64,000 nucleotides of DNA from Castanea sativa. Its lineage: Eukaryota > Streptophyta > Magnoliopsida > Fagales > Fagaceae. Shown in pieces: positions 1 to 64,000 of this stretch (position 1 is its first letter; each line of letters starts with the position of its first letter). Made by a program: the position numbers and the translations under genes. A model generated the notes under the pieces. It was given only the letters and a program-made list of their open reading frames with translations. It had not been told where the DNA came from and ran no database searches. The stretch covers positions 23,685,614 through 23,749,613 of the forward strand of contig NC_134015.1 in NCBI RefSeq assembly GCF_040712315.1, read 5' to 3'.

Positions 1-573
1 GCCAATTTTTAGGTTCTTTTATCTGCCAAATGCTTTTCCAAGGAAATCCACAATCCAATCTTCCACTTGGTGCTTGAAAGTAAGTTCTAACCTCAAATTT
101 ATGACTCTTCCACTGTGATCAATCCATTCTATCATCACAACATTAGACTTTCCCAGAAAGTGCAATAGATCTAGCAAAAAAAAAAAAAACAGTGATTCTA
201 ATTCGCAACCCTGCACTGCCCTAACAGACCCCGGGGTTCAATGAAAGGTACGATTGGAATGCACCATAAAAACATCAAAATTTCATCTCAATCCAATGCA
301 ATATAGAAAACTTCTAGAAACAAAGTTCTCAATGGACCCTCCCCACACCACTAGTCATGCCAAAACTAACACGAATACCATCCCTTATAATGAACTTAAC
401 CAGAAAATTCCTCCCAACTGCTTCTGAAACTCTTCCACATGCACATCCCATACATAACTTTGATTCCAGCAGAACAACACAAATCCCATCGCATCCAGCC
501 CATACTTCATCTCAACTATCTGCTTCCATAAATGGCACCTTTCTGTTGCACACTCCCAAAGCCATTTAGCCAA
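1..573 (-). mobile_element. LINE reverse-transcriptase C-terminal fragment
   Basis: Minus-strand translation at 573-385 gives the post-RT segment typical of plant LINEs (AKWLWECATERCHLWKQIVE followed by MKYG). Further 3', at 216-19, a second piece contains WIDHSGRVINLRLEL and QVEDWIVDF, which match the later part of the same domain in the same order. Frames are broken and no tail is visible, so it is a decayed fragment that may continue past the left edge. It lies in the first intron of the E3 ligase gene. Confidence 0.6.
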
Positions 574-1441
574 CAGGGCATTATTAATAATTTTGATTTG
601 CCCATAAGGTCATAACCCAATCCCCCAGGTTAAGTAGGAGAGTGAACCTGTTCCTATTTCACAAGAGGTTATTTTAATTTTTAACCCATTGCCCATAACC
701 CCTCTATTGGACACATGACAATGTTGGGTTAAGGCTATGTCGATTTGAAACAGTTTGGGCGTATGAGCGTGAGCATATTGTTTCTCATGGATGTCTCATT
801 GTTTGGCGTTTCCATGAACCAAATTGCGTAAAAGCTCTTCTATGACTACTACAAGAAACCATCCCCCCCCCTGGTCCTCTCTTCATTTTGAAATCTCTTT
901 ATCACTAGACAGTTGACACAATATGTCTTTTTCTAAGAATCCTTTTCTTATTGCTCATAATGGACGTTGTGTGATCTAGATAGTAAAGAATTTGAGGAAG
1001 AAAAAGATTAACGTATGGGCTGTGCCAACTTGAGTTCATAAGTAGTAACAAAAAGAACCCTAATATTGTTCTTTTTATCACACATTAAAATTAATATCAA
1101 CGTACACCTTTTGAACTAATTATAGAAAGATCCTTAGTTTTTGTTTTCCACAAGTCAATTATAGAAAGATCCTTAAAATGCCTTCAGAATATCAAATTCC
1201 AATCTTCACAAAGCCCATTATCAGCACAAATCATCTTATAGTGACAATCTATTCATAAGGAAGTAGAATTTCTATTCTAGCATCAAAATTTGAGTACTCT
1301 TTTTAGGAAATTCAAGGCTGGCTTTAAAATGTTCCTCAGTCTTAAACACAAACAAACAAACACTCCTAAACTTCAAAATTCAACACCAAACACAAAACCC
1401 AAACTATAAACAAAAAAAAAATCAAAACGACAAAAACTCAC
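574..1441. other. Intron 1 of the E3 ligase gene (partial)
   Basis: AT-rich DNA downstream of a GTGAGT splice donor (minus strand, GT at 1441-1440). I see no exon of the neighbouring gene here, so intron 1 extends at least to the LINE fragment and probably beyond the window. Confidence 0.55.
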
Positions 1442-1986
1442 GTAGACCGGGGCGAAAAACTGCCGTTATCGTCTTCGTCCTCACTATCATTCCCTTCTAT
1501 TCTCCCAACCTCCAACGCCTGCTGGCTCAGACTCTCCTCATCCCCCCCAACCCTAACCCTCAACGCCGCCCTCTGCGGGTTCCTCCGCCGGTACTCGACC
1601 CAAACCAGCACCACGTGCACCCCGCACTGCAGCGCGTAGCCGCAGATCCAGAGGCGAATCGGCGTGTTGGGCTTCTCGTCAAGGGTCCACACCAGCATGG
1701 CCACGGAGACCACCACGAACGCCACGTTCCACATGATGTCCAGAGCCACCACGGGCTTCGAGTAACCCCAGTCGGCCCTGCGCTCCTCCAGCTGCAGCGC
1801 CGCCGTCTCCCGCACCAGCATGGACGGGCCGCGCCGCCCCGTGGCGCGGCCCAGGAGCAAGGCCAGAGTGGTGGGGCGGGTGGTCGCGGTGTCGGAGCTG
1901 CCCTGACGTGGGTGGAGGAGTGGAGCTTGTGGCTCAGGCGCGGTGGTGGCGGTGGCGGTGGCGGTGGAGGAGGATTGCGATGACAT
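1442..1986 (-). CDS. RING-type E3 ubiquitin ligase, membrane class, exon 1 only
   Basis: The sequence encodes 181 residues plus two bases, ending at a consensus GTGAGT donor. Residues 1-50 are low complexity (Ser/Thr/Ala, then Pro). The conserved block [20 protein letters not shown] is followed by two predicted membrane helices, near residues 80-103 and 112-130. The second is followed by a basic VEYRRRN stretch and an acidic tail. This layout is what I know from plant proteins of the At1g63170/At1g12760/At4g11680 group, which carry a RING-H2 finger near the C-terminus and are expected to be membrane-bound ubiquitin ligases. The RING exon is not in the window. The start was chosen because it opens the alignment and sits just downstream of a promoter-like region. 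The local GC is far higher than the flanks, as in many plant first exons. Confidence 0.7.
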
Positions 1987-2260
1987 GGTTAGAGAGAGAA
2001 GGGTAGAAGCATAAGCATAACTGAAGTGAACTGTGTGCGTGTGTGTGTAGAGAAATATTATATGGGTATATGAAGGTTTTGTCTAAATTCTCTCACTCTC
2101 TACAATTTGAAAGTGAGAGAGAGAGAAGAGAGAAGAGAGAAGAGAGAAGAGGCGTTTGTTTTCATATGTTGATGTTGAACGGTAGATGGAAGATAGAGAG
2201 AGAGAGAATTGGCAATAGTTATTAAGAACTAAAAATGGGGATTTAGGTGTTTGTTTATGA
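1987..2260 (-). promoter_or_regulatory. 5' leader and proximal promoter of the E3 ligase gene
   Basis: Directly upstream of the start codon on the minus strand lies a pyrimidine/GA-rich tract, with GA repeats at about 2115-2155 and 2192-2208. A TATA-like AT-rich stretch (TATAATATTT on the minus strand) sits near 2050-2062. GA/CT tracts are common in plant core promoters. The transcription start is not determined. Confidence 0.4.
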
Positions 2261-3970
2261 TGTTTGGTCGCTTGACTCGCCGGTTGGGTTTTTTTTTTTT
2301 TTCCTTCTATTCTTTGGCGCTAAAAATTAACGTATGTAATGTACTGGACAAGGTAAGAGCAACATGTCCTAACATCAGTCTCCCTTTTACGGTAATAAAG
2401 TAACTTCTCTTTTTAACGTACATAATGAATGCTTATCTTTTTATTTGTCCGAAACCAATATATTTATTACTTTTAAAGAATAAAAAAAACGGCACAATAT
2501 ATTTATTACTAGTATAAAATAAAATACATATTTTACTTTTTATAATTAAACTCCAGTGGGTTTTATATAATTGTATTATGATTAAATGAAGAGCAATCAT
2601 TATTAAGTGAATGTTATAAGTGCTATATCAAATATTAATTAATATATATATATATATTTATAACAAATCAATCAATATCTTAATATGATAGTAACGAGTA
2701 ATTATTTTTAAGTATGTGTCTAAATACTAGCATATCATTAATTATTTAAAAAGAGATCAAATTCTGAGAGCTAAATAGTTTTAAGATAGTTTTTAACACG
2801 GTTCAATATCCTCTTTTCTTTTCTTTTGAACTAATCATTTTTTGTCTAATGTACCTATCAAAACCAACCAGAAACCAACACAACTCAACCGAATTCTGCT
2901 AAAACCTAGTCATAGAAAAAACCACCACACAACCAATGGCAACACGCCACCCACAAAACCAAATGACCCACGAAGACAAATGATCCAGAAACAAAAAACC
3001 ATCAAATGAGCTGCCCATCAAATCTAGAGATCCACAATGACGAGTGACCCATGGCAACAAGACGAACACAGAAGAGGAGTATGAAGAGATGAGGAATTTG
3101 AGACGATAAGAGAGTGAAGAGGAGAGTACCTAAGAAGAGAGGGGAGAGAGGAGAGAAGTGGATTTGGTTTAGTGAAAGGCAGTGAGGAGAGAGGATGGAG
3201 AAAAAATAAAATAAAATATGAATAGTAACTTGCTACAGTAATTTGTTACTAGTAATAGATCACTATAGCTAGTTGCTAAATATTTTTAGCTATAACATTT
3301 TTTATGTGGCTTTTTTTTTTTTTTTGGTTAGTTTTTATATTTTTTATTTTGGAATCTAAAATAGTTTTTTAGTGGGTTTACAACCTCTAATGTGAATGGT
3401 TATGTTAGGTATTGGACGAATCAAAGAAACTAGATTGCAATTCCCATCCTCACTTATTTTTAAAGGAACTTTTTTCCTTTTTTTTTTTAATCTAAATGGA
3501 GCTTGCTATGATGCCTTACCCTTCATTTTGGGTGGAAAAAAAAATTAAATTCATTAAAGTTGAAGCTTTGGGTGCTTGAGCATTCACATTAGTCTCAATG
3601 CACTTTTAGTCTATTTTGGTTTAAAAATTGCACTTTTGTTACTTTAGTTAATTTACTATTCATAGACAATTACATTGGTCTCAATACTCTTACCACTATT
3701 CTATTTTTAGAGAGAGAGAGAGAGAGAGAATAATCTTTTTTAATATTATTATATTTTATGTATTGAGTGAACAGCTTTCAATAAATGTATTGAGCTCATT
3801 ATTCATTGTACAATATTTTGACAATTTATTGAGCTTGATGCAAGGCATTTGGGTGAGTTCAGCTCAAATGTTAGCAAATGTGGTTTTGAAGAGCCTAATG
3901 CTAATTAAAAAGGAAAAAGATTACAAGTAACACATAATCATTTTCTATCCTTTAAATAATGATTTATAGT
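2261..3970. other. Intergenic AT-rich DNA
   Basis: No coding region seen. It contains T-runs at about 2289-2301 and 3311-3325, an AT microsatellite near 2641-2658 and an AG microsatellite at about 3709-3729. The stretch 2830-3260 has a different composition (CA-rich, then GA-rich) and may be an old repeat, but I cannot define its ends. Confidence 0.5.
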
Positions 3971-4255
3971 TTAGTCCTGTTGAGCTTGAATTAGATGCGA
4001 AGATTATTGTAGATTCATTGATTCAAAAACAATGGTCTAACGGGATGTTCTTCTCCTATCCTAAATATTTGCATGGCTCTCATATCCAGGATGCCCCATA
4101 CTAAAATCAAATGTTGCTTCATAGAGACAAATAAGTGTGCCGATGATCTGGTTAGAAGGTGACCTAAGCTGTAATAAGATTTTGTTTTTTGTAATGATCC
4201 TCCCATGGATGATGTTTTTTTGCTTTCCCAGGATTCTTTTAGATGTTTCCTTTTA
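3971..4255 (+). mobile_element. LINE RNase H domain fragment
   Basis: Plus-strand translation with frame changes gives PVELELDAKIIVDSLIQKQW, then NKCADDLVRR, then a tail (DFVFCNDPPMDDVF). This is the order of motifs in the C-terminal RNase H domain carried by plant LINEs. Stops and shifts make it a remnant. Confidence 0.5.
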
Positions 4256-5288
4256 TATATATTTCCTTTCTATCCAAAAACAAAAACAATGACCTCAAAA
4301 TAATAAGCTACACAAACGAAACCAACTCAAATATTGAAATGCTAATTCTTAATGTAAAATTAATCTTGAAATGCTACTCCTTCATGTGAAATTATTTAAT
4401 ACATCTAATACACTAAGCCCTCCCATCACATAAATTGACAAACTAATGGCCTACTTCTTTTAAACCAATTCCACTTATTTAAATTGTCTACATTTTAATT
4501 TCCAGGCGAACTGAAATAATAAACTTAGTTAAATTCCCTTCAGATGCATATACTAAGAAATTTTGTTACTAAAACCCTCTGTGATGTCCAATTTTTGGAG
4601 TTTAAACCCACCTCTATCAATATTTACCTTAGGGGAAAAATGTGGCCAAATTCATGGTCAAGTATCATTGATTTATTTATAATACACATAATTGTAATAT
4701 CTCTAACATGCCACACGGACTGTACCAAATCAATAAATCTAGTAATACATTTTTTTTTCCACAACTATTGACATGACATATTATAATTGATACATAATAA
4801 ATTTGCATGTATCAATGTTGCTAATAGCAAAATGATCTTCACCCATAGCTTTCTTAGCAATTCCTAACTGTTACCCCAATTTAGCCCTTTATTTTGATGT
4901 ATTGGGTTCCCTCGTTGGTTTTTTTTTTTTTTGGGGTGAAAATTGGGTTCCCTCATATACACAAGGCAATTCTCTTTAGCTATTAATTTTTTTCCCTCCA
5001 TGCTATGTTTCTACACATGAAGGGAACAAGCGTTATCGTTGAGCAAACAGGCTGTAACGGGTAATCCATCCTTCTTCTTTTTTTTTCCATTACCAACCAA
5101 ACACATTGTTAAGGCATTTACAATCACGAATGTGAGATGTGAATTATATCAATAATCAAATATTCTATTTTAATTGAATAAAATGGAATAATAATTGGAA
5201 CAAAATTGACCATTTGTTATAAAGAACTATATTTCTTTACGTTAAGGGCAATGAAAGACCTTAGTGGTCAATTTGATAGAAGCATTTC
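4256..5288. other. Intergenic, no gene seen
   Basis: AT-rich sequence without a supportable coding region. A segment at about 5085-5170 resembles 6160-6245 (both include CCAACCAAACACATT followed by a similar run), so the hAT MITE between them lies between two copies of an older repeat. Confidence 0.4.
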
Positions 5289-5894
5289 TAGGGCTGTCCA
5301 CGGGTCGGATTTGTGTCCAACCAGGAACCGACCCGCCGGAATTAGGTGGGAAAAAATGCACCCGCCGCCGACCCATCGAAGTAATTAGGTCAGGCGGTTC
5401 AAACCATCAACAGGTGGCAGGCGGGTCGGTTGGAGTCATAGATTTGAGAAGATGGCGAGAAAATGGGCAAAAAAACACAGATTCGGCGAAGAAACCCAAA
5501 TTCCAGCGAAGTTTTCCAGATTCCGGTGATATTTCCTCAGATCTAGTGAGATTTCGCAAGATCAGCGAAAATTTCATCGGATTTGATGAGATTTCGCCAG
5601 ATTCGGTCTAAATCTCATCGGATCTAAGGGAAATATTGTCGGAATCTAGGTTTCTTCGCCGGATTTTGGAAAACTATCACTGGGATCTGGAAATTTTGGT
5701 CGGAATATGGAAATCTCTCAATCGGTTCAAGTTTTAGGGGAGGAAAACCGAAACCAAAACCGATCCGCCGAAATCGATTTTTGGTGTTGAAGACCCGCTG
5801 GAGCAATTGGGTCCCGACGGGTCGGCCGGATTCGGGTTGGATCCAGTCGGTTCTCTGGGTGGGTCAAGTTACCAGATCAATCTGGACAACCCTA
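5289..5894. mobile_element. hAT-type MITE, copy 1
   Basis: The ends are near-perfect 12-bp inverted repeats (TAGGGCTGTCCA and TGGACAACCCTA). They are flanked by an exact 8-bp duplication, AGCATTTC, at 5281-5288 and 5895-5902; 8 bp is the hAT length. The interior is full of degenerate GATYTGGTGAGATT-like units and encodes nothing credible. A related copy is at 52773-53256. Confidence 0.85.
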
Positions 5895-7399
5895 AGCATT
5901 TCAATTGTTCAATAATAATAAAATAATCTAAGTGCAACAAATATATGTCATAGGGTCTTTAGTTCTTAAGAAGTTAACGCATGCTTAGGGGTTTTTAGTT
6001 TTAAAATTTTTTTTATAAACTCTTTATAAGAAAAATAATCAAATTTTTAACGATTTTTTATATTTTTTATAAAAGTATAATTTCATAATTTCCTTAAAAT
6101 AGTTTATAAATAATAACTTTAATAAGAGTACCATTATAAATAATCATCCTCTTTACACTCCAACCAAACACATTATAAGGGCCTGAAGGCATCCACGAAT
6201 ATGGGATGTGATTTTATGGCGACGTTGTCTCAACTAATCAAAATTCCCTCTCTCTCTCTCTCTCTCCCTCTCATTAAAATTGTGCGAAGTGGCAGGTGGA
6301 AATGTCATTCGTTAAGCATGTATTTATCATATCTGCCGAAAAAAGTGTTGCTCACCTAGAATTCAACGTATAATAAACAAGGACCTTTTTTTATTTTTTA
6401 TTTTTTATTTTTTATTTTTAATAAACTAATAAACAAGGACCTTAGATATACACGTTCGTTGGTGTTAACAACGACGTATTGCACTTGCATGTGCAAGTTA
6501 TTGTCCCTTGTAGAGTCTGAGTCATACATAATAATGAGTAATGAATCTAATGATAATGTCGTGTGATGCCAGAATGTAGTTGTGAAAGCATATCAAATTT
6601 CATCTCAAATTTCAATTAAAAAATGGTGATGTTAATGGGCGCTCTTAGAATAATAGTTTACCATTTATTTTAGGAAAATTTTAATACAATTTTTATGGGA
6701 AATAAAAAAACTATTAAAATATTAATTATATTTTTTTTCTCATTTTCTCATAAGAATTTTTTTTAAATTGATTTTTATAAGAGTATCCGTTAGTATTTTT
6801 TAAAATAAAAAGAAAAAAATAAAAGAAAAGAAAGAAGGATTAAACTCTTATTTGGACGGAGGGAAAGTAGAGCAGATCAGGAGAATAGATTTGAGTTGAT
6901 CGGAAATTGCATCTAGAATTCATTGTAGCTATAGGATATCGGATATCCAGCCCTAGTGCTGTGGCTTGTGGCAGCTTATGTTTTGCATTTTCTTTGTAAT
7001 TTGGTTTATTTAAAAGAAACAAAATGAAATTTATGTCTTGACATTAAAAAAATATGTTCAAAATCCTTAGTTAAATAATTTTAAAATACCCAACTTGTAG
7101 TAAATAATTTGTTTCAAAAACCTTAGTTAAATATATTATAATAAATAGACATGCCTTTAGTATAATCAAAATTTTGAATTAAAAATATGGGCTTGGCATA
7201 CCTTCTATACTTTTTCAATTGAACATCTAATTAGTTTCTCCGTAAGATAGAATGATGCAGTAGTGAGTTTTAATCTTCACATTCTATTTAGTTAATGGGT
7301 GATGTGACAATTTCTCATTAAAACAAAACGATTTTCTAGTTTAAAAAAGTATTAAAAGTAAGCCAAACTCTAAAAATATCACTTAGTAAAAATTAAAAA
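5895..7399. other. Intergenic AT-rich DNA
   Basis: No gene recognised. It contains a TC microsatellite at about 6246-6272 and several A/T runs. Confidence 0.45.
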
Positions 7400-7736
7400 T
7401 TGAAGGGTGAATTGCAAACTGCACCTCTTATTTACACCCTGAAATTTAAGAATTTGGATTATACCCCTGAAATTTGGAAGTGTTTGGATTTTATATTATG
7501 ATATTTCAACATTTGGATTTACCTCCTAAGTTTGAGGTGTAAGAATTTTACTCTTTAAAGTTTGGGGGTGTAAAATCCAAACACCCCAAACTTTAATGTG
7601 TAAAATTCAAATTTTGAAACTTCAAGATGTAAAATCTAAATACTCTCAAGTTTCAGGGAGTAATACTAAATTCTAAAATTTTAGAATGTAAAATCCAAAC
7701 ACCTCAAATTTTAGGGGTGTAGTTTGTAATTTAGCC
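7400..7736. repeat. Foldback (inverted-repeat) element
   Basis: The ends are imperfect inverted repeats (left GAATTGCAAACTGCACC; right GGTGTAGTTTGTAATTT). The interior is built from alternating forward and reverse copies of a TGTAAAATCCAAACACC-like unit, so the single strand could fold along its whole length. No target duplication was found. Confidence 0.5.
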
Positions 7737-7872
7737 AAAATTGAAATAGCTAAATAGTTACCATAATCAAAGAGATAATTGATTCATTAAAAGAACAAGT
7801 AGAATAGGTTATAATGAGGATATATAATGGAACTTTTGTGATATTAATCAAGGGTTAATTGCACTTTTCTTT

Positions 7873-8036
7873 ACCACCGCGCACCCTTGGCGTAATGGTT
7901 ACTCCACAAGTATAAGTGCTTGTGGGGTATACTAAGGGGCAAAAGACGAGGTTCAAGTTTCTAGGAGAGAGCTTCACCCACATATACACTTAGATTAGAC
8001 TAGAGTAGAATTTCTATCTTGTATAAAAAAAAAAAA
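7873..8036 (+). mobile_element. tRNA-derived SINE
   Basis: The head carries tRNA-like promoter boxes: an A-box-like GGCGTAATGGTTA near 7889 and a B-box-like GAGGTTCAAGTTT near 7949. A short body follows, ending in A12. It is flanked by a 14-16 bp duplication, AATTGCACTTTTCTTT, at 7857-7872 and about 8035-8050. A pol III head, an A tail and a long target duplication are the SINE hallmarks. Confidence 0.85.
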
Positions 8037-8352
8037 TTGCACTTTTCTTTGTTAATTATAGTGCAGTTATGACATCGTCTTCCATGATTTATTGGTAATA
8101 AAATTGTTTGCAAGTATTATGATTTTTGTCAAATTTAATTGAAATGTAAAAAAAGAAGAAGAAGAAGTTATAAACATGTTTAACAAAAATTTGAAATTTT
8201 CATTAAATTTAACAAAAATCTCAACAGTAGGGGTAAATGGCTTATTTACCAAGATTGTTTGGTATTTGAAGTTTAGGAGGACATTGTAATTGCATCATAA
8301 TTAGGGGAGATTGTGCAAATTGCCCATTAATTAATGAAACACTAATAACAAT

Positions 8353-9195
8353 TGTAGGGTCATTGGGCCCAGGAATGTGTGTGAGGTTGGCCCAAGAGTT
8401 TTTTTTTTTTTAGGCTAAAGGCCCAATCCGAGGACACTAAATGGTCTAGGATGTAAGAATGTCAACTTATAAAGCAATACAAATAAGTAAAGAGGTGATA
8501 CTTGAACAAGTATGTCCGAGGATATAGTCTGAGGAAGATTATGTCCACGGCTATGTAAAGCGGAGGTAAGAGAAGGGCTGGTTAAAAATCCACGGGCAAT
8601 ATGCTAGAAAATCCTATAGGTAAGGGTAAACATGGTAAATGTGGAGGATAAGAAGAAGGGCGGTGGAATATCTAAGATAAAGTTGTTGCCACCGCCCTCG
8701 CCCCCGCATTGAATGCTTTGCAATTACTATTCTGGCCGCATTAATGGGAAAGTGAGACCTGAGCGTCAAAGTGGAGCTTGGCTTCTGTCTCCAAAGACTT
8801 CAGTGGAGGTAGATGAGACAAGGATCTAAATCAACAATCTAACCCCTACGTGGAGCATGAAGAGGAGAAGAAGGAGGGGATATAAAAGGAAGAAGGGACC
8901 TTCAGGAGGAGGGGAGGAGAAAAACATAGAAAAAACACTGTATGCCTCAATATCCAGACTGCAATTTATCTTGGAAAGAAATAATATAAATCATCCTCGG
9001 CTTGTGTCCGAGGAGAAGATTCTTTCATATAAACAGTTCTTTGTGTGTATTATTGTGAAAAAACTCATCATTTTTGTTATCTAACATCACTAGAACTTAG
9101 ATTTTAAGCACACTTTCTACAAATTTAATTGTAAAAAGGCCATCTAGGCCCATCCCCCTTTGACTGTGGGTTCGGGCTCAAATTGTGCCCTTATA
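8353..9195 (+). mobile_element. Solo LTR of a retrotransposon
   Basis: An 843-bp unit starts TGTAGGG and ends CCCTTATA, flanked by ACAAT (8348-8352 and 9196-9200). It contains a TATA-like GGATATAAAAGG near 8877 and GA-rich sequence downstream, as expected for an LTR promoter. No internal retroelement region is present. The terminal dinucleotide is TA rather than CA, so the last bases may have mutated or the boundary may be off by one or two. Confidence 0.65.
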
Positions 9196-9289
9196 ACAAT
9201 AATAATTATTAATGTATTTTATTATAATATTAATTGAGTTTTTAAAAAAAAAAAAATTAAAGGAAAATAGAAACGTGCCATTCGTTAGA

Positions 9290-9600
9290 CATTTCTAAGT
9301 TTTTTTATTTATTTTTTAACTTAACTTCAACTTTAAAATTTTGATTTTTTTTTTTTTGGTGTGTGTTAAATTGAATTAAATCCTAACGCAGAGGGTAGAT
9401 TGCTTATTTACAATAATCAGGAGGAACATTTCTTGGTTTGGTGAAGTTTAGAAGGATATTGCAACTGTATGCTCATTAAGGGGAGAAATTACAATTTATC
9501 CATGAATTAATTAATGAGAAATTGTAACAATTATAGTTAATGTATTTAATTATAATATCAAGTGAGTTGTTCTGAAAAATATAAGTTTTTTGTATGTTTG
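9290..9600. repeat. Second copy of a local direct duplication (first copy 8060-8352 plus 9196-9250)
   Basis: Sequence at 9370-9590 repeats, with divergence, the sequence of 8210-8352 joined to 9201-9240 (shared landmarks TGGCTTATTTAC / TTGCTTATTTAC, GAATTAATTAATGA, TTAATGTAT). The first copy is split by the solo LTR and the second is not, so the second copy acts as an empty-site reference. Confidence 0.55.
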
Positions 9601-10125
9601 ATTGTAAAATTAGAATAGACTCTATGTTTGTATTTTTAGAAATTAAAATTGTCACATTTTACTTACATAATTATATTCACATTATTAGGAGATTAAATTA
9701 TCCTGAAAATAGAATATTTTTAAAATGAACATCATTGTCTATTTTTCAAATCAATGTGGAAAGAAAATCTATAGAAAAGAAATGATGAAGAAAACACTTT
9801 TATTATCCTAATTGCATACCAAAGCATTTTTCAAAGCACATGACATTCTACTCACCAACCCACCAAACTTGAAGAATGAAGGTTAGAATTAGATTGACTA
9901 TTGATTGAGCTATTTTCTGTCATGTCTATGCATGCACAAAAAAACAATTGAAATTGTGCATTGAAGACACAATTTCAAATTCGTTCATATTCAAGTCCGT
10001 GCACATATGCACAAAAAAAAAAAAAAAAAAAAAAAAACTGTTACGTTTTCAATTGTTTTTTGCATGTGTGCACAGATGTGTGAAAGTGTGCACGCACAAC
10101 AATGTTTCCCTTCTGTCAAAACTAA
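9601..10125. other. Intergenic, no gene seen
   Basis: AT-rich sequence downstream of the INTS11 3' end. It contains an A23 run at about 10013-10036 and CA-rich sequence, with no supportable gene. Confidence 0.4.
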
Positions 10126-10265
10126 GGGCATGTTTGTTGGTTAGTTTGAGTAATGTTGTTTGAGTGTTTTTGATATATGTGTGGGTGAAAAAGTGTGTTA
10201 AAATATGTGTAAAATTGTTTAAAATGTGTAAAAATGTGTTAGAACTTACTTGCCAACACACCCCC
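10126..10265. mobile_element. Tourist-like MITE, short
   Basis: A 140-bp unit begins GGGCATGTTTGTTGG and ends CCAACACACCCCC (inverted), flanked by TAA at 10123-10125 and 10266-10268. The GGG...GTTTG terminus and the TAA/TTA duplication are typical of PIF/Harbinger MITEs. Confidence 0.65.
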
Positions 10266-10493
10266 TAAAGTATCAGAGAAGTTGCACGCCTTGACTTAAG
10301 AGAAAGTTCCCAAACATTGAAATGGTTAGCTAGCATGGTACTTTAACCTACCACCCCATCATTGGAACATAATTAAAAATAAAGACAAAAATTACTCACA
10401 AGAATCGTACTATTTTATAAGGTGATTCCTTTAAGCTCAATGTCATAAATTGATTACAGAAAGTAACTCATGGCAGACTTCACCATATATAAC
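10266..10493 (-). other. INTS11 3' untranslated region and downstream flank
   Basis: AT-rich sequence following the stop codon on the minus strand. I found no perfect AATAAA signal; a T-rich stretch (minus strand TTTGTCTTTATTTTTAATT) near 10370-10392 could serve as 3'-end context. Confidence 0.35.
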
Positions 10494-11361
10494 TCAATGA
10501 GATTCACAATCAAAATTCTCCATTATCGAAATGATTTTCCACGCAAGCTTCTCATCTGAGACTGACCAAGTGCAGCAAAAAAACACTGCTTCAGATTTTT
10601 TTTTACTGTCAATTATTCTGTAAGGGCATCTGTCATTCAGACAAACAGATATATCAAATGATTCTACTTGAAGATGTTCCCCAAAATCTTGGATGTTTCC
10701 ACCAGAAATTTGACCTGAAAGTTTATTATTCAACAAATGAAGCCAAGAGCATCTGTCAGATGTGCAAAGCACATTATCTGATGTGCTTTTGGTCTCTTCC
10801 AAGTTGCTAACATGTATGGGGCAACAGTAAGCAAACCGAACCTCATTCTTCTTTTCTCCCAACATGAGAAGAAGCTCGTCTTGGTGTAAAATCTTTGCTT
10901 TTTTATTCTTTTCCTCAATCAAGATCCCTTCTGCTGTCCTTTCATCTGTTACTTGCAGCTGCGGCATGAACCTTCTATCTTTCAAACACGAACCAGATTC
11001 ATCTTCTGAAATGCTTTTTGAAAACTTAAAGTTTGGATTCAAACTACTGTGGATAAAAGTGTCTGAGGCTCTTGCTTTCACATAATGAGTTGAAGAAATA
11101 CTAACTGTCTCATTGTTTGCAGGGTCATCACATGGAATTCCCAATTCAGAATGTATTTTTCCTTTTAGAGTAGCCATCTTAGGTTTTTCGCCATGTACTA
11201 GTATCACATGCTTGGGGGAGAGAAATTTGACAAGATCCATGATCCCTTTGGCGTCTGTATGAGGACTGAAAGACAATTGATGAATCTGGCAATATAAAAC
11301 ACAATTTCCGGCAAACTTTAGATAATGGGAAATTTTTTAACACAAAAGCATTTCAGTTTCT

Positions 11362-11409
<48 letters not shown>

Positions 11410-14400
11410 TATTTAAAGAGTATGCATATTGTATCTCATTTAAGGAGTTAAAGGGACCATTCAACAGGTAGACTCGTTCACACAGATTTAACAAGAAATT
11501 TACCGTTATTTTAAGCATAGACAGAGCAAACTGTCTTTCTTTTTTTTTTTTTTTTTTTATGAATGAAAGACTTTCTTGAGCAAAACCAAAACCAAAAAAT
11601 ATATATACACAGATAACAGCCTCGTCCCTGATAACAGAAACAAAACAGGGTGGGCAGCAACCTACATCAAAAAAACCAAACAGGTTACAGCTAAGAAACC
11701 ATTTGGCAAGCAAAATGCGCTGCCCCATTTACATTTCTTACACCCAACAAACAGAAACATTAGGAGCATCAGAAAGCAGCTTACGAATGTCTAAGACAAA
11801 TGGCTCTAATTCTCAAAGGAGGGATCAAACTGGGGTCAGCTAGGACATCATAGCAAATCTTGGGGTCTCAATGGAAATGGAATTGGCCACCAGCCTCGAG
11901 GACAGAATCAGAGCCCACTTAATGGCATTAGCTTCAACTTGGAGAGGGAAGGAGGTGTTTATTCTCTGAGAGCAAGCAAATACCAGCTCCCCTCTCCAGG
12001 TTCTTGCCATAACAGCTATTGAAGAGAACCTGGGGCCAACCGCTGCACCTACATCGATTTTTAAGGCCTGTCTATCTGGAGGAGACAACTTTAGGGAAGA
12101 AGACTCAGTGGTAATTGGGTAACAGCAGGCCTTCTGGTGAGCTTGTGCTCATCTACAAGCTTTAGAATTCTTTTTTTTTTTTTTGATAAGTAATAATGAT
12201 TCATTGATATCAAAAAGAGAGAGACACCCAAGTACACAGGGAGTATATAGGGGTGTGAACAAATCAAAAACGAACATTACAAAGTCAAGTAACTCCAAAA
12301 TGGAAGAAAAATGTTGGTTTCTCCACACAGAGAACCAGTCAAGTAAGGTTCAGAAAAATAGAAGCTTGAGATCAGGCATGGAACGCTCATTGTCTTCAAA
12401 ACACCTACTATTTCTCTCCTTCCAAATATATCGTATCAAACAATGAGGAACGACCTTCCATATATCTCCATTACGATGGTGACCAAAACAACCTTGCCAG
12501 CAAGCAAAAAGCCCAACAACAGACTTAGGCATAACCCAACAAACTCCAAATAAACCAAAGACCATATCCCACAACTCCAAAGCAACCGAGCAATGAAGGA
12601 ATAGATGGTCAACACTTTCACTATTACACTTGCACATATAACACCAATCCAAAATGCAAACCTTTCTTTTCTTTAAATTATCAATTGTCAAACATTTTCC
12701 CAAGGTTGCGGTCCATACAAAGAAAGCCACTCTAGAGGGAATCTTTTGCTTCCAAATGCTTTTTCAAGAGAAAAACTGTTTACTATGGCCAACTAGAAGA
12801 TGGTAGTATGCACTAACCGTGAACCACTTACTCTTACAAGGCAGCCAACATCTCTTATCCTCCCCGATCCCCCTAACAGGAGTGCTATAAATGGTATTGA
12901 TGAAGCTCCTAAAAGCTTCCAATTCACGATTATGCACCTCCCTACAAAACTGAATCTCCCAATGGAGGACTCCATTGGTGTACGTCATTAGATCCGCCAC
13001 ACTTGCCTCTTTGCTACGACAAATCCTATATAATTCAGGATAGCGGTCTGTGAGAGAAAAAGTTCCACACCAACGATCTAGCCAAAACTGCACTTTTGAT
13101 CTATCTCTAATTTCATACATAATAAACCAAGATAAGGAGTGCCACCCCCTTCTAATATTTTTCCACAAACTGACTCCATATGGACCAGAGAAAGAACTAG
13201 AACACCAACCACCCCAATCACAACTATACTTCACCTCTATCACTTAACGCCATAGAGCATCCTTTCTTGCCCAAATCTCCATAATCACTTTCCTAGAAGA
13301 GCTACATTGAAAGTTCTCAGGTTCCTAATCCCCAACCCACCTGAAGAAAGCGGAGTACACACCGTAGACCAATCAACCAGATGAAATTTGGGCTCATCTC
13401 CTAGGCCACCCCATAGAAAGTCCCGCTGAAGTCTAGCAATACAGTTGGCCATAGAAGTAGGAATAGGGAATAAAGAAAGAATATAAGTAGGAAGATTTGA
13501 GAGAGTGCTTTTAATTAAAGTGACTCTACCTCCCTTTGCATAAATATAATTTTTTCCAACCTGCTAATTTTCTTTCCATCTTCTCTAGAGTTGGATTCTA
13601 TATTGACTTGTCCTTAAATTTTGCCCCCAAAAGAAGACCCAAATATTTCATTGGGAGGGACCCTTGCTTGCAGCCTAAGACAGCCACCAAAATATCCATG
13701 TTATGAACTGCCCCCACAGCCACTAGTTCAGACTTACCCAAATTTACCTTCAAACCAAACACAACCTCAAACCAAATGAGCACCATACGGAGAATCAGCA
13801 TTTGATCAATATTAGCATCACAAAAAATTAGAGTATCATCAGCGAAAAGAAGATGGGAAACCATCAAGGATCTTCCAGTAGAAACAACTACACTAAAACC
13901 TGACAAACAACCTTCATGGACAGCCTTATCCAACATTCTACCGACGGCTTCCATAACCAACACAAATAACAAGGGGGACAAAGGATCACCTTGCCGCAAC
14001 CCCCTTGAATTTCCAAAAAACCCATGGAAAAAAGAATAGAAAAAAGAACCGTTAATAAACAAAAAAAAATCCTTCGCCTCCACTTATCAGAAAATCCACA
14101 ACGCTCAAGTAAGTGAGTAAGAAACCCCCAATTCACATGATCAAAGGCTTTCTCTATGTCCAATTTACATAACAACCTTGGCTGACCAGACTTCAATCTA
14201 CTGTCAAGACATTCATTAGCAATAAGAACGGAATCAAGAATCTGCCTATTTGGAACAAAGGCATTCTGAGGAGCTGAGATGATCTCTCCTAAGACCATGC
14301 AAAGATGAATAGCCAAAACTTTAGCAAGAATTTTATAAACCCCCCAACAAGGCTGATAGGCCGAAAGTCCTTTACTTCCACTTGTGCAGCTTTTTTATGA

Positions 14401-17400
14401 ATGAGAGCAATGAAAGTTACATTCAAGCTTTTTTCAAACTGACCTGTAACATGGAAATGGTGGAACACAGCCATGATGTCTGATTTGAGAATCCCCCAGC
14501 AAGCTTGAAAGAAAGCCATTGAAAAACTTTTAGGTCTAGGAGATTTATCCCCATTACACTCCTTGATGACTTAAAAAATCTCAATTTCCTCAAAGGGTCT
14601 CTCTAACCAATCCACATTATACCCTGAAATCCTTGGAAAATCCAATACATCTAGGAAAGGATGCTGCCCTTGCTGCACAGAGTATAGGTTCATATAGAAT
14701 TGCTCAATATGGTCAACGATCCTATCTTGGTTGGAAGACAAAGTCCCATCAATCATAAGGTTTTCAATACAATTATTTCTTCTATTAGAATTAGCTATCC
14801 TATGAAAAAACCTCGTATTGGAGTCGCCCTCCTTTAAAAACAACACTCTGGACTTTTGTCTCCAGCTAATCTCCTCTAACAATGCTGCCTTCTCAAGTTC
14901 AGCGCAAAATGTTGCTTTTTCCAATTTTTCCTTCTCTGATAGAGGTTGATTGTCCTCTTTTACATTTAAAGCATTTAACTTACTCCATAATTGCTATTTC
15001 TTAACTGTGATATTGCCAAAATCTGTTTCGTTCCCCTTCTTTAGGTCCGTTTTTAGAGCAGTCAACTTCTTGGCAAGAATGTAACTAGGAGTCCCTTGAA
15101 AATGGTAATTCTCCCACCAGGACTTCACCTTATCTAAAAACCCCTCTGCCTTTAACCACATATTCTCAAAACGAAAAGGAATTCGCCCTCTTCGATGACT
15201 CCCAATCTCCAAAAGAATTGGGAAGTATCAGATAACACTCTAGGAAGCGTTTTTTGGGAGAAATTTAGAATTCTAGGGACCAACTCATCATGATTGATCA
15301 ACAACCCTTCAAAAAACACCTGGTTCCATAAATTCCAAATGGAATAGCAAAGAATGGCTCCAAACAACAGAAATTCTTCCTTTTGACTCCTATCCAAACT
15401 TTCACCAAAAGGAGAAACGAGAAGGAATTGAATAAAATCTGAAGCTGAGACTATGTTCATCAGTTCCATTCTTAAACCCCACTGTCTTGTTCTTCTTTTG
15501 AAATCCTTTCATTTTATGAAGAGCAATAATCTTGAATATCACAGAGAAAGTATTGTAGCTCAACTATTTCCTCACTCTCAGACCAAGATCATCTTGGTGT
15601 TGGTTTCATGTGTCAATTAATATTTTTGTCGTAAGTAGAGGCAGTTTTTGCCTAAACTGTGGCTTTGCCCTTCAAGAATATATATCAAGATCATAATATT
15701 ACGATTTTTTTTATGACATTGATTTACTATTTCAGATGAAAAGGATGATAGAATCTTGATTTTCTTTTCTCTTCCTGGGTGCTGGGCGTAGATGCTGCCA
15801 TAACAAATGGAGAAAAAGTGATTCGTGCAAAGTTTTCCTAACAAAATTAGCAAACCTTAAAAACAGAAACCAGATTTAATATTCTAGAAGAAACAAAAAC
15901 AGATAGAACGGTGAGTGAAGAGGACCACTCTTAAATTAATTGGCCAAGCTCAAAAACAAAACAATCAATGAAGGGCCTAGCCTAAGGCAGAAGGCTTTAC
16001 GATGTAGAACAAGCAAGCTCCGATGCAAAAATTTGATGCAGGACAACACTAAAACGGATGTAACAACACACACAAAAAAAAAAAAAAAAAAAAAAACTTA
16101 AATAAAATAACCTAGGCATCAGCACCTAGGGTTAGCTGGAATCAGAACAAGACCATTGGAAAATTTCAATAAATTTTTTTACTAATCAAGCAAGCTATAA
16201 ACTTGTCTCCATAAGAGTACAATAGTATACTTATATAGACTATTATGACTTAGCCTAAATTCTAATTGACGTAGGAGATCCAATTAGTGAATCACAAATA
16301 TACTCTTGACACTAAGAAATTATATAAAATACTAGTAACCTAATTAACTAATAAGACCTAAATAAAATCCAATTGATAAATAAAATTGTCTTCGAGCTTC
16401 AAGCATCATCAAGCCTACTTTTTTGTTAGCCAATTGAAATATAGGTTAAGATAAAACAAGAGGAATCTTAACACCATTAAACAAGGACAAAACTCATTAA
16501 AAAAATGATAAGATGCAGAAAGTATATGTGAATTAAGAGATAAACATTAACCTGGCATCGCACATCAAGTTGAGTATTCTTGTCCAGATCAATTTTGGTG
16601 GGTTTACCTGACATCAATTTATGTCCTATGGTTCCAGCCGCACAGTACCTACAATAGACGTAGTACAACGAAGATTAATAGCCTTTTTTTTTCTTTTTTT
16701 TCTTTTTTTCTGAGAAACAAATAGCATTTTAGTTGTAATTTATAATAACTTTGAGGAATGAGAGCATCAGTTGTCGGTGGGTTTGTAACATGTGTATGAG
16801 TGGGGCCACATGTTTTGTGTAAAATTGCACAGGGTGGGCCTGGCAAGCTCTCGCAGATGCTCATTTGTGCACTAGTTAGAAATTTTATCAAACATGCATT
16901 CCTACATTATCCATTGAAGTAAGATTCAAAGACAAAAGGATCAGAACGAATGTTAAAAACATTAATTGTATTTTTTTCCTACAGTTACTTCCCTGTTACT
17001 TTGTAAAAGATGGCCATATCCTAGAGTTGGATGTGTGCTGATTAGTGTCTAAAAGCACCCAAGAAGTGTTGCATTTGTGCTACTTATTAGGTTCATATAA
17101 GATTAACTTTACAATCCAGCATTTTCAGATAATAAAAGACATCATGTACCTTTGAACTGAGAATCATGCTTAAACGGATTCTCAATTCTCAGTTAATTTT
17201 TCATGAAACTTAAGAAGCTTCAAATTTAATGTTTCGTCCAAGAGAACCATATATCAGTTAAAGATCTCTGTGATTCAAGCTCATATGCACCTAGTGAAAA
17301 AGTTTAGAATAAATGCTACTAGAGACAGTACAATAAGAATTCGTTCTGTCAGGAGGTTAGTTCTAGTGTACATTTCCAACTCAGAAAATCAAATAAGAAT

Positions 17401-18679
17401 ATCAGAGGGAATGCATGATGGGGCATGCTGAAAATTTGGATTCACTTCAACCTATTTTAACAGAGGTATTAATCACAATGCAAATTATAAACTGAGCATC
17501 ATGCAGTTAACAATTTGATATCTCTATTCAGTATGCAAAAATAGCATATGAAGATACATTACAATAACTTCAGTAGTCAGATATGAGTTTAACCTTGAGT
17601 ATCACCTTATGAGAAGAGTGATGCAAGTGAGTGGGTTTAACTAAATGATAGATGCCATTTGAGAGACCTTTAGTCCAAGATTTTTTAAACCAATACCAGC
17701 ATGTTTGATTTGTAGCATCAGAATGTGAAGAAACAGTATAAATGACCCAATAAACCTATGAACAAGACATTGTGCTTTTCATTTTAACATTTATAACAGC
17801 ATTATAGATTTTTTTGATAAGTATAACAGTATTATAGATTTACGAGGTGATTCACATCAAATGGTTGCCTGCCACCATTTCAGAGAGTTGGAAGTCAGAT
17901 TGTATATAAAATCATTATTTAGGTTCCAAACTACGTAAAATCATTCTTAACCAAAAGGAAAAAAATAATAAGGTTGGTACCCAGGCAATGTAACAAGATT
18001 CAATTCAGATGGAGCCCACTGCTTAAAAACCTCAAGTGAAAAACCGCCACTGAGCCAACCAGGTGTGGCAAAAAGAACACAGGGTCCAGGAGCAGCTATC
18101 ATAGAACGATCAAAATTAAGAACTGCAACATCCAAACACAGTCAGTATGGCACAGAATCTATCAAATAATTAACCATCATGCAATGCAATATAAATTCCA
18201 ATGAATTAAATGATATTGAGAGCACTATTTGAAATGATAATTATCTCTACAGACACAGTGAGGCCAGTTTTTAGCCTTTAAAAAATTCTGACCAGAAAAG
18301 CTTGAGGGAAGGAGTACAAAAATAAACACAAGTAAAGACTTGAGAAATTTAAATTATTTAGATAGTGCAGCAAGCATTCTAAACATGCTATTGTGGGAAT
18401 GAAAATCTACAGTTTACATCATAGTAAGGGAGGAGTAGTTACTGAATAGCAATAGTGTATTTTTCTCTAATTTTTGAAACAGAGAAAATAGTGATGATTT
18501 TGCCTTTCTAATACTTTTAATTGCAAAACTTAAAAATTAAATCCATTGGTGAGATTTATTTATCACAGAAACAGAATCTGGTGAGAACATGTACTATGTC
18601 ATGCTAATTGTGATTTTATCAAACAAAGAAAACCAATGGCATATCAAAAGTGTACAAGTCAAAACTATAGAAAGGTGCT

Positions 18680-18718
<39 letters not shown>

Positions 18719-21700
18719 TAGAGATCCAGTGGGGAAATGTTTTTTATGAAGATGAAACAGTGGCTGGATCTCTGTGATAGGAATTTTGGAGGCTAAGTTA
18801 AATCAAAACACTCACTTAGCTTGCTCTAATAAGATGGGGGCTGCACTCCAGGAAAAAAAATTGAGAGATAGAGAGTTCTGAGAGAAAAAAAGTGAGAATG
18901 CTCTGCTTGAATTAAAAGAAAATTTGTGGGAAGAGACGGCAGAAACTCTGCCCAAATCATGTGAGAAAATCTTTTTCATTACAAGATGAATACCCTAAAA
19001 AGAGCATGAAATAGTTTCTATTGAAGGCCTGGAGCTTTTTAAGGTGAAAATCTGAAGAAAAGAAAAGACCATATCATTGGAAATAAGAAAAAGGGGTGCC
19101 GGACAGAGAAGAGCCTGAAAGTGGACTAGAAGAAAGTTCAAGAAAGCCAGAAAGACTTAGTCATTCCCTATATTCTTGCCTGAAAATTTTAATTTTTTTT
19201 TATTGTGAAAATAAATCTTAGTGAAAAGAAATTGCAAAAAAAAAAAAAAGTTCCCCTTCTATGTTATGTGTTCTGATTTATCAATTCCTGTGTTTCTTTC
19301 TTGTATTGCTTTGTTTAAGACTAGGAGGTTACCATTAAGTGAATTAACAATCAAGAATTTTCTTGATTGGAAGTAGGATCCATATATTTTTTTATAAAAA
19401 AAAAAAAAAAAGTAGATTTGGTTATACATGTTTTATTACTATTGAATTGAGTCCATGGCAGAAATTTATATTACCACTTGTAGTAAATTAAAACTATATG
19501 ACTACATGACAGGATTCAGTTATAGCAAGCAATTCAATATGTGAAAGATCAGGTTGTCCCTTGTTTTTCTGTAAATACTAAATGGGAAAGTAAGCTATTC
19601 ATCTAATGAAATGTAGTCTTTTCTCATTGAAAAACTACACTAGTAATTAAAGCAGAAAAATATGGCTAAATGAGTTCAATTGTCCTCAGAGTTTTTATCC
19701 CCTATTAAATATGCAGCTTAAAATTCTGAGAGGTTGTAACAAGAAGATTAGGAAGCCTTGCTGTAGACTAGCTTAAGAAATTAATCTTGTGAAAAAGGAA
19801 ACTAAGACTAGCTGATTTTTTTTTTTTTTGATAGGTAAGAAAAAGTATATTAAAAAAACTGCTAGATGAAAATTAGCACCAGCATAACAAAAGTACAAAA
19901 AAGATGAAAAAGCGAAAAACATAGAAAAACATTAATTACAAAGAAGAAGAGAGCTAAGGAATAGAGGAAGAGAGTCACTAGATGTGAGTCCCCAAGCCCT
20001 AGCCCAATCAAAAAGAGAACCAAAAAAGAAAGCAAGCAGTTGGTACTCAGATCTATCCAAATCCTCAAACATTCGCCGATTGCGTTCCCTCCAAATACGC
20101 CACATCAAACACAACGGAACTAGGTTCCAAATGTAAGATGAATGCTTCCCTAACCAATTCCACCAACTAAATAGAAAATCTGACACCGTACATGAGGGAA
20201 CCCATGAAATCCCAAAACTCCTAAAGACAAAACACCACAGTTGATAAGCCTTTCCACAATGTAACAACAAATGACCCACTGTTTCACCACAGCACCGACG
20301 CATAATGCACCAGAGAAGCTTCAGAAAACCATTAATTCAATAGAGTGAAAAAGGAAACTGAGACTAGCTGATTGAGAAGCTTCAGAAAACCATTAATTCA
20401 ATAGATTTTACTGTGAAAATACACCAGAAGAAACAGTAACTGCAAATCCTACAGAACAACTTAAATTTAATACAATCTCTCAATAGCAGATAAAAAAGTA
20501 GACGTACCATGTTTAAAATCAAATGCATTATGTGTAGAATATGTCTCTTTCACCTTCTGGCTGGTCCAACTGATAAGCATTTTATAATACATATTGGCTT
20601 GCATAGTCAGACCTAAATGAAGAAAAACAAAAAATAATATCATCAATTCAGGGGGAAAACACCACAAGGAGGAGATAAATTGAAAGAGCATGGACTATAT
20701 AACCACCATGATAATTCTAATACGAATTTTTTCTTATACATAGAAGTAATATGCCACCATTTACATATACATAATTCCATTATTCAGGCGCCTGTTATTT
20801 ATCTCAATATATAACTCATGCATTCAAAACGATAAGGTTTAAAAGAAACTCAGCATTTGATAGATCACCACATACATTGTGGCCAAGTATCATGCATGCA
20901 ATTAAAAAAGGAGTAAATCTAATAAAGCAAACCTGAAGAGAAGTAAATGGGAATCTTTAAATTCATACGCTCCCAGTAATCCTCCAACAAGATACAGAGT
21001 TCCTAATTGATAAGGGATAAGGTTATCAAAAAAAAAATAGTGCACAACAATTTTATAATACTAGAGAATAGTTCGTAATGAACTTATACCATGTAAATAT
21101 ATGCTTTGGAACTATATTTAAGGTTACTAAGTTAATATTCAGGCATAACTTGACTCTATTTAGTTGCATTTTATGTACAATAGCTTACTGGGCTGTGTAG
21201 CTCACTCTTTCATTGATAACTTTTAAATTAAGGTTTAGCTAGGATTTATAGCCTTGGGGTACTCGGTGGTAAGTGAAGATGGAGTTTTGGAGAACTTAAA
21301 TGACTTTGACCATAGTTGACATTATTTACAGAACTTTAGCTGTTCCTATTTTATTTCGGACTAGATGAGATTGGAGTTTCTCTCTAGTTAAGGATATTTA
21401 TGCAAAGAATATTTAAGACTTCATTTATTTAAGTTTTATTTAATTTTGAGATTTAGTCTTTTTTCTTTTCGATAAGTAATAAGATTTATTGATATAAAAA
21501 AAGGGGATGCCCTAGTACACAAGAAGTGTAGAGGGAGTCAACAAATCATGTACAAAAATTATATAAATCATGAAAATCAAGAAAAGAAGAGAATGATTGG
21601 TTTTGCAAAGCAGATGACCAATCCACTAAGGTTCTAAAGAAAAGATTTAAGCACTCTAAATGATGTTTGTTTGATGGATAAGTCAATCATGTAGTTAAAT

Positions 21701-24700
21701 TTGTTTCTTGTTAATTTGGATCATGACAATTAAACTCCAAGTTTGAAGAAATCACAATCAAATAAAGTAAAATTAATAAATATATTGATTAGAACACCTG
21801 AGCTCTTCCCAGTGCAAATGTAGGAATGAGCACCTTTCCTCCACCGGCAACACATTTATGAACCTACATCCATTTGTTAAGCAGGAAAAACAAAGAATCA
21901 TTGTAGGTCAAACACGCAAAACCTTAAACTAGGAGACAAACAAATATATACGCATAATATTACTCTAAAAAGGTTTTCATGTGAGTTCAAAAAGTATGAT
22001 AATCAGGACATTAACACAAGAAACAAATAAACATATGCAGACCACATGCATATCAAAAGAAAGTTTGAAAATTACTATTAAGAAAGAAAAGGAAATGGGA
22101 GTGATGCATTTAGATTTGGTTCTCTACATCAGTCACTGAAAAGTCTGGGTCATGCCCTGCCCATGGTCTTTGAATGTTTAATGTGAAACATACTAAAGGG
22201 AACAACTTATTTATTTATTTTATCTCTGCCTTTTTAGATCCCTGTTTAGATACTTCCCTACAAAAAGTAATAATATATTACTGCACAATAATAAGCAAAC
22301 AGCCACCCTTAACTCACCACAACCACACAAACAAATTTCTCCAATTTTTCCTACGTCAAACATCCTTTAAGACCCCATTACCACACCACCAGTCAAGCCA
22401 AAAGCAAACATCAGTTCCTTTGCCAACAGAAAATGACACAGACCTGGCAAAGTAATTCCATCCCGATCGAATATACTTCCATAAACAAACCCTATACCCT
22501 CCTTTAACCTCCTTCAAATACTACCCACCCCAATTAGTACCATATTTAAGCTCTACAACCCTCCTCCAAAAAGCATCTGTTTCAGTAGCAAAACACCATA
22601 ACCACTTACCCAACAAAGAATATATCTATTGTAAGCGAAGGAGGCTACTGAAAAAGGTGAAAAGTGGGAAGCAGCCCCACCTTTCACCTTGGATCGGTCA
22701 AAATATGAAGACTTTCTTAGTCTTAAATGTTGATCAATGGCTAACAAATATTGCACACCATCATTTAGCTATTACAATTCTTTTCATGATAGCGAGTCAC
22801 ATGAATAGGACCAACTGGGGCATTGGTAATGGTATAAAAATATTTTAAAGGCTCAAAAGTTCCATGACTTGTATATCCCAAAGACTAAAATTGAGAACAA
22901 AAGGGGCAAGAACTGATGCAACAAAAATCAGTAGAAATATAAGAATATTTGAAATATTATAGTGTTGATATTCCATACAGCTTTAAGAAATTCTCTCTCC
23001 CGACCGTACTTTGAGTCACGTATAGTCGTTGCATATGTGGACCTGCAACAGGAATATCATTAAAATAGAAAATTATAGTTTGTCCAAACAAAACCAATCA
23101 TTTAGATGATAATATCTAAGTAAGAATGGAGCTTCTTTCTAAACTTGAGTTGGTAAATTTCGCACCTAGAATAGCTAATAGGGCTTCTCACAACTTAGTC
23201 CTTTGGGCCTGCAGCTATAATTTCTGGGGGCCAATCCCCATATCCTCAATCCCTTCAAAGGTATTACCTAAAGAGTGAGATGTTGAACCCCTCAGTGGTG
23301 GTGTTCTTAGTAAAATGCATATGTTCTCATGGGGAAAAAAAAGATCAAGAAAGGAGCTCCAATGGTTTGATGTTTGATTATACCAATAAATGAATAAAAC
23401 AAAGTGGAAAATTTGACGTTTATTAAATAAATATATACATAGATGTCAAATTCATAGATATATTTTGCAGTTCAATATCCACTGATTTTGTTATCATTGT
23501 TCTAAATCTTACAGGAAGACTTGTGCCCATCCACCCATTCACAATCACTTAAAAACACACAGAATGAAGAGAGAGAAAGGAAGACCAGTGTCTACTATGT
23601 GGTGGCCTATAGAGAACCACTCTCACCTTCAAGTCTGCCTTTGATTTTGGTATCTTAAGGCATTTAAGAGGGACATAATTAAATTTGACTTAACCCCATA
23701 TGACAGCTACAATTTTGATAACACCCAAAAGGAAAGAAACTACCATAAACCATTAGCAAAGTCTGACTATCAATTCAGAATGTTGTCTATGAAGTCTCCC
23801 TAATCCACATTGACAACAATGAAGTGTATCTCAAAGAAAGAAAATATCAATGAGAAAATTGGATAAGAAACAAAAATAGGAAGAGTGAAAACATAGATAT
23901 TTTTTTACAATAGCAGATAAGCAATACAACAACAAATAGAGAAGCATATTAATCTAAACACACATATTCCATACTCTGATATAAGAAGGTCCAGCTGCAG
24001 TCGATCAATTTGAGCAGCTCCAAGATGTCTATCTGGCGTCATATTATAGTCTCCTGTATAAACCATAGCAGTATCTCCCACCTTTGCATAAAACATTGCT
24101 GCTCCAAGAACCTTAGGGACATAAATAACAAGGAGGCTAAATTAACAACATGAGATGAGCCTATAATAAACATTGAAAAGAAACATAAATAAACTGCTAT
24201 CTCAAAATCATTTATGGAAAGCATTGAAAGTGACTTACTTAAGGAAATGATTGTGTTAAAGATCATCTTGGGGAAACCATGTCAAAATTATCAATAATGA
24301 TGTAACTTTAACTAGATGTTAATGATTATGCTCTATATCAATACTATGTAACAGATTTTCTGAATCAGCCATGGAAGAAGGGTCAAGTTGATGTCATCAC
24401 TGCCAGAGTGATTCTTGGTTTCCTGATGCAGCAAGCCACTTACACTGAAAACATAACACTAAACCGTAATTTTCCAATGCTACTGGAAAATACTGTAACC
24501 TGTTGGTCTCTGTTTCAGTCCTTTAAAATAAAATAAAATCAAATGCTTCTGGAAAACCCTGCAACTTGTTGTTCTCTGTATCTGTCCTTTGCAATTAAAT
24601 TCTATCCTTTTGGAACCCTAACCAACTAACAAATCCAAAATGCTTTCTTCATAACCCCTGGGAGGCCTAAAACCTCAAGTTTCAAACCCTAGAGCCCATT

Positions 24701-27504
24701 ACATAAGCATCCCTAGGCAGATTTCCTAATCTGTCCTGCACTGACCAAAGTCAAGGACTTGACCGTAAATCCATCCTAATTTGATAATAAGTGTCAATCA
24801 ATGAGGAAGTATTTAATCTAATCAGAAAGAAAAGCTGTCTATTTGAGCTTGACACCAGACCAAGGTCCCAATCGAACAGAAAATCCCAAATGGCATCAAA
24901 AAAGGAAACTAATTAAGGGTCAAATATACCTAGAAAAAGGAGGGGGTCAAAACATTAGAGTACCACCACCTCTTTAAACCATAGCTCGTACAAATTAAAA
25001 TTCATAGAATTCCAGAATGCGGCTTCACCATATGCATAAGCTGGTACAATAAAACTGAGCTTTAAGTCCTAGATTTTTTTTCCCTTAAGGTGTCAAACAT
25101 GGGGAGGAGAGCAGCCACAAAAGTGCAGCACCCAAATACCAAGTAAACATAGAGTGGTTCAAGCAGGGTAAGGAAGCTTGTGGATAAAGAGGTACACACC
25201 AACAATAGTACTTGGAGTTTGACGCAAGACAACCGTAACAACTGAACAGTAAAATTGAAAGATAGGAAAATAAAGGGATATAACCTAGGAGTCAGCACCT
25301 AGGCCTGACTTGGAGTTAGCGGCAAGTAAGGAAAACCACTAGTAAATAGCACATAGGGTTGGCTGGAGTCAGCACCAAACCTAAGAAACAAAAAGGCCAT
25401 TTTTTTTTCACTCATCAAAATCTTAATCATAAATCATCTCTAAAAGGAGTACAACAACTTGCCTATATAGGAAACCCTAGTTCTAATTGGTGTAAAAAAA
25501 CCTAATTGCCTTAGTACAAAAATAACCTTGCTTCCAAATATTAAAATAATAATAGCCTAATAAACTACTAGGACCTAAAACATAAAAATGCAAAAATACA
25601 CTGACCTGAAAAAATGAATAATACTAAAGAAAAATCTTCTTGAGTCTCCCACATCACAAAATATGTAGGTAAGAATAAAAATGAAATTGTCATGGACAAG
25701 ATAAAAGATACTAGAAAGATTATAACACATTTTTGGAAGTTTTAAAAGAGAAGGCTAATAAGTCCAATTGAAAGCAAAACATGGCCGCCAACTGAAAAAA
25801 TAATCTATAGATGAACTTCAGAAGCCATACGTGTCCTGCATAGTAGGCACGAATCTGAAGATCCTTATCAACATGCACAGTCTGCTTCAGATCCACAGCT
25901 ATAACTGCAAAGAGGAACCAAATCAAGACACAAAGAAAAAGACATATATGAGGAAAGAAGTAGTAGATGTTGAATTTGGAAAGTATATAGAGTAAAATCA
26001 GGATGACCACTAGGACATCAAGAACATAGAGTAAAAGCAGGAATCATAAAATTGCACAAGTCTAGTCTTACCAAAAAGGAAAAAAATATTCTTAAAGTGG
26101 CAATGAGAAAGATTAAATATGCTGGTACAGAAAAAGGAAATCCATGTACCTTTTTTCATGCATTCCACAATATGCTCTGAAGTAAATTGTTCTTCTTCAC
26201 CCCTTCGTTCAACCATCACTTTTCGATAATCTTCCAACATCAAAGGAGCCAATGCCTTTGTTGGATACTGTGGTGCAATCATTTTCAACATAAATATCAA
26301 ATTCCAATCATGATTATGGAAGTCCACTTGCAAACTTCTGATAAACCATTTGACAAGTCAACGTGCCTCTCCCACCCCTGCTCAATCGTTTACTTGCTAA
26401 AAAATTGCTAGCTAACAAGCCAAAGAACATAAAATAAGGAAGAACAAAAAATTGCATGGAATATACAACATTTAAACAAGAGCATCTCAGCACCAAAATA
26501 AAAACGCCTTATGTCCCGACCACTTAAGGTTCGCTACCTGATGGCACAACTATTGCATGGCTAGATATGAAACATCCTCTTTGGAAGCCTAAGATATTGC
26601 ATGGCTAGATATGAGACAACCATCTTTTTTTTTTCCTTAAAACCACACTGCTCCAACACATATACCAAAAAATTCCAATTCACATGATTGTAAGCTGTCT
26701 CCAAATCCAACTCACATAATACTCCCAAGATGCTAGACCATGACTGGGCCCATAGAATCTAAATTAGGTAGCATAACACTTCATTCACAAATGCGCAATT
26801 CTACATATACAAAACTTTTCACAACTGTTAAGTTATCAAGCTGTTATGGATTCTCATCTGGGCTCACCACAAAATTACTTTATTGTCTACCATCTAGACC
26901 CCCGCCCAAAAAAAACGTGATTCTAGAGTTATTGTTCACAAATATATGTCAAGCACTTTTCCTATAAAACAAAGCCAAAAAAAAAAAAAAAATCTCAGCC
27001 AAACATTTCATCGAACACGTAAAAGACTCACCGTCATGTATATTGGCCCGCTGTACCCGCATACTTCCGTGAAGTAAGGAAGAGCACCAATGTGATCCAA
27101 ATGGCTATCCAATTAACAAAATCAATGAAAATACAGTGATTTCAATCAAAACTGAAAAAAAAAAAAAAACAACAAAGAAACAATAAGCTTGGGTTGAGAA
27201 AGTTAGGTACAAGTGGGTGATGACAATGCAAGTGAGGGCGCTGTCGAAATCGCCGGAGTTGGAGATGCGAGAGAAATCGGGGTAGCGGCGGTGGTCATGA
27301 TAAGCCATATCCATACCGCAATCGAACATTATTCGCTTCCCGTTCATCGACACCACCACGCAGCTCTTCCCGACTTGTTGTCCTGCCCCTGAACCAGAAA
27401 ATCGACGAGGAAAGTTTGTGGTTGTGAGTGTTAGATGTTGGTGAGGATTGGGAGATTGTGAATAGGAAAAAGGGATTACCGAGGACGAGAGAGTCGATCG
27501 CCAT
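10494..27504 (-). CDS. INTS11: Integrator complex subunit 11 / CPSF73-II endonuclease, 13 exons
   Basis: Zinc-dependent RNA endonuclease of the Integrator/CPSF73-II type, acting in nuclear snRNA 3'-end processing. Exons, from the start: 27504-27480, 27388-27211, 27104-27032, 26267-26150, 25904-25831, 24111-23975, 23042-22979, 21863-21798, 21002-20933, 20612-20508, 18122-17981, 16648-16552, 11285-10494. Every junction is GT-AG and phases fit, giving 1,941 nt (646 codons plus stop) with no interruption. Metallo-beta-lactamase residues are present: HFHLDH (67-72), H156 in YYAGH, D177 in YTGDYN. So are beta-CASP residues: E202 in SESTY, H392 in FSPHTD, H414 in VHGE. The C-terminal region (about 417-646) matches the plant family. 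An upstream in-frame ATG in the same DNA reads into a different frame and was not used. One oddity is GWLSGG where relatives usually have GML. It is about 30 residues longer than what I recall for the Arabidopsis protein. Confidence 0.95.
11364..11406. repeat. (GA)n microsatellite
   Basis: About 21 uninterrupted GA units in INTS11 intron 12, about 80 bp upstream of the last exon (on the coding strand, a CT tract before the acceptor). Confidence 0.95.
11538..15480 (-). mobile_element. Outer LINE fragment (RNase H domain), split by an inner LINE
   Basis: The 3' end is a T tract at about 11538-11559 (poly(A) on the minus strand). The RNase H domain reads at about 12088-11840 ([12 protein letters not shown], then [10 protein letters not shown], then EANAIKWAL). 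The upstream part of the same domain ([20 protein letters not shown]) is at about 15410-15350. The two parts join exactly when 12171-15263 is removed. An 8-bp match, ACTGTCTT, flanks the whole unit (11530-11537 and 15481-15488). It lies in INTS11 intron 12. Confidence 0.75.
12171..15263 (-). mobile_element. Inner LINE, 5'-truncated, about 3.1 kb
   Basis: The order on the minus strand is: end of the endonuclease (LPRVLSD, a one-base deletion, then FPILLE), linker ([12 protein letters not shown]), pre-RT ([13 protein letters not shown]), RT with the [10 protein letters not shown] catalytic motif near 13840, post-RT ([13 protein letters not shown]), zinc-finger-like RVT domain at about 12730-12350, then 3' UTR and A14 (12171-12184). 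It is flanked by TTTAGAATTC at 12161-12170 and 15264-15273. Several frameshifts and stops make it inactive. The 3' terminus (TTACTTATC before the A tail) is shared with other LINE copies in the window. Confidence 0.88.
15950..16410. repeat. Dispersed repeat, copy A
   Basis: Contains CAGCACCTAGGGTTAGCTGGA and a following stretch (CTTGTCTCCATAAGAGTACAA, TATATAGACTATTATG, CCTAATT). These recur with divergence at about 25280-25600. Both are in INTS11 introns and the same orientation. The type is unknown. Confidence 0.4.
17792..17840 (-). mobile_element. Ultra-short LINE insertion (11 bp) with 19-bp target duplication
   Basis: Two 19-bp copies (TATAACAGCATTATAGATT and TATAACAGTATTATAGATT) flank TTTTTGATAAG. 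On the minus strand the insert reads CTTATCAAAAA, which is the last bases plus A tail of the LINEs at 12171 and 19818. It looks like target-primed reverse transcription that stopped after a few bases. Confidence 0.7.
18681..18716. repeat. (GA)n microsatellite
   Basis: About 17 GA units within INTS11 intron 10. Confidence 0.95.
19818..20312 (-). mobile_element. 5'-truncated LINE, 3' zinc-finger segment
   Basis: The minus strand encodes the RVT-type zinc-binding domain ([20 protein letters not shown], then [17 protein letters not shown]). This is followed by 3' UTR and a T/A tail at 19818-19830. A 29-bp target duplication (GTGAAAAAGGAAACT...) is at 19789-19817 and 20345-20373. Between the LINE 5' end and the second duplication sits an extra copy (20313-20343) of downstream flank. 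Confidence 0.8.
20313..20404. repeat. Filler duplication at the LINE 5' junction
   Basis: The 31-bp block beginning GAGAAGCTTCAGAAAACC occurs at 20313-20343 and again at 20374-20404, separated by the second target duplication. The order is duplication 1, LINE, filler, duplication 2, filler source. Confidence 0.85.
21465..21660 (-). mobile_element. LINE 3' UTR fragment
   Basis: A T tract, then CGATAAGTAATAAGATTTAT, then AGTACACAAG. This matches the 3' UTR layout of the LINE ending at 12171 (GATAAGTAATAATGATTCAT, then AGTACACAGG). There is no coding part. Confidence 0.55.
22270..22625 (-). mobile_element. LINE post-RT fragment
   Basis: Minus-strand pieces [38 protein letters not shown] and [11 protein letters not shown] follow the normal LINE order, with several stops. 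It lies in INTS11 intron 7. Confidence 0.65.
24470..24605. repeat. Imperfect tandem duplication of about 65 bp
   Basis: AATGCTACTGGAAAATACTG...TGTTTCAGTCCTTTAAAAT is followed by a second copy, AATGCTTCTGGAAAACCCTG...TGTATCTGTCCTTTGCAAT. In INTS11 intron 5. Confidence 0.7.
25270..25610. repeat. Dispersed repeat, copy B
   Basis: Divergent relative of 15950-16410, with AACCTAGGAGTCAGCACC and GAGTACAACAACTTGCC landmarks. The unit may begin as early as 25060. No coding content recognised. Confidence 0.4.
26636..26745 (-). mobile_element. Small LINE RT fragment
   Basis: The minus strand reads [19 protein letters not shown] then YVLEQCGF. This is the RT segment around the first catalytic aspartate, normally followed by AYDHVNW in these LINEs. 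In INTS11 intron 3. Confidence 0.65.
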
Positions 27505-27663
27505 TGCTGAGATTTTTGCTTTTCTTTCTGCAAGAGAGTAACCCTAGGAACCTCTTTCGCGCGCTTTTTATTTGATTCTGTGGATCTCAACTCCGAACTC
27601 TCAACAAGTCGACCGTTAAACTTGCTTCTATGTTTTTTTTTTTCCACAGATGAGGGAATAGGA
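27505..27663 (-). promoter_or_regulatory. INTS11 5' leader and remaining native upstream DNA
   Basis: Only about 160 bp separate the INTS11 start codon from the MULE terminal repeat. The segment contains GC-rich TTCGCGCGCTTT and a T12 run. If the MULE call is right, the ancestral promoter is either this short stretch or now lies beyond 51.65 kb, and INTS11 may be transcribed from TIR sequence. Confidence 0.45.
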
Positions 27664-27960
27664 GGCAAAAATAGCAGGCCCGGTTTGCCAACTATATAAT
27701 TTAGTAATATCTCGAGGCTCAGAGGTTCGATTTTGGGCTATAAAACCGAGTCTTAAAGACTCGATTTTTCCAGTTTGATGTGGTGTTTTATTCACGTGGC
27801 CTCCATTTGGAAATCAAGCCTCTAAGACTCGAGTTTTATACCGAGCATTAAAGACTCGATTCCTATCGGAGAGTCCACGTAGACGCCACTTAGATCTCGA
27901 GTCTTAGAGACTCGGTTTGCTAAAAATGAAACCGAGTCTCAGAAACTCTATATTTAAATA
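27664..27960 (+). repeat. Left terminal inverted repeat of the giant MULE
   Basis: Starts GGCAAAAATAGCA, then CTCGAGGCTC and repeated CGAGTCTTAAAGACTCGATT-type palindromes. Compared with the right TIR it lacks about 35 bp just inside the tip. Confidence 0.75.
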
Positions 27961-28343
27961 GGGTCTTTCACCAGTCAGAGGTCCCATCTGTCACTTCCAT
28001 GTCTGGTCTGCAGCTGTAGCTCTCCTGTAAGTCTCTCGGGAATCTTCAGAAAAAGAAGTCATGGTCTCCATGTCTGTATGTCTTCAAAAAAAGAAGACAT
28101 GGTCTCCATGTCTGTAGGTCTCTTGTAGGTCTCTCGGGAATCTTCAAAAAAAGAACTGTCCAAGAATCTAACCATCTCCATATTTCTTCAGAAAAGCAAA
28201 ACCATCCCATATTCAATGAATGTCCAGCAAAGCAAAACCATCTCATACACATTTAGCAAACATTGCTCCTCTCTCAACTCTCACACATACATTGCTCCTC
28301 TCTTCACTCTCATACAATCCTAGTAGCATATTTGCACATCCTC

Positions 28344-31300
28344 ATGTCAGGTAAGGGTCTCCTCACTCTCTAGGAAGTCTTTTTGCTAGCTTTCGGTGAA
28401 TTTATCTGCTTCCCTTTCTCCATAATTTGTATTAAATTTGAGTTTGTATATCACATCTGGTATATTTAATTGTATATTAATGCCTTGATTTTGAAATTAG
28501 ATGATATGTCTAATTTTGATTGCTCATGATCATATTTACATTAGTGTGTTTTTTTTTTTTTTTTTGTCTGATGAACCCTTCTCTATGTTATTTCATTAAT
28601 AGTAGTGTAATAGGGTATGCCATGAATTTTCTTGCACTGGAATGATGATGTTACATAATTGCACTCATTCATTTGCACATCCTCATGACTTTTGTTGTTT
28701 GGTTTGATATTTTTATTTATATTTTTGTTAGAACTGAGTTGAAATATTGTAATGGGGGTGAGTTTTGTCTTTAGTTTTTTTTTATTTGTTTGAGTATGAA
28801 ATGATAATGATTGAGTGTGTTTGTATGTGATGTGGGGTGAGTATATGCAATTGTGGGGTGAGAAGTTGTAATTTTTGTACTTTGAGTAGATATTCAAGGT
28901 TTTGTAATTAATGTTAAATAAAATAGATAAAATATGTCACTAACATATTATACTTTACTCTCTAATAGGTTCACAATCTCTGAAGAATATTGATATAAAT
29001 GTATACTATGGTGGACCCCTTGATAATCCTGGAGAGATTGACGGATTCCCATTTAGAGGGCTAAGTATTGAATGCAACTACATGATGATACGTCGTAAGT
29101 TGAAGACGTTGGATGATTTGAAGAGGAAAATAATGCACTCATTGAATTTGAACCCTGCTTGGTATGACATCAAGATTATTTATCGTTACCCACAAGAAGT
29201 CCTTCATGAACGGATAAATTACGGGTATATGGCGATCAAAGAAGACAAACATGTAAAGATGATGTTTAATAGGATCCAAAAAATGCCCCAAATAAATGCT
29301 GCTGAGTTGTACGTAAGTTCGGAACCGCTTGTAGAAGTTGATACTGAGGTGGTGCAACAAACAACTACGGCTTTACAATTTACAGCCCTAGATGATGGAT
29401 GTACTACAATGGGAGGGTATACAATGGGAGGTTATACACTCCCATCTCAAGATCATGTTGCCAATACTAGTGAACCCATCCATCTTCAAGAGACACATTT
29501 AGAGGAGGAAGACGAAGACGAAGATCATACCGCGAATGATGTTGAAAATATTGATGATGTGGATGAATACGAAGAGAGGATTGAGCGAGACGACTTTGAG
29601 AACGATATGGATGACCATGAAGTTGTTCCCAATTTTGAAGAGGAAAATATGGAGTATCATGATGAAGGTGATGCAGACGATGATATTGGCATCCAGCATG
29701 ATACAAATACGACCACTACCTACAGACCTCCTGCCAACTCATTTTACGCAAATACTTGGGAAAATATGGTTGATCCTTCACGTCTTCAAATACCATTTGT
29801 TTCTAATTGGGAAGATGGGATGCATTTTCATAAAGGGTTGACTTTTGCAAATAAAGAGGCGGTGAAGCGTGCATTGATAATATATGCAGCAAATGATAAT
29901 AGAAATTTTATAATTCGGAGGTCGACCAAAAGTAAATTGTGCGCTGCATGCGTTGACGACAATTGCAAGTGGTACATTGGGGCATTCATGAAGGTTAAAC
30001 TTAATGGTCTATGGATGGTCACGTCTTATGTGGGTCCACACACTTGTATACCCTTTGGCCTGCGAAGAGACGGTAAAATGATGGATTCTAATTTTGTTGC
30101 ATCAGAAATTGTGGAAAAATTGCGACAAAATCACACTACTCGTATACAAGATCTCTGGGACATCATACATACTAAGTATAAACATGAGGTTTCTTACTAT
30201 AAAGTATGGGATACAAAACAAAAGGCAATAGCTAAGATATTTGGGGATTGGGAGGAGTCTTACCAAAGGTTGCGAAAGTTGTTGTTGGCATACTTGGATC
30301 AGGATTCGGGTACCTAGTACAACTATCACACCATACCTAGGCCATACGAGAATTCTGCGTTACTGCGCTATGTATATTGGGCATTTCCTTCATGCATTGC
30401 TGCATTCCAATATTGCAGGCCATTGATCGGTATTGATGGGACTCATTTGTATGGTAAATACAAAGGGGTATTGATGATTGCAATGGCAACCGATGCTAAC
30501 CAAAAGGTTTTGCCTCTTGCCTTTGCTGTTGTGGACAAGAAGTTAGAGGCTAGTTGGGGGTGGTTTTCAGAGTGTCTCTGGGCTTCGATTGAGCATGTTA
30601 TACCTGCCAAGGGCATTTGCATTATTTCTGACCGACATAAGGGTATCAAAAATGCCATTCGACAGTGGCCTAGAGGGAGGGACGGAACAGAATAGGTATA
30701 TCACCGATATTGCCTTCGACATGTTGCTAGCAACTTCAACAGACGCTTTGATGACCCGATTCTAAAGGCATTGGCCTTGAAAGCTAGATATGCAACCCAT
30801 GAAGCTAAATTTGAATCCATAATGCAAATCATTAAGGAGGCCGAGATTAATTTACTGAGGGGTGTAGACCCTACTGATCGTCATGTTGCACGCTGTATGC
30901 CATACACATATTTAATCAGTGAGGATCTAGACAAATGGACCCAGTCACATGATGGTGGAAGACGTTATGGGGCAATGACAACCAATATCTCTGAGTGCTT
31001 TAATGGGGTACTTAAAAGTGCCCGCGATTTGCCCATTGCGGCAATGGTTGAGTTCACTTGGTCCAAACTTGTTGCATATTTCCACGATCGACATAAAAAA
31101 ATTACTTCTGATCTCTCTCGAGGTAAGGTGTGGAGTGATTATGCAATGGAGATCTATAACAAAAATGTGCAGAAAACCGCAGGTCACACTATGAGGAATT
31201 TTAATCATGAAACTGGTGTATATCAAGTGCTTACCCCGTACAACGACCATAGAGGTGGAGGGGGAAACCACAGTCATGAAGTGCACGTATTTGATAGAAT

Positions 31301-31721
31301 ATGTGGTTGGGGAAAGTGGCAAAACTTGAAGATCCCTTGTTCACATGCAATTAAAGTTCTTCAAGGTCTGCACTTCGATGCGACCAGCTATATTGACCCA
31401 TGTTACAGTTTGAACAACGCCATTCACACATATTCACATCATTTTGTGGTGCCAAAGTCAGAGTCATTGTGGAGGGACGTTCACGGACCACAGTGGGTGC
31501 CTGACCCACAGCTGTTGCGGGCTAAAGGTCGTCTTGTGGCCTCAAGAATAAGGAATGAAATGGATGGGGTACGGCGAGAACGGGGAAGCCGGAGGGAAGA
31601 TCCGGACTTGAGGGAGATTCAACCGAGGCAGCGATGTGGAGTGTGTCATCAAGAGGGGCATAACCGTAGAAGCTGTCCCAATTCCCGTGGGGCTTCGACA
31701 AGTGGTAGTGCTACAAACTAG
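28344..31721 (+). pseudogene. mudrA: mudrA-type MULE transposase gene with two nonsense codons
   Basis: Exon 1 is seven bases (28344-28350, ATGTCAG) with a GTAAGG donor. Exon 2 starts at 28969 after TCTAATAG and runs in one frame to 31721. The combined frame is 920 codons with in-frame TAG at 30315-30317 and 30693-30695. Both sit where relatives would have Gln, so each is explained by CAG to TAG. Domains: N-terminal MuDR-like region, acidic linker (about residues 145-210), FAR1/MuDR DNA-binding region (FANKEAVKRALIIYA), MULE transposase core (GIDGTHLYGKYKG, IISDRHKGI, NISECFNGVLKSARDLP), SWIM zinc finger (IPCSHAI) and a CCHC knuckle (CGVCHQEGHNRRSCPN). The SWIM finger reads CGW where the usual motif is CxC, so one zinc ligand is missing. 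Long leader repeats lie upstream. Confidence 0.85.
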
Positions 31722-32275
31722 GCAAGTGCCCTCACTGTTTTTATATAATATACTCTGAATTTCATTTGGTTTTTGTTCTTCGCATTTGGAAACTAACGAC
31801 TGTATTTTCATGTTTGTTAGGCGAGCAGAGACTCGATTGAAGTTTTGGCAATGTACGTGGGACTTGTGGTTATCTTTTGTATGGACAAGTGTTGAATGAT
31901 GTTGCTGAATGTTGTGGTTATCTACAAGTGTTATTTTGTTTATTGCTAAATGTTGTTGCCGAATGTAGACTATGTTAATTTCAGTTAGTTGTTATCTTCT
32001 ATATTTTGTTTATTGTTGAATGTTGTTGTAATTGAACTATTTGCTATCCATTGTACTCGTTACATTAGTTGCGTTGTGCAGCTTTTGCCTATAATGCCAG
32101 CAATGAATAGTAACTGTTTTAATCCGGTTGTTTGTTTCTGATGTACTCTCCCTTTGATTGGTATCATATGCTTGTATCTAGTTGTTTACCGCTGCCTATG
32201 TGATGTGTTCTGGATCTAGTTTACTGCTGTAAGGGAAGGGAAAACTAATTCTGGTTTACTGCTGCAAGAGTAGCT

Positions 32276-32278
<3 letters not shown>
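31722..32278 (+). other. mudrA 3' untranslated region
   Basis: T/G-rich, AT-biased sequence downstream of the transposase stop with no further coding region. It contains local repeats (GTTGTTGCTGAATGT and variants) and ends at an A32 run at about 32279-32310. Confidence 0.45.
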
Positions 32279-32310
<32 letters not shown>

Positions 32311-32313
<3 letters not shown>

Positions 32314-32815
32314 TAGTGGAAATCGAGTCTTTGAAACTCGATTTACATTGGGTGGCATATGCGTAAATTGTGGCAAGACGAATTTAAAAAAAGCGACTGA
32401 AAAGGAAATCGAGCCTTTGAACCTCGATTTTTTGTGGAAATAAAGTTTTAAAGGCTCGATTTCCACGGGATATATTTTAAGAAAAGCCAATGATAAAAAA
32501 ATCGAGCCTTTGAAACTCGATTTTCTTTGGAAATAAAGTTTCAAAGGCTCGATTTCCACGAGATATATTATTTTAAAAAAAGCCACTGAAAATCGAGCCT
32601 TTGAAACTCGATTTCCTTTGGAAATAAAGTTTCAAAGGCTCGATTTCCACGGGATATATATATATTAAAAAAAGCCACTGAACAGGAAAGCGAGCCTTTG
32701 AAACTCGATTTCCTTTGGAAATAAAGTTTCAAATGCTCGATTTCCACTGATTTTCCATTAAAAATCGAGTTTCAAAGGCTCGATTTCTACTGGAATATAT
32801 ATATATATATATTTA
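32311..32815. repeat. Tandem array of palindromic AATCGAG motifs
   Basis: Four to five units of about 95-115 bp. Each has ATCGAGCCTTTGAAACTCGAT (a near-palindrome), TTGGAAATAAAGTTT, then CAAAGGCTCGATTTCCAC, separated by AT-rich spacers and AAAAGCCACTGAA. The same palindrome core occurs in the TIRs at 27.7, 36.85, 37.6 and 51.4 kb. It may be a transposase-binding array or a duplicated subterminal region. Confidence 0.8.
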
Positions 32816-33134
32816 TATTTTTTTTTTCCAAATTTGATAACTAATTTCAGAACACTATAAAATAACAAAACTATGAAATTAATCTAAAACTTCAATGTTT
32901 AATTTCAAACTTTTGGAATTAAATAGTTTAGTTTCAATTTTTAAATTTTTCCCTCTTACAAACCACCTTAAATCATAGGCGCGCTACTGGCCTTATATAA
33001 TTCCAGACTTTACAGTTGCAAATAGAATACCTATAAATACAATGTGGTCCATTGGAGACTCTTGCACCAATACAACAACAAGATCACAGTTTATTTTATA
33101 GGTACACCAATACATTTTATGATAGCAAAAAAAG

Positions 33135-33452
33135 AGAGACCATAACTCTTTCAAGATGCCTCAAGACAGTTAACCACAAAATCAACTCCATATATTGAAA
33201 GTGGTTCAAGTATCCAACGACTACATGTCCATAAACTCACATCATAACCCACACCGCCAGATAAAATCAATCATTGGGTAGAAATGTTGCTGATTTCGTC
33301 ATTTTTTGGAGGTTCATATGGCGGCCGGTTTTCAAGTTCTGCTTCAGCAGCAGCGAGATTCTCTTTAGCTTAATGATTCTATCTTGACGAGATTCTTCTT
33401 GCTCCTTAAGTCTTCCATTTCTTTATATTTTTCCCTCGTACTTGCACCCCCT
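33135..33452 (-). pseudogene. SMC5-like coiled-coil exon, inverted-repeat arm 1
   Basis: Reverse-complement counterpart of 34899-35221 with a few differences. The minus-strand reading starts near GGGGTGCAAGTACGAGGG and reads into the same coiled-coil sequence. An internal difference (a TAA where arm 2 has intact codons) breaks this copy. SMC5 belongs to the SMC5/6 DNA-repair complex; here only part of the coiled coil is present. Confidence 0.5.
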
Positions 33453-34898
33453 ATTGAAAATGTAAATGAACCTCCAAACCTGAGAATAAATACAATCGTG
33501 TGACAAGAAACGTACAGCTACGAGGCACCACAGAAGATTCTTTCTTGACAAAATTTATAGCTGACTCTTCAAAAGTTATAAGATAGAAAACTTACTTTAA
33601 CATACATTGTCCTCAATTTTGCAAGTGAAGGCAAAATCAGGCCAACGCAAGCATGGAACAGGCAAAAAATATTGTGACTAAAACTCCAATTTCCTGCAGA
33701 TTAGAATTGAACAGTGTAAATGTCCCAACATCTAACACTAGAGTCACAATAGACAAATATATTTCTCATAATTCCATAAATATAAGATGTGTACCTGATA
33801 ATCATAAGCTACTATAGACAACACAAGTCCCATTATAATAAAGGAGATACAATTTTTCATATAACAGATTTGTAATAATGGGAGCCATGAGTTGGAAACT
33901 TTTAGAGTAGGACATGGGCCAATCGTGTAGGCTATTGCTTGGCATATGCATTATCTACTTATAATTACAAAATATTTTCTTCATTTATGCAAGTGAAAGC
34001 ACCAAAATAATCTCTCCAAGAAACACAACCTACCAAACTCATCCAATTCAACATGTAAATGATCATGAAACTAAGCAACCAAAGCAATCCCTATAGAACT
34101 GAGCTTGCATTTCGAGATTACGTGCAGACATGACATAGAACTGACCTCTCACCACCAACCACACAAACAGCACATGTTCCAATTGATGTAGATTCATCCT
34201 TGTAATAATGTACCTAATTACAATTTTGATAATCGTCTTAACATGAGGAAGAAGGTGAAGACATAACCAAAGTTCAGTTGTAAGTCTAAGACAAAGAGAA
34301 ACTCACATTAACACCCGCTGATTTTTAATTTTTTGTCATCTCCTCTCCAAACTTGTCCTTTCCAATGGAGCCAATGTAACCAGTTGCACCATTACATTTG
34401 GAGCATCCACTGGGAGAGACAAAAAAAAGAGACCAGGGTAGAGAGAATCAATCAATTCTATTTCATAAAAATTTAGCTTAACAAAAATGAATAATTTTTT
34501 CTTAGAAATATGAAACCAGACCTGAGCAACTTTGATTGAATTCCAATGTAGCACCTAAAGTGACACGATATGATTTCAATTTCCCATTACAAGACAGATA
34601 AGAACACCATTACATGTAGGTATCTTCCATAAAGACATATTAGTAGCAGTATCAATAGCCATTCATGTCAATGTGAAAAGAGACATTACGAAGAAGTTCC
34701 TCTCAATCTTCTACCAACTCCTTCATCATCTGGATGCCTCAAAACAAGCATCACTTTCTAGCAAGGTTTTCACTTAGGCCACTATGTCAGGCACTTGGCT
34801 GTGAAATTCAAAAGAAAGAGAGTCTCTAGCTTCTTTTAATGACAGTATCACTCTTGAAATCCTAAATCCTCAGGTTTTACATTCATTTACATTTTCTA
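33453..34898. other. Spacer between the SMC5-like arms
   Basis: AT-rich, intron-like sequence. I cannot support any gene in it. Confidence 0.35.
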
Positions 34899-35221
34899 TA
34901 GGGGTGCAAGTACAAGGGAAAAATATAAAGAAATGGAAGACCTGAGCAAGCAAGAAGAATCTCGTCAAGAAAGAATCATTAAAGCTAAAGAGAATCTCGC
35001 TGCTACTGAAGCAGAACTTGAAAACCTGCCGCCATATGAACCTCCAAAAAATGACGAAATCAACAACATTTCTACCCAATGATTGATTTTATCTGGCGGC
35101 GTGGGTTATGATGTGAGTTTATGGACATATAGTTGTTGGAGACTTGAACCACTTTCAATATATAGAGCTGATTTTGTGGTTAACTGTCTTGAGGCATCTT
35201 GAAAGAGTTATGGTCTCTTGG
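34899..35221 (+). pseudogene. SMC5-like coiled-coil exon, inverted-repeat arm 2
   Basis: After an acceptor-like TTTTCTATAG the plus strand reads GVQVQGK, then, after a two-base insertion, YKEMEDLSKQEESRQERIIK, AKENLAATEAELENLPPYEP and PKNDEI before a stop. The Lys/Glu-rich heptad pattern and the ELENLPPYEPPK end match my recollection of plant SMC5 coiled-coil sequence. The two arms are separated by about 1.45 kb and would form a hairpin if transcribed together. The identity should be confirmed by search. Confidence 0.5.
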
Positions 35222-36573
35222 CTGCCCATTTTCAAAGTTTATTAGTGATGGAGGGACAAATCCAGCTTCAAATCCATATTTGCTATTGTCTTACAAAAAT
35301 GAAGAGTGCGTACATTTTTAAATCTAACATGAAGCACTAAACAAGGCAATTAATCATGTTCCATTGGCTATATTAGTTAGGTAAAATTGGGCAGAAAGGC
35401 AATCACTTTAAGACTTTTTTTTTTTTTTTAGTGACGTAAACTCTTGTTTAATTAATAGTTCAATGCATATTTCATTTCCAATGGTAATGTGAGGATAATT
35501 TTTTTTTTTGAACAAAGTTTCTTGGTACTGTAACTCCCTCCAAAATCACAGTTTACATTTTTCTGACTTTCTACCCCGCATGCATTTATCCATAGTTATA
35601 ACTATGGAAACTTTGAAAACTCTTTTCACAACTAATGAATGTCCATAGTTATAACTAATGAATGTCGGGAAAATTATTAATTCCAATGTTAATTTGAATA
35701 GATAGAGTAAGCAAACAAAATAATAATGAGAATGACAGTTTTCACTCTTAAACTATTGCAAATATAGTAAAACGCATAAATAGAATATAATATTTTTATT
35801 CTTAAAGGCATAAACATAATGCACAACATTAAGAAGAGGATATTATGATAGCAAAAAATAATTGTATAACATAGACTGCGTTAATTAAAATTTGAACATT
35901 GTAAGACGAAACATTCTACTGGTCAATAGAATGTTCTTTTTTACTTGGTGGAAGGCCTGCCTTGATCATGAGTTAATTATTTTTTTACCATATTATAAGA
36001 CAAATAAAATATAATTTATTTGATTAGGGGCTTAGGCCATTGCCTAAATAGCCCAATGCCTGATTAAAAAAAAGGCGATGAAAAAAAATTATAGTTGACA
36101 TTAGAATAAGGAGGTTTATTGCTATTAATACCATTAATCTTGGTATGAAGAATTCAATTTGTATGAATTAAAATATGGAGGTACAAACCCCATTGCATAA
36201 CCAAAGATTTCATAACCAGCAAGAGACTATTGGTGAGGTAACAAAAAAATCAAACTAAGAAAAAAAATTATATCTCCTTCGGAACTGTTAATGTTTTCTT
36301 AAGTCCAAAAAAACTAGAAACAAAATAAAAGAAAAACGAATACACAAAAGATCAAGTAAGGGGGGGGGGAGGGGGAGCACCTGAGGATCAAATCATTATA
36401 GAACTTGAATAAATGGAAACTAAAGAGTTCACAACTAAACCACATTTTGAAAAAAAAAAAAAAAAAAAAACCTAGTTGAATATAGTAAAAATTCTAAGCA
36501 GAAGGAAAGAAATTAATTAATAAAACACAAAAGGGGAAAAGGGGAAAAAAATCAATTGGCAAGCCCTCCTTAC
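35222..36573. other. No gene recognised
   Basis: AT-rich sequence with a G-rich run near 36360-36378 and A/T tracts. I looked on the minus strand for the next phytyl-ester-synthase exon and did not find it. Confidence 0.35.
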
Positions 36574-36748
36574 AGAAAGATATGGTAACAACCCAGACAG
36601 CCTTTCAAATCTTTGCTCAGGAGGAAGCATGCTTTCAATATTCACTGCTGCCATCTTCACTAGATCACCTAATGTCACGACAGTAGACAATGATATATCA
36701 GAAATCAAGAAATTTGGGACTGCAACAACTGACAGCTTATAAAAACAC

Positions 36749-37759
36749 GGAGAAAATAGTAAAATAGGCATAAGTTTCTAACTATATAATTAGTTGTTAC
36801 GGTTTGCAAACTATATCTTTTACTAGCATCTCGAGTATAAGAGACTCGATTTTGGGTCTAAAAATCGAGTTTTTGAGGGTCGATTTTTAATATCTGATGT
36901 GGCAATTTTTCCTACGTGGAGTCTACCTGAAAATCGAGTCTCTAACACTCGATTTACCAGCCAAAACATTTTCAGATCTAAGTTCTGTTCCCTAAAATAC
37001 ACAATCACCAAAACCCACCTATCTCAAATCAAAATCCATCCACCACCGATCACAACTGAGCATAACCCATAAAAAAAAAAAAAAAACCAACGTCCCCAGG
37101 TCTGGGCGACCCAGGCTGCGCTACCTGGGCGCGCGGATGGGCGACCCAGGCCGATCGCCCAGGTCGCGCGACCCAGGACCGCGCGCCCAGGTAGCGCGGC
37201 CTGGGTCGCGCAGGCGCAGGTCCGCGCAACCTGGGCGCGCGGCCCAGGTCGCGCGACCCTAGTCCGCGCGACCCGGGCCGCGCGCCCGGGTCGCGCGGAC
37301 TGCGCTGCGCGACCCAGGCCGCGCTACCTGGGCGCGCGGACCTGGGTCGCGCTACCTGGGCGAGCGCGGCCTGGGTCGCCCGGACCTGGGTCGCCTGGAC
37401 CTGGGTCGCACTATCTGGGCGCGGCGGCGAGTCTGTGGCAGCGTGGAGGAGGAAGAAATGAGCCATGGAGAGGAAGTGAGGAAGAAAGAAGCAAAGGGAG
37501 AGCTCAGATGTGAAACGGAGAAAAATAAGGAGATATAAGATGTAAATCAAGTCTCTAAGACTCGATTTCCAACTAGATGCCACATGAAAAATATGCCACA
37601 TCAGATGAAATTAGACCATAAAAATCGACTCTCAAAAACTCGATTTATAGACCCAAAATCGAGTCTCTTAGACTCGAGATGCTAGTAAAAGATATAGTTT
37701 GCAAACCGTAACAACTAATTATATAGTTAGAAACTTATGCCTATTTTACTATTTTCTCC
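36749..37759. mobile_element. Nested non-autonomous MULE with a GC-rich core (1,011 bp)
   Basis: Terminal inverted repeats of about 215 bp begin GGAGAAAATAGTAAAATAGG; the outermost 69 bp or so are identical at both ends. A perfect 9-bp duplication, TAAAAACAC, is at 36740-36748 and 37760-37768, the Mutator length. It sits in the last intron of the PES-like fragment, 81 bp upstream of its acceptor. It shares the AAATCGAG palindromes with the giant element's TIRs. It encodes no transposase. The near-identical arms point to recent movement. Confidence 0.92.
37085..37435. repeat. GC-rich self-complementary tract inside the nested MULE
   Basis: About 350 bp of very high GC made of degenerate alternating CGCGACCCAGG and CCTGGGTCGCG units with GCGCGCCCAGGTAGCGCG variants, in strongly AT-rich surroundings. 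On the minus strand it follows a pyrimidine-rich leader and an ATG (about 37466) whose frame stays open through the repeats (MAHFFLLHAATDSPPRPD). It may be a captured 5' UTR plus start, expanded by repetition. Confidence 0.8.
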
Positions 37760-37768
37760 TAAAAACAC

Positions 37769-38456
37769 ATTAAAACTATAAAAGTAATAATTCCCGCAGA
37801 TTTTATAGAGCTGATTTCAACAACATAAATTTCATTTACAGTAGAAGACAACCTAGGGTTAATCTATGTTAACCATGGTGTAGAAGCACTCACAAGAGAA
37901 AGAGGTGGACAAACAAAGGCTGCAGAGAGCAGACATATGTATAACATAGACATTACATTATCATATAAATTAATGGCTGAAAATTCACAAGTTAAAGAAG
38001 CATTTGCTACCTATTCAATAGATTAGGCCAGTATGGATTAAAATGCAGTTCAGCGGCAGGTTTTTCCCTTGGTTTGGTCAACTATGAGTATTTATAGTAG
38101 CAAGACAAAAACTAAATTATGATTTCAAAATATACATTTAAAAGTACGTCATTCAAATTAATAATTTTTAAGTTTATGAATACTGAAATAAACTTAGATG
38201 ATTAAGTTTTTATGATCAAGATAGCAATAATATGAAAAAAGAATTGCTATCAAAATTGACCTATAGCTCATAATAGGAGAACCAAAGATCACATCAATGG
38301 AATTCATATTTATTAGACCATAGTAATTAATTACTTAATATGCGTTGTTCCTAATACTGACCGACATAGTGAATTTGTTAAATTAGCAATAACTTATCCA
38401 ATTTTTACACACAATGAAGAACTCTACAAGTAGAAATGATGGGGACAGATCGGTAC
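37769..38456. other. Intron of the PES-like fragment
   Basis: AT-rich; no additional exon or element recognised. Confidence 0.4.
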
Positions 38457-38835
38457 CCATAATAGCGCTAAGATAGGGAACTGCACTGTGCAGTCCATTG
38501 GGCATAGTCCCCAGGAGAAGAAAAAGTGGCTGCAGCTGAGACCTGGCAAATGATGTTGCTAAAACAAAATACCAAAAGGTCAGGATTTCTCAAATGATAA
38601 CCATTGATCATCAACCAGAAACATACATGATTATATATATTAAAAACAATGAACTGTTTATGAGGAATCTAACGAGGATTGGATATATGTATAACTAGGT
38701 CAATCGCAGGATTGCAAGAAGCAACAGCAAGTGGTAGGCATCCTCCAAAGTAATCATAAGCTACCAAATGAATTGGCTTATCAATATATGAAGCGTGCTC
38801 AAACCTCACAATTTCTTCTACAAGTTTTACCAACC

Positions 38836-41744
38836 CTTCACAGAAGCAAAAAACATTGAACTATAAATTACAATATCTAGGAAATTAAAGGATAAACCAA
38901 ACCCAACCACATGTGAAGAACAGGCACACAACACTTTCATTAAAGACCGGGAATATTTTATCACTGTGTAGGAAATTTCTACAGATTCTGTTAGAAAATG
39001 ATGATTTCAAATATCTAAAATGGAATAATAATAGTAATTTTCTGACTAAATTAACATAGAATATGATGAATTTGATTAATTCAAAAAAACTTGGGAGAGG
39101 CCACCCTATGTTGTCTTCGCACTATGGAGCCCATAGGCAAGTGAAGAAGTTCCTAAGAAGCCAACTTGCTAATCTTAGATACCATTACCCACAAACAAAC
39201 CCGCCATACATCTTAATTCAAACATGTGAAGAGGCATGTACATCCCAATAAGAATTTTAACTTTGCTAATTCAATCATGAAGCTAACTTGGACTAGCCTA
39301 TTGAGGATTTGTGCCAACCCCAAAGTTTTGGCACTTGCCATTGCAAATCAGGCCAGAGCTCTTAAAGATTTTTCTCAATATATACAAAAGAACTTCATAA
39401 TGAATAATTGGCATGTTGTATTTAATCATAAGTTACCGTCAAAATCCCTATAATTCATGTGAGGAAAAATTCAGTATATAAACATAAAAAAATGGGCAGC
39501 TTTGAATAAAAGGTGCTAGCAATAAATGAATAATTTTGTCTTTCATTTGTGTTTAAACAAAGATTTTACAATTAATGAATTATAGTTTGATGCAATTAAC
39601 AAAGAACAATATTTTACTAATCAGTGGTTTTACAGCGCAAAAGATACCGTAAGATCAACTTTAATTGCCTCTATAATCTATTTGTTTTTATTTTTATTTT
39701 ATTACTTTCCTGTGCATACTTTCAGCAAAAAAAGCTAGATAAGTTGTTTTCAAACAAATAGTTAGAGCGTTTGAATATAGCTTTTTGCAAAATTTTCTAT
39801 TTGCTTAATTGCTCATAAGTTGGTTCAAATATAGTTGTACCAAAAGAGTGTTCAATTTTCCTCCCTAAAACTTTGCAAAATATTCTATTTTTCAAGCTTC
39901 TATCTATGTCCCTTAGTTTATATATCTTACGTGGCTTAACAGAGTGATAAGACTTGGACAATATTAATTTATTTTTAAAATTTTAAAAAAATGTTAACGG
40001 ATGCCCTTAAGGCAATGGTTAACAATCTTTTTAAAGAAAGATTTTATGAAAAAAAAAAAAAAACAACAACAACAATTAACATTTTGACAACTTTTTTTGT
40101 TTCCTATAAAAGAAATGTCAAAACTTTCCTAAAATGGATTATTAACAATTGCCCTAAGGGTACTCGTTAGCATGACCCTTAAAAAAATATGGAGCACAAT
40201 GATTGGCATGTGAATTAAAAATTTCAGTGAAACAAATTTGTCCCTCACAAACCTGGTGATTCAATCTCAAACATCCCCAAACCCCCAACACTGAAAGAAA
40301 ACCTCATCACCATAGTCATAATATGGCCTCAATCGACAACCCCAACCTAGCAATAATGTTCAACAACAACCTCCCTCCTTGTGTATTTCTCTATAATCAC
40401 TGAGTTGGGGTCATCGATTGAGGCAATCGACTATAGTGTAGCAGTTTCCTTTCAGCTTTAGGGACATTCGACTCTACTAGGCTATTTTGGTCCAGTTATG
40501 TGGGAGTGAGAGGCAAATTTGACTATGATAATTTGAATCCACATAAGCAAGTTATTTTGTTCCACGTGTTTTTAATTTTAAAAAACATATTAATTTTGTC
40601 AAAGTCATATACCACATCAACACTGTGTTAAGCCATATAAGACAAACAATTTGACTTCAGCACAAAAAGTGAACTTTTGAAAATTTTAGAGACAAAAAAA
40701 AATAATATGAAAGTTTAGAGACAAAAATGGTATTTTATAATTATTTATTTATTAAAAAATTATTATATTATTTATGATATTATGGACAGTAAAACAAACT
40801 TAATTAATCAATAAATCTCACTTACTTTATAAAATAGCTAGTTTGGGTGCAACATGCTGCCCCTTAGTGATAAATTCAAATAGAACTCTAATTTAACATG
40901 TACTTAAACTTAGAGTAGCTATTTAATAAGCGAATATCTATATACTATAGTTTCAGAGAACTTCTTTACTAAAAGCAATATCCAGTCACTAAAAAAATTC
41001 TAGGAATTATAACGAATGCCATTTTCTTTCAACAATAAGCAATTGAGTTTTACTAACCTATTGCCACAATATTTAAATTTTCCCAATGAATGATGAAATC
41101 TGTTACAATTAAAGTTATTCATCAATTAACCTGCAACCATCCGCAATAAAGATTTTCCTATTCATATGTTTTTCTTTATCATGTTACATTTAATGAGTCT
41201 AGCTATGATGTTTAACTTAGTTTTTTAATATTACCCCAATTGTCTATATCCTGCCAAAAATAGGTACCAATACCATCTTCTATATAATATTTGAGGAACT
41301 GTCCTCCTAAATATGGGTCCATAAAAGTATTGAACTACCATATGCAATCCCAAGCAAATGTCAACATTGCCTTATAGGACCTTATTTGTCCTTTTCTAGT
41401 GTGCGGATGATATCAAATGAACCATATTTCTCTAATAAATTGAACATTAATATACACATGCACGTCCATGTCTCTTGATTTAATCATATGAAGTTCGAAC
41501 CAATCCCCAAAAAAGTGTAGACAAACTAATCCCCAATATAACCCCAAATAAACAATAGAAAACAAGACAAGTTGATCTTTTTAAAGTGTAAAGGGACCAC
41601 TCATGTTACAATTCAGTCCAAAACACTAGTCATCTTCCTCAGTTAAAAAATGAACTTTTATATCTTACAATCACAGAAACCCAGCTAGAAATGTAGTAAT
41701 GAAGCAAAATATGTACAAGCAAGCTATTAATGCAAAAGACTAAC
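38836..41744. other. Long intron-like stretch of the PES-like fragment
   Basis: AT-rich sequence between two PES-like exons. I recognise no gene in it; much of it is probably inserted repeat. Confidence 0.35.
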
Positions 41745-41802
41745 CTTGACAGTGACTGTGGTTGTAGGTCAATTGTGGATCCTTTGCTTGTTGGCTTGCC
41801 AT
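41745..41802 (-). other. Possible captured first exon, unidentified
   Basis: On the minus strand an ATG follows a leader-like region with a CT/GA tract and reads MASQQAKDPQLTYNHSHCQ up to a GTTAGT donor. A poly(C/G) run (about 41983-42001) lies upstream. I do not recognise the protein. It sits inside the large PES intron, as expected of another captured gene start, but it could be chance. Confidence 0.25.
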
Positions 41803-42252
41803 CCTATAATCTTATCTTTTCTTCGATTGAAGACCATATCAGATCAATCGATCCCCCTCCGATTAAAGATACTTCTTTTCTTTATTTTCTACAATGAGAG
41901 AGAAAGAGAGAGATGAGAGGCAACCAAATTTCAAGGGAGATGGCAGCGGCTGCTAGGGTTAGGCTTTTGAGAGGGAGAGAGAGAGGGGGGGGGGGGGGGG
42001 TGGGGTTTGTCGCTTCAATCGTTGTGAGTTGTGATGTGAGTAATGAATTATAGTAGTTGCTACTGGCCTTAGTTACAGTTACATATGATAGCCTAGTAGC
42101 TACAAGAGGTAGAGACATAATCTATCATTTCAATGAATCAACAATGCAATTGAAATTCATAAATAACTAACCAAAACCTGCTTGGTAGACTAAGACCTTC
42201 AAATGGTGTGCGATCATGAACAGGGATATGCAGGCACCAGACTTCAAAAGCC

Positions 42253-43267
42253 CTGCATTGAAGAAAGTTCTATAAATTATTGCTAACCATAAAATAAATA
42301 TCCACAGATAAGTTTCCACCATAGTCACTGTAAATAGTGCACAACTGCAGATGCAACCAAAAAGGAAAGTAATAGAGAAAAACACTTTGAACTGCAATAA
42401 AAGTGAAAAGAGACTTTCTCTTTTCTTTTCCTTTTTTTTTGGGGGCGGGGGGAAGGGGGGAGGACCATTTTTCTCAGTAGGTCACACAAGACACAACTAT
42501 CACCTTGCCAAAACAGAATGGATATATATAACTAACCACATTAGGTAGCATCAACAAGTGTGAAGCCATAAAACAGAAGAAAAGGCAGAACTGCAAATAC
42601 ATTTCTCAACCAACGACTTGCACTAATGTGGCATTGCACAGTTAGAGCAATTAAATGCTATCTGTCATAGATTCGAGAATTCTGGTTTATCATCAATACA
42701 TTGTTTGATCCATTTCCATTTTCCTAAAACCATATAATCAAGACAATCAACTGTAACCTAGATGGTGCATAACATGAAACCAACAGATTTGTTGCTCCAA
42801 ATTTTCGTATATCATATCAGCCCCAAATTTTTGCTGTGCATAACATGAAATCAAGAGTGATGAAGAATAAACTAGCCCAAAGAGCCAAGGAGGTCGGATG
42901 TATATAGCATTAAAATGATTCCAAAATTAATAAATAAATAAATAAATAAAGGAATACAGTAAAAATATGCACATTTTTAAATTTTTAAATCTAACATGAA
43001 TGATCATGAACTGTGCAGTGCCATGAGTCAGTACCACACCCTTAATAATTCTCCCCTTCAACTCCTACTAAACATCCAAAAGTAGACAATCAGTCTTATG
43101 AGCTTATATAAGCAGTCTACCCATTTCCTTAACTAAACCACTACCCGAGAGTCTTTTCCATTTTATTTTTCTTTTTTTTTGGCTGAGGTAGTTGGAAGTG
43201 GGGGCAACTACAAAAAACAGCAACACAATGGACCAGTTAAAGAAATAGGAAACACATAAGCACTCAC
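42253..43267. other. No gene recognised
   Basis: Lies between the PES-like and MRS2-like exons. It contains a G-rich run near 42441-42462 and an AATA microsatellite near 42929-42952. I could not find the upstream PES exon here. Confidence 0.35.
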
Positions 43268-43636
43268 CTTAGACGTAAGCTCATCTAATGCAGGATAAGC
43301 AGCAGTGTCCAATTCTGTTGTGCGTGCAGCAAGGAAACTACGGGTAGCTTCCAAAGCTACCTCCATGGCCCAGAATTCAAATGGAAACTCTACATTACAT
43401 AATTTAGATCATTCATATAACAAGAAATAAAAAAAGGACTGACAAGGTTCGTTCTAATATTGAGAAAATACACAAGATGAAAGTAATGCACATTTCCAAA
43501 ACAACAATAACAGTTTGAACTCTTCACTAATCAAGATTGTTTTGATTCAAATTTTAACCATTAAATTAATATTGCTTACCATCTTCTACACCCGCATCAA
43601 TGTCATTTTGGCCCCCTCCGTACTCGTTCCCATCAC
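43268..43636 (-). pseudogene. MRS2-type magnesium transporter exon(s), captured fragment
   Basis: Exon 43389-43268 reads [40 protein letters not shown], flanked by a GTAG acceptor and a GTGAGT donor. This is the highly conserved cytosolic segment of plant MRS2/MGT (CorA-type) Mg channels; relatives have FRALEVALEA. A small upstream exon, 43636-43580 (GDGNEYGGGQNDIDAGVED), joins it in phase with GT-AG borders; whether it is MRS2 or PMD sequence is unclear. The GMN pore motif and membrane helices are absent. It is on the same strand as the PMD and PES pieces, so one transcript could join them. Confidence 0.65.
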
Positions 43637-43769
43637 CTAGTTCCAATAATGTACGTTAAAACCATATTGAAAACAAAAATAATATCACGAAGTAATCAAC
43701 AGTAGGTTGAAATGTGAAAAGAGGAATACCGCTGGTTATAAAGTGTGTTGTTTCACATTAAGCTTTGAG

Positions 43770-46658
43770 TTACCTTTTTTGAATCTTATGTCGTCTCGTA
43801 TAATGAGGAGGAGGTCTTGCATGTCCTTCGTCAGATGCCTCGGGCCCAGCATTGTGTCCATGTTTGTGCCCCCCTGTCCCACAAGGAGGTGCCTTTGATA
43901 TGCGTTTTGGCCGACCTTTTGCCACTGCAGGTAACCCAACAGTCTGCTCAGCCTGAACATGGGGTAGGTCGATGGCTGAAGAAGGGCCAGTAGATGTACT
44001 GTAGGAGGGTGGCTCCTGCTGCATGTTAGGTGGATTTGGATCAATACCCAAGTCAAAGGATGAAATGGGTAACAGCTGAGGAAATGACCGTGGAGTGGGT
44101 GGACGAATGTCAGACCCAGGACAAGGATGTGAGGTGGGTGTCAGGATGTTGAGGCGAGGAGATGGATGTAGGGTGGGTGAAGGGATGGTGGGGGTAGGGG
44201 ATGGATGTGGGGTGGATGAAGGGATGGTAGGGCTAGGGGATGGATGTGGGGTGGATGGAGAAGGATCGGGGGTAGGGACAACCCGAGGGGTAGCAACAGG
44301 CGGACGAGGGCGACATCCGGCCGGGGTTGTGCTCGTGCTTGGGCCCGCAGGAGTAGGTGCCTCCTCATTCGGGGCCTCAGGGATAGGAGGTTGTACACAT
44401 TCAATCGCATGCATTGCCGTCAGGACCTCAGTAATGTCCTTGTGGTCCTCTGTGCCCACTGGGTGACGCCTCAACAAACGGACGTATCCTTCAATCTGCA
44501 CATGGAAAAACCACACATATTAGTAATGCAATACCAAATCAACAATGCCAATCGATAATAAAATAAATGTTGGTTCAGAATTGGTTCTACTAGTAATAAT
44601 TGCAAATTACAGGGAGACCAAGTGCTAAGCAGAAAATGTAGTAACATATATCATGTTATCTAAACAGTGGTTTCATGCTATTTCAGTACGATAAGATGTA
44701 GAAGACATTGAGAAGTTACCAGCAGAGTCACTATAGCACCGGGCCTATCTATGAACCTCCGAGTTATCCTTTTGAACCAGTCGTGGTACTCGTGCTGTGG
44801 AGGCATATCACCAAGCACTGCTTCACAACGCCGTTGAAGGTGATTACCCCACTCATCGATATGCACAGCATGTTTTCGCTTCCAATCAACACCGACCTTC
44901 CCCCTCAAATCAATGCCATGAAGCACTGTATCAGTGTCAACATTGCGGAGAATTTCTTGGATCATCCCAAATTGACGAACGACACGATCTGGTGTATGTT
45001 TTTCTACTAGGTGGAAACATACAAGCGGCACCGTTGCCGTCCACACGGCCCTCCCTGCAACGCACCACGGCGGAAGGTCCTCTAACTCAGCTTCATATGG
45101 CTACCACACCATCTACAACAGCCAAAAAACAAGTACACAACACATTAGGCAACAATGTTTATATTTCAAAGCTCACCAAACCTATATCTTGTTCCTAAAC
45201 ATGTAAAACAATGCATTTTCATACCTGGCCTGGCAACATTGAAGCTATTTGCTCGCGATACCTGTCCCTGAAGATGTGGGCGGGCCTATTTTTCTTGTTT
45301 GGGACCCACAACCACTTACAATCAAGAACAATAGATCAATATCTACAACTTTCGTACTAAGATAATTCCAATGTTAAAACTATAATGCAATCACATATAA
45401 CTACTGAGATAATCTTATGGATATTTACTTAATTAATAATATCACTAGAATAAGAAATAGTCCTTATAAAAAACAAAGCACATACAAGCCACATGACAAT
45501 CACAAAATTAGAGTATATTAACGTAATCATATATATTGAACCTCTATTTGAAATTTACGCAATGTTGACATAAAAAATTGCTAGAAGCCTTTAAAATAAA
45601 TAAATAAAATCAAGTTACATGATTGTGGGCTTAGGTAATGATCACATAATGTATATAACGTGCATGAGGTAAAGACTTACTTTAGGGACAGTGGACCACG
45701 CACTGGAGGACCATAAGCACCCACTGGCAGGCCATGCTCAACTGCCGGGCACAAATAGGGGAACCTGGCCCATGCCCAATACTGGAGTAACAGTAAGCAC
45801 CCACCAATCTGACTGGTGTCCTCGCTTGCCCTGCATAGCTCTCGGTACAACTATGCAAGGCAAACACTTCCCCAACTGTACCTTCGTGGGTTACGAAGGT
45901 CTTCCAACTGCTGCACCCACATTAGATGCACCCTATCGCCGGATTTGTTCATGAATATTGTGTCCCCCAGTAGTGCTAGGATGTAGCATCGTGCGTACTT
46001 ATGTAGCTGGTCCTCTTCAGCATTAGGCGGCAATGGATTAGCAACTTGCTCCAAAAGCCGGTTGATGAGAATCCTCTGGCCAGTAAGTTTCTTATGGTTG
46101 TCTTAATTTATAGGTTGAAAGCCAAGGAAGTCCCGGCACACATCCACCCAAGTTTTCTGCGTGCTCCCTATTATAGCGTCACCATCAACAGGAAGCCCGA
46201 GAAGAACCTCCACATCCTGCAATGTGATGGTGATCTCACCATGTGGCATGTGGAAGGTGTGAGTCTCGGGCCGCCATCGCTTCACTAAGGCCGTTATCAG
46301 ACCTTGGTCAATCTCTCAACCCGGGACCCAAAGGAGTCCCTCCAAACTAACTGCCTTGATGATGTTCCTGACTCGGTCGTCCACCATTGGCTCTCGATTA
46401 GAGAACTCTGAACTACGGCTACGGCAGGTAACGGATCCTGGATCCTGCACAGAATAGAACCATGGATTAATATATGACGACAAATGCATGTACATTGTAT
46501 GAATTAAATGCATGTACATTAGTTAAATCTTTAGTGTTATGTTTTACCTGCCCATTCCAAATAGCTTTGGACCGATGCTTGAGCTGCTTTGACAACACCG
46601 ACCTGTCAATGGGTCCAGGCTCTGTATAGTCAATCCGCCCAGCATTTGCAGCAGCCAT
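43770..46658 (-). pseudogene. Plant mobile domain (PMD) gene, decayed; PPP7-long-form-like
   Basis: Five exons: 46658-46548, 46444-45681, 45314-45225, 45112-44720, 44495-43770 (about 694 codons if undamaged). Family hallmarks: GPIDRSVL...[67 protein letters not shown] and QLEDLRNPRRYSWGS. The C-terminal exon is Pro/Ser repeats plus PCGTGGHKHGH. PMD proteins occur both in MULE-type transposons and as host genes (MAIN/MAIL, gene silencing). Breaks: TGA at 46318-46316, TAA at 46105-46103, TAG at 45853-45851, TAG at 45103-45101, and a one-base deletion at the exon 2 donor that upsets phase (764 nt instead of 765). All four nonsense codons are single transitions. Confidence 0.85.
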
Positions 46659-47367
46659 ACTACACAAAAATGATAAGCAGTTAGTTTGAGAAATGAACAC
46701 ACAATATGCTTATGGAACTAGGTATGAGTTAGAGCAACTAAAGCCAATTTGTACAACGAGAATTCCGTAAAAGATGAAAGACTGAACCAAAAGAGGCCAA
46801 TATGAAGACAGAGCTTTTTAGACTTAGGATTTTTTTTTTAAGGCAAATTTTTGAAGCAAGAAAAAAAGTAGTAGTAGCAATTAACTGCAGCCGAACCAGA
46901 TTAGAATTAATAAACTAAGATGCAAGCAGATTAATAAACTGTAAAGTGCACGTTTTCTAAATTTTTATATGGATGTAATGATTTTTATGGATATAATGCT
47001 TTCTATGGGTATTAGTCATCTCGTTATATGGATGTAATGCTTTCTATTCTATAGCGAAGAAGAACAAGTTTTCCAAATATTGACCCATGTTATGAAACTT
47101 TGGACGTGTGATGCCAAGGAAATCCTCAGTGCGATGCCTAGAAGAGTTCAGTCATACTTGGGACATCCGACAGCAAAACAAGTTTGCCTAGTCATAATTA
47201 AACCCCAAAAAAGTAATTTAGATAACCTGATTGTGGTCTTAGTTTGATTTGTCCTTTATATAGAAGATACATTTTCACCTAGAATGTATTGATTATGAGT
47301 CAAAATACTCGTCTTCTCACTTTCCCCTTTCTCTGACATTTTTTGTTCCTATTATGAATCAAAATTA
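46659..47367. other. Region upstream of the PMD gene
   Basis: AT-rich DNA that should include the PMD promoter. Local repeats of ATGGATGTAATG/ATGGATATAATG near 46970-47045. Nothing else recognised. Confidence 0.35.
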
Positions 47368-48055
47368 GGCGTAAATGCACTTTTGGTCCCTACATTTTGG
47401 AGTTATTTCTATTTTGGTCCCTACATTTTATTTTTACCATTTTTAGTCCCTAAACCAATTAACGCGTGACATTTAAGTCTTTACCGTCACCTAACTAACA
47501 GAAAATGCTGACGTGGCTAATGGCACAGTAAAATAATAATTAAAAAAATCTATTTTGGTATTAAAAAATTGCCACGTTAGCGTATAAATTAATTTTAAAT
47601 TAAACATAAAAAAATTAAAAACAAAAAATTGAATATGAACATCATCAACAACAAGCTAGAATCAAGAACATGAACATCAAACCCAGAATCAAGAACATGA
47701 ACACCAAAGAACAACACCACAACAAATAAAAACAAACCTCTAAAATTTCACACCTAAAACGCACAACACCACAAACAACAATTCACAAACCCAAACTTCA
47801 GGAAAAAAATTTAGCAATGAAAACAAACTCAAAATCAAGAACACGATATCTTTAGCATCAGAGAAATGATTACCTTGAAGAAAAGTGATGTCGAGGTTGT
47901 GGACTGGGATCATGAGGACTGGGATCATAAGGATCATGCCAACCCCAAATGAAAGGACAGCAACAGAAAATGATTTTAGAAAAATAAAAATAAAAAGCAA
48001 CTGCAAACAAAACTAAACTAATATCGAACTTGCAGTGAGAGCTATTCCACTATAA

Positions 48056-48060
<5 letters not shown>

Positions 48061-48093
<33 letters not shown>
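48061..48093. repeat. (CT)n microsatellite
   Basis: Sixteen or so CT units in the captured nicalin leader. Confidence 0.95.
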
Positions 48094-48099
<6 letters not shown>

Positions 48100-48196
48100 A
48101 CTGTAAAACTGACACTCTCAAATTTTTATAAATCAAAAATCAAAATAATCGAATCTATATATATCTGAATCTCGAAACCCTAGATCTTCTTCATCG

Positions 48197-48476
48197 ATGG
48201 GTTCGCGAAAAGCGAGCGAGCGAGAAATGTTGGACTCGGTGTGCTCGATGATCGCGCTCATCTTCTTCCTCGTGACCTACGTCGAGCTCTGCGACGCCGC
48301 CACTGTCGTCGACGTTTACCGTCTCATCCAGTATGACATCTCCGGCGCACCCTTCGGATCTCGCCTCGCCAAGCTCAACCACCACGCCGGCTCTCTCCAC
48401 TTCCCTCCTGGCGCTGATCTCTCCCGTACCGTCCTCATGATCCCAGTCCATGACCTCAACATCACTTTTCTTCAAG
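48197..48476 (+). pseudogene. Captured first exon of nicalin
   Basis: Reads MGSRKASEREMLDSVCSM, then a hydrophobic signal-anchor segment, then CDAATVVDVYRLIQYDISG, FGSRLAKLNHHAGSLHFPPG and DLNITFLQ up to a GTACTC donor. This matches the N-terminus of plant nicalin-1, an ER membrane protein of the nicastrin/M28 family. The captured part includes a leader with a (CT)n tract (48061-48093) and part of intron 1. A second, inverted copy of the exon 3' end and intron lies at about 47640-47935. The frame of this exon is intact but the rest of the gene is absent. Confidence 0.8.
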
Positions 48477-49419
48477 GTACTCATTTCTTGATTCTGGGTT
48501 TGTTTTCATTGCTAAATTTTGTTCTTGAAGTTTGGGTTTGTGAATTGTTGTTTGTGGTGTTGTGCGTTTTGGGTGTGGAATTTTAGAGGTTTGTTTTTAT
48601 TTGTTGTGGTGTTGTTCTTTGGTGTTCATATTCTTGATTCTGGGTTTGATGTTCATGTTCTTATTCTGGGTTTGTTGTTGTTGAGGTTCATATTCAATTT
48701 TTTGTTTTTAATTTTGCTTTTAATTTTGTTTTAATTTTTTTTATTTAATTTAAAATTAATTTATACGCTGACGTGGCAATTTTTTAATACCAAAATAGAT
48801 TTTTTAATTATTATTTTATTGTGCCGTTAGCCACGTCAGCATTTTCTGTTAGTTGGGTGACGGTAAGGACTTAAATGTCACGCGTTAATTGGTTTAGGGA
48901 CTAAAAGTGGTAAAAATAAAATGTAAGGACCAAAATAGAAATGACCCCAAAATGTAGGGACCAAAAATGCATTTACGCCTCAAAACTATTGTATACAACA
49001 ATGCCTGATAATAAAAAAAAAAGAACTCACCATAAACAGGATACAAACACTCAACAACTGACAAGAACAGATCAAACTAAAACCAGAAAACAACCCAGAT
49101 TGTTAAAACTCAACCCCTTAGAAAAAAAAAAACACAATAATTTCCACACAAATCCAGCAAAACCTCTGTTCATAGAAGAAAAATTCAAATGGTCCCATCC
49201 ATATACATCAAGGTAGCCAGAGAAACATCAAAAAAAAATTGAGCATGCATTTGAACATCCCATGGAAATTAAAAAGAACCATTATTTTATATAACTTCAT
49301 AGAGAAATCTATCACAAGTCATGGAACAATAAAGTAATTGGAAATATGGGGATTAGGAAGAAAAACCTACTAAATGATCTTAGGTTGATGGAGGAGAAAA
49401 GGAACAGTGGATATTTGTC

Positions 49420-50055
49420 TGAGGAAGATAGATAAAAAATGGTGGAGGTGAAGGCAACCTTGGAAAAAACAATGTATTGGAGGAGATCTCTTGGAGAAAA
49501 AAAAAATCAGTATTCTTATTGTGGCTAAAAGAAGGTGATAAAAAAACAAACTTTTCCCCTGATTCCTGATTCTCATCATTGCCGTACTTTTATTGCAAAT
49601 ATAACAAATATGGAGAGCAACTAGGTTACTCAAGATGCAATCCAGGAGGAAGTGGTTCAGGCATCGTGTGGGGATAAAGCTCTGGGTCTTCATGGTTTTA
49701 CAATTGCTTTCTTCAATCACTGTTGGGTGGTGGTTAGAGTGGAGGTATTAGCCAATTTGCAGCCTTTTCATGACTGTGGTGTATTCAAAAAAATGCTTGA
49801 ATGTGACTTTTGTGTCTCTTATTCCTAAGAAGGGAGGGGCCTCAGATCTCAACGTTTTCAGACCTATAAGTGTAGGATGTGTGTACAGAATATTGGCTAA
49901 AATTTTAGCAAATATATTGAAGGAGGTGTTAGGGAAATTAATTTCCCAATTATATAATGCAATTGTGCAGGAGAGGCAAATTCTGGGTTTAGTTCTTATT
50001 GTGAAAAAATGCGTAGACCACAGAGTTGTCACTTGTCAGGCAGCCCTGTAATTTT
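49420..50055 (+). mobile_element. LINE RT N-terminal fragment
   Basis: Plus-strand pieces in LINE order: SVFLLWLKEGDKKTNF, then ALGLHGFTIAFFNHCW (frame-adjusted), LNVTFVSLIPKKGGASDLNV, FRPISVGCVYRILAKILANI. It stops after VTCQAAL. It is decayed and 3'-incomplete, inside the giant MULE. Confidence 0.65.
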
Positions 50056-50070
50056 AATTAACTTTTTTTT

Positions 50071-50192
50071 TAAGATACACTTAACACTAACCTGAATTTT
50101 TTTGTATATGATCCATGAATACACTTACACTAACCAGAATTTTTTTGTATATGCTCCGTGAATACACTTACACTAACCAGAATTTTATCTAG
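50071..50192. repeat. Short tandem repeat, about 47-bp unit
   Basis: About 2.6 copies of a unit containing ACACTAACCAGAATTTTTTT, GTATATGCTCC and GTGAATACACTT. Confidence 0.85.
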
Positions 50193-51345
50193 GGCTTATT
50201 GAAATATAATTACAAGTTTGGGTAGCTACTCAGTTGCTGGTGTCAAGAGAAATCAATTAAAAACAAGACCCATAACAATCTAAGAAAAACAAATCCTATA
50301 AGAAGTTCAAGGAAATCCAGCAAAGATTAATAAAATAAAATGGGTGTACAAAAATAACAATAATTGAAACAAGATACATAGGATTGGCATAACAATTTAA
50401 CGAAAAGAAACCCTTCAAAAAAAGAAAAAAAGAAGCATACTATATGAGAATACAACACCAATTTCAGGTAAAAACTACCAAAGTGGGAGGAAAAGTTCTA
50501 CCCCGAGTATTGTAAGACTAAACAAAATTATCAGCATTCAGTAGGGTTTGATGCCTTCTTAAAGGAGATCCCCAGGATAATAGTTTGCTTGTGGAATATG
50601 TGGTGCACAAAGATAATTGCAAATAAGAAATAAGACAGGATAGGGTTTTATCTTTTCTATAATAAAAGAGGGGGGGGGGGGATCAAACTCTCTTAAAAGT
50701 TCAAAAAAAAAAGTTAGGAACACAATTCTCATGAAAAATAATGGTTTTATTGTGTCCTTGCACTAATTACACACTAGCCTACATCAATTCAATTCACAAG
50801 CATACCAACACAGCCAAAGCAAACCCAAAACCCCAAAATCCCAAACCAAACACACACAGAAAATACCCATTCTTAATAAACCCAGATTCAACGCAAAATA
50901 CATAGCAAACTTCTAGCAATTTCAGAATAATCCATGAACAAAGAAAAAAGGAAAAGACCATTCACTTACCTTACAAGTTGTTCTCTCAATCAAGGTTTTC
51001 TCTGTGAGCAAGAGGGAGGCAGTGGAGGCGCAGAGCAAGATAAAGGGTTATCAGATTTTTCCCACTGTTTCTCGGCAACCAAACAATGAACTTTGTACAA
51101 AGTACTCACCTTTTTTTTTAGTTTTGAGAGACCGCGTAGACTAAAGGAAAAGGGTGGAGACTGAGTGAGAGAACAGTGGTGAGTACGAAGAGGATGAGTG
51201 AGTGAGAGTGGAGAGGGTGAGCGAGTGAGAGAGGCTGAGGTTCGGTGTGTGAGAGTGAGAGGGTGGGTGAGAGGGAGAGTGAGAGCGTGAGAGTCTGCTG
51301 TGTTAGAGAGAGGGGAAAGTATCTGTGTGAGAGGAGTTAATTTTG
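50193..51345. other. No gene recognised
   Basis: AT-rich sequence followed, from about 51120, by a GA-rich tract of GAGTGAGAG units that leads into the right TIR. A G10 run lies near 50670. The GA-rich part could be a captured 5' leader, but I have no coding evidence. Confidence 0.35.
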
Positions 51346-51349
51346 AAAA

Positions 51350-51643
51350 AACCCCAAATTGAAATCGAGTCTTAGAAACTCGGTTTCCTGTTTTTCCATG
51401 TGGATCAACCACGTCATACCCAGATGGCCATGTCACATAAATCGAGTCTTAGAGACTCGATTTTCAGGTGGACGCCACGTGAAAAAAATGCCACATCAAA
51501 CTAAAAAACCGAGCCTCAAAGACTCAATTTATAGGCCCAAAATCAAGCCTCTAAGACTCGAGATGTTACTAAATTATATAATTTGGGAACCGGGCTTGCT
51601 AACTATATAGTTGAAAAGTAATGGCTAATTTGCTATTTTCGCC
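51350..51643 (-). repeat. Right terminal inverted repeat of the giant MULE
   Basis: Read inward from 51643: GGCGAAAATAGCA, then a segment absent from the left TIR, then AAATTATATAATTTAGTAAC, CTCGAGTCTTAGAGGCTTGA and further AATCGAGTCTCTAAGACTCG palindromes. It matches the left TIR over most of its length, including GTTTGATGTGGCATTTT...CACGTGG. Confidence 0.75.
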
Positions 51644-52772
51644 GAATAGGCTCATGTATAATTTCACAAACTAGTCAATGTTTATCATTTTTTTTTTTTT
51701 TTGTGGGTAAAATACAATAAACATCAATACTGACCAGCTTGGATCTAATCATTGTGGGAAAAATGAATAACATCTAGGAATTAAGTTGGGTTTAAAAATC
51801 AAATTGACCAGTTTTGAAAAGTTTAGAACTTAGGTCGCATTAGTCCAAATCTTTAGGTGTTTTATCTATATTTTATCTTTTTATAGGGGATATTGGGCTT
51901 TTCCTCTTATTTTGCAAAAATAACAGCAATATGTCCCTATTTTGAAACTATTTAGGTATGTGTCCCTGTCTTGAAACTCGACTTTGTTCGGTATAAAACT
52001 ATTTAGGTCAGACAGGTCAAACGGGTTCTATGTAATGGATATTAACCTAACCCATTTATTAAATAGGTCAGTTTTGCCAACCTGAATATGACACAAACTC
52101 ATTAAACCTTAACCCATAACCTACTAATTTCATATCATGTTGTGTCATGTCGGGTTCGTGGGTCGTATCCAATTTTGCCACCCCTAGTCTTGGGATGAAA
52201 GGCTCACCCCCATTAATTTAGGGTTGGTACATTAATTTTGTGGCTGGTAGGAGTGGAGAGTAAGAAAAGGGTTGAAAATCTTGAATTTTTCTAAAGCTTC
52301 ACGTAAGGGTCGTGACAATTAGTAGGGCTAACTTTAGCAAATCATACCTCACTCGATTCTAACCAAATAGAAGCCTCAGATGTCTAATTTCCAATGAAAA
52401 AAAATTCATTCACAAATTAACAATAGTTTGAAAGATATTCACAAAATAGTAGATAAAGTTCATTTCTTGGAAATGATTTTTCAAGAACAATTAACATTAA
52501 TAAGCCCCAATTTAACTCTCTTTTAGCATTTATATGCTCCAATTAACTTCATTTCAAAATTCATTGGCCCCAAATCATGGCCTAATTATCTCAATTTAAA
52601 ATATGATTGTACCAATTACTCATAAATCATTAATGTTTGACCATTTGAATAAGCATGTGTGAGGAACCTTATTATTAATTTTAGTCCAAACCAATATGAT
52701 CACTTTGCATCACTGATTCCAAATTGAATCCTCACTAGACCAATTAAAATCAATTGTTTATAATCACATGAT
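51644..52772. other. Intergenic DNA; possible ancestral INTS11 upstream region
   Basis: No gene seen. If the giant MULE is real, this stretch was originally next to the INTS11 leader and may hold its native promoter. It includes a T16 run near 51691. Confidence 0.35.
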
Positions 52773-53256
52773 TAGGGTTGTCCATTGGTTGGTCCGATCC
52801 GGGTTTGTTCTTAACTCAGACTCTACTCGCTTATATTAGGTGGCAAAAGAAGAGACATGTTGCTATTAAGCACGGGTCGAGTTGGTTTTGGTGTTTGGTG
52901 GATTGTGGTCGGTTTCGATCGAATTTGACAAAGGACTAGCAATGAGACGGTAGTTGATTTTAGTTGTCGGATCTCAACGGATTTGGTGAGATCTAGTTGG
53001 ATCTCACTAGATTTGAGGATGAGAAAGAAGGGAGAGCAATGGTTGACAGAGAATGGAGGTTTCTAACAAGCTTTATTCTATTGGGTCAGTCAAATCGGGT
53101 TTCTTCGGGGTTCGAACTCCTAAACTACCACTCGTCCCACTACTTGTTGGATTTCAAACGATTCAACTGCAACACTAAGCAAATTGGTTGAGTCTCGGTT
53201 TAGGGCCAAAAGGTTCTAGCTGATTGGTGGTTTCCGGTCAAGTTTGGACAACCCTA
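52773..53256. mobile_element. hAT-type MITE, copy 2
   Basis: The ends are TAGGGTTGTCCA and TGGACAACCCTA (perfect 12-bp inverted repeats). An imperfect 8-bp flank is CACATGAT / CATGTGAT (52765-52772, 53257-53264). The interior shares GATCTCACTAGATTTGAGG-like units with the copy at 5289-5894. Confidence 0.8.
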
Positions 53257-53272
53257 CATGTGATCAAACTTA

Positions 53273-54076
53273 GGGTCCGTTCGGTTAGAGGAGTGGAAAA
53301 GTGGGAGAATGAAAAATTGTGGGAGGATGGAAAAGTGGGAGAATGGAAAATATTTAGTTTTCTCTCTTGTGTGTTCAATTAGAGGGGTGGAAAAGTGGGA
53401 GGGTGGAAAACTCTTTTGTTTGGTTGGAGAGAAAAATGGAAGGATGGAAAATGTAATTTATATAAATTGACTATTATACCCTTGCTACATAATATGTAAG
53501 AAATATATTTATTTGTACTTATTACATAATATAAAATTTATCACATCATATATATAAATTTTTATTTTTATTTTTATTATTATAGATCAGGTCACGTTGA
53601 AAAAGAGAGAGAGAGAGAGAGAAGAGAACGTTGAAAAAAGAATAGATCAGGTCACGTTGAAAAGAGAGAGAGATAGAGAGAGAAGAGAGCGTTGAAAAAA
53701 AAATCCCAGGTCACGTTGAAAAAAAACATCCCAGGTCACATTGGAAAAAAAGAAAAAAGAAAAAGGAGAGAAGAGAACAACATCCCACGTTGAAAAAAAA
53801 AAAAAAGAGAGAGAGAAGAGAACGTTGAAAAAAAAAAAAGGTGGGAAGAGAGCATTTTTGTAAAAGTGCTACTATAGCATTTTTGTAAAAGTGCTACTTC
53901 CCATATTTTCCTCGATTTGGGAGGAAAAAAAATGTAGGCCGGGAGTGAAAACTTTCTTCCGGGTTTTCTCTCCTTATTTTCCTTCCTCAACTGAACAGTG
54001 AAAAACTGCATTTTTCACCCTATTTTCCTTTGTCTATTTTTTATCCTCCTTATTTTCACCCCAAACGAACGGACCC
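53273..54076. mobile_element. PIF/Harbinger-like MITE (804 bp)
   Basis: The termini are GGGTCCGTTCGGTT and, inverted, CCAAACGAACGGACCC, flanked by TTA at 53270-53272 and 54077-54079. The interior has three to four repeats of a GATCAGGTCACGTTGAAAA unit plus GA runs (53580-53830). It inserted 16 bp from the hAT MITE. Confidence 0.8.
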
Positions 54077-54079
54077 TTA

Positions 54080-56495
54080 GTCATGTGGATGCTTCATAAC
54101 TGCGAAAATTTGATTTCATGATTTAAAATAATAATAAAAAAATTCTATGGCCAATTATATCGCATGACACATCTTTTTGGTTGTTAAGACTTCAAAATTA
54201 CATTTACAAAAACAAAGGGTGCAGAACCAATGACAAAACATCCACAAAGGTTATTTCCAAGAGACCACTTTGTTAAAGCAGGAGCAGCTTGATTAGAATC
54301 TTGTTGACTCGTTGAGGACTATTTTAGGAGCCCCAAGCCTGATAGCCTTAGGCCCAAGAGCCCAAGCCCAAACCACAACATTATTAGGCTTCTTGACCCA
54401 TTGACTTCCCCCTTTCACGTTGAAGGCTCAAATCCCATTAAAACCTGGCCCAAAAAAAAGCCTAGGGAGTGTACTTTCCTTTTTGATTTACAATACATCA
54501 GATAAATATTGTTGCACAAACTTTTACATATAACTGAAAAAGCAATAGAAATCATAACCTTAAGTTTCAATTACAAACTTTGACCGCTAGAGCTTTGTAG
54601 TGTTCATTGGCATCAACTTATTTGATGTTTCTGCTTCTTTTTTTTTTTCATCAGAGTGGAAAAAAATATATTTATGCTTTAAAAAAAATGAGGTTTTAAA
54701 AAATTGTATATAAACAAAATAAATTAAAAGCTAAACAAAGTGAGAATCCGATTCATTGCTACTCTCTTTTTTTTTTTCTTTTCTTTTGGCAAATTGATAA
54801 CTTGTTAACTAATTATTTGAATGTATAGAAATTGAGTAATCATTTCACCCATAAATCATAAATTATTCATTTTATCCTAAAAAACTGATGTATTATGGTC
54901 TAGTGAATTTGACCATCAGTCAAAATTTTGAATTACGACTGGTCATGGGTAGAAGAGAGTTACCTTTCATAATCTGCTGTGATTTCGTAGTTGCAAATGT
55001 ATGATAGATAATTAGACACACTATGCTACCGCATGCCCTCACAATTCACATTAATTTTCTTTTGGTAAACAATCACAGCAACACTCGATAGCTAAAATGG
55101 TCGTAGCTTCCTTCTTGGCTTTATAGCGTCAACTTTTTTATCATGAAGATCGTACTACTCCCATTGTCCACATGCTTTGCATGATTAACTACTGGTGGGC
55201 TCAACCAAAAAATATCAAAAGCTTCTTCCACCTATTAGACTGTTTTTTTGTAGGCTATCTATCTAATCCTTTAAACTATAGCGATGGATATATCTCATCT
55301 GCTTTGTCTCATTTATGCCTTTATTGTATCCAAACAACAGACAGGAGAGGCCACAGATTGTAGATTGGCAAATAGTTAATGGCAATGTGTACATTTTGAG
55401 AGTGAGCACAAGTGCTTACAGAACATGTCCACGTGACCTTTACTTCAGGATTCAAAGGTAATTCGTCAAAAAGGACATATAAGAGTGCAAAAAATGACAA
55501 GAGAGAGAACTGCTTGAACATAAAGTAAAAGCCACACTGTTATGCTTGTTACCAAAGATCAATGATGGAAGCCTCACACTACCATACCTACAAGCAATTC
55601 TCAACTTTACTATTTATACACTCCTTAAGGAAGCTGAAATCCTATAGAAACAACCTATCACTGAAGTGTCCTACTTTACTCAACCAAAGGACACCCACTA
55701 CCCTATAAACTTGCAGACCACTAAACAAACATGAAACATGACATGGGGCCTATATCAAAATGCAAGGTAGATCAGGAACTGACTTGGGCAAGTCATGCAG
55801 TTCTTTGGTGCTTATCCAGCTTTCTTTGACCCGCAACTTCTAGCCAATCCGCTACTCTACTATTTATTCAACTTAACCATATGACCAAGCCTTTTGATAT
55901 TACAACCCTACTTAATAGTGTTTCTCCTGTTCATGGAAGTATCTTTTGTAACAATTGTCTGCAACCAATGTCTCACAAATATATGGGGTCCATGGTTATG
56001 TAATGCCCACCAACTGCGAGACACAATTGCATGCAACCGATGTATTAGATAATTTTCTCCTGTTCATGCCATCTGCTTTTCGGCCGAAGCATTTCATGTT
56101 TTCTCTTTCTTTTTCCCTCCCTTTGTTAGCCATGTTTTGTTCATGCAGTTCACTGGAACATTTAAAGGTGAAGTTTTGTTTCGTTTCCAAAAGAAAAATT
56201 ATTACAAAGCAGACAATGATGATGGCTCAAAACATTGAGGATCATTGTATGCATTAAGAAACACGCAGCTGGATAACATATACAGATTCTAAAGTTGAGC
56301 AAGCGATCAGACATATCTATCATTTCTATGCAATCATGTCAACATTCTCACTTCAGTGAGTCTTATGGACACGAGATCTATATTTGGCTCACATTGTAAT
56401 AACAAAGAAAAAACTTTATTAAACATTCTCATTAACAACTCAATTAATCATTCTATCTCATAAGCATATCTCAAAGTCAATTATCCTATTCTTTA
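54080..56495. other. Intergenic, no gene seen
   Basis: I examined both strands and could not support any coding region. It contains ordinary AT-rich DNA with T runs near 54635 and 54769. Confidence 0.4.
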
Positions 56496-57071
56496 ATCCT
56501 TGTTTGGGAGAAGGGAATGGAATGGAATGGAAAGGAGAGGAAAGGAATAAAAATAATAATTTTAGAATATTCTTCCCTTCCCTTTCCTTCCCTTCCCTTG
56601 TTTGGGAGTCTTAATGGAAGGAATGAAAAGTCTATTCCATTGTTTGGGAGTTTAATTGGGAGGGAATGAAATGGGTAAGAGGGAACACTCATTCCTCTCT
56701 ATTCCCTTAAAACTCAAATTTTCATTCCTCCCAAAATTGAGAGGAATGAGAGGGAATGAAATTAGAGTTAATGAATTTTTTACTAAAACTCTCAAAATAC
56801 CCTTATATATTCAACCCTTTATTTTAAAATAGGGGTCTAATAGTAATATTATCATAAAATGATTTCATTTCATTCTCTCCATGTTACTCTCAAACAAGAT
56901 TACTTACATTCCATTCATTTTCATTCCTTTATTTTAAAACATCCGATCAAGGTTACTTAATTTCATTCCATTCCATTATTTTCCATTCCTTTCCCTTAAT
57001 TAAATACATTCCATTCCTTTCTATTCCCTTATGATCATTTCATTTCATTCCCTTATGAACTCCCAAACAAA
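56496..57071. mobile_element. PIF/Harbinger-like MITE, GGAATGG-rich family, copy 1
   Basis: The ends contain CTTGTTTGGGAG and, inverted, CTCCCAAACAAA, flanked by TTA at 56493-56495 and 57072-57074. The interior is rich in GGAATGGAATGG and its complement. It is related, in opposite orientation, to 62921-63526 (shared landmarks AATATTCT, GGGAATAGAGAGGAATGAG and ATTTTGAGAG). Confidence 0.8.
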
Positions 57072-57079
57072 TTAATCTT

Positions 57080-57470
57080 CACTAGAAACTTGAATACAAT
57101 CACTGTTAGATTATAGACGCCTAATGGGCCTTCTTAAATGAGCATTACATTCAGGTTTGTAACTTCATATGATGTAATGGAGGGATATACAAGCATCACG
57201 ATAGGTCAAAAGACATAAAAGAAATAAAAAATGAGAATAGAGTAATATTCCCTGATATTTTGAATAGCTGGTTAGCAGTTTCAAATGTATAAGAGAAGAA
57301 TTTTCTTGAGAGATAAAGGCAGCTGACTGGTGTACTACCAATGAAATCACAAGGAGGGCCAAAAGCTAGAAAAAAAAATTGAATTAATCCATGCAAAAAA
57401 GAATGATTACAAGAAAACAGAAGTTTTTAAGGAGACTTAAATATTCCACTCTCAAACAATTTATTTCCAT
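57080..57470. other. No gene recognised
   Basis: Short AT-rich stretch between a MITE and a LINE. Confidence 0.35.
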
Positions 57471-59940
57471 TTTTTTTATAAGTAAGAATGATAATATACG
57501 AAAGACTACTCTATGCAAGAAAAACATAGAGCAAACCTAGAAAATACAAGAAGAAGAAAGTAGAGAGAAACATAAGAGAAAACCTAACAACAGAAAAATT
57601 ACAAAAGAAAAAGATAGCAAAGAAAAGAAGGGAGGGAATCACTAGACGTGAATCCCCATGCCCGAGACCAATAAAAAAGAGTTCCACTAAAAGAAGTAAG
57701 CAACTGATCATTGGAGCTGTCCAAATCCTCAAAAGTCCTCCAATTCCGTTCCTTCCAAATACACCATAGAATGCACAACGGGACTAAGTTCCAGATCTGA
57801 GACGAATGCTTCCCCGGCCAATTCTACCAACCAAAAAGCAAGTCTGAGATCGATCTAGGAATTACCCAAGCCAAGCCAAGCCAAAAGTTATAAAAACAAA
57901 ACTCCATAACTGATAATCTCACAATGAAAAAGTAAGTGGTCTACCGTCTCTCCACAATGACAGCACATAATGCACCAATCTACAAAATCCAATCTTCTCA
58001 ATGTCAAGTTATCTCCCGTTAAGATCTTATTCCAAGTTACACACCAAACAAAAAAAGAAACTCCTAGGGGCCTTTACTCTCCAAATAGTTTTCCAATAAA
58101 AGACAGTTGAGGGAGAATCCCTTAATTTGTTATAGTACGACCAGATGTCAAAAGCTCCATTAGGCTTCAATTTCCATCTCATCCGATCTCCAACATTCAT
58201 AGAAGGAGTATTGACACCCAATATACGAAGAAAATGCAGGCCTTCATCCATCTCCCAATCATTAAAAAATCTACTAAAACAAACATCCCAAAATCTTCTC
58301 TCCTCCGCCCCCTGCCTAGGTAAAGAAGCTTCAACGAAAACCTCCTTATCAATGGCAATACCATACAACCTTGGAAATACCAATTGAAAAGGTTGATCTC
58401 TATACCACCCATCCTGCCAAAACCTCACTCTATTCCCCAACCCAACAACAAATTGACAATTTTTGCTGAAATCCTTCCATCCCATGCGAATACCTCTCCA
58501 CAAACCACACCCACAAACTCCCCTACCCAGCTTTGAGGTCCATCCCCCTATTCTTTCCCATATTTTGAAGCTACCACCCTCCTCCATAACCGAACCTCTT
58601 CCTTCCCAAACCGCTACAACCATTTCCCCAATAAGGCCTTATTAAAGGTAGTGAGTTTCCTTATCCCCAAGCCACCTTTGGCTATAGGTGTACAAACTTT
58701 ATCACATCCTACCAAATGAATCTTGCTATCACCCCATAGGAAATCCCTTTGCAACTTTTCAATTTTATTAGCCACATGAGTAGGAATTGTGAATAACGAT
58801 AAAAAGTAAGTCGGAAGACTAGATAGCGTACTCTTGAGTAACATCAATCAATCCCCCTTAGACAGGTACAACTTCTTCCACTCAGCTAATTTCCACTCAA
58901 TTTTTTTTCCAAAATTGGATTCCAAATTGAAGGGGAATTATGTGAAGCCCCCAATGGTATGCCAAGATACGACATAGGCAAAGTTCTAACTCTGCAGCCC
59001 TAAAATTTCAGCCAAGGCATGCACATCAACAACTGCACCTATTGGAACCATTTCACTCTTATGCACATTGACCTTCAAACCTGTTACCGCCTGAAAACTA
59101 AGTAATAGCAACCAAATATGAAGAATTTGCTCCACATCTGCATCACAAAATAGGATAGTATCATCTGCAAATAATAGATGTGAAACACATTCCCCTCCAT
59201 GCCTTCTACCCTTAAGATTAAAACTATGGATCAAGCCAGCTCCCTCCACTCTTCTCAACATTCTACTAAACACCTCCATCATACCTCCATCATGATCAAA
59301 AATAGCATAGGAGATAGCGGATCTTCTTGTCTTAAATCCCTTGAACTACCAAAGAAATCAGCTGGAGACCCATTAATCAAAACGGAGAATAGAATTGTGG
59401 ATATGCAAGTACGGATCCACTTACACCACTTCACTTCAAAGCCCATCCTATTCAGCAAATACAGCAAAGTCTCCCAATTCACATGATCGTAGGCTTTCTC
59501 CATATTAAGCTTACAAATGACTCCAGGAACCCTACTCTTCCCTCGGCTATCCACACACTCATTCGCAATAAGAACCGAGTCAAGGATTTGTCTCCCACTG
59601 ACAAAGTTATTCTAATTCTCAGAGATCAATTGATCTAAAACCACTCTCAAACGATTTGCCAAGACTTTAGCCAAGATTTTATACACATTCCCCACCAAAC
59701 TAATAGGTCATTGCAAATCTCTAATATTAGAGGCATAATTCTTTTTAGGAATTAATGCAATGAAGGTAGCATTAAGGGATTTTTCGAACTTGCAATGTTG
59801 AAAAAACTCTTCAAAGACCACTAAGACGTCTTTCTCCACTACCCTCCAACAACAAAATGAATTGTCCCAATAGAGTAAGAATGTATCTGTACTGTGTATA
59901 AAAACACATACTCCTTGAGGCAAAAATTGATCAACCAATA
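57471..59940 (-). mobile_element. 5'-truncated LINE, about 2.4 kb
   Basis: On the minus strand: RT start (KFEKSLNATFIALIPKK near 59770), [15 protein letters not shown] near 59500, the catalytic [17 protein letters not shown] near 59150, [20 protein letters not shown] near 58650, the post-RT region 58623-58027, the zinc-finger segment and 3' UTR, and a T8 tail at 57471-57479 before ATAAGTAAG. Frameshifts and stops are present. The 5' breakpoint lies between about 59850 and 59960; I found no clear target duplication. Confidence 0.8.
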
Positions 59941-60488
59941 TAGTCTTAATGAATTCAACGAGACAAAACTTTTAGTAAGGATATTATTGTAACTTAAAAA
60001 AGGATAGGAACAACTATAGAAACAAAAAAAAACTTTAAAGTAATGATGGGTCTAAATAATAATTAATAAAAGAAAATTGGCAGCTGAAGGAAAAACAATT
60101 CTGTTACTAAAGAACATATCTGAGAAAAATTAATAATTTGAATTTCATTGTATTTATTGCTCAAGAAAAAGTATATATTCTGTTACTGAAGAATCTTATT
60201 GGCTGATGAAAAATAATATTGGGCCATATATATATGCAACCAAAATGCTAATTAAAGTATCAGCAAAAAAAAAAGGAATATCATACTTCGAAGAGCTTAA
60301 CACAAGGCATTTGGAAAGCAAGGTACCTAAAGGCCAAATTAACTATATTTGCTAGGCAAAATCAGAAATGTCTGGAAATTCAAGACATTTTAGCAAGGAA
60401 ATATTTTCATCATGTAATCTTGTAACTGGCACAGAAAGGTGAAGCTTTTTTCTTCTTTTTTATTTTTGTTTTTATTTTTAAATTTCAA
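59941..60488. other. No gene recognised
   Basis: AT-rich intergenic DNA upstream of the LINE 5' end. Confidence 0.35.
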
Positions 60489-60536
60489 AACAGAAGGATA
60501 TATACTTTTTTTGATAAGTAACAGAAGGAGATATAC
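60489..60536 (-). mobile_element. Ultra-short LINE insertion (14 bp) with 17-bp target duplication
   Basis: AACAGAAGGATATATAC and AACAGAAGGAGATATAC flank TTTTTTTGATAAGT. The insert on the minus strand is ACTTATCAAAAAAA, again the LINE 3' terminus plus A tail. Confidence 0.7.
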
Positions 60537-61184
60537 TAACATAAATGTAAAATTATTATGGACAAAGTTCACACGCATAGCATATGCTTCATAACAAGCA
60601 TATGAAATAACTATATATAGCCTTCTCAAATTTCCACAGGCCTTCAATAATGTTTATCTGTACAAATTCAACTTACAGAAGAGGCATATACTGCAACATT
60701 ACCAAACCTAGAAAAATCCTAGCCCAAAAAAGTAGCAAGAAAAGATCAACAAATACATCAGTTCATAAAAGATGTCAAGGAACAAGACCAAAAGGTACAA
60801 AACTCCATAATAACTTAAATTTGTGAGTACCATCGAAAGGTTCAGGAAGGCCATGTCAAAGGCCAAATGCTCAGAAGAAAAGAGACGTGCAAATTGCAAT
60901 GGCAACACTCTCAATATTCTACTGGGATCTTTAAGCACATTTGAGTTCATAAAACCTATGCCACCATTTACCTACCAAAAAACAAATAAACAAATAAAAC
61001 CTATGCCGAAAACAAAGAAACACTCTCAAAAGGCTTTTCAAATATTTTCCACAAGCATATACTTAGAGATAAAGGAATCAGGAGCACCAACTTTTCCTTT
61101 GATCCTGAATAAATGCCTTTTCAAAATGAATCATCGCTCACGTTAGCACCTAACAACTATATACATACATACATACATATATAT

Positions 61185-61219
<35 letters not shown>

Positions 61220-61589
61220 TATATATATATTGATGCCAAATGGTACCATCTTTCCTTACTTTTCCAGTATATTCCAATCTTGCACAGCAAGAAAACATAG
61301 TGGAAGGCATTTCTGTATTCTAATGAAACCACTGCCTAGCTCCCCCCCGGGAGGACACAAAAAAAGTACATTAGATGACTATGAAGTTTGTCTCCAACAG
61401 TGAGATATACAAGAATGAAAAGCATGACCTCTAATTTTTACCTAATTATACGTACATTAGCAACAAAGCTTGTACAAGATCACAAAGTATATGCAGACCT
61501 CCATGAGAGAACTGCTAAATACCTACTAAGTTGTATACTAATTCAGAATTTATTATGTCCCTCTAGTTTACTTCCTGTATTTATAAGTC
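60537..61589. other. Intergenic with microsatellites
   Basis: No gene seen. A compound microsatellite lies at about 61155-61233. Confidence 0.4.
61155..61233. repeat. Compound (TACA)n-(TA)n-(AC)n-(AT)n microsatellite
   Basis: ACATACATACATACATAT is followed by TATATATA, ACACACACACACACACAC and ATATATATAT. Confidence 0.95.
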
Positions 61590-62640
61590 CTATCTTTCCC
61601 ATTTCATCATGCAAACCTGAAATGGCAACTTCATTACCCTCCTTTAAGAATAAGATAGCCCCTAATCAGAATATCATAAACTGCAGAGTCATGATTAATT
61701 CCCCTTTTCAACATATCATCAAAAACTTGTTCGGCTTCAATCATGAGCCCCTTATTAGCTAAACCAAATATGAGAGAGTTAAAGCCTATGAGTTAACAAA
61801 TCAGGTTCAACACCCTCCTGAACCATCTTATTCTCGAGTCTAAAAGCCTCACCAAGTTTCCTTGCTTGCACAGTCCAGCGATCCAAGATGTGTACACATA
61901 CTTGTCAGGAACAAATCCTGCCTCTAACACCTCAGTGAAGACCCTTTCAACTTAACTTCCTTGCACATTCCATCGATTAGAACAGTGCAAAAAATTTCGT
62001 TGGCCTTTTCTTGACAGCTTTAAAATTTGCATCCATAATAGTTGCAAACATGATCTTAGCTGGAAAATGTCCACTCCTTACCATATCTTCCACAATCTCC
62101 ATCACTTTATCTAACCTACTGTTAGTAAAAAAGCCGGAAATGACCACCCCGTATGCTGCTCAACAAACCTAAACCCTTGATCACGCATTTTACTTATATA
62201 CTTCACTGCAATATCCACATTGCCTTTCTTAAAGTAACCATCTACGACTACCATCGATGTAATTAGGATGAACTCCAACCCCCAACATTTTATACAACAA
62301 GCACTAGTCTGGTTTGCAAAGGCCATCAATTAAAGTAGTATAAGTAGCCACATTCGGCAGAAGTGAACATTCCCTCATTTTCTCAAGCAACTTGAACGCA
62401 ATCTCCAAATTACCAGCCTTAAACAATAATCATCAATCAACGAAGTAAAAGCAACCAAATTTAGGGACACCCCATCACTCACCATATTTTCCTAAAAAGC
62501 CTATACCCCAAACCCAAATCCTTAACTTTACCAAACATATCAATCAAAAGTAATCACATTGAGCAAACAGCATTTCCACATATGATCAAACCCATATACA
62601 CAAAAGCCTTTCTCTTCATTTTTAGCTTACAAAAACCCTT
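61590..62640 (-). pseudogene. Pentatricopeptide repeat (PPR) gene remnant
   Basis: Starting from ATG near 62624 (MKRKAFVYMGLIICGNA), successive frames give PPR-like segments: DMFGKVKDLGLGYRLFRKM, VSDGVSLNLVAFTSLIDD, EIAFKLLEKMRECSLLPN, VATYTTLIDGL, RLDKVMEIVEDMVRSGHFPA and AKIMFATIMDANFKAVKK. Several stops and frameshifts interrupt it and the 3' part fades out by about 61600. PPR proteins normally bind organellar RNA. This copy cannot make a full product. Confidence 0.7.
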
Positions 62641-62920
62641 AAAACAATAACCGAATCGGGTTTCCAGTTAAAGTACTCACCTAGACGTATCGTTTTGAGC
62701 GTAAGAAATGTGTAAAAAATGATGGAATTGAAAGAGGATGGGTGGGGAGTGTACCCTTTAGAGAGCTAAGTGGAGCCGGAAGGAATTTGAGAGAGAGAGA
62801 GAGAGAGGTAGGCGCGGTTGGAAGCTTCTCTGGTCATGCATTTTCTCCATGCGTGGAATGGAAGTGGATGGTCCTCATTCTTCACAGCTTGAGCGGTTGA
62901 GGAGCCAACCATATGCTTTA

Positions 62921-63526
62921 GCCTCCGTTTGGGAGTTAAAAAAGGAATGGAATGGAATGATTATAAGAGAATGGAAATGAATGGAATAGAATGAAATATG
63001 TTTAAGTAAGAGAAATGAATAGAAAAGAATAGAATGAAATGGAATTAAGTAATCTTGATTGGATGTTTAAGAAAAAAGGAATAGAAACGAATGAAAATGA
63101 ATAGAATGTAAGTAATTTTGTTTGGGAGTAATATGGAGGGAATGGAATGGAATGGAATCATTTTATGACAATATTACTATTAGACCCCTATTTAGAAAAA
63201 ATGGTTGAATATATAGAGGTATTTTGAGAGTTTTAGTATAAAATTCATTAAATCTAATTTCATTCCCTCCCATTCCTCTCATTCCTCCCAATTTCGGAGA
63301 AATGAATCCTCTAAATTTCGGAGAAATGAAAATTTGAGGTTTTAAGGGAATAGAGAGGAATGAGTGTTATCTCTTACCCATTCTATTCTCTCCCACTTAA
63401 ACTCCCAAGTAAGGAAATGGACTTTCCATTCCCTCCATTAAAACTCCCAAACAATGGAAGGGAAGAATATTCTAAAATTATTCTTTTCATTCCTTTCCAT
63501 TCCATTCCTTCCTCCCAAACGAGGCC
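62921..63526. mobile_element. PIF/Harbinger-like MITE, GGAATGG-rich family, copy 2
   Basis: The ends are GCCTCCGTTTGGGAG and, inverted, CCTCCCAAACGAGGCC, flanked by TTA at 62918-62920 and 63527-63529. Same family as 56496-57071, opposite orientation. Confidence 0.82.
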
Positions 63527-63716
63527 TTATGCTATGTTGAGAGAAATAGGAGGGCTTTCGGGTTTGAAATTTATAGTACTAAATTTGTTTTTCTTAAAGT
63601 TTAAAGTTTTTTTTTTTTTTTTTGGCGAAATCAGTTGTCAACTTGTCAAATTATTGGTATTAGGGTTTAAAGTTTAAACTGCCAGGTGTCCAATAGGAAG
63701 AAGAAGATTAGTCTAG

Positions 63717-64000
63717 ATGGAGTGTGAGTATCTTAAGAGGTCCAGGGGAGAGCAGGATGAGCTTCAACATAGCACCAAGAAAGTTAAGGAGGCTTCGAAC
63801 GATGGGGGTCAAGGTGATGAAAGACATGCTATTGAAGACACCAGGCTTAAGTCTTACAGGGATAAACTTGTGGGTGACTTCCCAGGAGCCCATGCTTAAA
63901 TATGCCTCACTAATAGGTTCCATGTTGACGATGAGAAATTAGATAATGAGATGGATGAGGTTACTGAAGGCTTTGTTGTTGTGATGCTTTCAAAAGAGAC
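63717..64000 (+). mobile_element. LINE ORF1 (nucleic-acid-binding) start, runs off the right edge
   Basis: Plus-strand reading MECEYLKRSRGEQDELQ, then RLKSYRDKLVGDFPGAHA, a TAA, and then in the same frame DDEKLDNEMDEV and EGFVVVMLSKE. The SYRDKLVGD...LSKE layout is the N-terminus of ORF1 in plant LINEs with a DUF4283-type domain. The in-frame stop suggests decay. Confidence 0.6.

Follow-up and report, generated by a model that had tools for sequence, protein, structure and literature searches.

Each gene of the maize transposon MuDR begins at one of its long TIRs, and the element is flanked by a 9-bp target-site duplication (TSD). The two MuDR genes are read in opposite directions (PMC9168764). 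MULEs of grasses and Amborella carry a plant mobile domain (PMD) fused to the transposase, and PMD has been proposed to act as a transposon anti-silencing factor (Ikeda et al. 2017, PMC5418596). The grapevine families Mutavine-1 and Mutavine-18 reach 17.7 and 16.2 kb, and ULP1 accessory genes of MULEs occur in either orientation in that genome (PMC2528002). VANDAL/Hiun elements with VANC combine extra genes with noncoding arrays in which a short motif is repeated in tandem (PMC5735166), the VANDALs being non-TIR MULEs (PMC13317346). Some tomato MULEs have extra internal TIRs (PMC3310237), while the first Pack-MULE set had an upper size of 7 kb (PMC6431247).

Here, we analysed a stretch of 64,000 nucleotides from Castanea sativa (the window, whose coordinates are used throughout), in which positions 27664-51643 very probably represent a single MULE, an old and inactivated member of a giant, multi-copy family in chestnut. 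A search of open-access papers on PMD, MULE, Quercus and Castanea returned no report of this family.

Results

The left TIR and subterminal region (27664-27960, plus strand) carry CGAGTCT-NNN-AGACTCG palindromes, five at up to two mismatches and six at up to three, and the right TIR and subterminal region (51360-51643, minus strand) carry four. Both were delimited by sequence, nhmmer, a motif map and other genomic copies; in copies A-F the left end has six palindromes with matching spacing and the right end four (three in D). In the window self-comparison, 27672-27835 aligns in inverted orientation with 51439-51601 (81.8% over 165 bp, E 4e-37), the TIRs being ~210 bp long and the outermost bases reading GGCAAAAATAGC at the left end and GGCGAAAATAGC at the right. 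The window pair is only 77% alike, versus 86-92% within copies A-F, owing to an aberrant left TIR. This TIR differs from the majority of 12 ends at 25 positions, 11 of them transversions (right TIR 9, others 6-12), and lacks, between TAGCA repeats, a ~34-bp stretch present at the three remaining ends in the window. The right TIR resembles the nested element N1 (78-79%) as closely as it does the 27664 end (77%), so TIR identity was dropped as proof of pairing, and the case rests on copies and the TSD. Dating by TIR divergence was likewise dropped, given the odd left TIR and the conflict between a 23% TIR difference and two stops in 910 mudrA codons; at 0.06 changes per site, simulation gives two or fewer new mudrA stops a probability of 0.07, which falls to 0.015 at 0.08.

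A first-pass annotation of this DNA had GAATAGG flanking both ends. What stands is a near-TSD, GAATAGGA at 27656-27663 and GAATAGGC at 51644-51651, an imperfect match that agrees at 7 of 8 positions and falls short of 9 bp. In 200,000 random position pairs for each setting, the probability of such a match by chance is 0.001 when the ends are fixed and 0.006 when length and ends may shift. GAATAGG occurs 12 times in the window, both strands counted.

Genome-wide, at least 53 TIR matches lie at no fewer than 40 places (40 of 572 candidates scored), and with so many relatives the element belongs to a mobile family and is no chance pile-up. Seven of the 39 other TIR places were read; these copies, A-G, were picked as the best other left-end matches and are therefore no random sample. 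Six of the seven are complete, with both TIRs, and span 6024 to 21751 bp. The earlier proposal that the Mutator-type TIRs at 27664 and 51643 are the ends of one MULE is borne out by these copies, which pair both ends around PMD (6/7 of those read; minus strand in 6/6 complete copies) and mudrA (plus strand, 5/6 complete copies, C having none). Over 9 bp, at the best of 25 end placements, flanks agree at 8 positions in A and C, 7 in D and E, 9 in F and 5, which amounts to none, in B, so that 5/6 complete copies have a near-duplication of 7-9 of 9.

In copy A (21.75 kb), colinearity with the window extends across both ends and the SMC5 cargo is present too, with identities of 92-97% over mudrA, common cargo and PMD and 79-82% for leader and TIR sequence at the outer edges; a genome search for copies with the same ends and a similar interior, as had been suggested, thus finds a fitting one. 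Copy G has no right end within 30 kb (5,000 N included) and no PMD, and copy H neither mudrA nor, within 18 kb, a left end. The 24-56 kb stretch of the window matches H inside the element only, which speaks against segmental duplication there. In Lithocarpus, the locus tags of PMD and mudrA differ by two at two loci (P 0.0015). No relatives were found in viral contigs. With a mudrA-type transposase, long TIRs, a TSD in the MULE range of 8-11 bp, usually 9, and dispersed copies, the family is a MuDR-like MULE; Pack-MULE was rejected as a name for the main element, mudrA being present.

The mudrA transposase gene (28989-31721, plus strand) matches Pfam DBD_Tnp_Mut (26 bits, cut-off 25) and MULE and is 82% identical to a Quercus lobata protein over its length. 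It has in-frame TAG codons at 30315 and 30693, and in its SWIM region W replaces a cysteine found in relatives; the SWIM Pfam match was obtained for homologue P0001 and not for the window piece. Upstream lies a CT-rich putative noncoding leader (28200-28350, plus strand) with a donor-like CAG/GTAAGG near 28350, a motif recurring at about the corresponding position in copies A, B, D, E and F (5/6). Behind mudrA, TRF and the motif map reveal an internal array of TIR-type palindromes (32309-32795; ~93-bp units x 3.9 at 32383-32747), unmentioned in the first-pass annotation. Copies A, B, F and G have two to five of these palindromes; a 50-bp stretch matches the right TIR at its inner border (score 48, against at most 29 in 50 shuffles), and the full-TIR nhmmer profile matches the array only from about position 80 inward. 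The array is a family component and no lost end. An nhmmer scan of the window found no second complete right end at the normal distance from mudrA, in agreement with the first reading.

On the opposite strand, the PMD gene (43773-46658, minus) matches PF10536 in four pieces, two of them under the curated cut-off, and is 76% identical to a Quercus lobata protein. Its coding exons (~46658-46548, 46444-45683, 45112-44690 and 44498-43773) contain four in-frame stops in 674 codons (46318, 46105, 45853 and 45103), and with stops in both mudrA and PMD the window copy cannot work as it stands. Two noncoding leader exons are proposed for PMD inward from the right TIR (50970-51355, minus strand; donors near 51110 and 50970), with donor motifs shared by copies D, E and F (3/6); the proposed leader intron holds a weak RVT_1 piece, below cut-off, in common with E and F. 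A Ty3/gypsy retrotransposon carrying PMD was considered and rejected, as PMD is bounded by TIRs in 6/6 complete copies, and the window self-comparison listed no direct repeat pair around it. A fused MULE-PMD reading was also discarded: there is no common frame, and mudrA and PMD lie on opposite strands in the window and in all five copies carrying both. The second gene of the family, by Pfam, is PMD, convergent with mudrA and occupying the place where MuDR has mudrB. The first-pass annotation had called a MULE of this size unusual for having both a transposase and a PMD gene plus several transduplicated genes; within this family PMD is no oddity, being present in all six complete copies read.

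Between the two genes lie scraps of host DNA. Cargo block 1 (32842-35592) is common to copies A (from 32995, 93-94%), G (to 33857, 97%) and H (97%), and block 2 (39185-41333) to A (to 40995, 92-96%) and H (97%). Block 1 contains an inverted repeat of what we take, from a match to a reference sequence (E 3e-14), to be SMC5, with arms at 33135-33487 (minus) and 34866-35218 (plus) that are 93.5% identical, the second retaining an open 41-codon SMC5 frame. A presumed MRS2 exon (43259-43384, minus; 78.6%, E 2e-17 to a reference sequence) sits in a block, 42667-46793, common to H (95%), and was not found in copies A-G. Searches against PDB and Pfam gave no confirmation of the SMC5 and MRS2 identities. 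SMC5 cargo lies inward, in the same orientation and within 16 kb, at 24 of 40 TIR places, the window counted; 15 of 39 cargo places have no adjoining TIR place among the 40 scored and may have unlisted TIRs, because only 40 candidates were scored. The SMC5 and MRS2 scraps are mobile cargo. In 15 SMC5 cargo copies, chosen among those with both arms in list entries, the arms show higher conservation than the loop, and the two arms of one copy resemble each other more (0.941) than arms of different copies do (0.928; permutation P 5e-5). Copy G has a single arm. The frame is open in 13/15 right arms, but a claim of selection on it was dropped, the piece being just 41 codons.

Other contents arrived later. 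A 3.6-kb insertion (35593-39184; flanks TTATCCA/TTACCCA), with empty sites in copies A and H, contains a PES1 scrap (38455-38559 and 38675-38839, minus; E 2e-24), assigned presumptively from a match to a reference sequence and giving no hit in Pfam, together with nested MULE N1 (36749-37759), which has the same TIR family, a GC-rich palindromic core and a 9/9 TSD (TAAAAACAC). Because copies A and H lack the block, PES and N1 are later arrivals and not cargo of the main MULE; of the SMC5-, PES- and MRS2-derived exons once placed together inside the element, all three match reference sequences, and the first and last travel with it while PES belongs to the later block. Nested Pack-MULE N2 (47368-48979; TSD TCAAAATTA/TCAAAACTA, 8/9) is missing from copies D, F and H. 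Both nested MULEs previously called are real. N2 holds nicalin exon 1 (48197-48460, plus), overlooked before, whose end extends into the N2 arms.

The neighbouring gene (10842-27504, minus strand) was covered in pieces by tblastn with a reference protein and is presumably INTS11. Its ATG (27504-27502) lies 160 bp from the left end of the element. The 24-kb displacement of its promoter proposed in the first-pass annotation is at most a conjecture, since the gene still has 159 bp of upstream sequence next to it, including an AAATAAA box at -69. The gene seems to be single-copy, judging by a 150-residue piece (10842-11291, one exon searched) with no close second copy in the genome. The annotated 24-kb insertion ~160 bp from the start codon holds for distance but not for length, which by subtraction is ~18.8 kb because the 3.6-kb block and N2 came later.

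Discussion

In the window we observe both ends, a near-TSD and convergent genes; the ends, mudrA, PMD and SMC5 cargo occur together elsewhere, and the two inserts are absent elsewhere. Could two independent MULEs from a single TIR family be involved, one with mudrA that lost its right end and another ending at 51643, with GAATAGG coincidental? The similarity of the right TIR to N1, the unusually divergent left TIR and the imperfect TSD would fit, but other TSD-bearing copies have both ends around the two genes in convergent order, and the colinearity of copy A spans the full length, which makes this highly improbable. It is hardly conceivable that mudrA belongs to an ordinary 5-kb MULE with the array at 32.3-32.8 kb as its right TIR, as its palindromes and the 50-bp match might suggest: copies A, B and F continue beyond the array to PMD and a right TIR, the TIR profile begins only at about position 80, and none of the seven fetched copies ends with a TSD at the array. 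Both readings were set aside on the strength of copies A-F. That the host-gene scraps are unrelated later debris that never moved with a single MULE is true to PES and nicalin, and the 15 cargo places lacking a listed TIR place point the same way; for the rest it is very unlikely, given the SMC5 blocks inward of 24/40 TIR places, the recurrence of the MRS2-bearing block in H and an H match confined to the element, against segmental duplication.

In the preferred reading, one giant MULE begins with a TIR and a presumed spliced leader, followed by mudrA (rightward), the palindrome array and captured host DNA, and then by PMD (leftward), a second presumed spliced leader and the other TIR. It inserted as ~18.8 kb upstream of INTS11, duplicating ~8-9 bp, and afterwards took in the 3.6-kb block with N1 and Pack-MULE N2. 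Working as MuDR does, each TIR might be the promoter of its adjoining gene, the transposase (or the PMD protein) might read the CGAGTCT-NNN-AGACTCG palindromes, and PMD might take the mudrB position as an accessory or anti-silencing factor.

PMD is a relative of the MAIN/MAIL silencing proteins. It is conceivable, though improbable, that the family counters host control on two fronts: PMD would read the element-wide palindrome array, as VANC reads motif arrays, in an anti-silencing role, and the SMC5 inverted repeat would yield a hairpin RNA directing RNA interference at a host chromosome-maintenance gene. The greater conservation of the arms than the loop and their likeness within copies favour this, while plain gene conversion between arms equally explains the likeness, copy G has one arm and the copies read were chosen for having both arms listed.

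The family is a TIR transposon of ~19-22 kb whose copies combine the transposase with an independent, convergent PMD gene and a captured inverted repeat of SMC5. It is a eudicot counterpart to the grass and Amborella elements in which MULE and PMD are fused, and its second gene stands where MuDR has its helper. It makes the PMD anti-silencing idea testable, and the copy 160 bp from the start of the apparently only INTS11 gene is a natural experiment on the response of a housekeeping gene to such an insertion.

Compared with MuDR, the element shares the convergent gene pair, the long TIR beside each gene, the 9-bp type of TSD and a mudrA homologue, but the second gene found by Pfam is PMD where MuDR has mudrB, its length is about four times that of MuDR, and a palindrome array and captured host DNA lie between the genes. 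With the grass and Amborella elements it shares a MULE carrying PMD, yet in this eudicot the PMD gene is independent of the transposase and lies on the opposite strand; fused-type MULE-PMD models were found in soybean, Heliosperma and Asparagus. In the Mutavines ULP1 is the accessory of the marked families, PMD goes unmentioned in the parts of PMC2528002 available, and the chestnut copy reaches 21.75 kb. The extra gene and motif array recall VANDALs, from which the chestnut element differs in having TIRs, and that PMD reads its palindrome array is by this analogy only a guess; the TIR-like sequence inside recalls tomato MULEs, although the chestnut repeat involves the inner palindromes alone and omits the terminal ~80 bp. 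As in Pack-MULEs, host exons lie between TIRs, N2 being an ordinary example, whereas the main element is far longer than 7 kb and has its own transposase and a second gene.

Results

The first-pass annotation had read the Mutator-type terminal inverted repeats (TIRs) at 27664 and 51643 as the two ends of one Mutator-like element (MULE) adjoining INTS11, a pairing that is ambiguous from the window alone, because the right TIR is as similar to the ends of a nested MULE (N1, 36749-37759) as it is to the 27664 end, and because an array of TIR-type palindromes (32309-32795) stands directly behind mudrA. Compared within the window, the two TIRs align in inverted orientation at 81.8% over 165 bp, with terminal bases GGCAAAAATAGC at the left end and GGCGAAAATAGC at the right end. 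They are flanked by GAATAGGA outside the left end and GAATAGGC outside the right end, a match with a chance of 0.001 if the ends are fixed and 0.006 with slack, as estimated from random position pairs of the window.

Searching the genome (716 Mb, 13 contigs) with the left TIR returned at least 53 matches (40 of 572 candidates scored), which, once 13 short matches lying inside the places of others or having E above 1e-8 were dropped, gave 40 TIR places including the window. The seven best other left-end copies (A-G, seven of the 39 other TIR places) were examined over 30 kb each, and six of them combine the left TIR, a minus-strand plant-mobile-domain (PMD) gene, and the right TIR, with a plus-strand mudrA in five of these six (C is without it). 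When 25 end placements were compared per copy and the best one kept (zero shift for C-F), the nine-bp flanks agree at 8/9 positions in copy A (length 21751), 5/9 in B (9710; no duplication), 8/9 in C (7723), 7/9 in D (6024), 7/9 in E (8383), and 9/9 in F (11531). Copy G has mudrA and neither PMD nor a right end within its 30 kb, 5,000 bases of which are N. Copy H (C1:43969000-44008999), at 97% the closest relative of the captured host-derived cargo, retains the cargo together with PMD and a right TIR, with no mudrA or left TIR within ~18 kb upstream. Given these copies with both ends, and an alignment in which copy A keeps the order of the window all the way between left leader and right end, 27664 and 51643 are the bounds of one single element; the single-MULE reading thus holds, and the genome has other copies with both ends, of which A also has a similar interior.

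The ends have diverged unequally. Relative to the majority of 12 copy ends, the window left TIR (27664-27850) has 25 differences, 11 of them transversions, making it far more divergent than the 12 ends compared, and it lacks ~34 bp between two TAGCA repeats; the right TIR has 9 differences, all C-to-T or G-to-A.

From left to right, the element comprises a TIR with palindromes, a CT-rich leader with a donor-like CAG/GTAAGG near 28350 (a splice-like motif), mudrA on the plus strand, the palindrome array, cargo, the minus-strand PMD gene, a long PMD leader intron, two putative noncoding leader exons, and a right TIR with four palindromes. These leader exons are proposed from splice-like motifs, with donors near 50970 and 51110. 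The 17-mer CGAGTCT-NNN-AGACTCG occurs 20 times in the window at ≤2 mismatches, with 19 located in either end, in the array, or in N1, and 25 times at ≤3 mismatches (22 in those places), against a Markov expectation of 0.4 (mean of 10 sequences) at the latter threshold. Copies A-F carry six left-end palindromes with matching spacing and four at the right end (three in D), and two to five recur in the array of A, B, F, and G, which makes the array a family component. Positions 49752-50048 match reverse transcriptase weakly (E 0.0076, under the Pfam cut-off); this piece is an old family part, since the enclosing stretch is common to E and F. Separately, an open frame of 69 residues (47038-47244) upstream of the PMD start has only weak Pfam matches. 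The nearest proteins to both mudrA and PMD are from Fagaceae.

Not all of the interior arrived with the element. A nested Pack-MULE (N2, 47368-48979) is not present in D, F, or H, and copy F retains a single copy of its target, TCAAAATTA; similarly, 35593-39184, flanked by TTATCCA/TTACCCA and holding N1 and the PES scrap, is not present in A or H. Judged from these comparisons, both are later arrivals, and subtracting them leaves ~18.8 kb, with other small gains and losses uncounted. The proposed 24-kb MULE therefore stands as to its present ends but not as to its extent at insertion, and the nested MULEs and host exons described inside it are there (N1, N2, SMC5, MRS2), although PES belongs to a later insertion. 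N2 also carries nicalin exon 1 (48197-48460; PDB nicalin E 7e-4), absent from the annotation's list, with the exon end extending into both arms, and the N1 core (37080-37440) is palindromic and very GC-rich (CCAGGTCGCGCGACC type) within an AT-rich window.

Parts of the cargo recur in other copies. Block 32995-35592, which contains the SMC5 inverted repeat, is common to A and H, its first part being also in G with one SMC5 arm only; 39185-41333 is common to H, with A matching as far as 40995; and 42667-51645, including MRS2 and PMD, is common to H except for N2. No MRS2, PES, or nicalin scraps were detected in copies A-G. The SMC5 block has 157 genome matches, and among the matches listed, with same-place pieces merged, there are 39 places; cargo lies inward, in the same orientation, and within 16 kb at 24 of the 40 TIR places (window included), which account for 24 of these 39 cargo places. 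Since no two of the copies B, C, D, E, and F have an inner junction in common, as in internal-deletion derivatives, we infer a polarity in which the cargo-bearing form of ~19-22 kb would be the full-length element.

Fifteen copies (W, the window copy, A, H, and 12 from the SMC5-block matches) were used to compare the arms of the SMC5 repeat; as they were selected for showing both arms, the presence of both in 15/15 is no finding. Mean between-copy identity was 0.939 and 0.931 for the arms and 0.894, 0.912, and 0.876 for three loop parts, and the left and right arms exceeded loop part 1 in 85 and 74 of 105 pairs, respectively. Arms were more alike within a copy (0.9408) than across copies (0.9285), an excess reached in 0 of 20,000 permutations, while W and A alone gave no clear within-copy excess. 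Gene conversion between the arms is the simple explanation of this likeness, and the repeat may also have a hairpin RNA role.

Beside the left end, an INTS11 reference is covered piecewise from 27504 down to 10842, and for one piece of 150 residues the genome holds no second close match, the remaining hit being at 38%. Between the INTS11 ATG and the left TIR, 159 bp remain, with AAATAAA at -69; the insertion may or may not have displaced the INTS11 promoter. Elsewhere outside the element, 56524-57068 and 62927-63512 form an inverted repeat (77%), and 19916-20312 and 57579-57977 a direct one (71%).

Discussion

Like MuDR, the element was most probably mobilized by its own transposase through cut-and-paste transposition; the window copy is now broken, with two TAG in mudrA and four stops in PMD. 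The constant place of PMD in the copies read, together with the MAIN and MAIL1 functions described in PMC5418596, suggests that its protein may serve the element as a helper or anti-silencing factor.

PMD and mudrA are also neighbors in Lithocarpus, lying two locus tags apart at two loci (SO802_015458/015460 and SO802_017657/017659); the chance of two such pairs is 0.0015 among at least 18 mudrA and at least 22 PMD tags, under a model of 35,000 genes without clustering. With mudrA 75-95% alike (by pieces) and PMD 91%, the two pairs appear to be copies of a single unit. As to the unusual size claimed for the chestnut element, it is high yet not without parallel, as grapevine MULEs reach 17.7 kb (PMC2528002). 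Fused PMD-MULEs are described in grasses and Amborella by Ikeda et al. 2017 (PMC5418596), alongside which gene models (proteins P0077, P0073, and P0110) add eudicot and Asparagus cases, with MULE, SWIM, and PMD fused on one strand in soybean and Heliosperma, and PMD with a below-threshold MULE piece in Asparagus.
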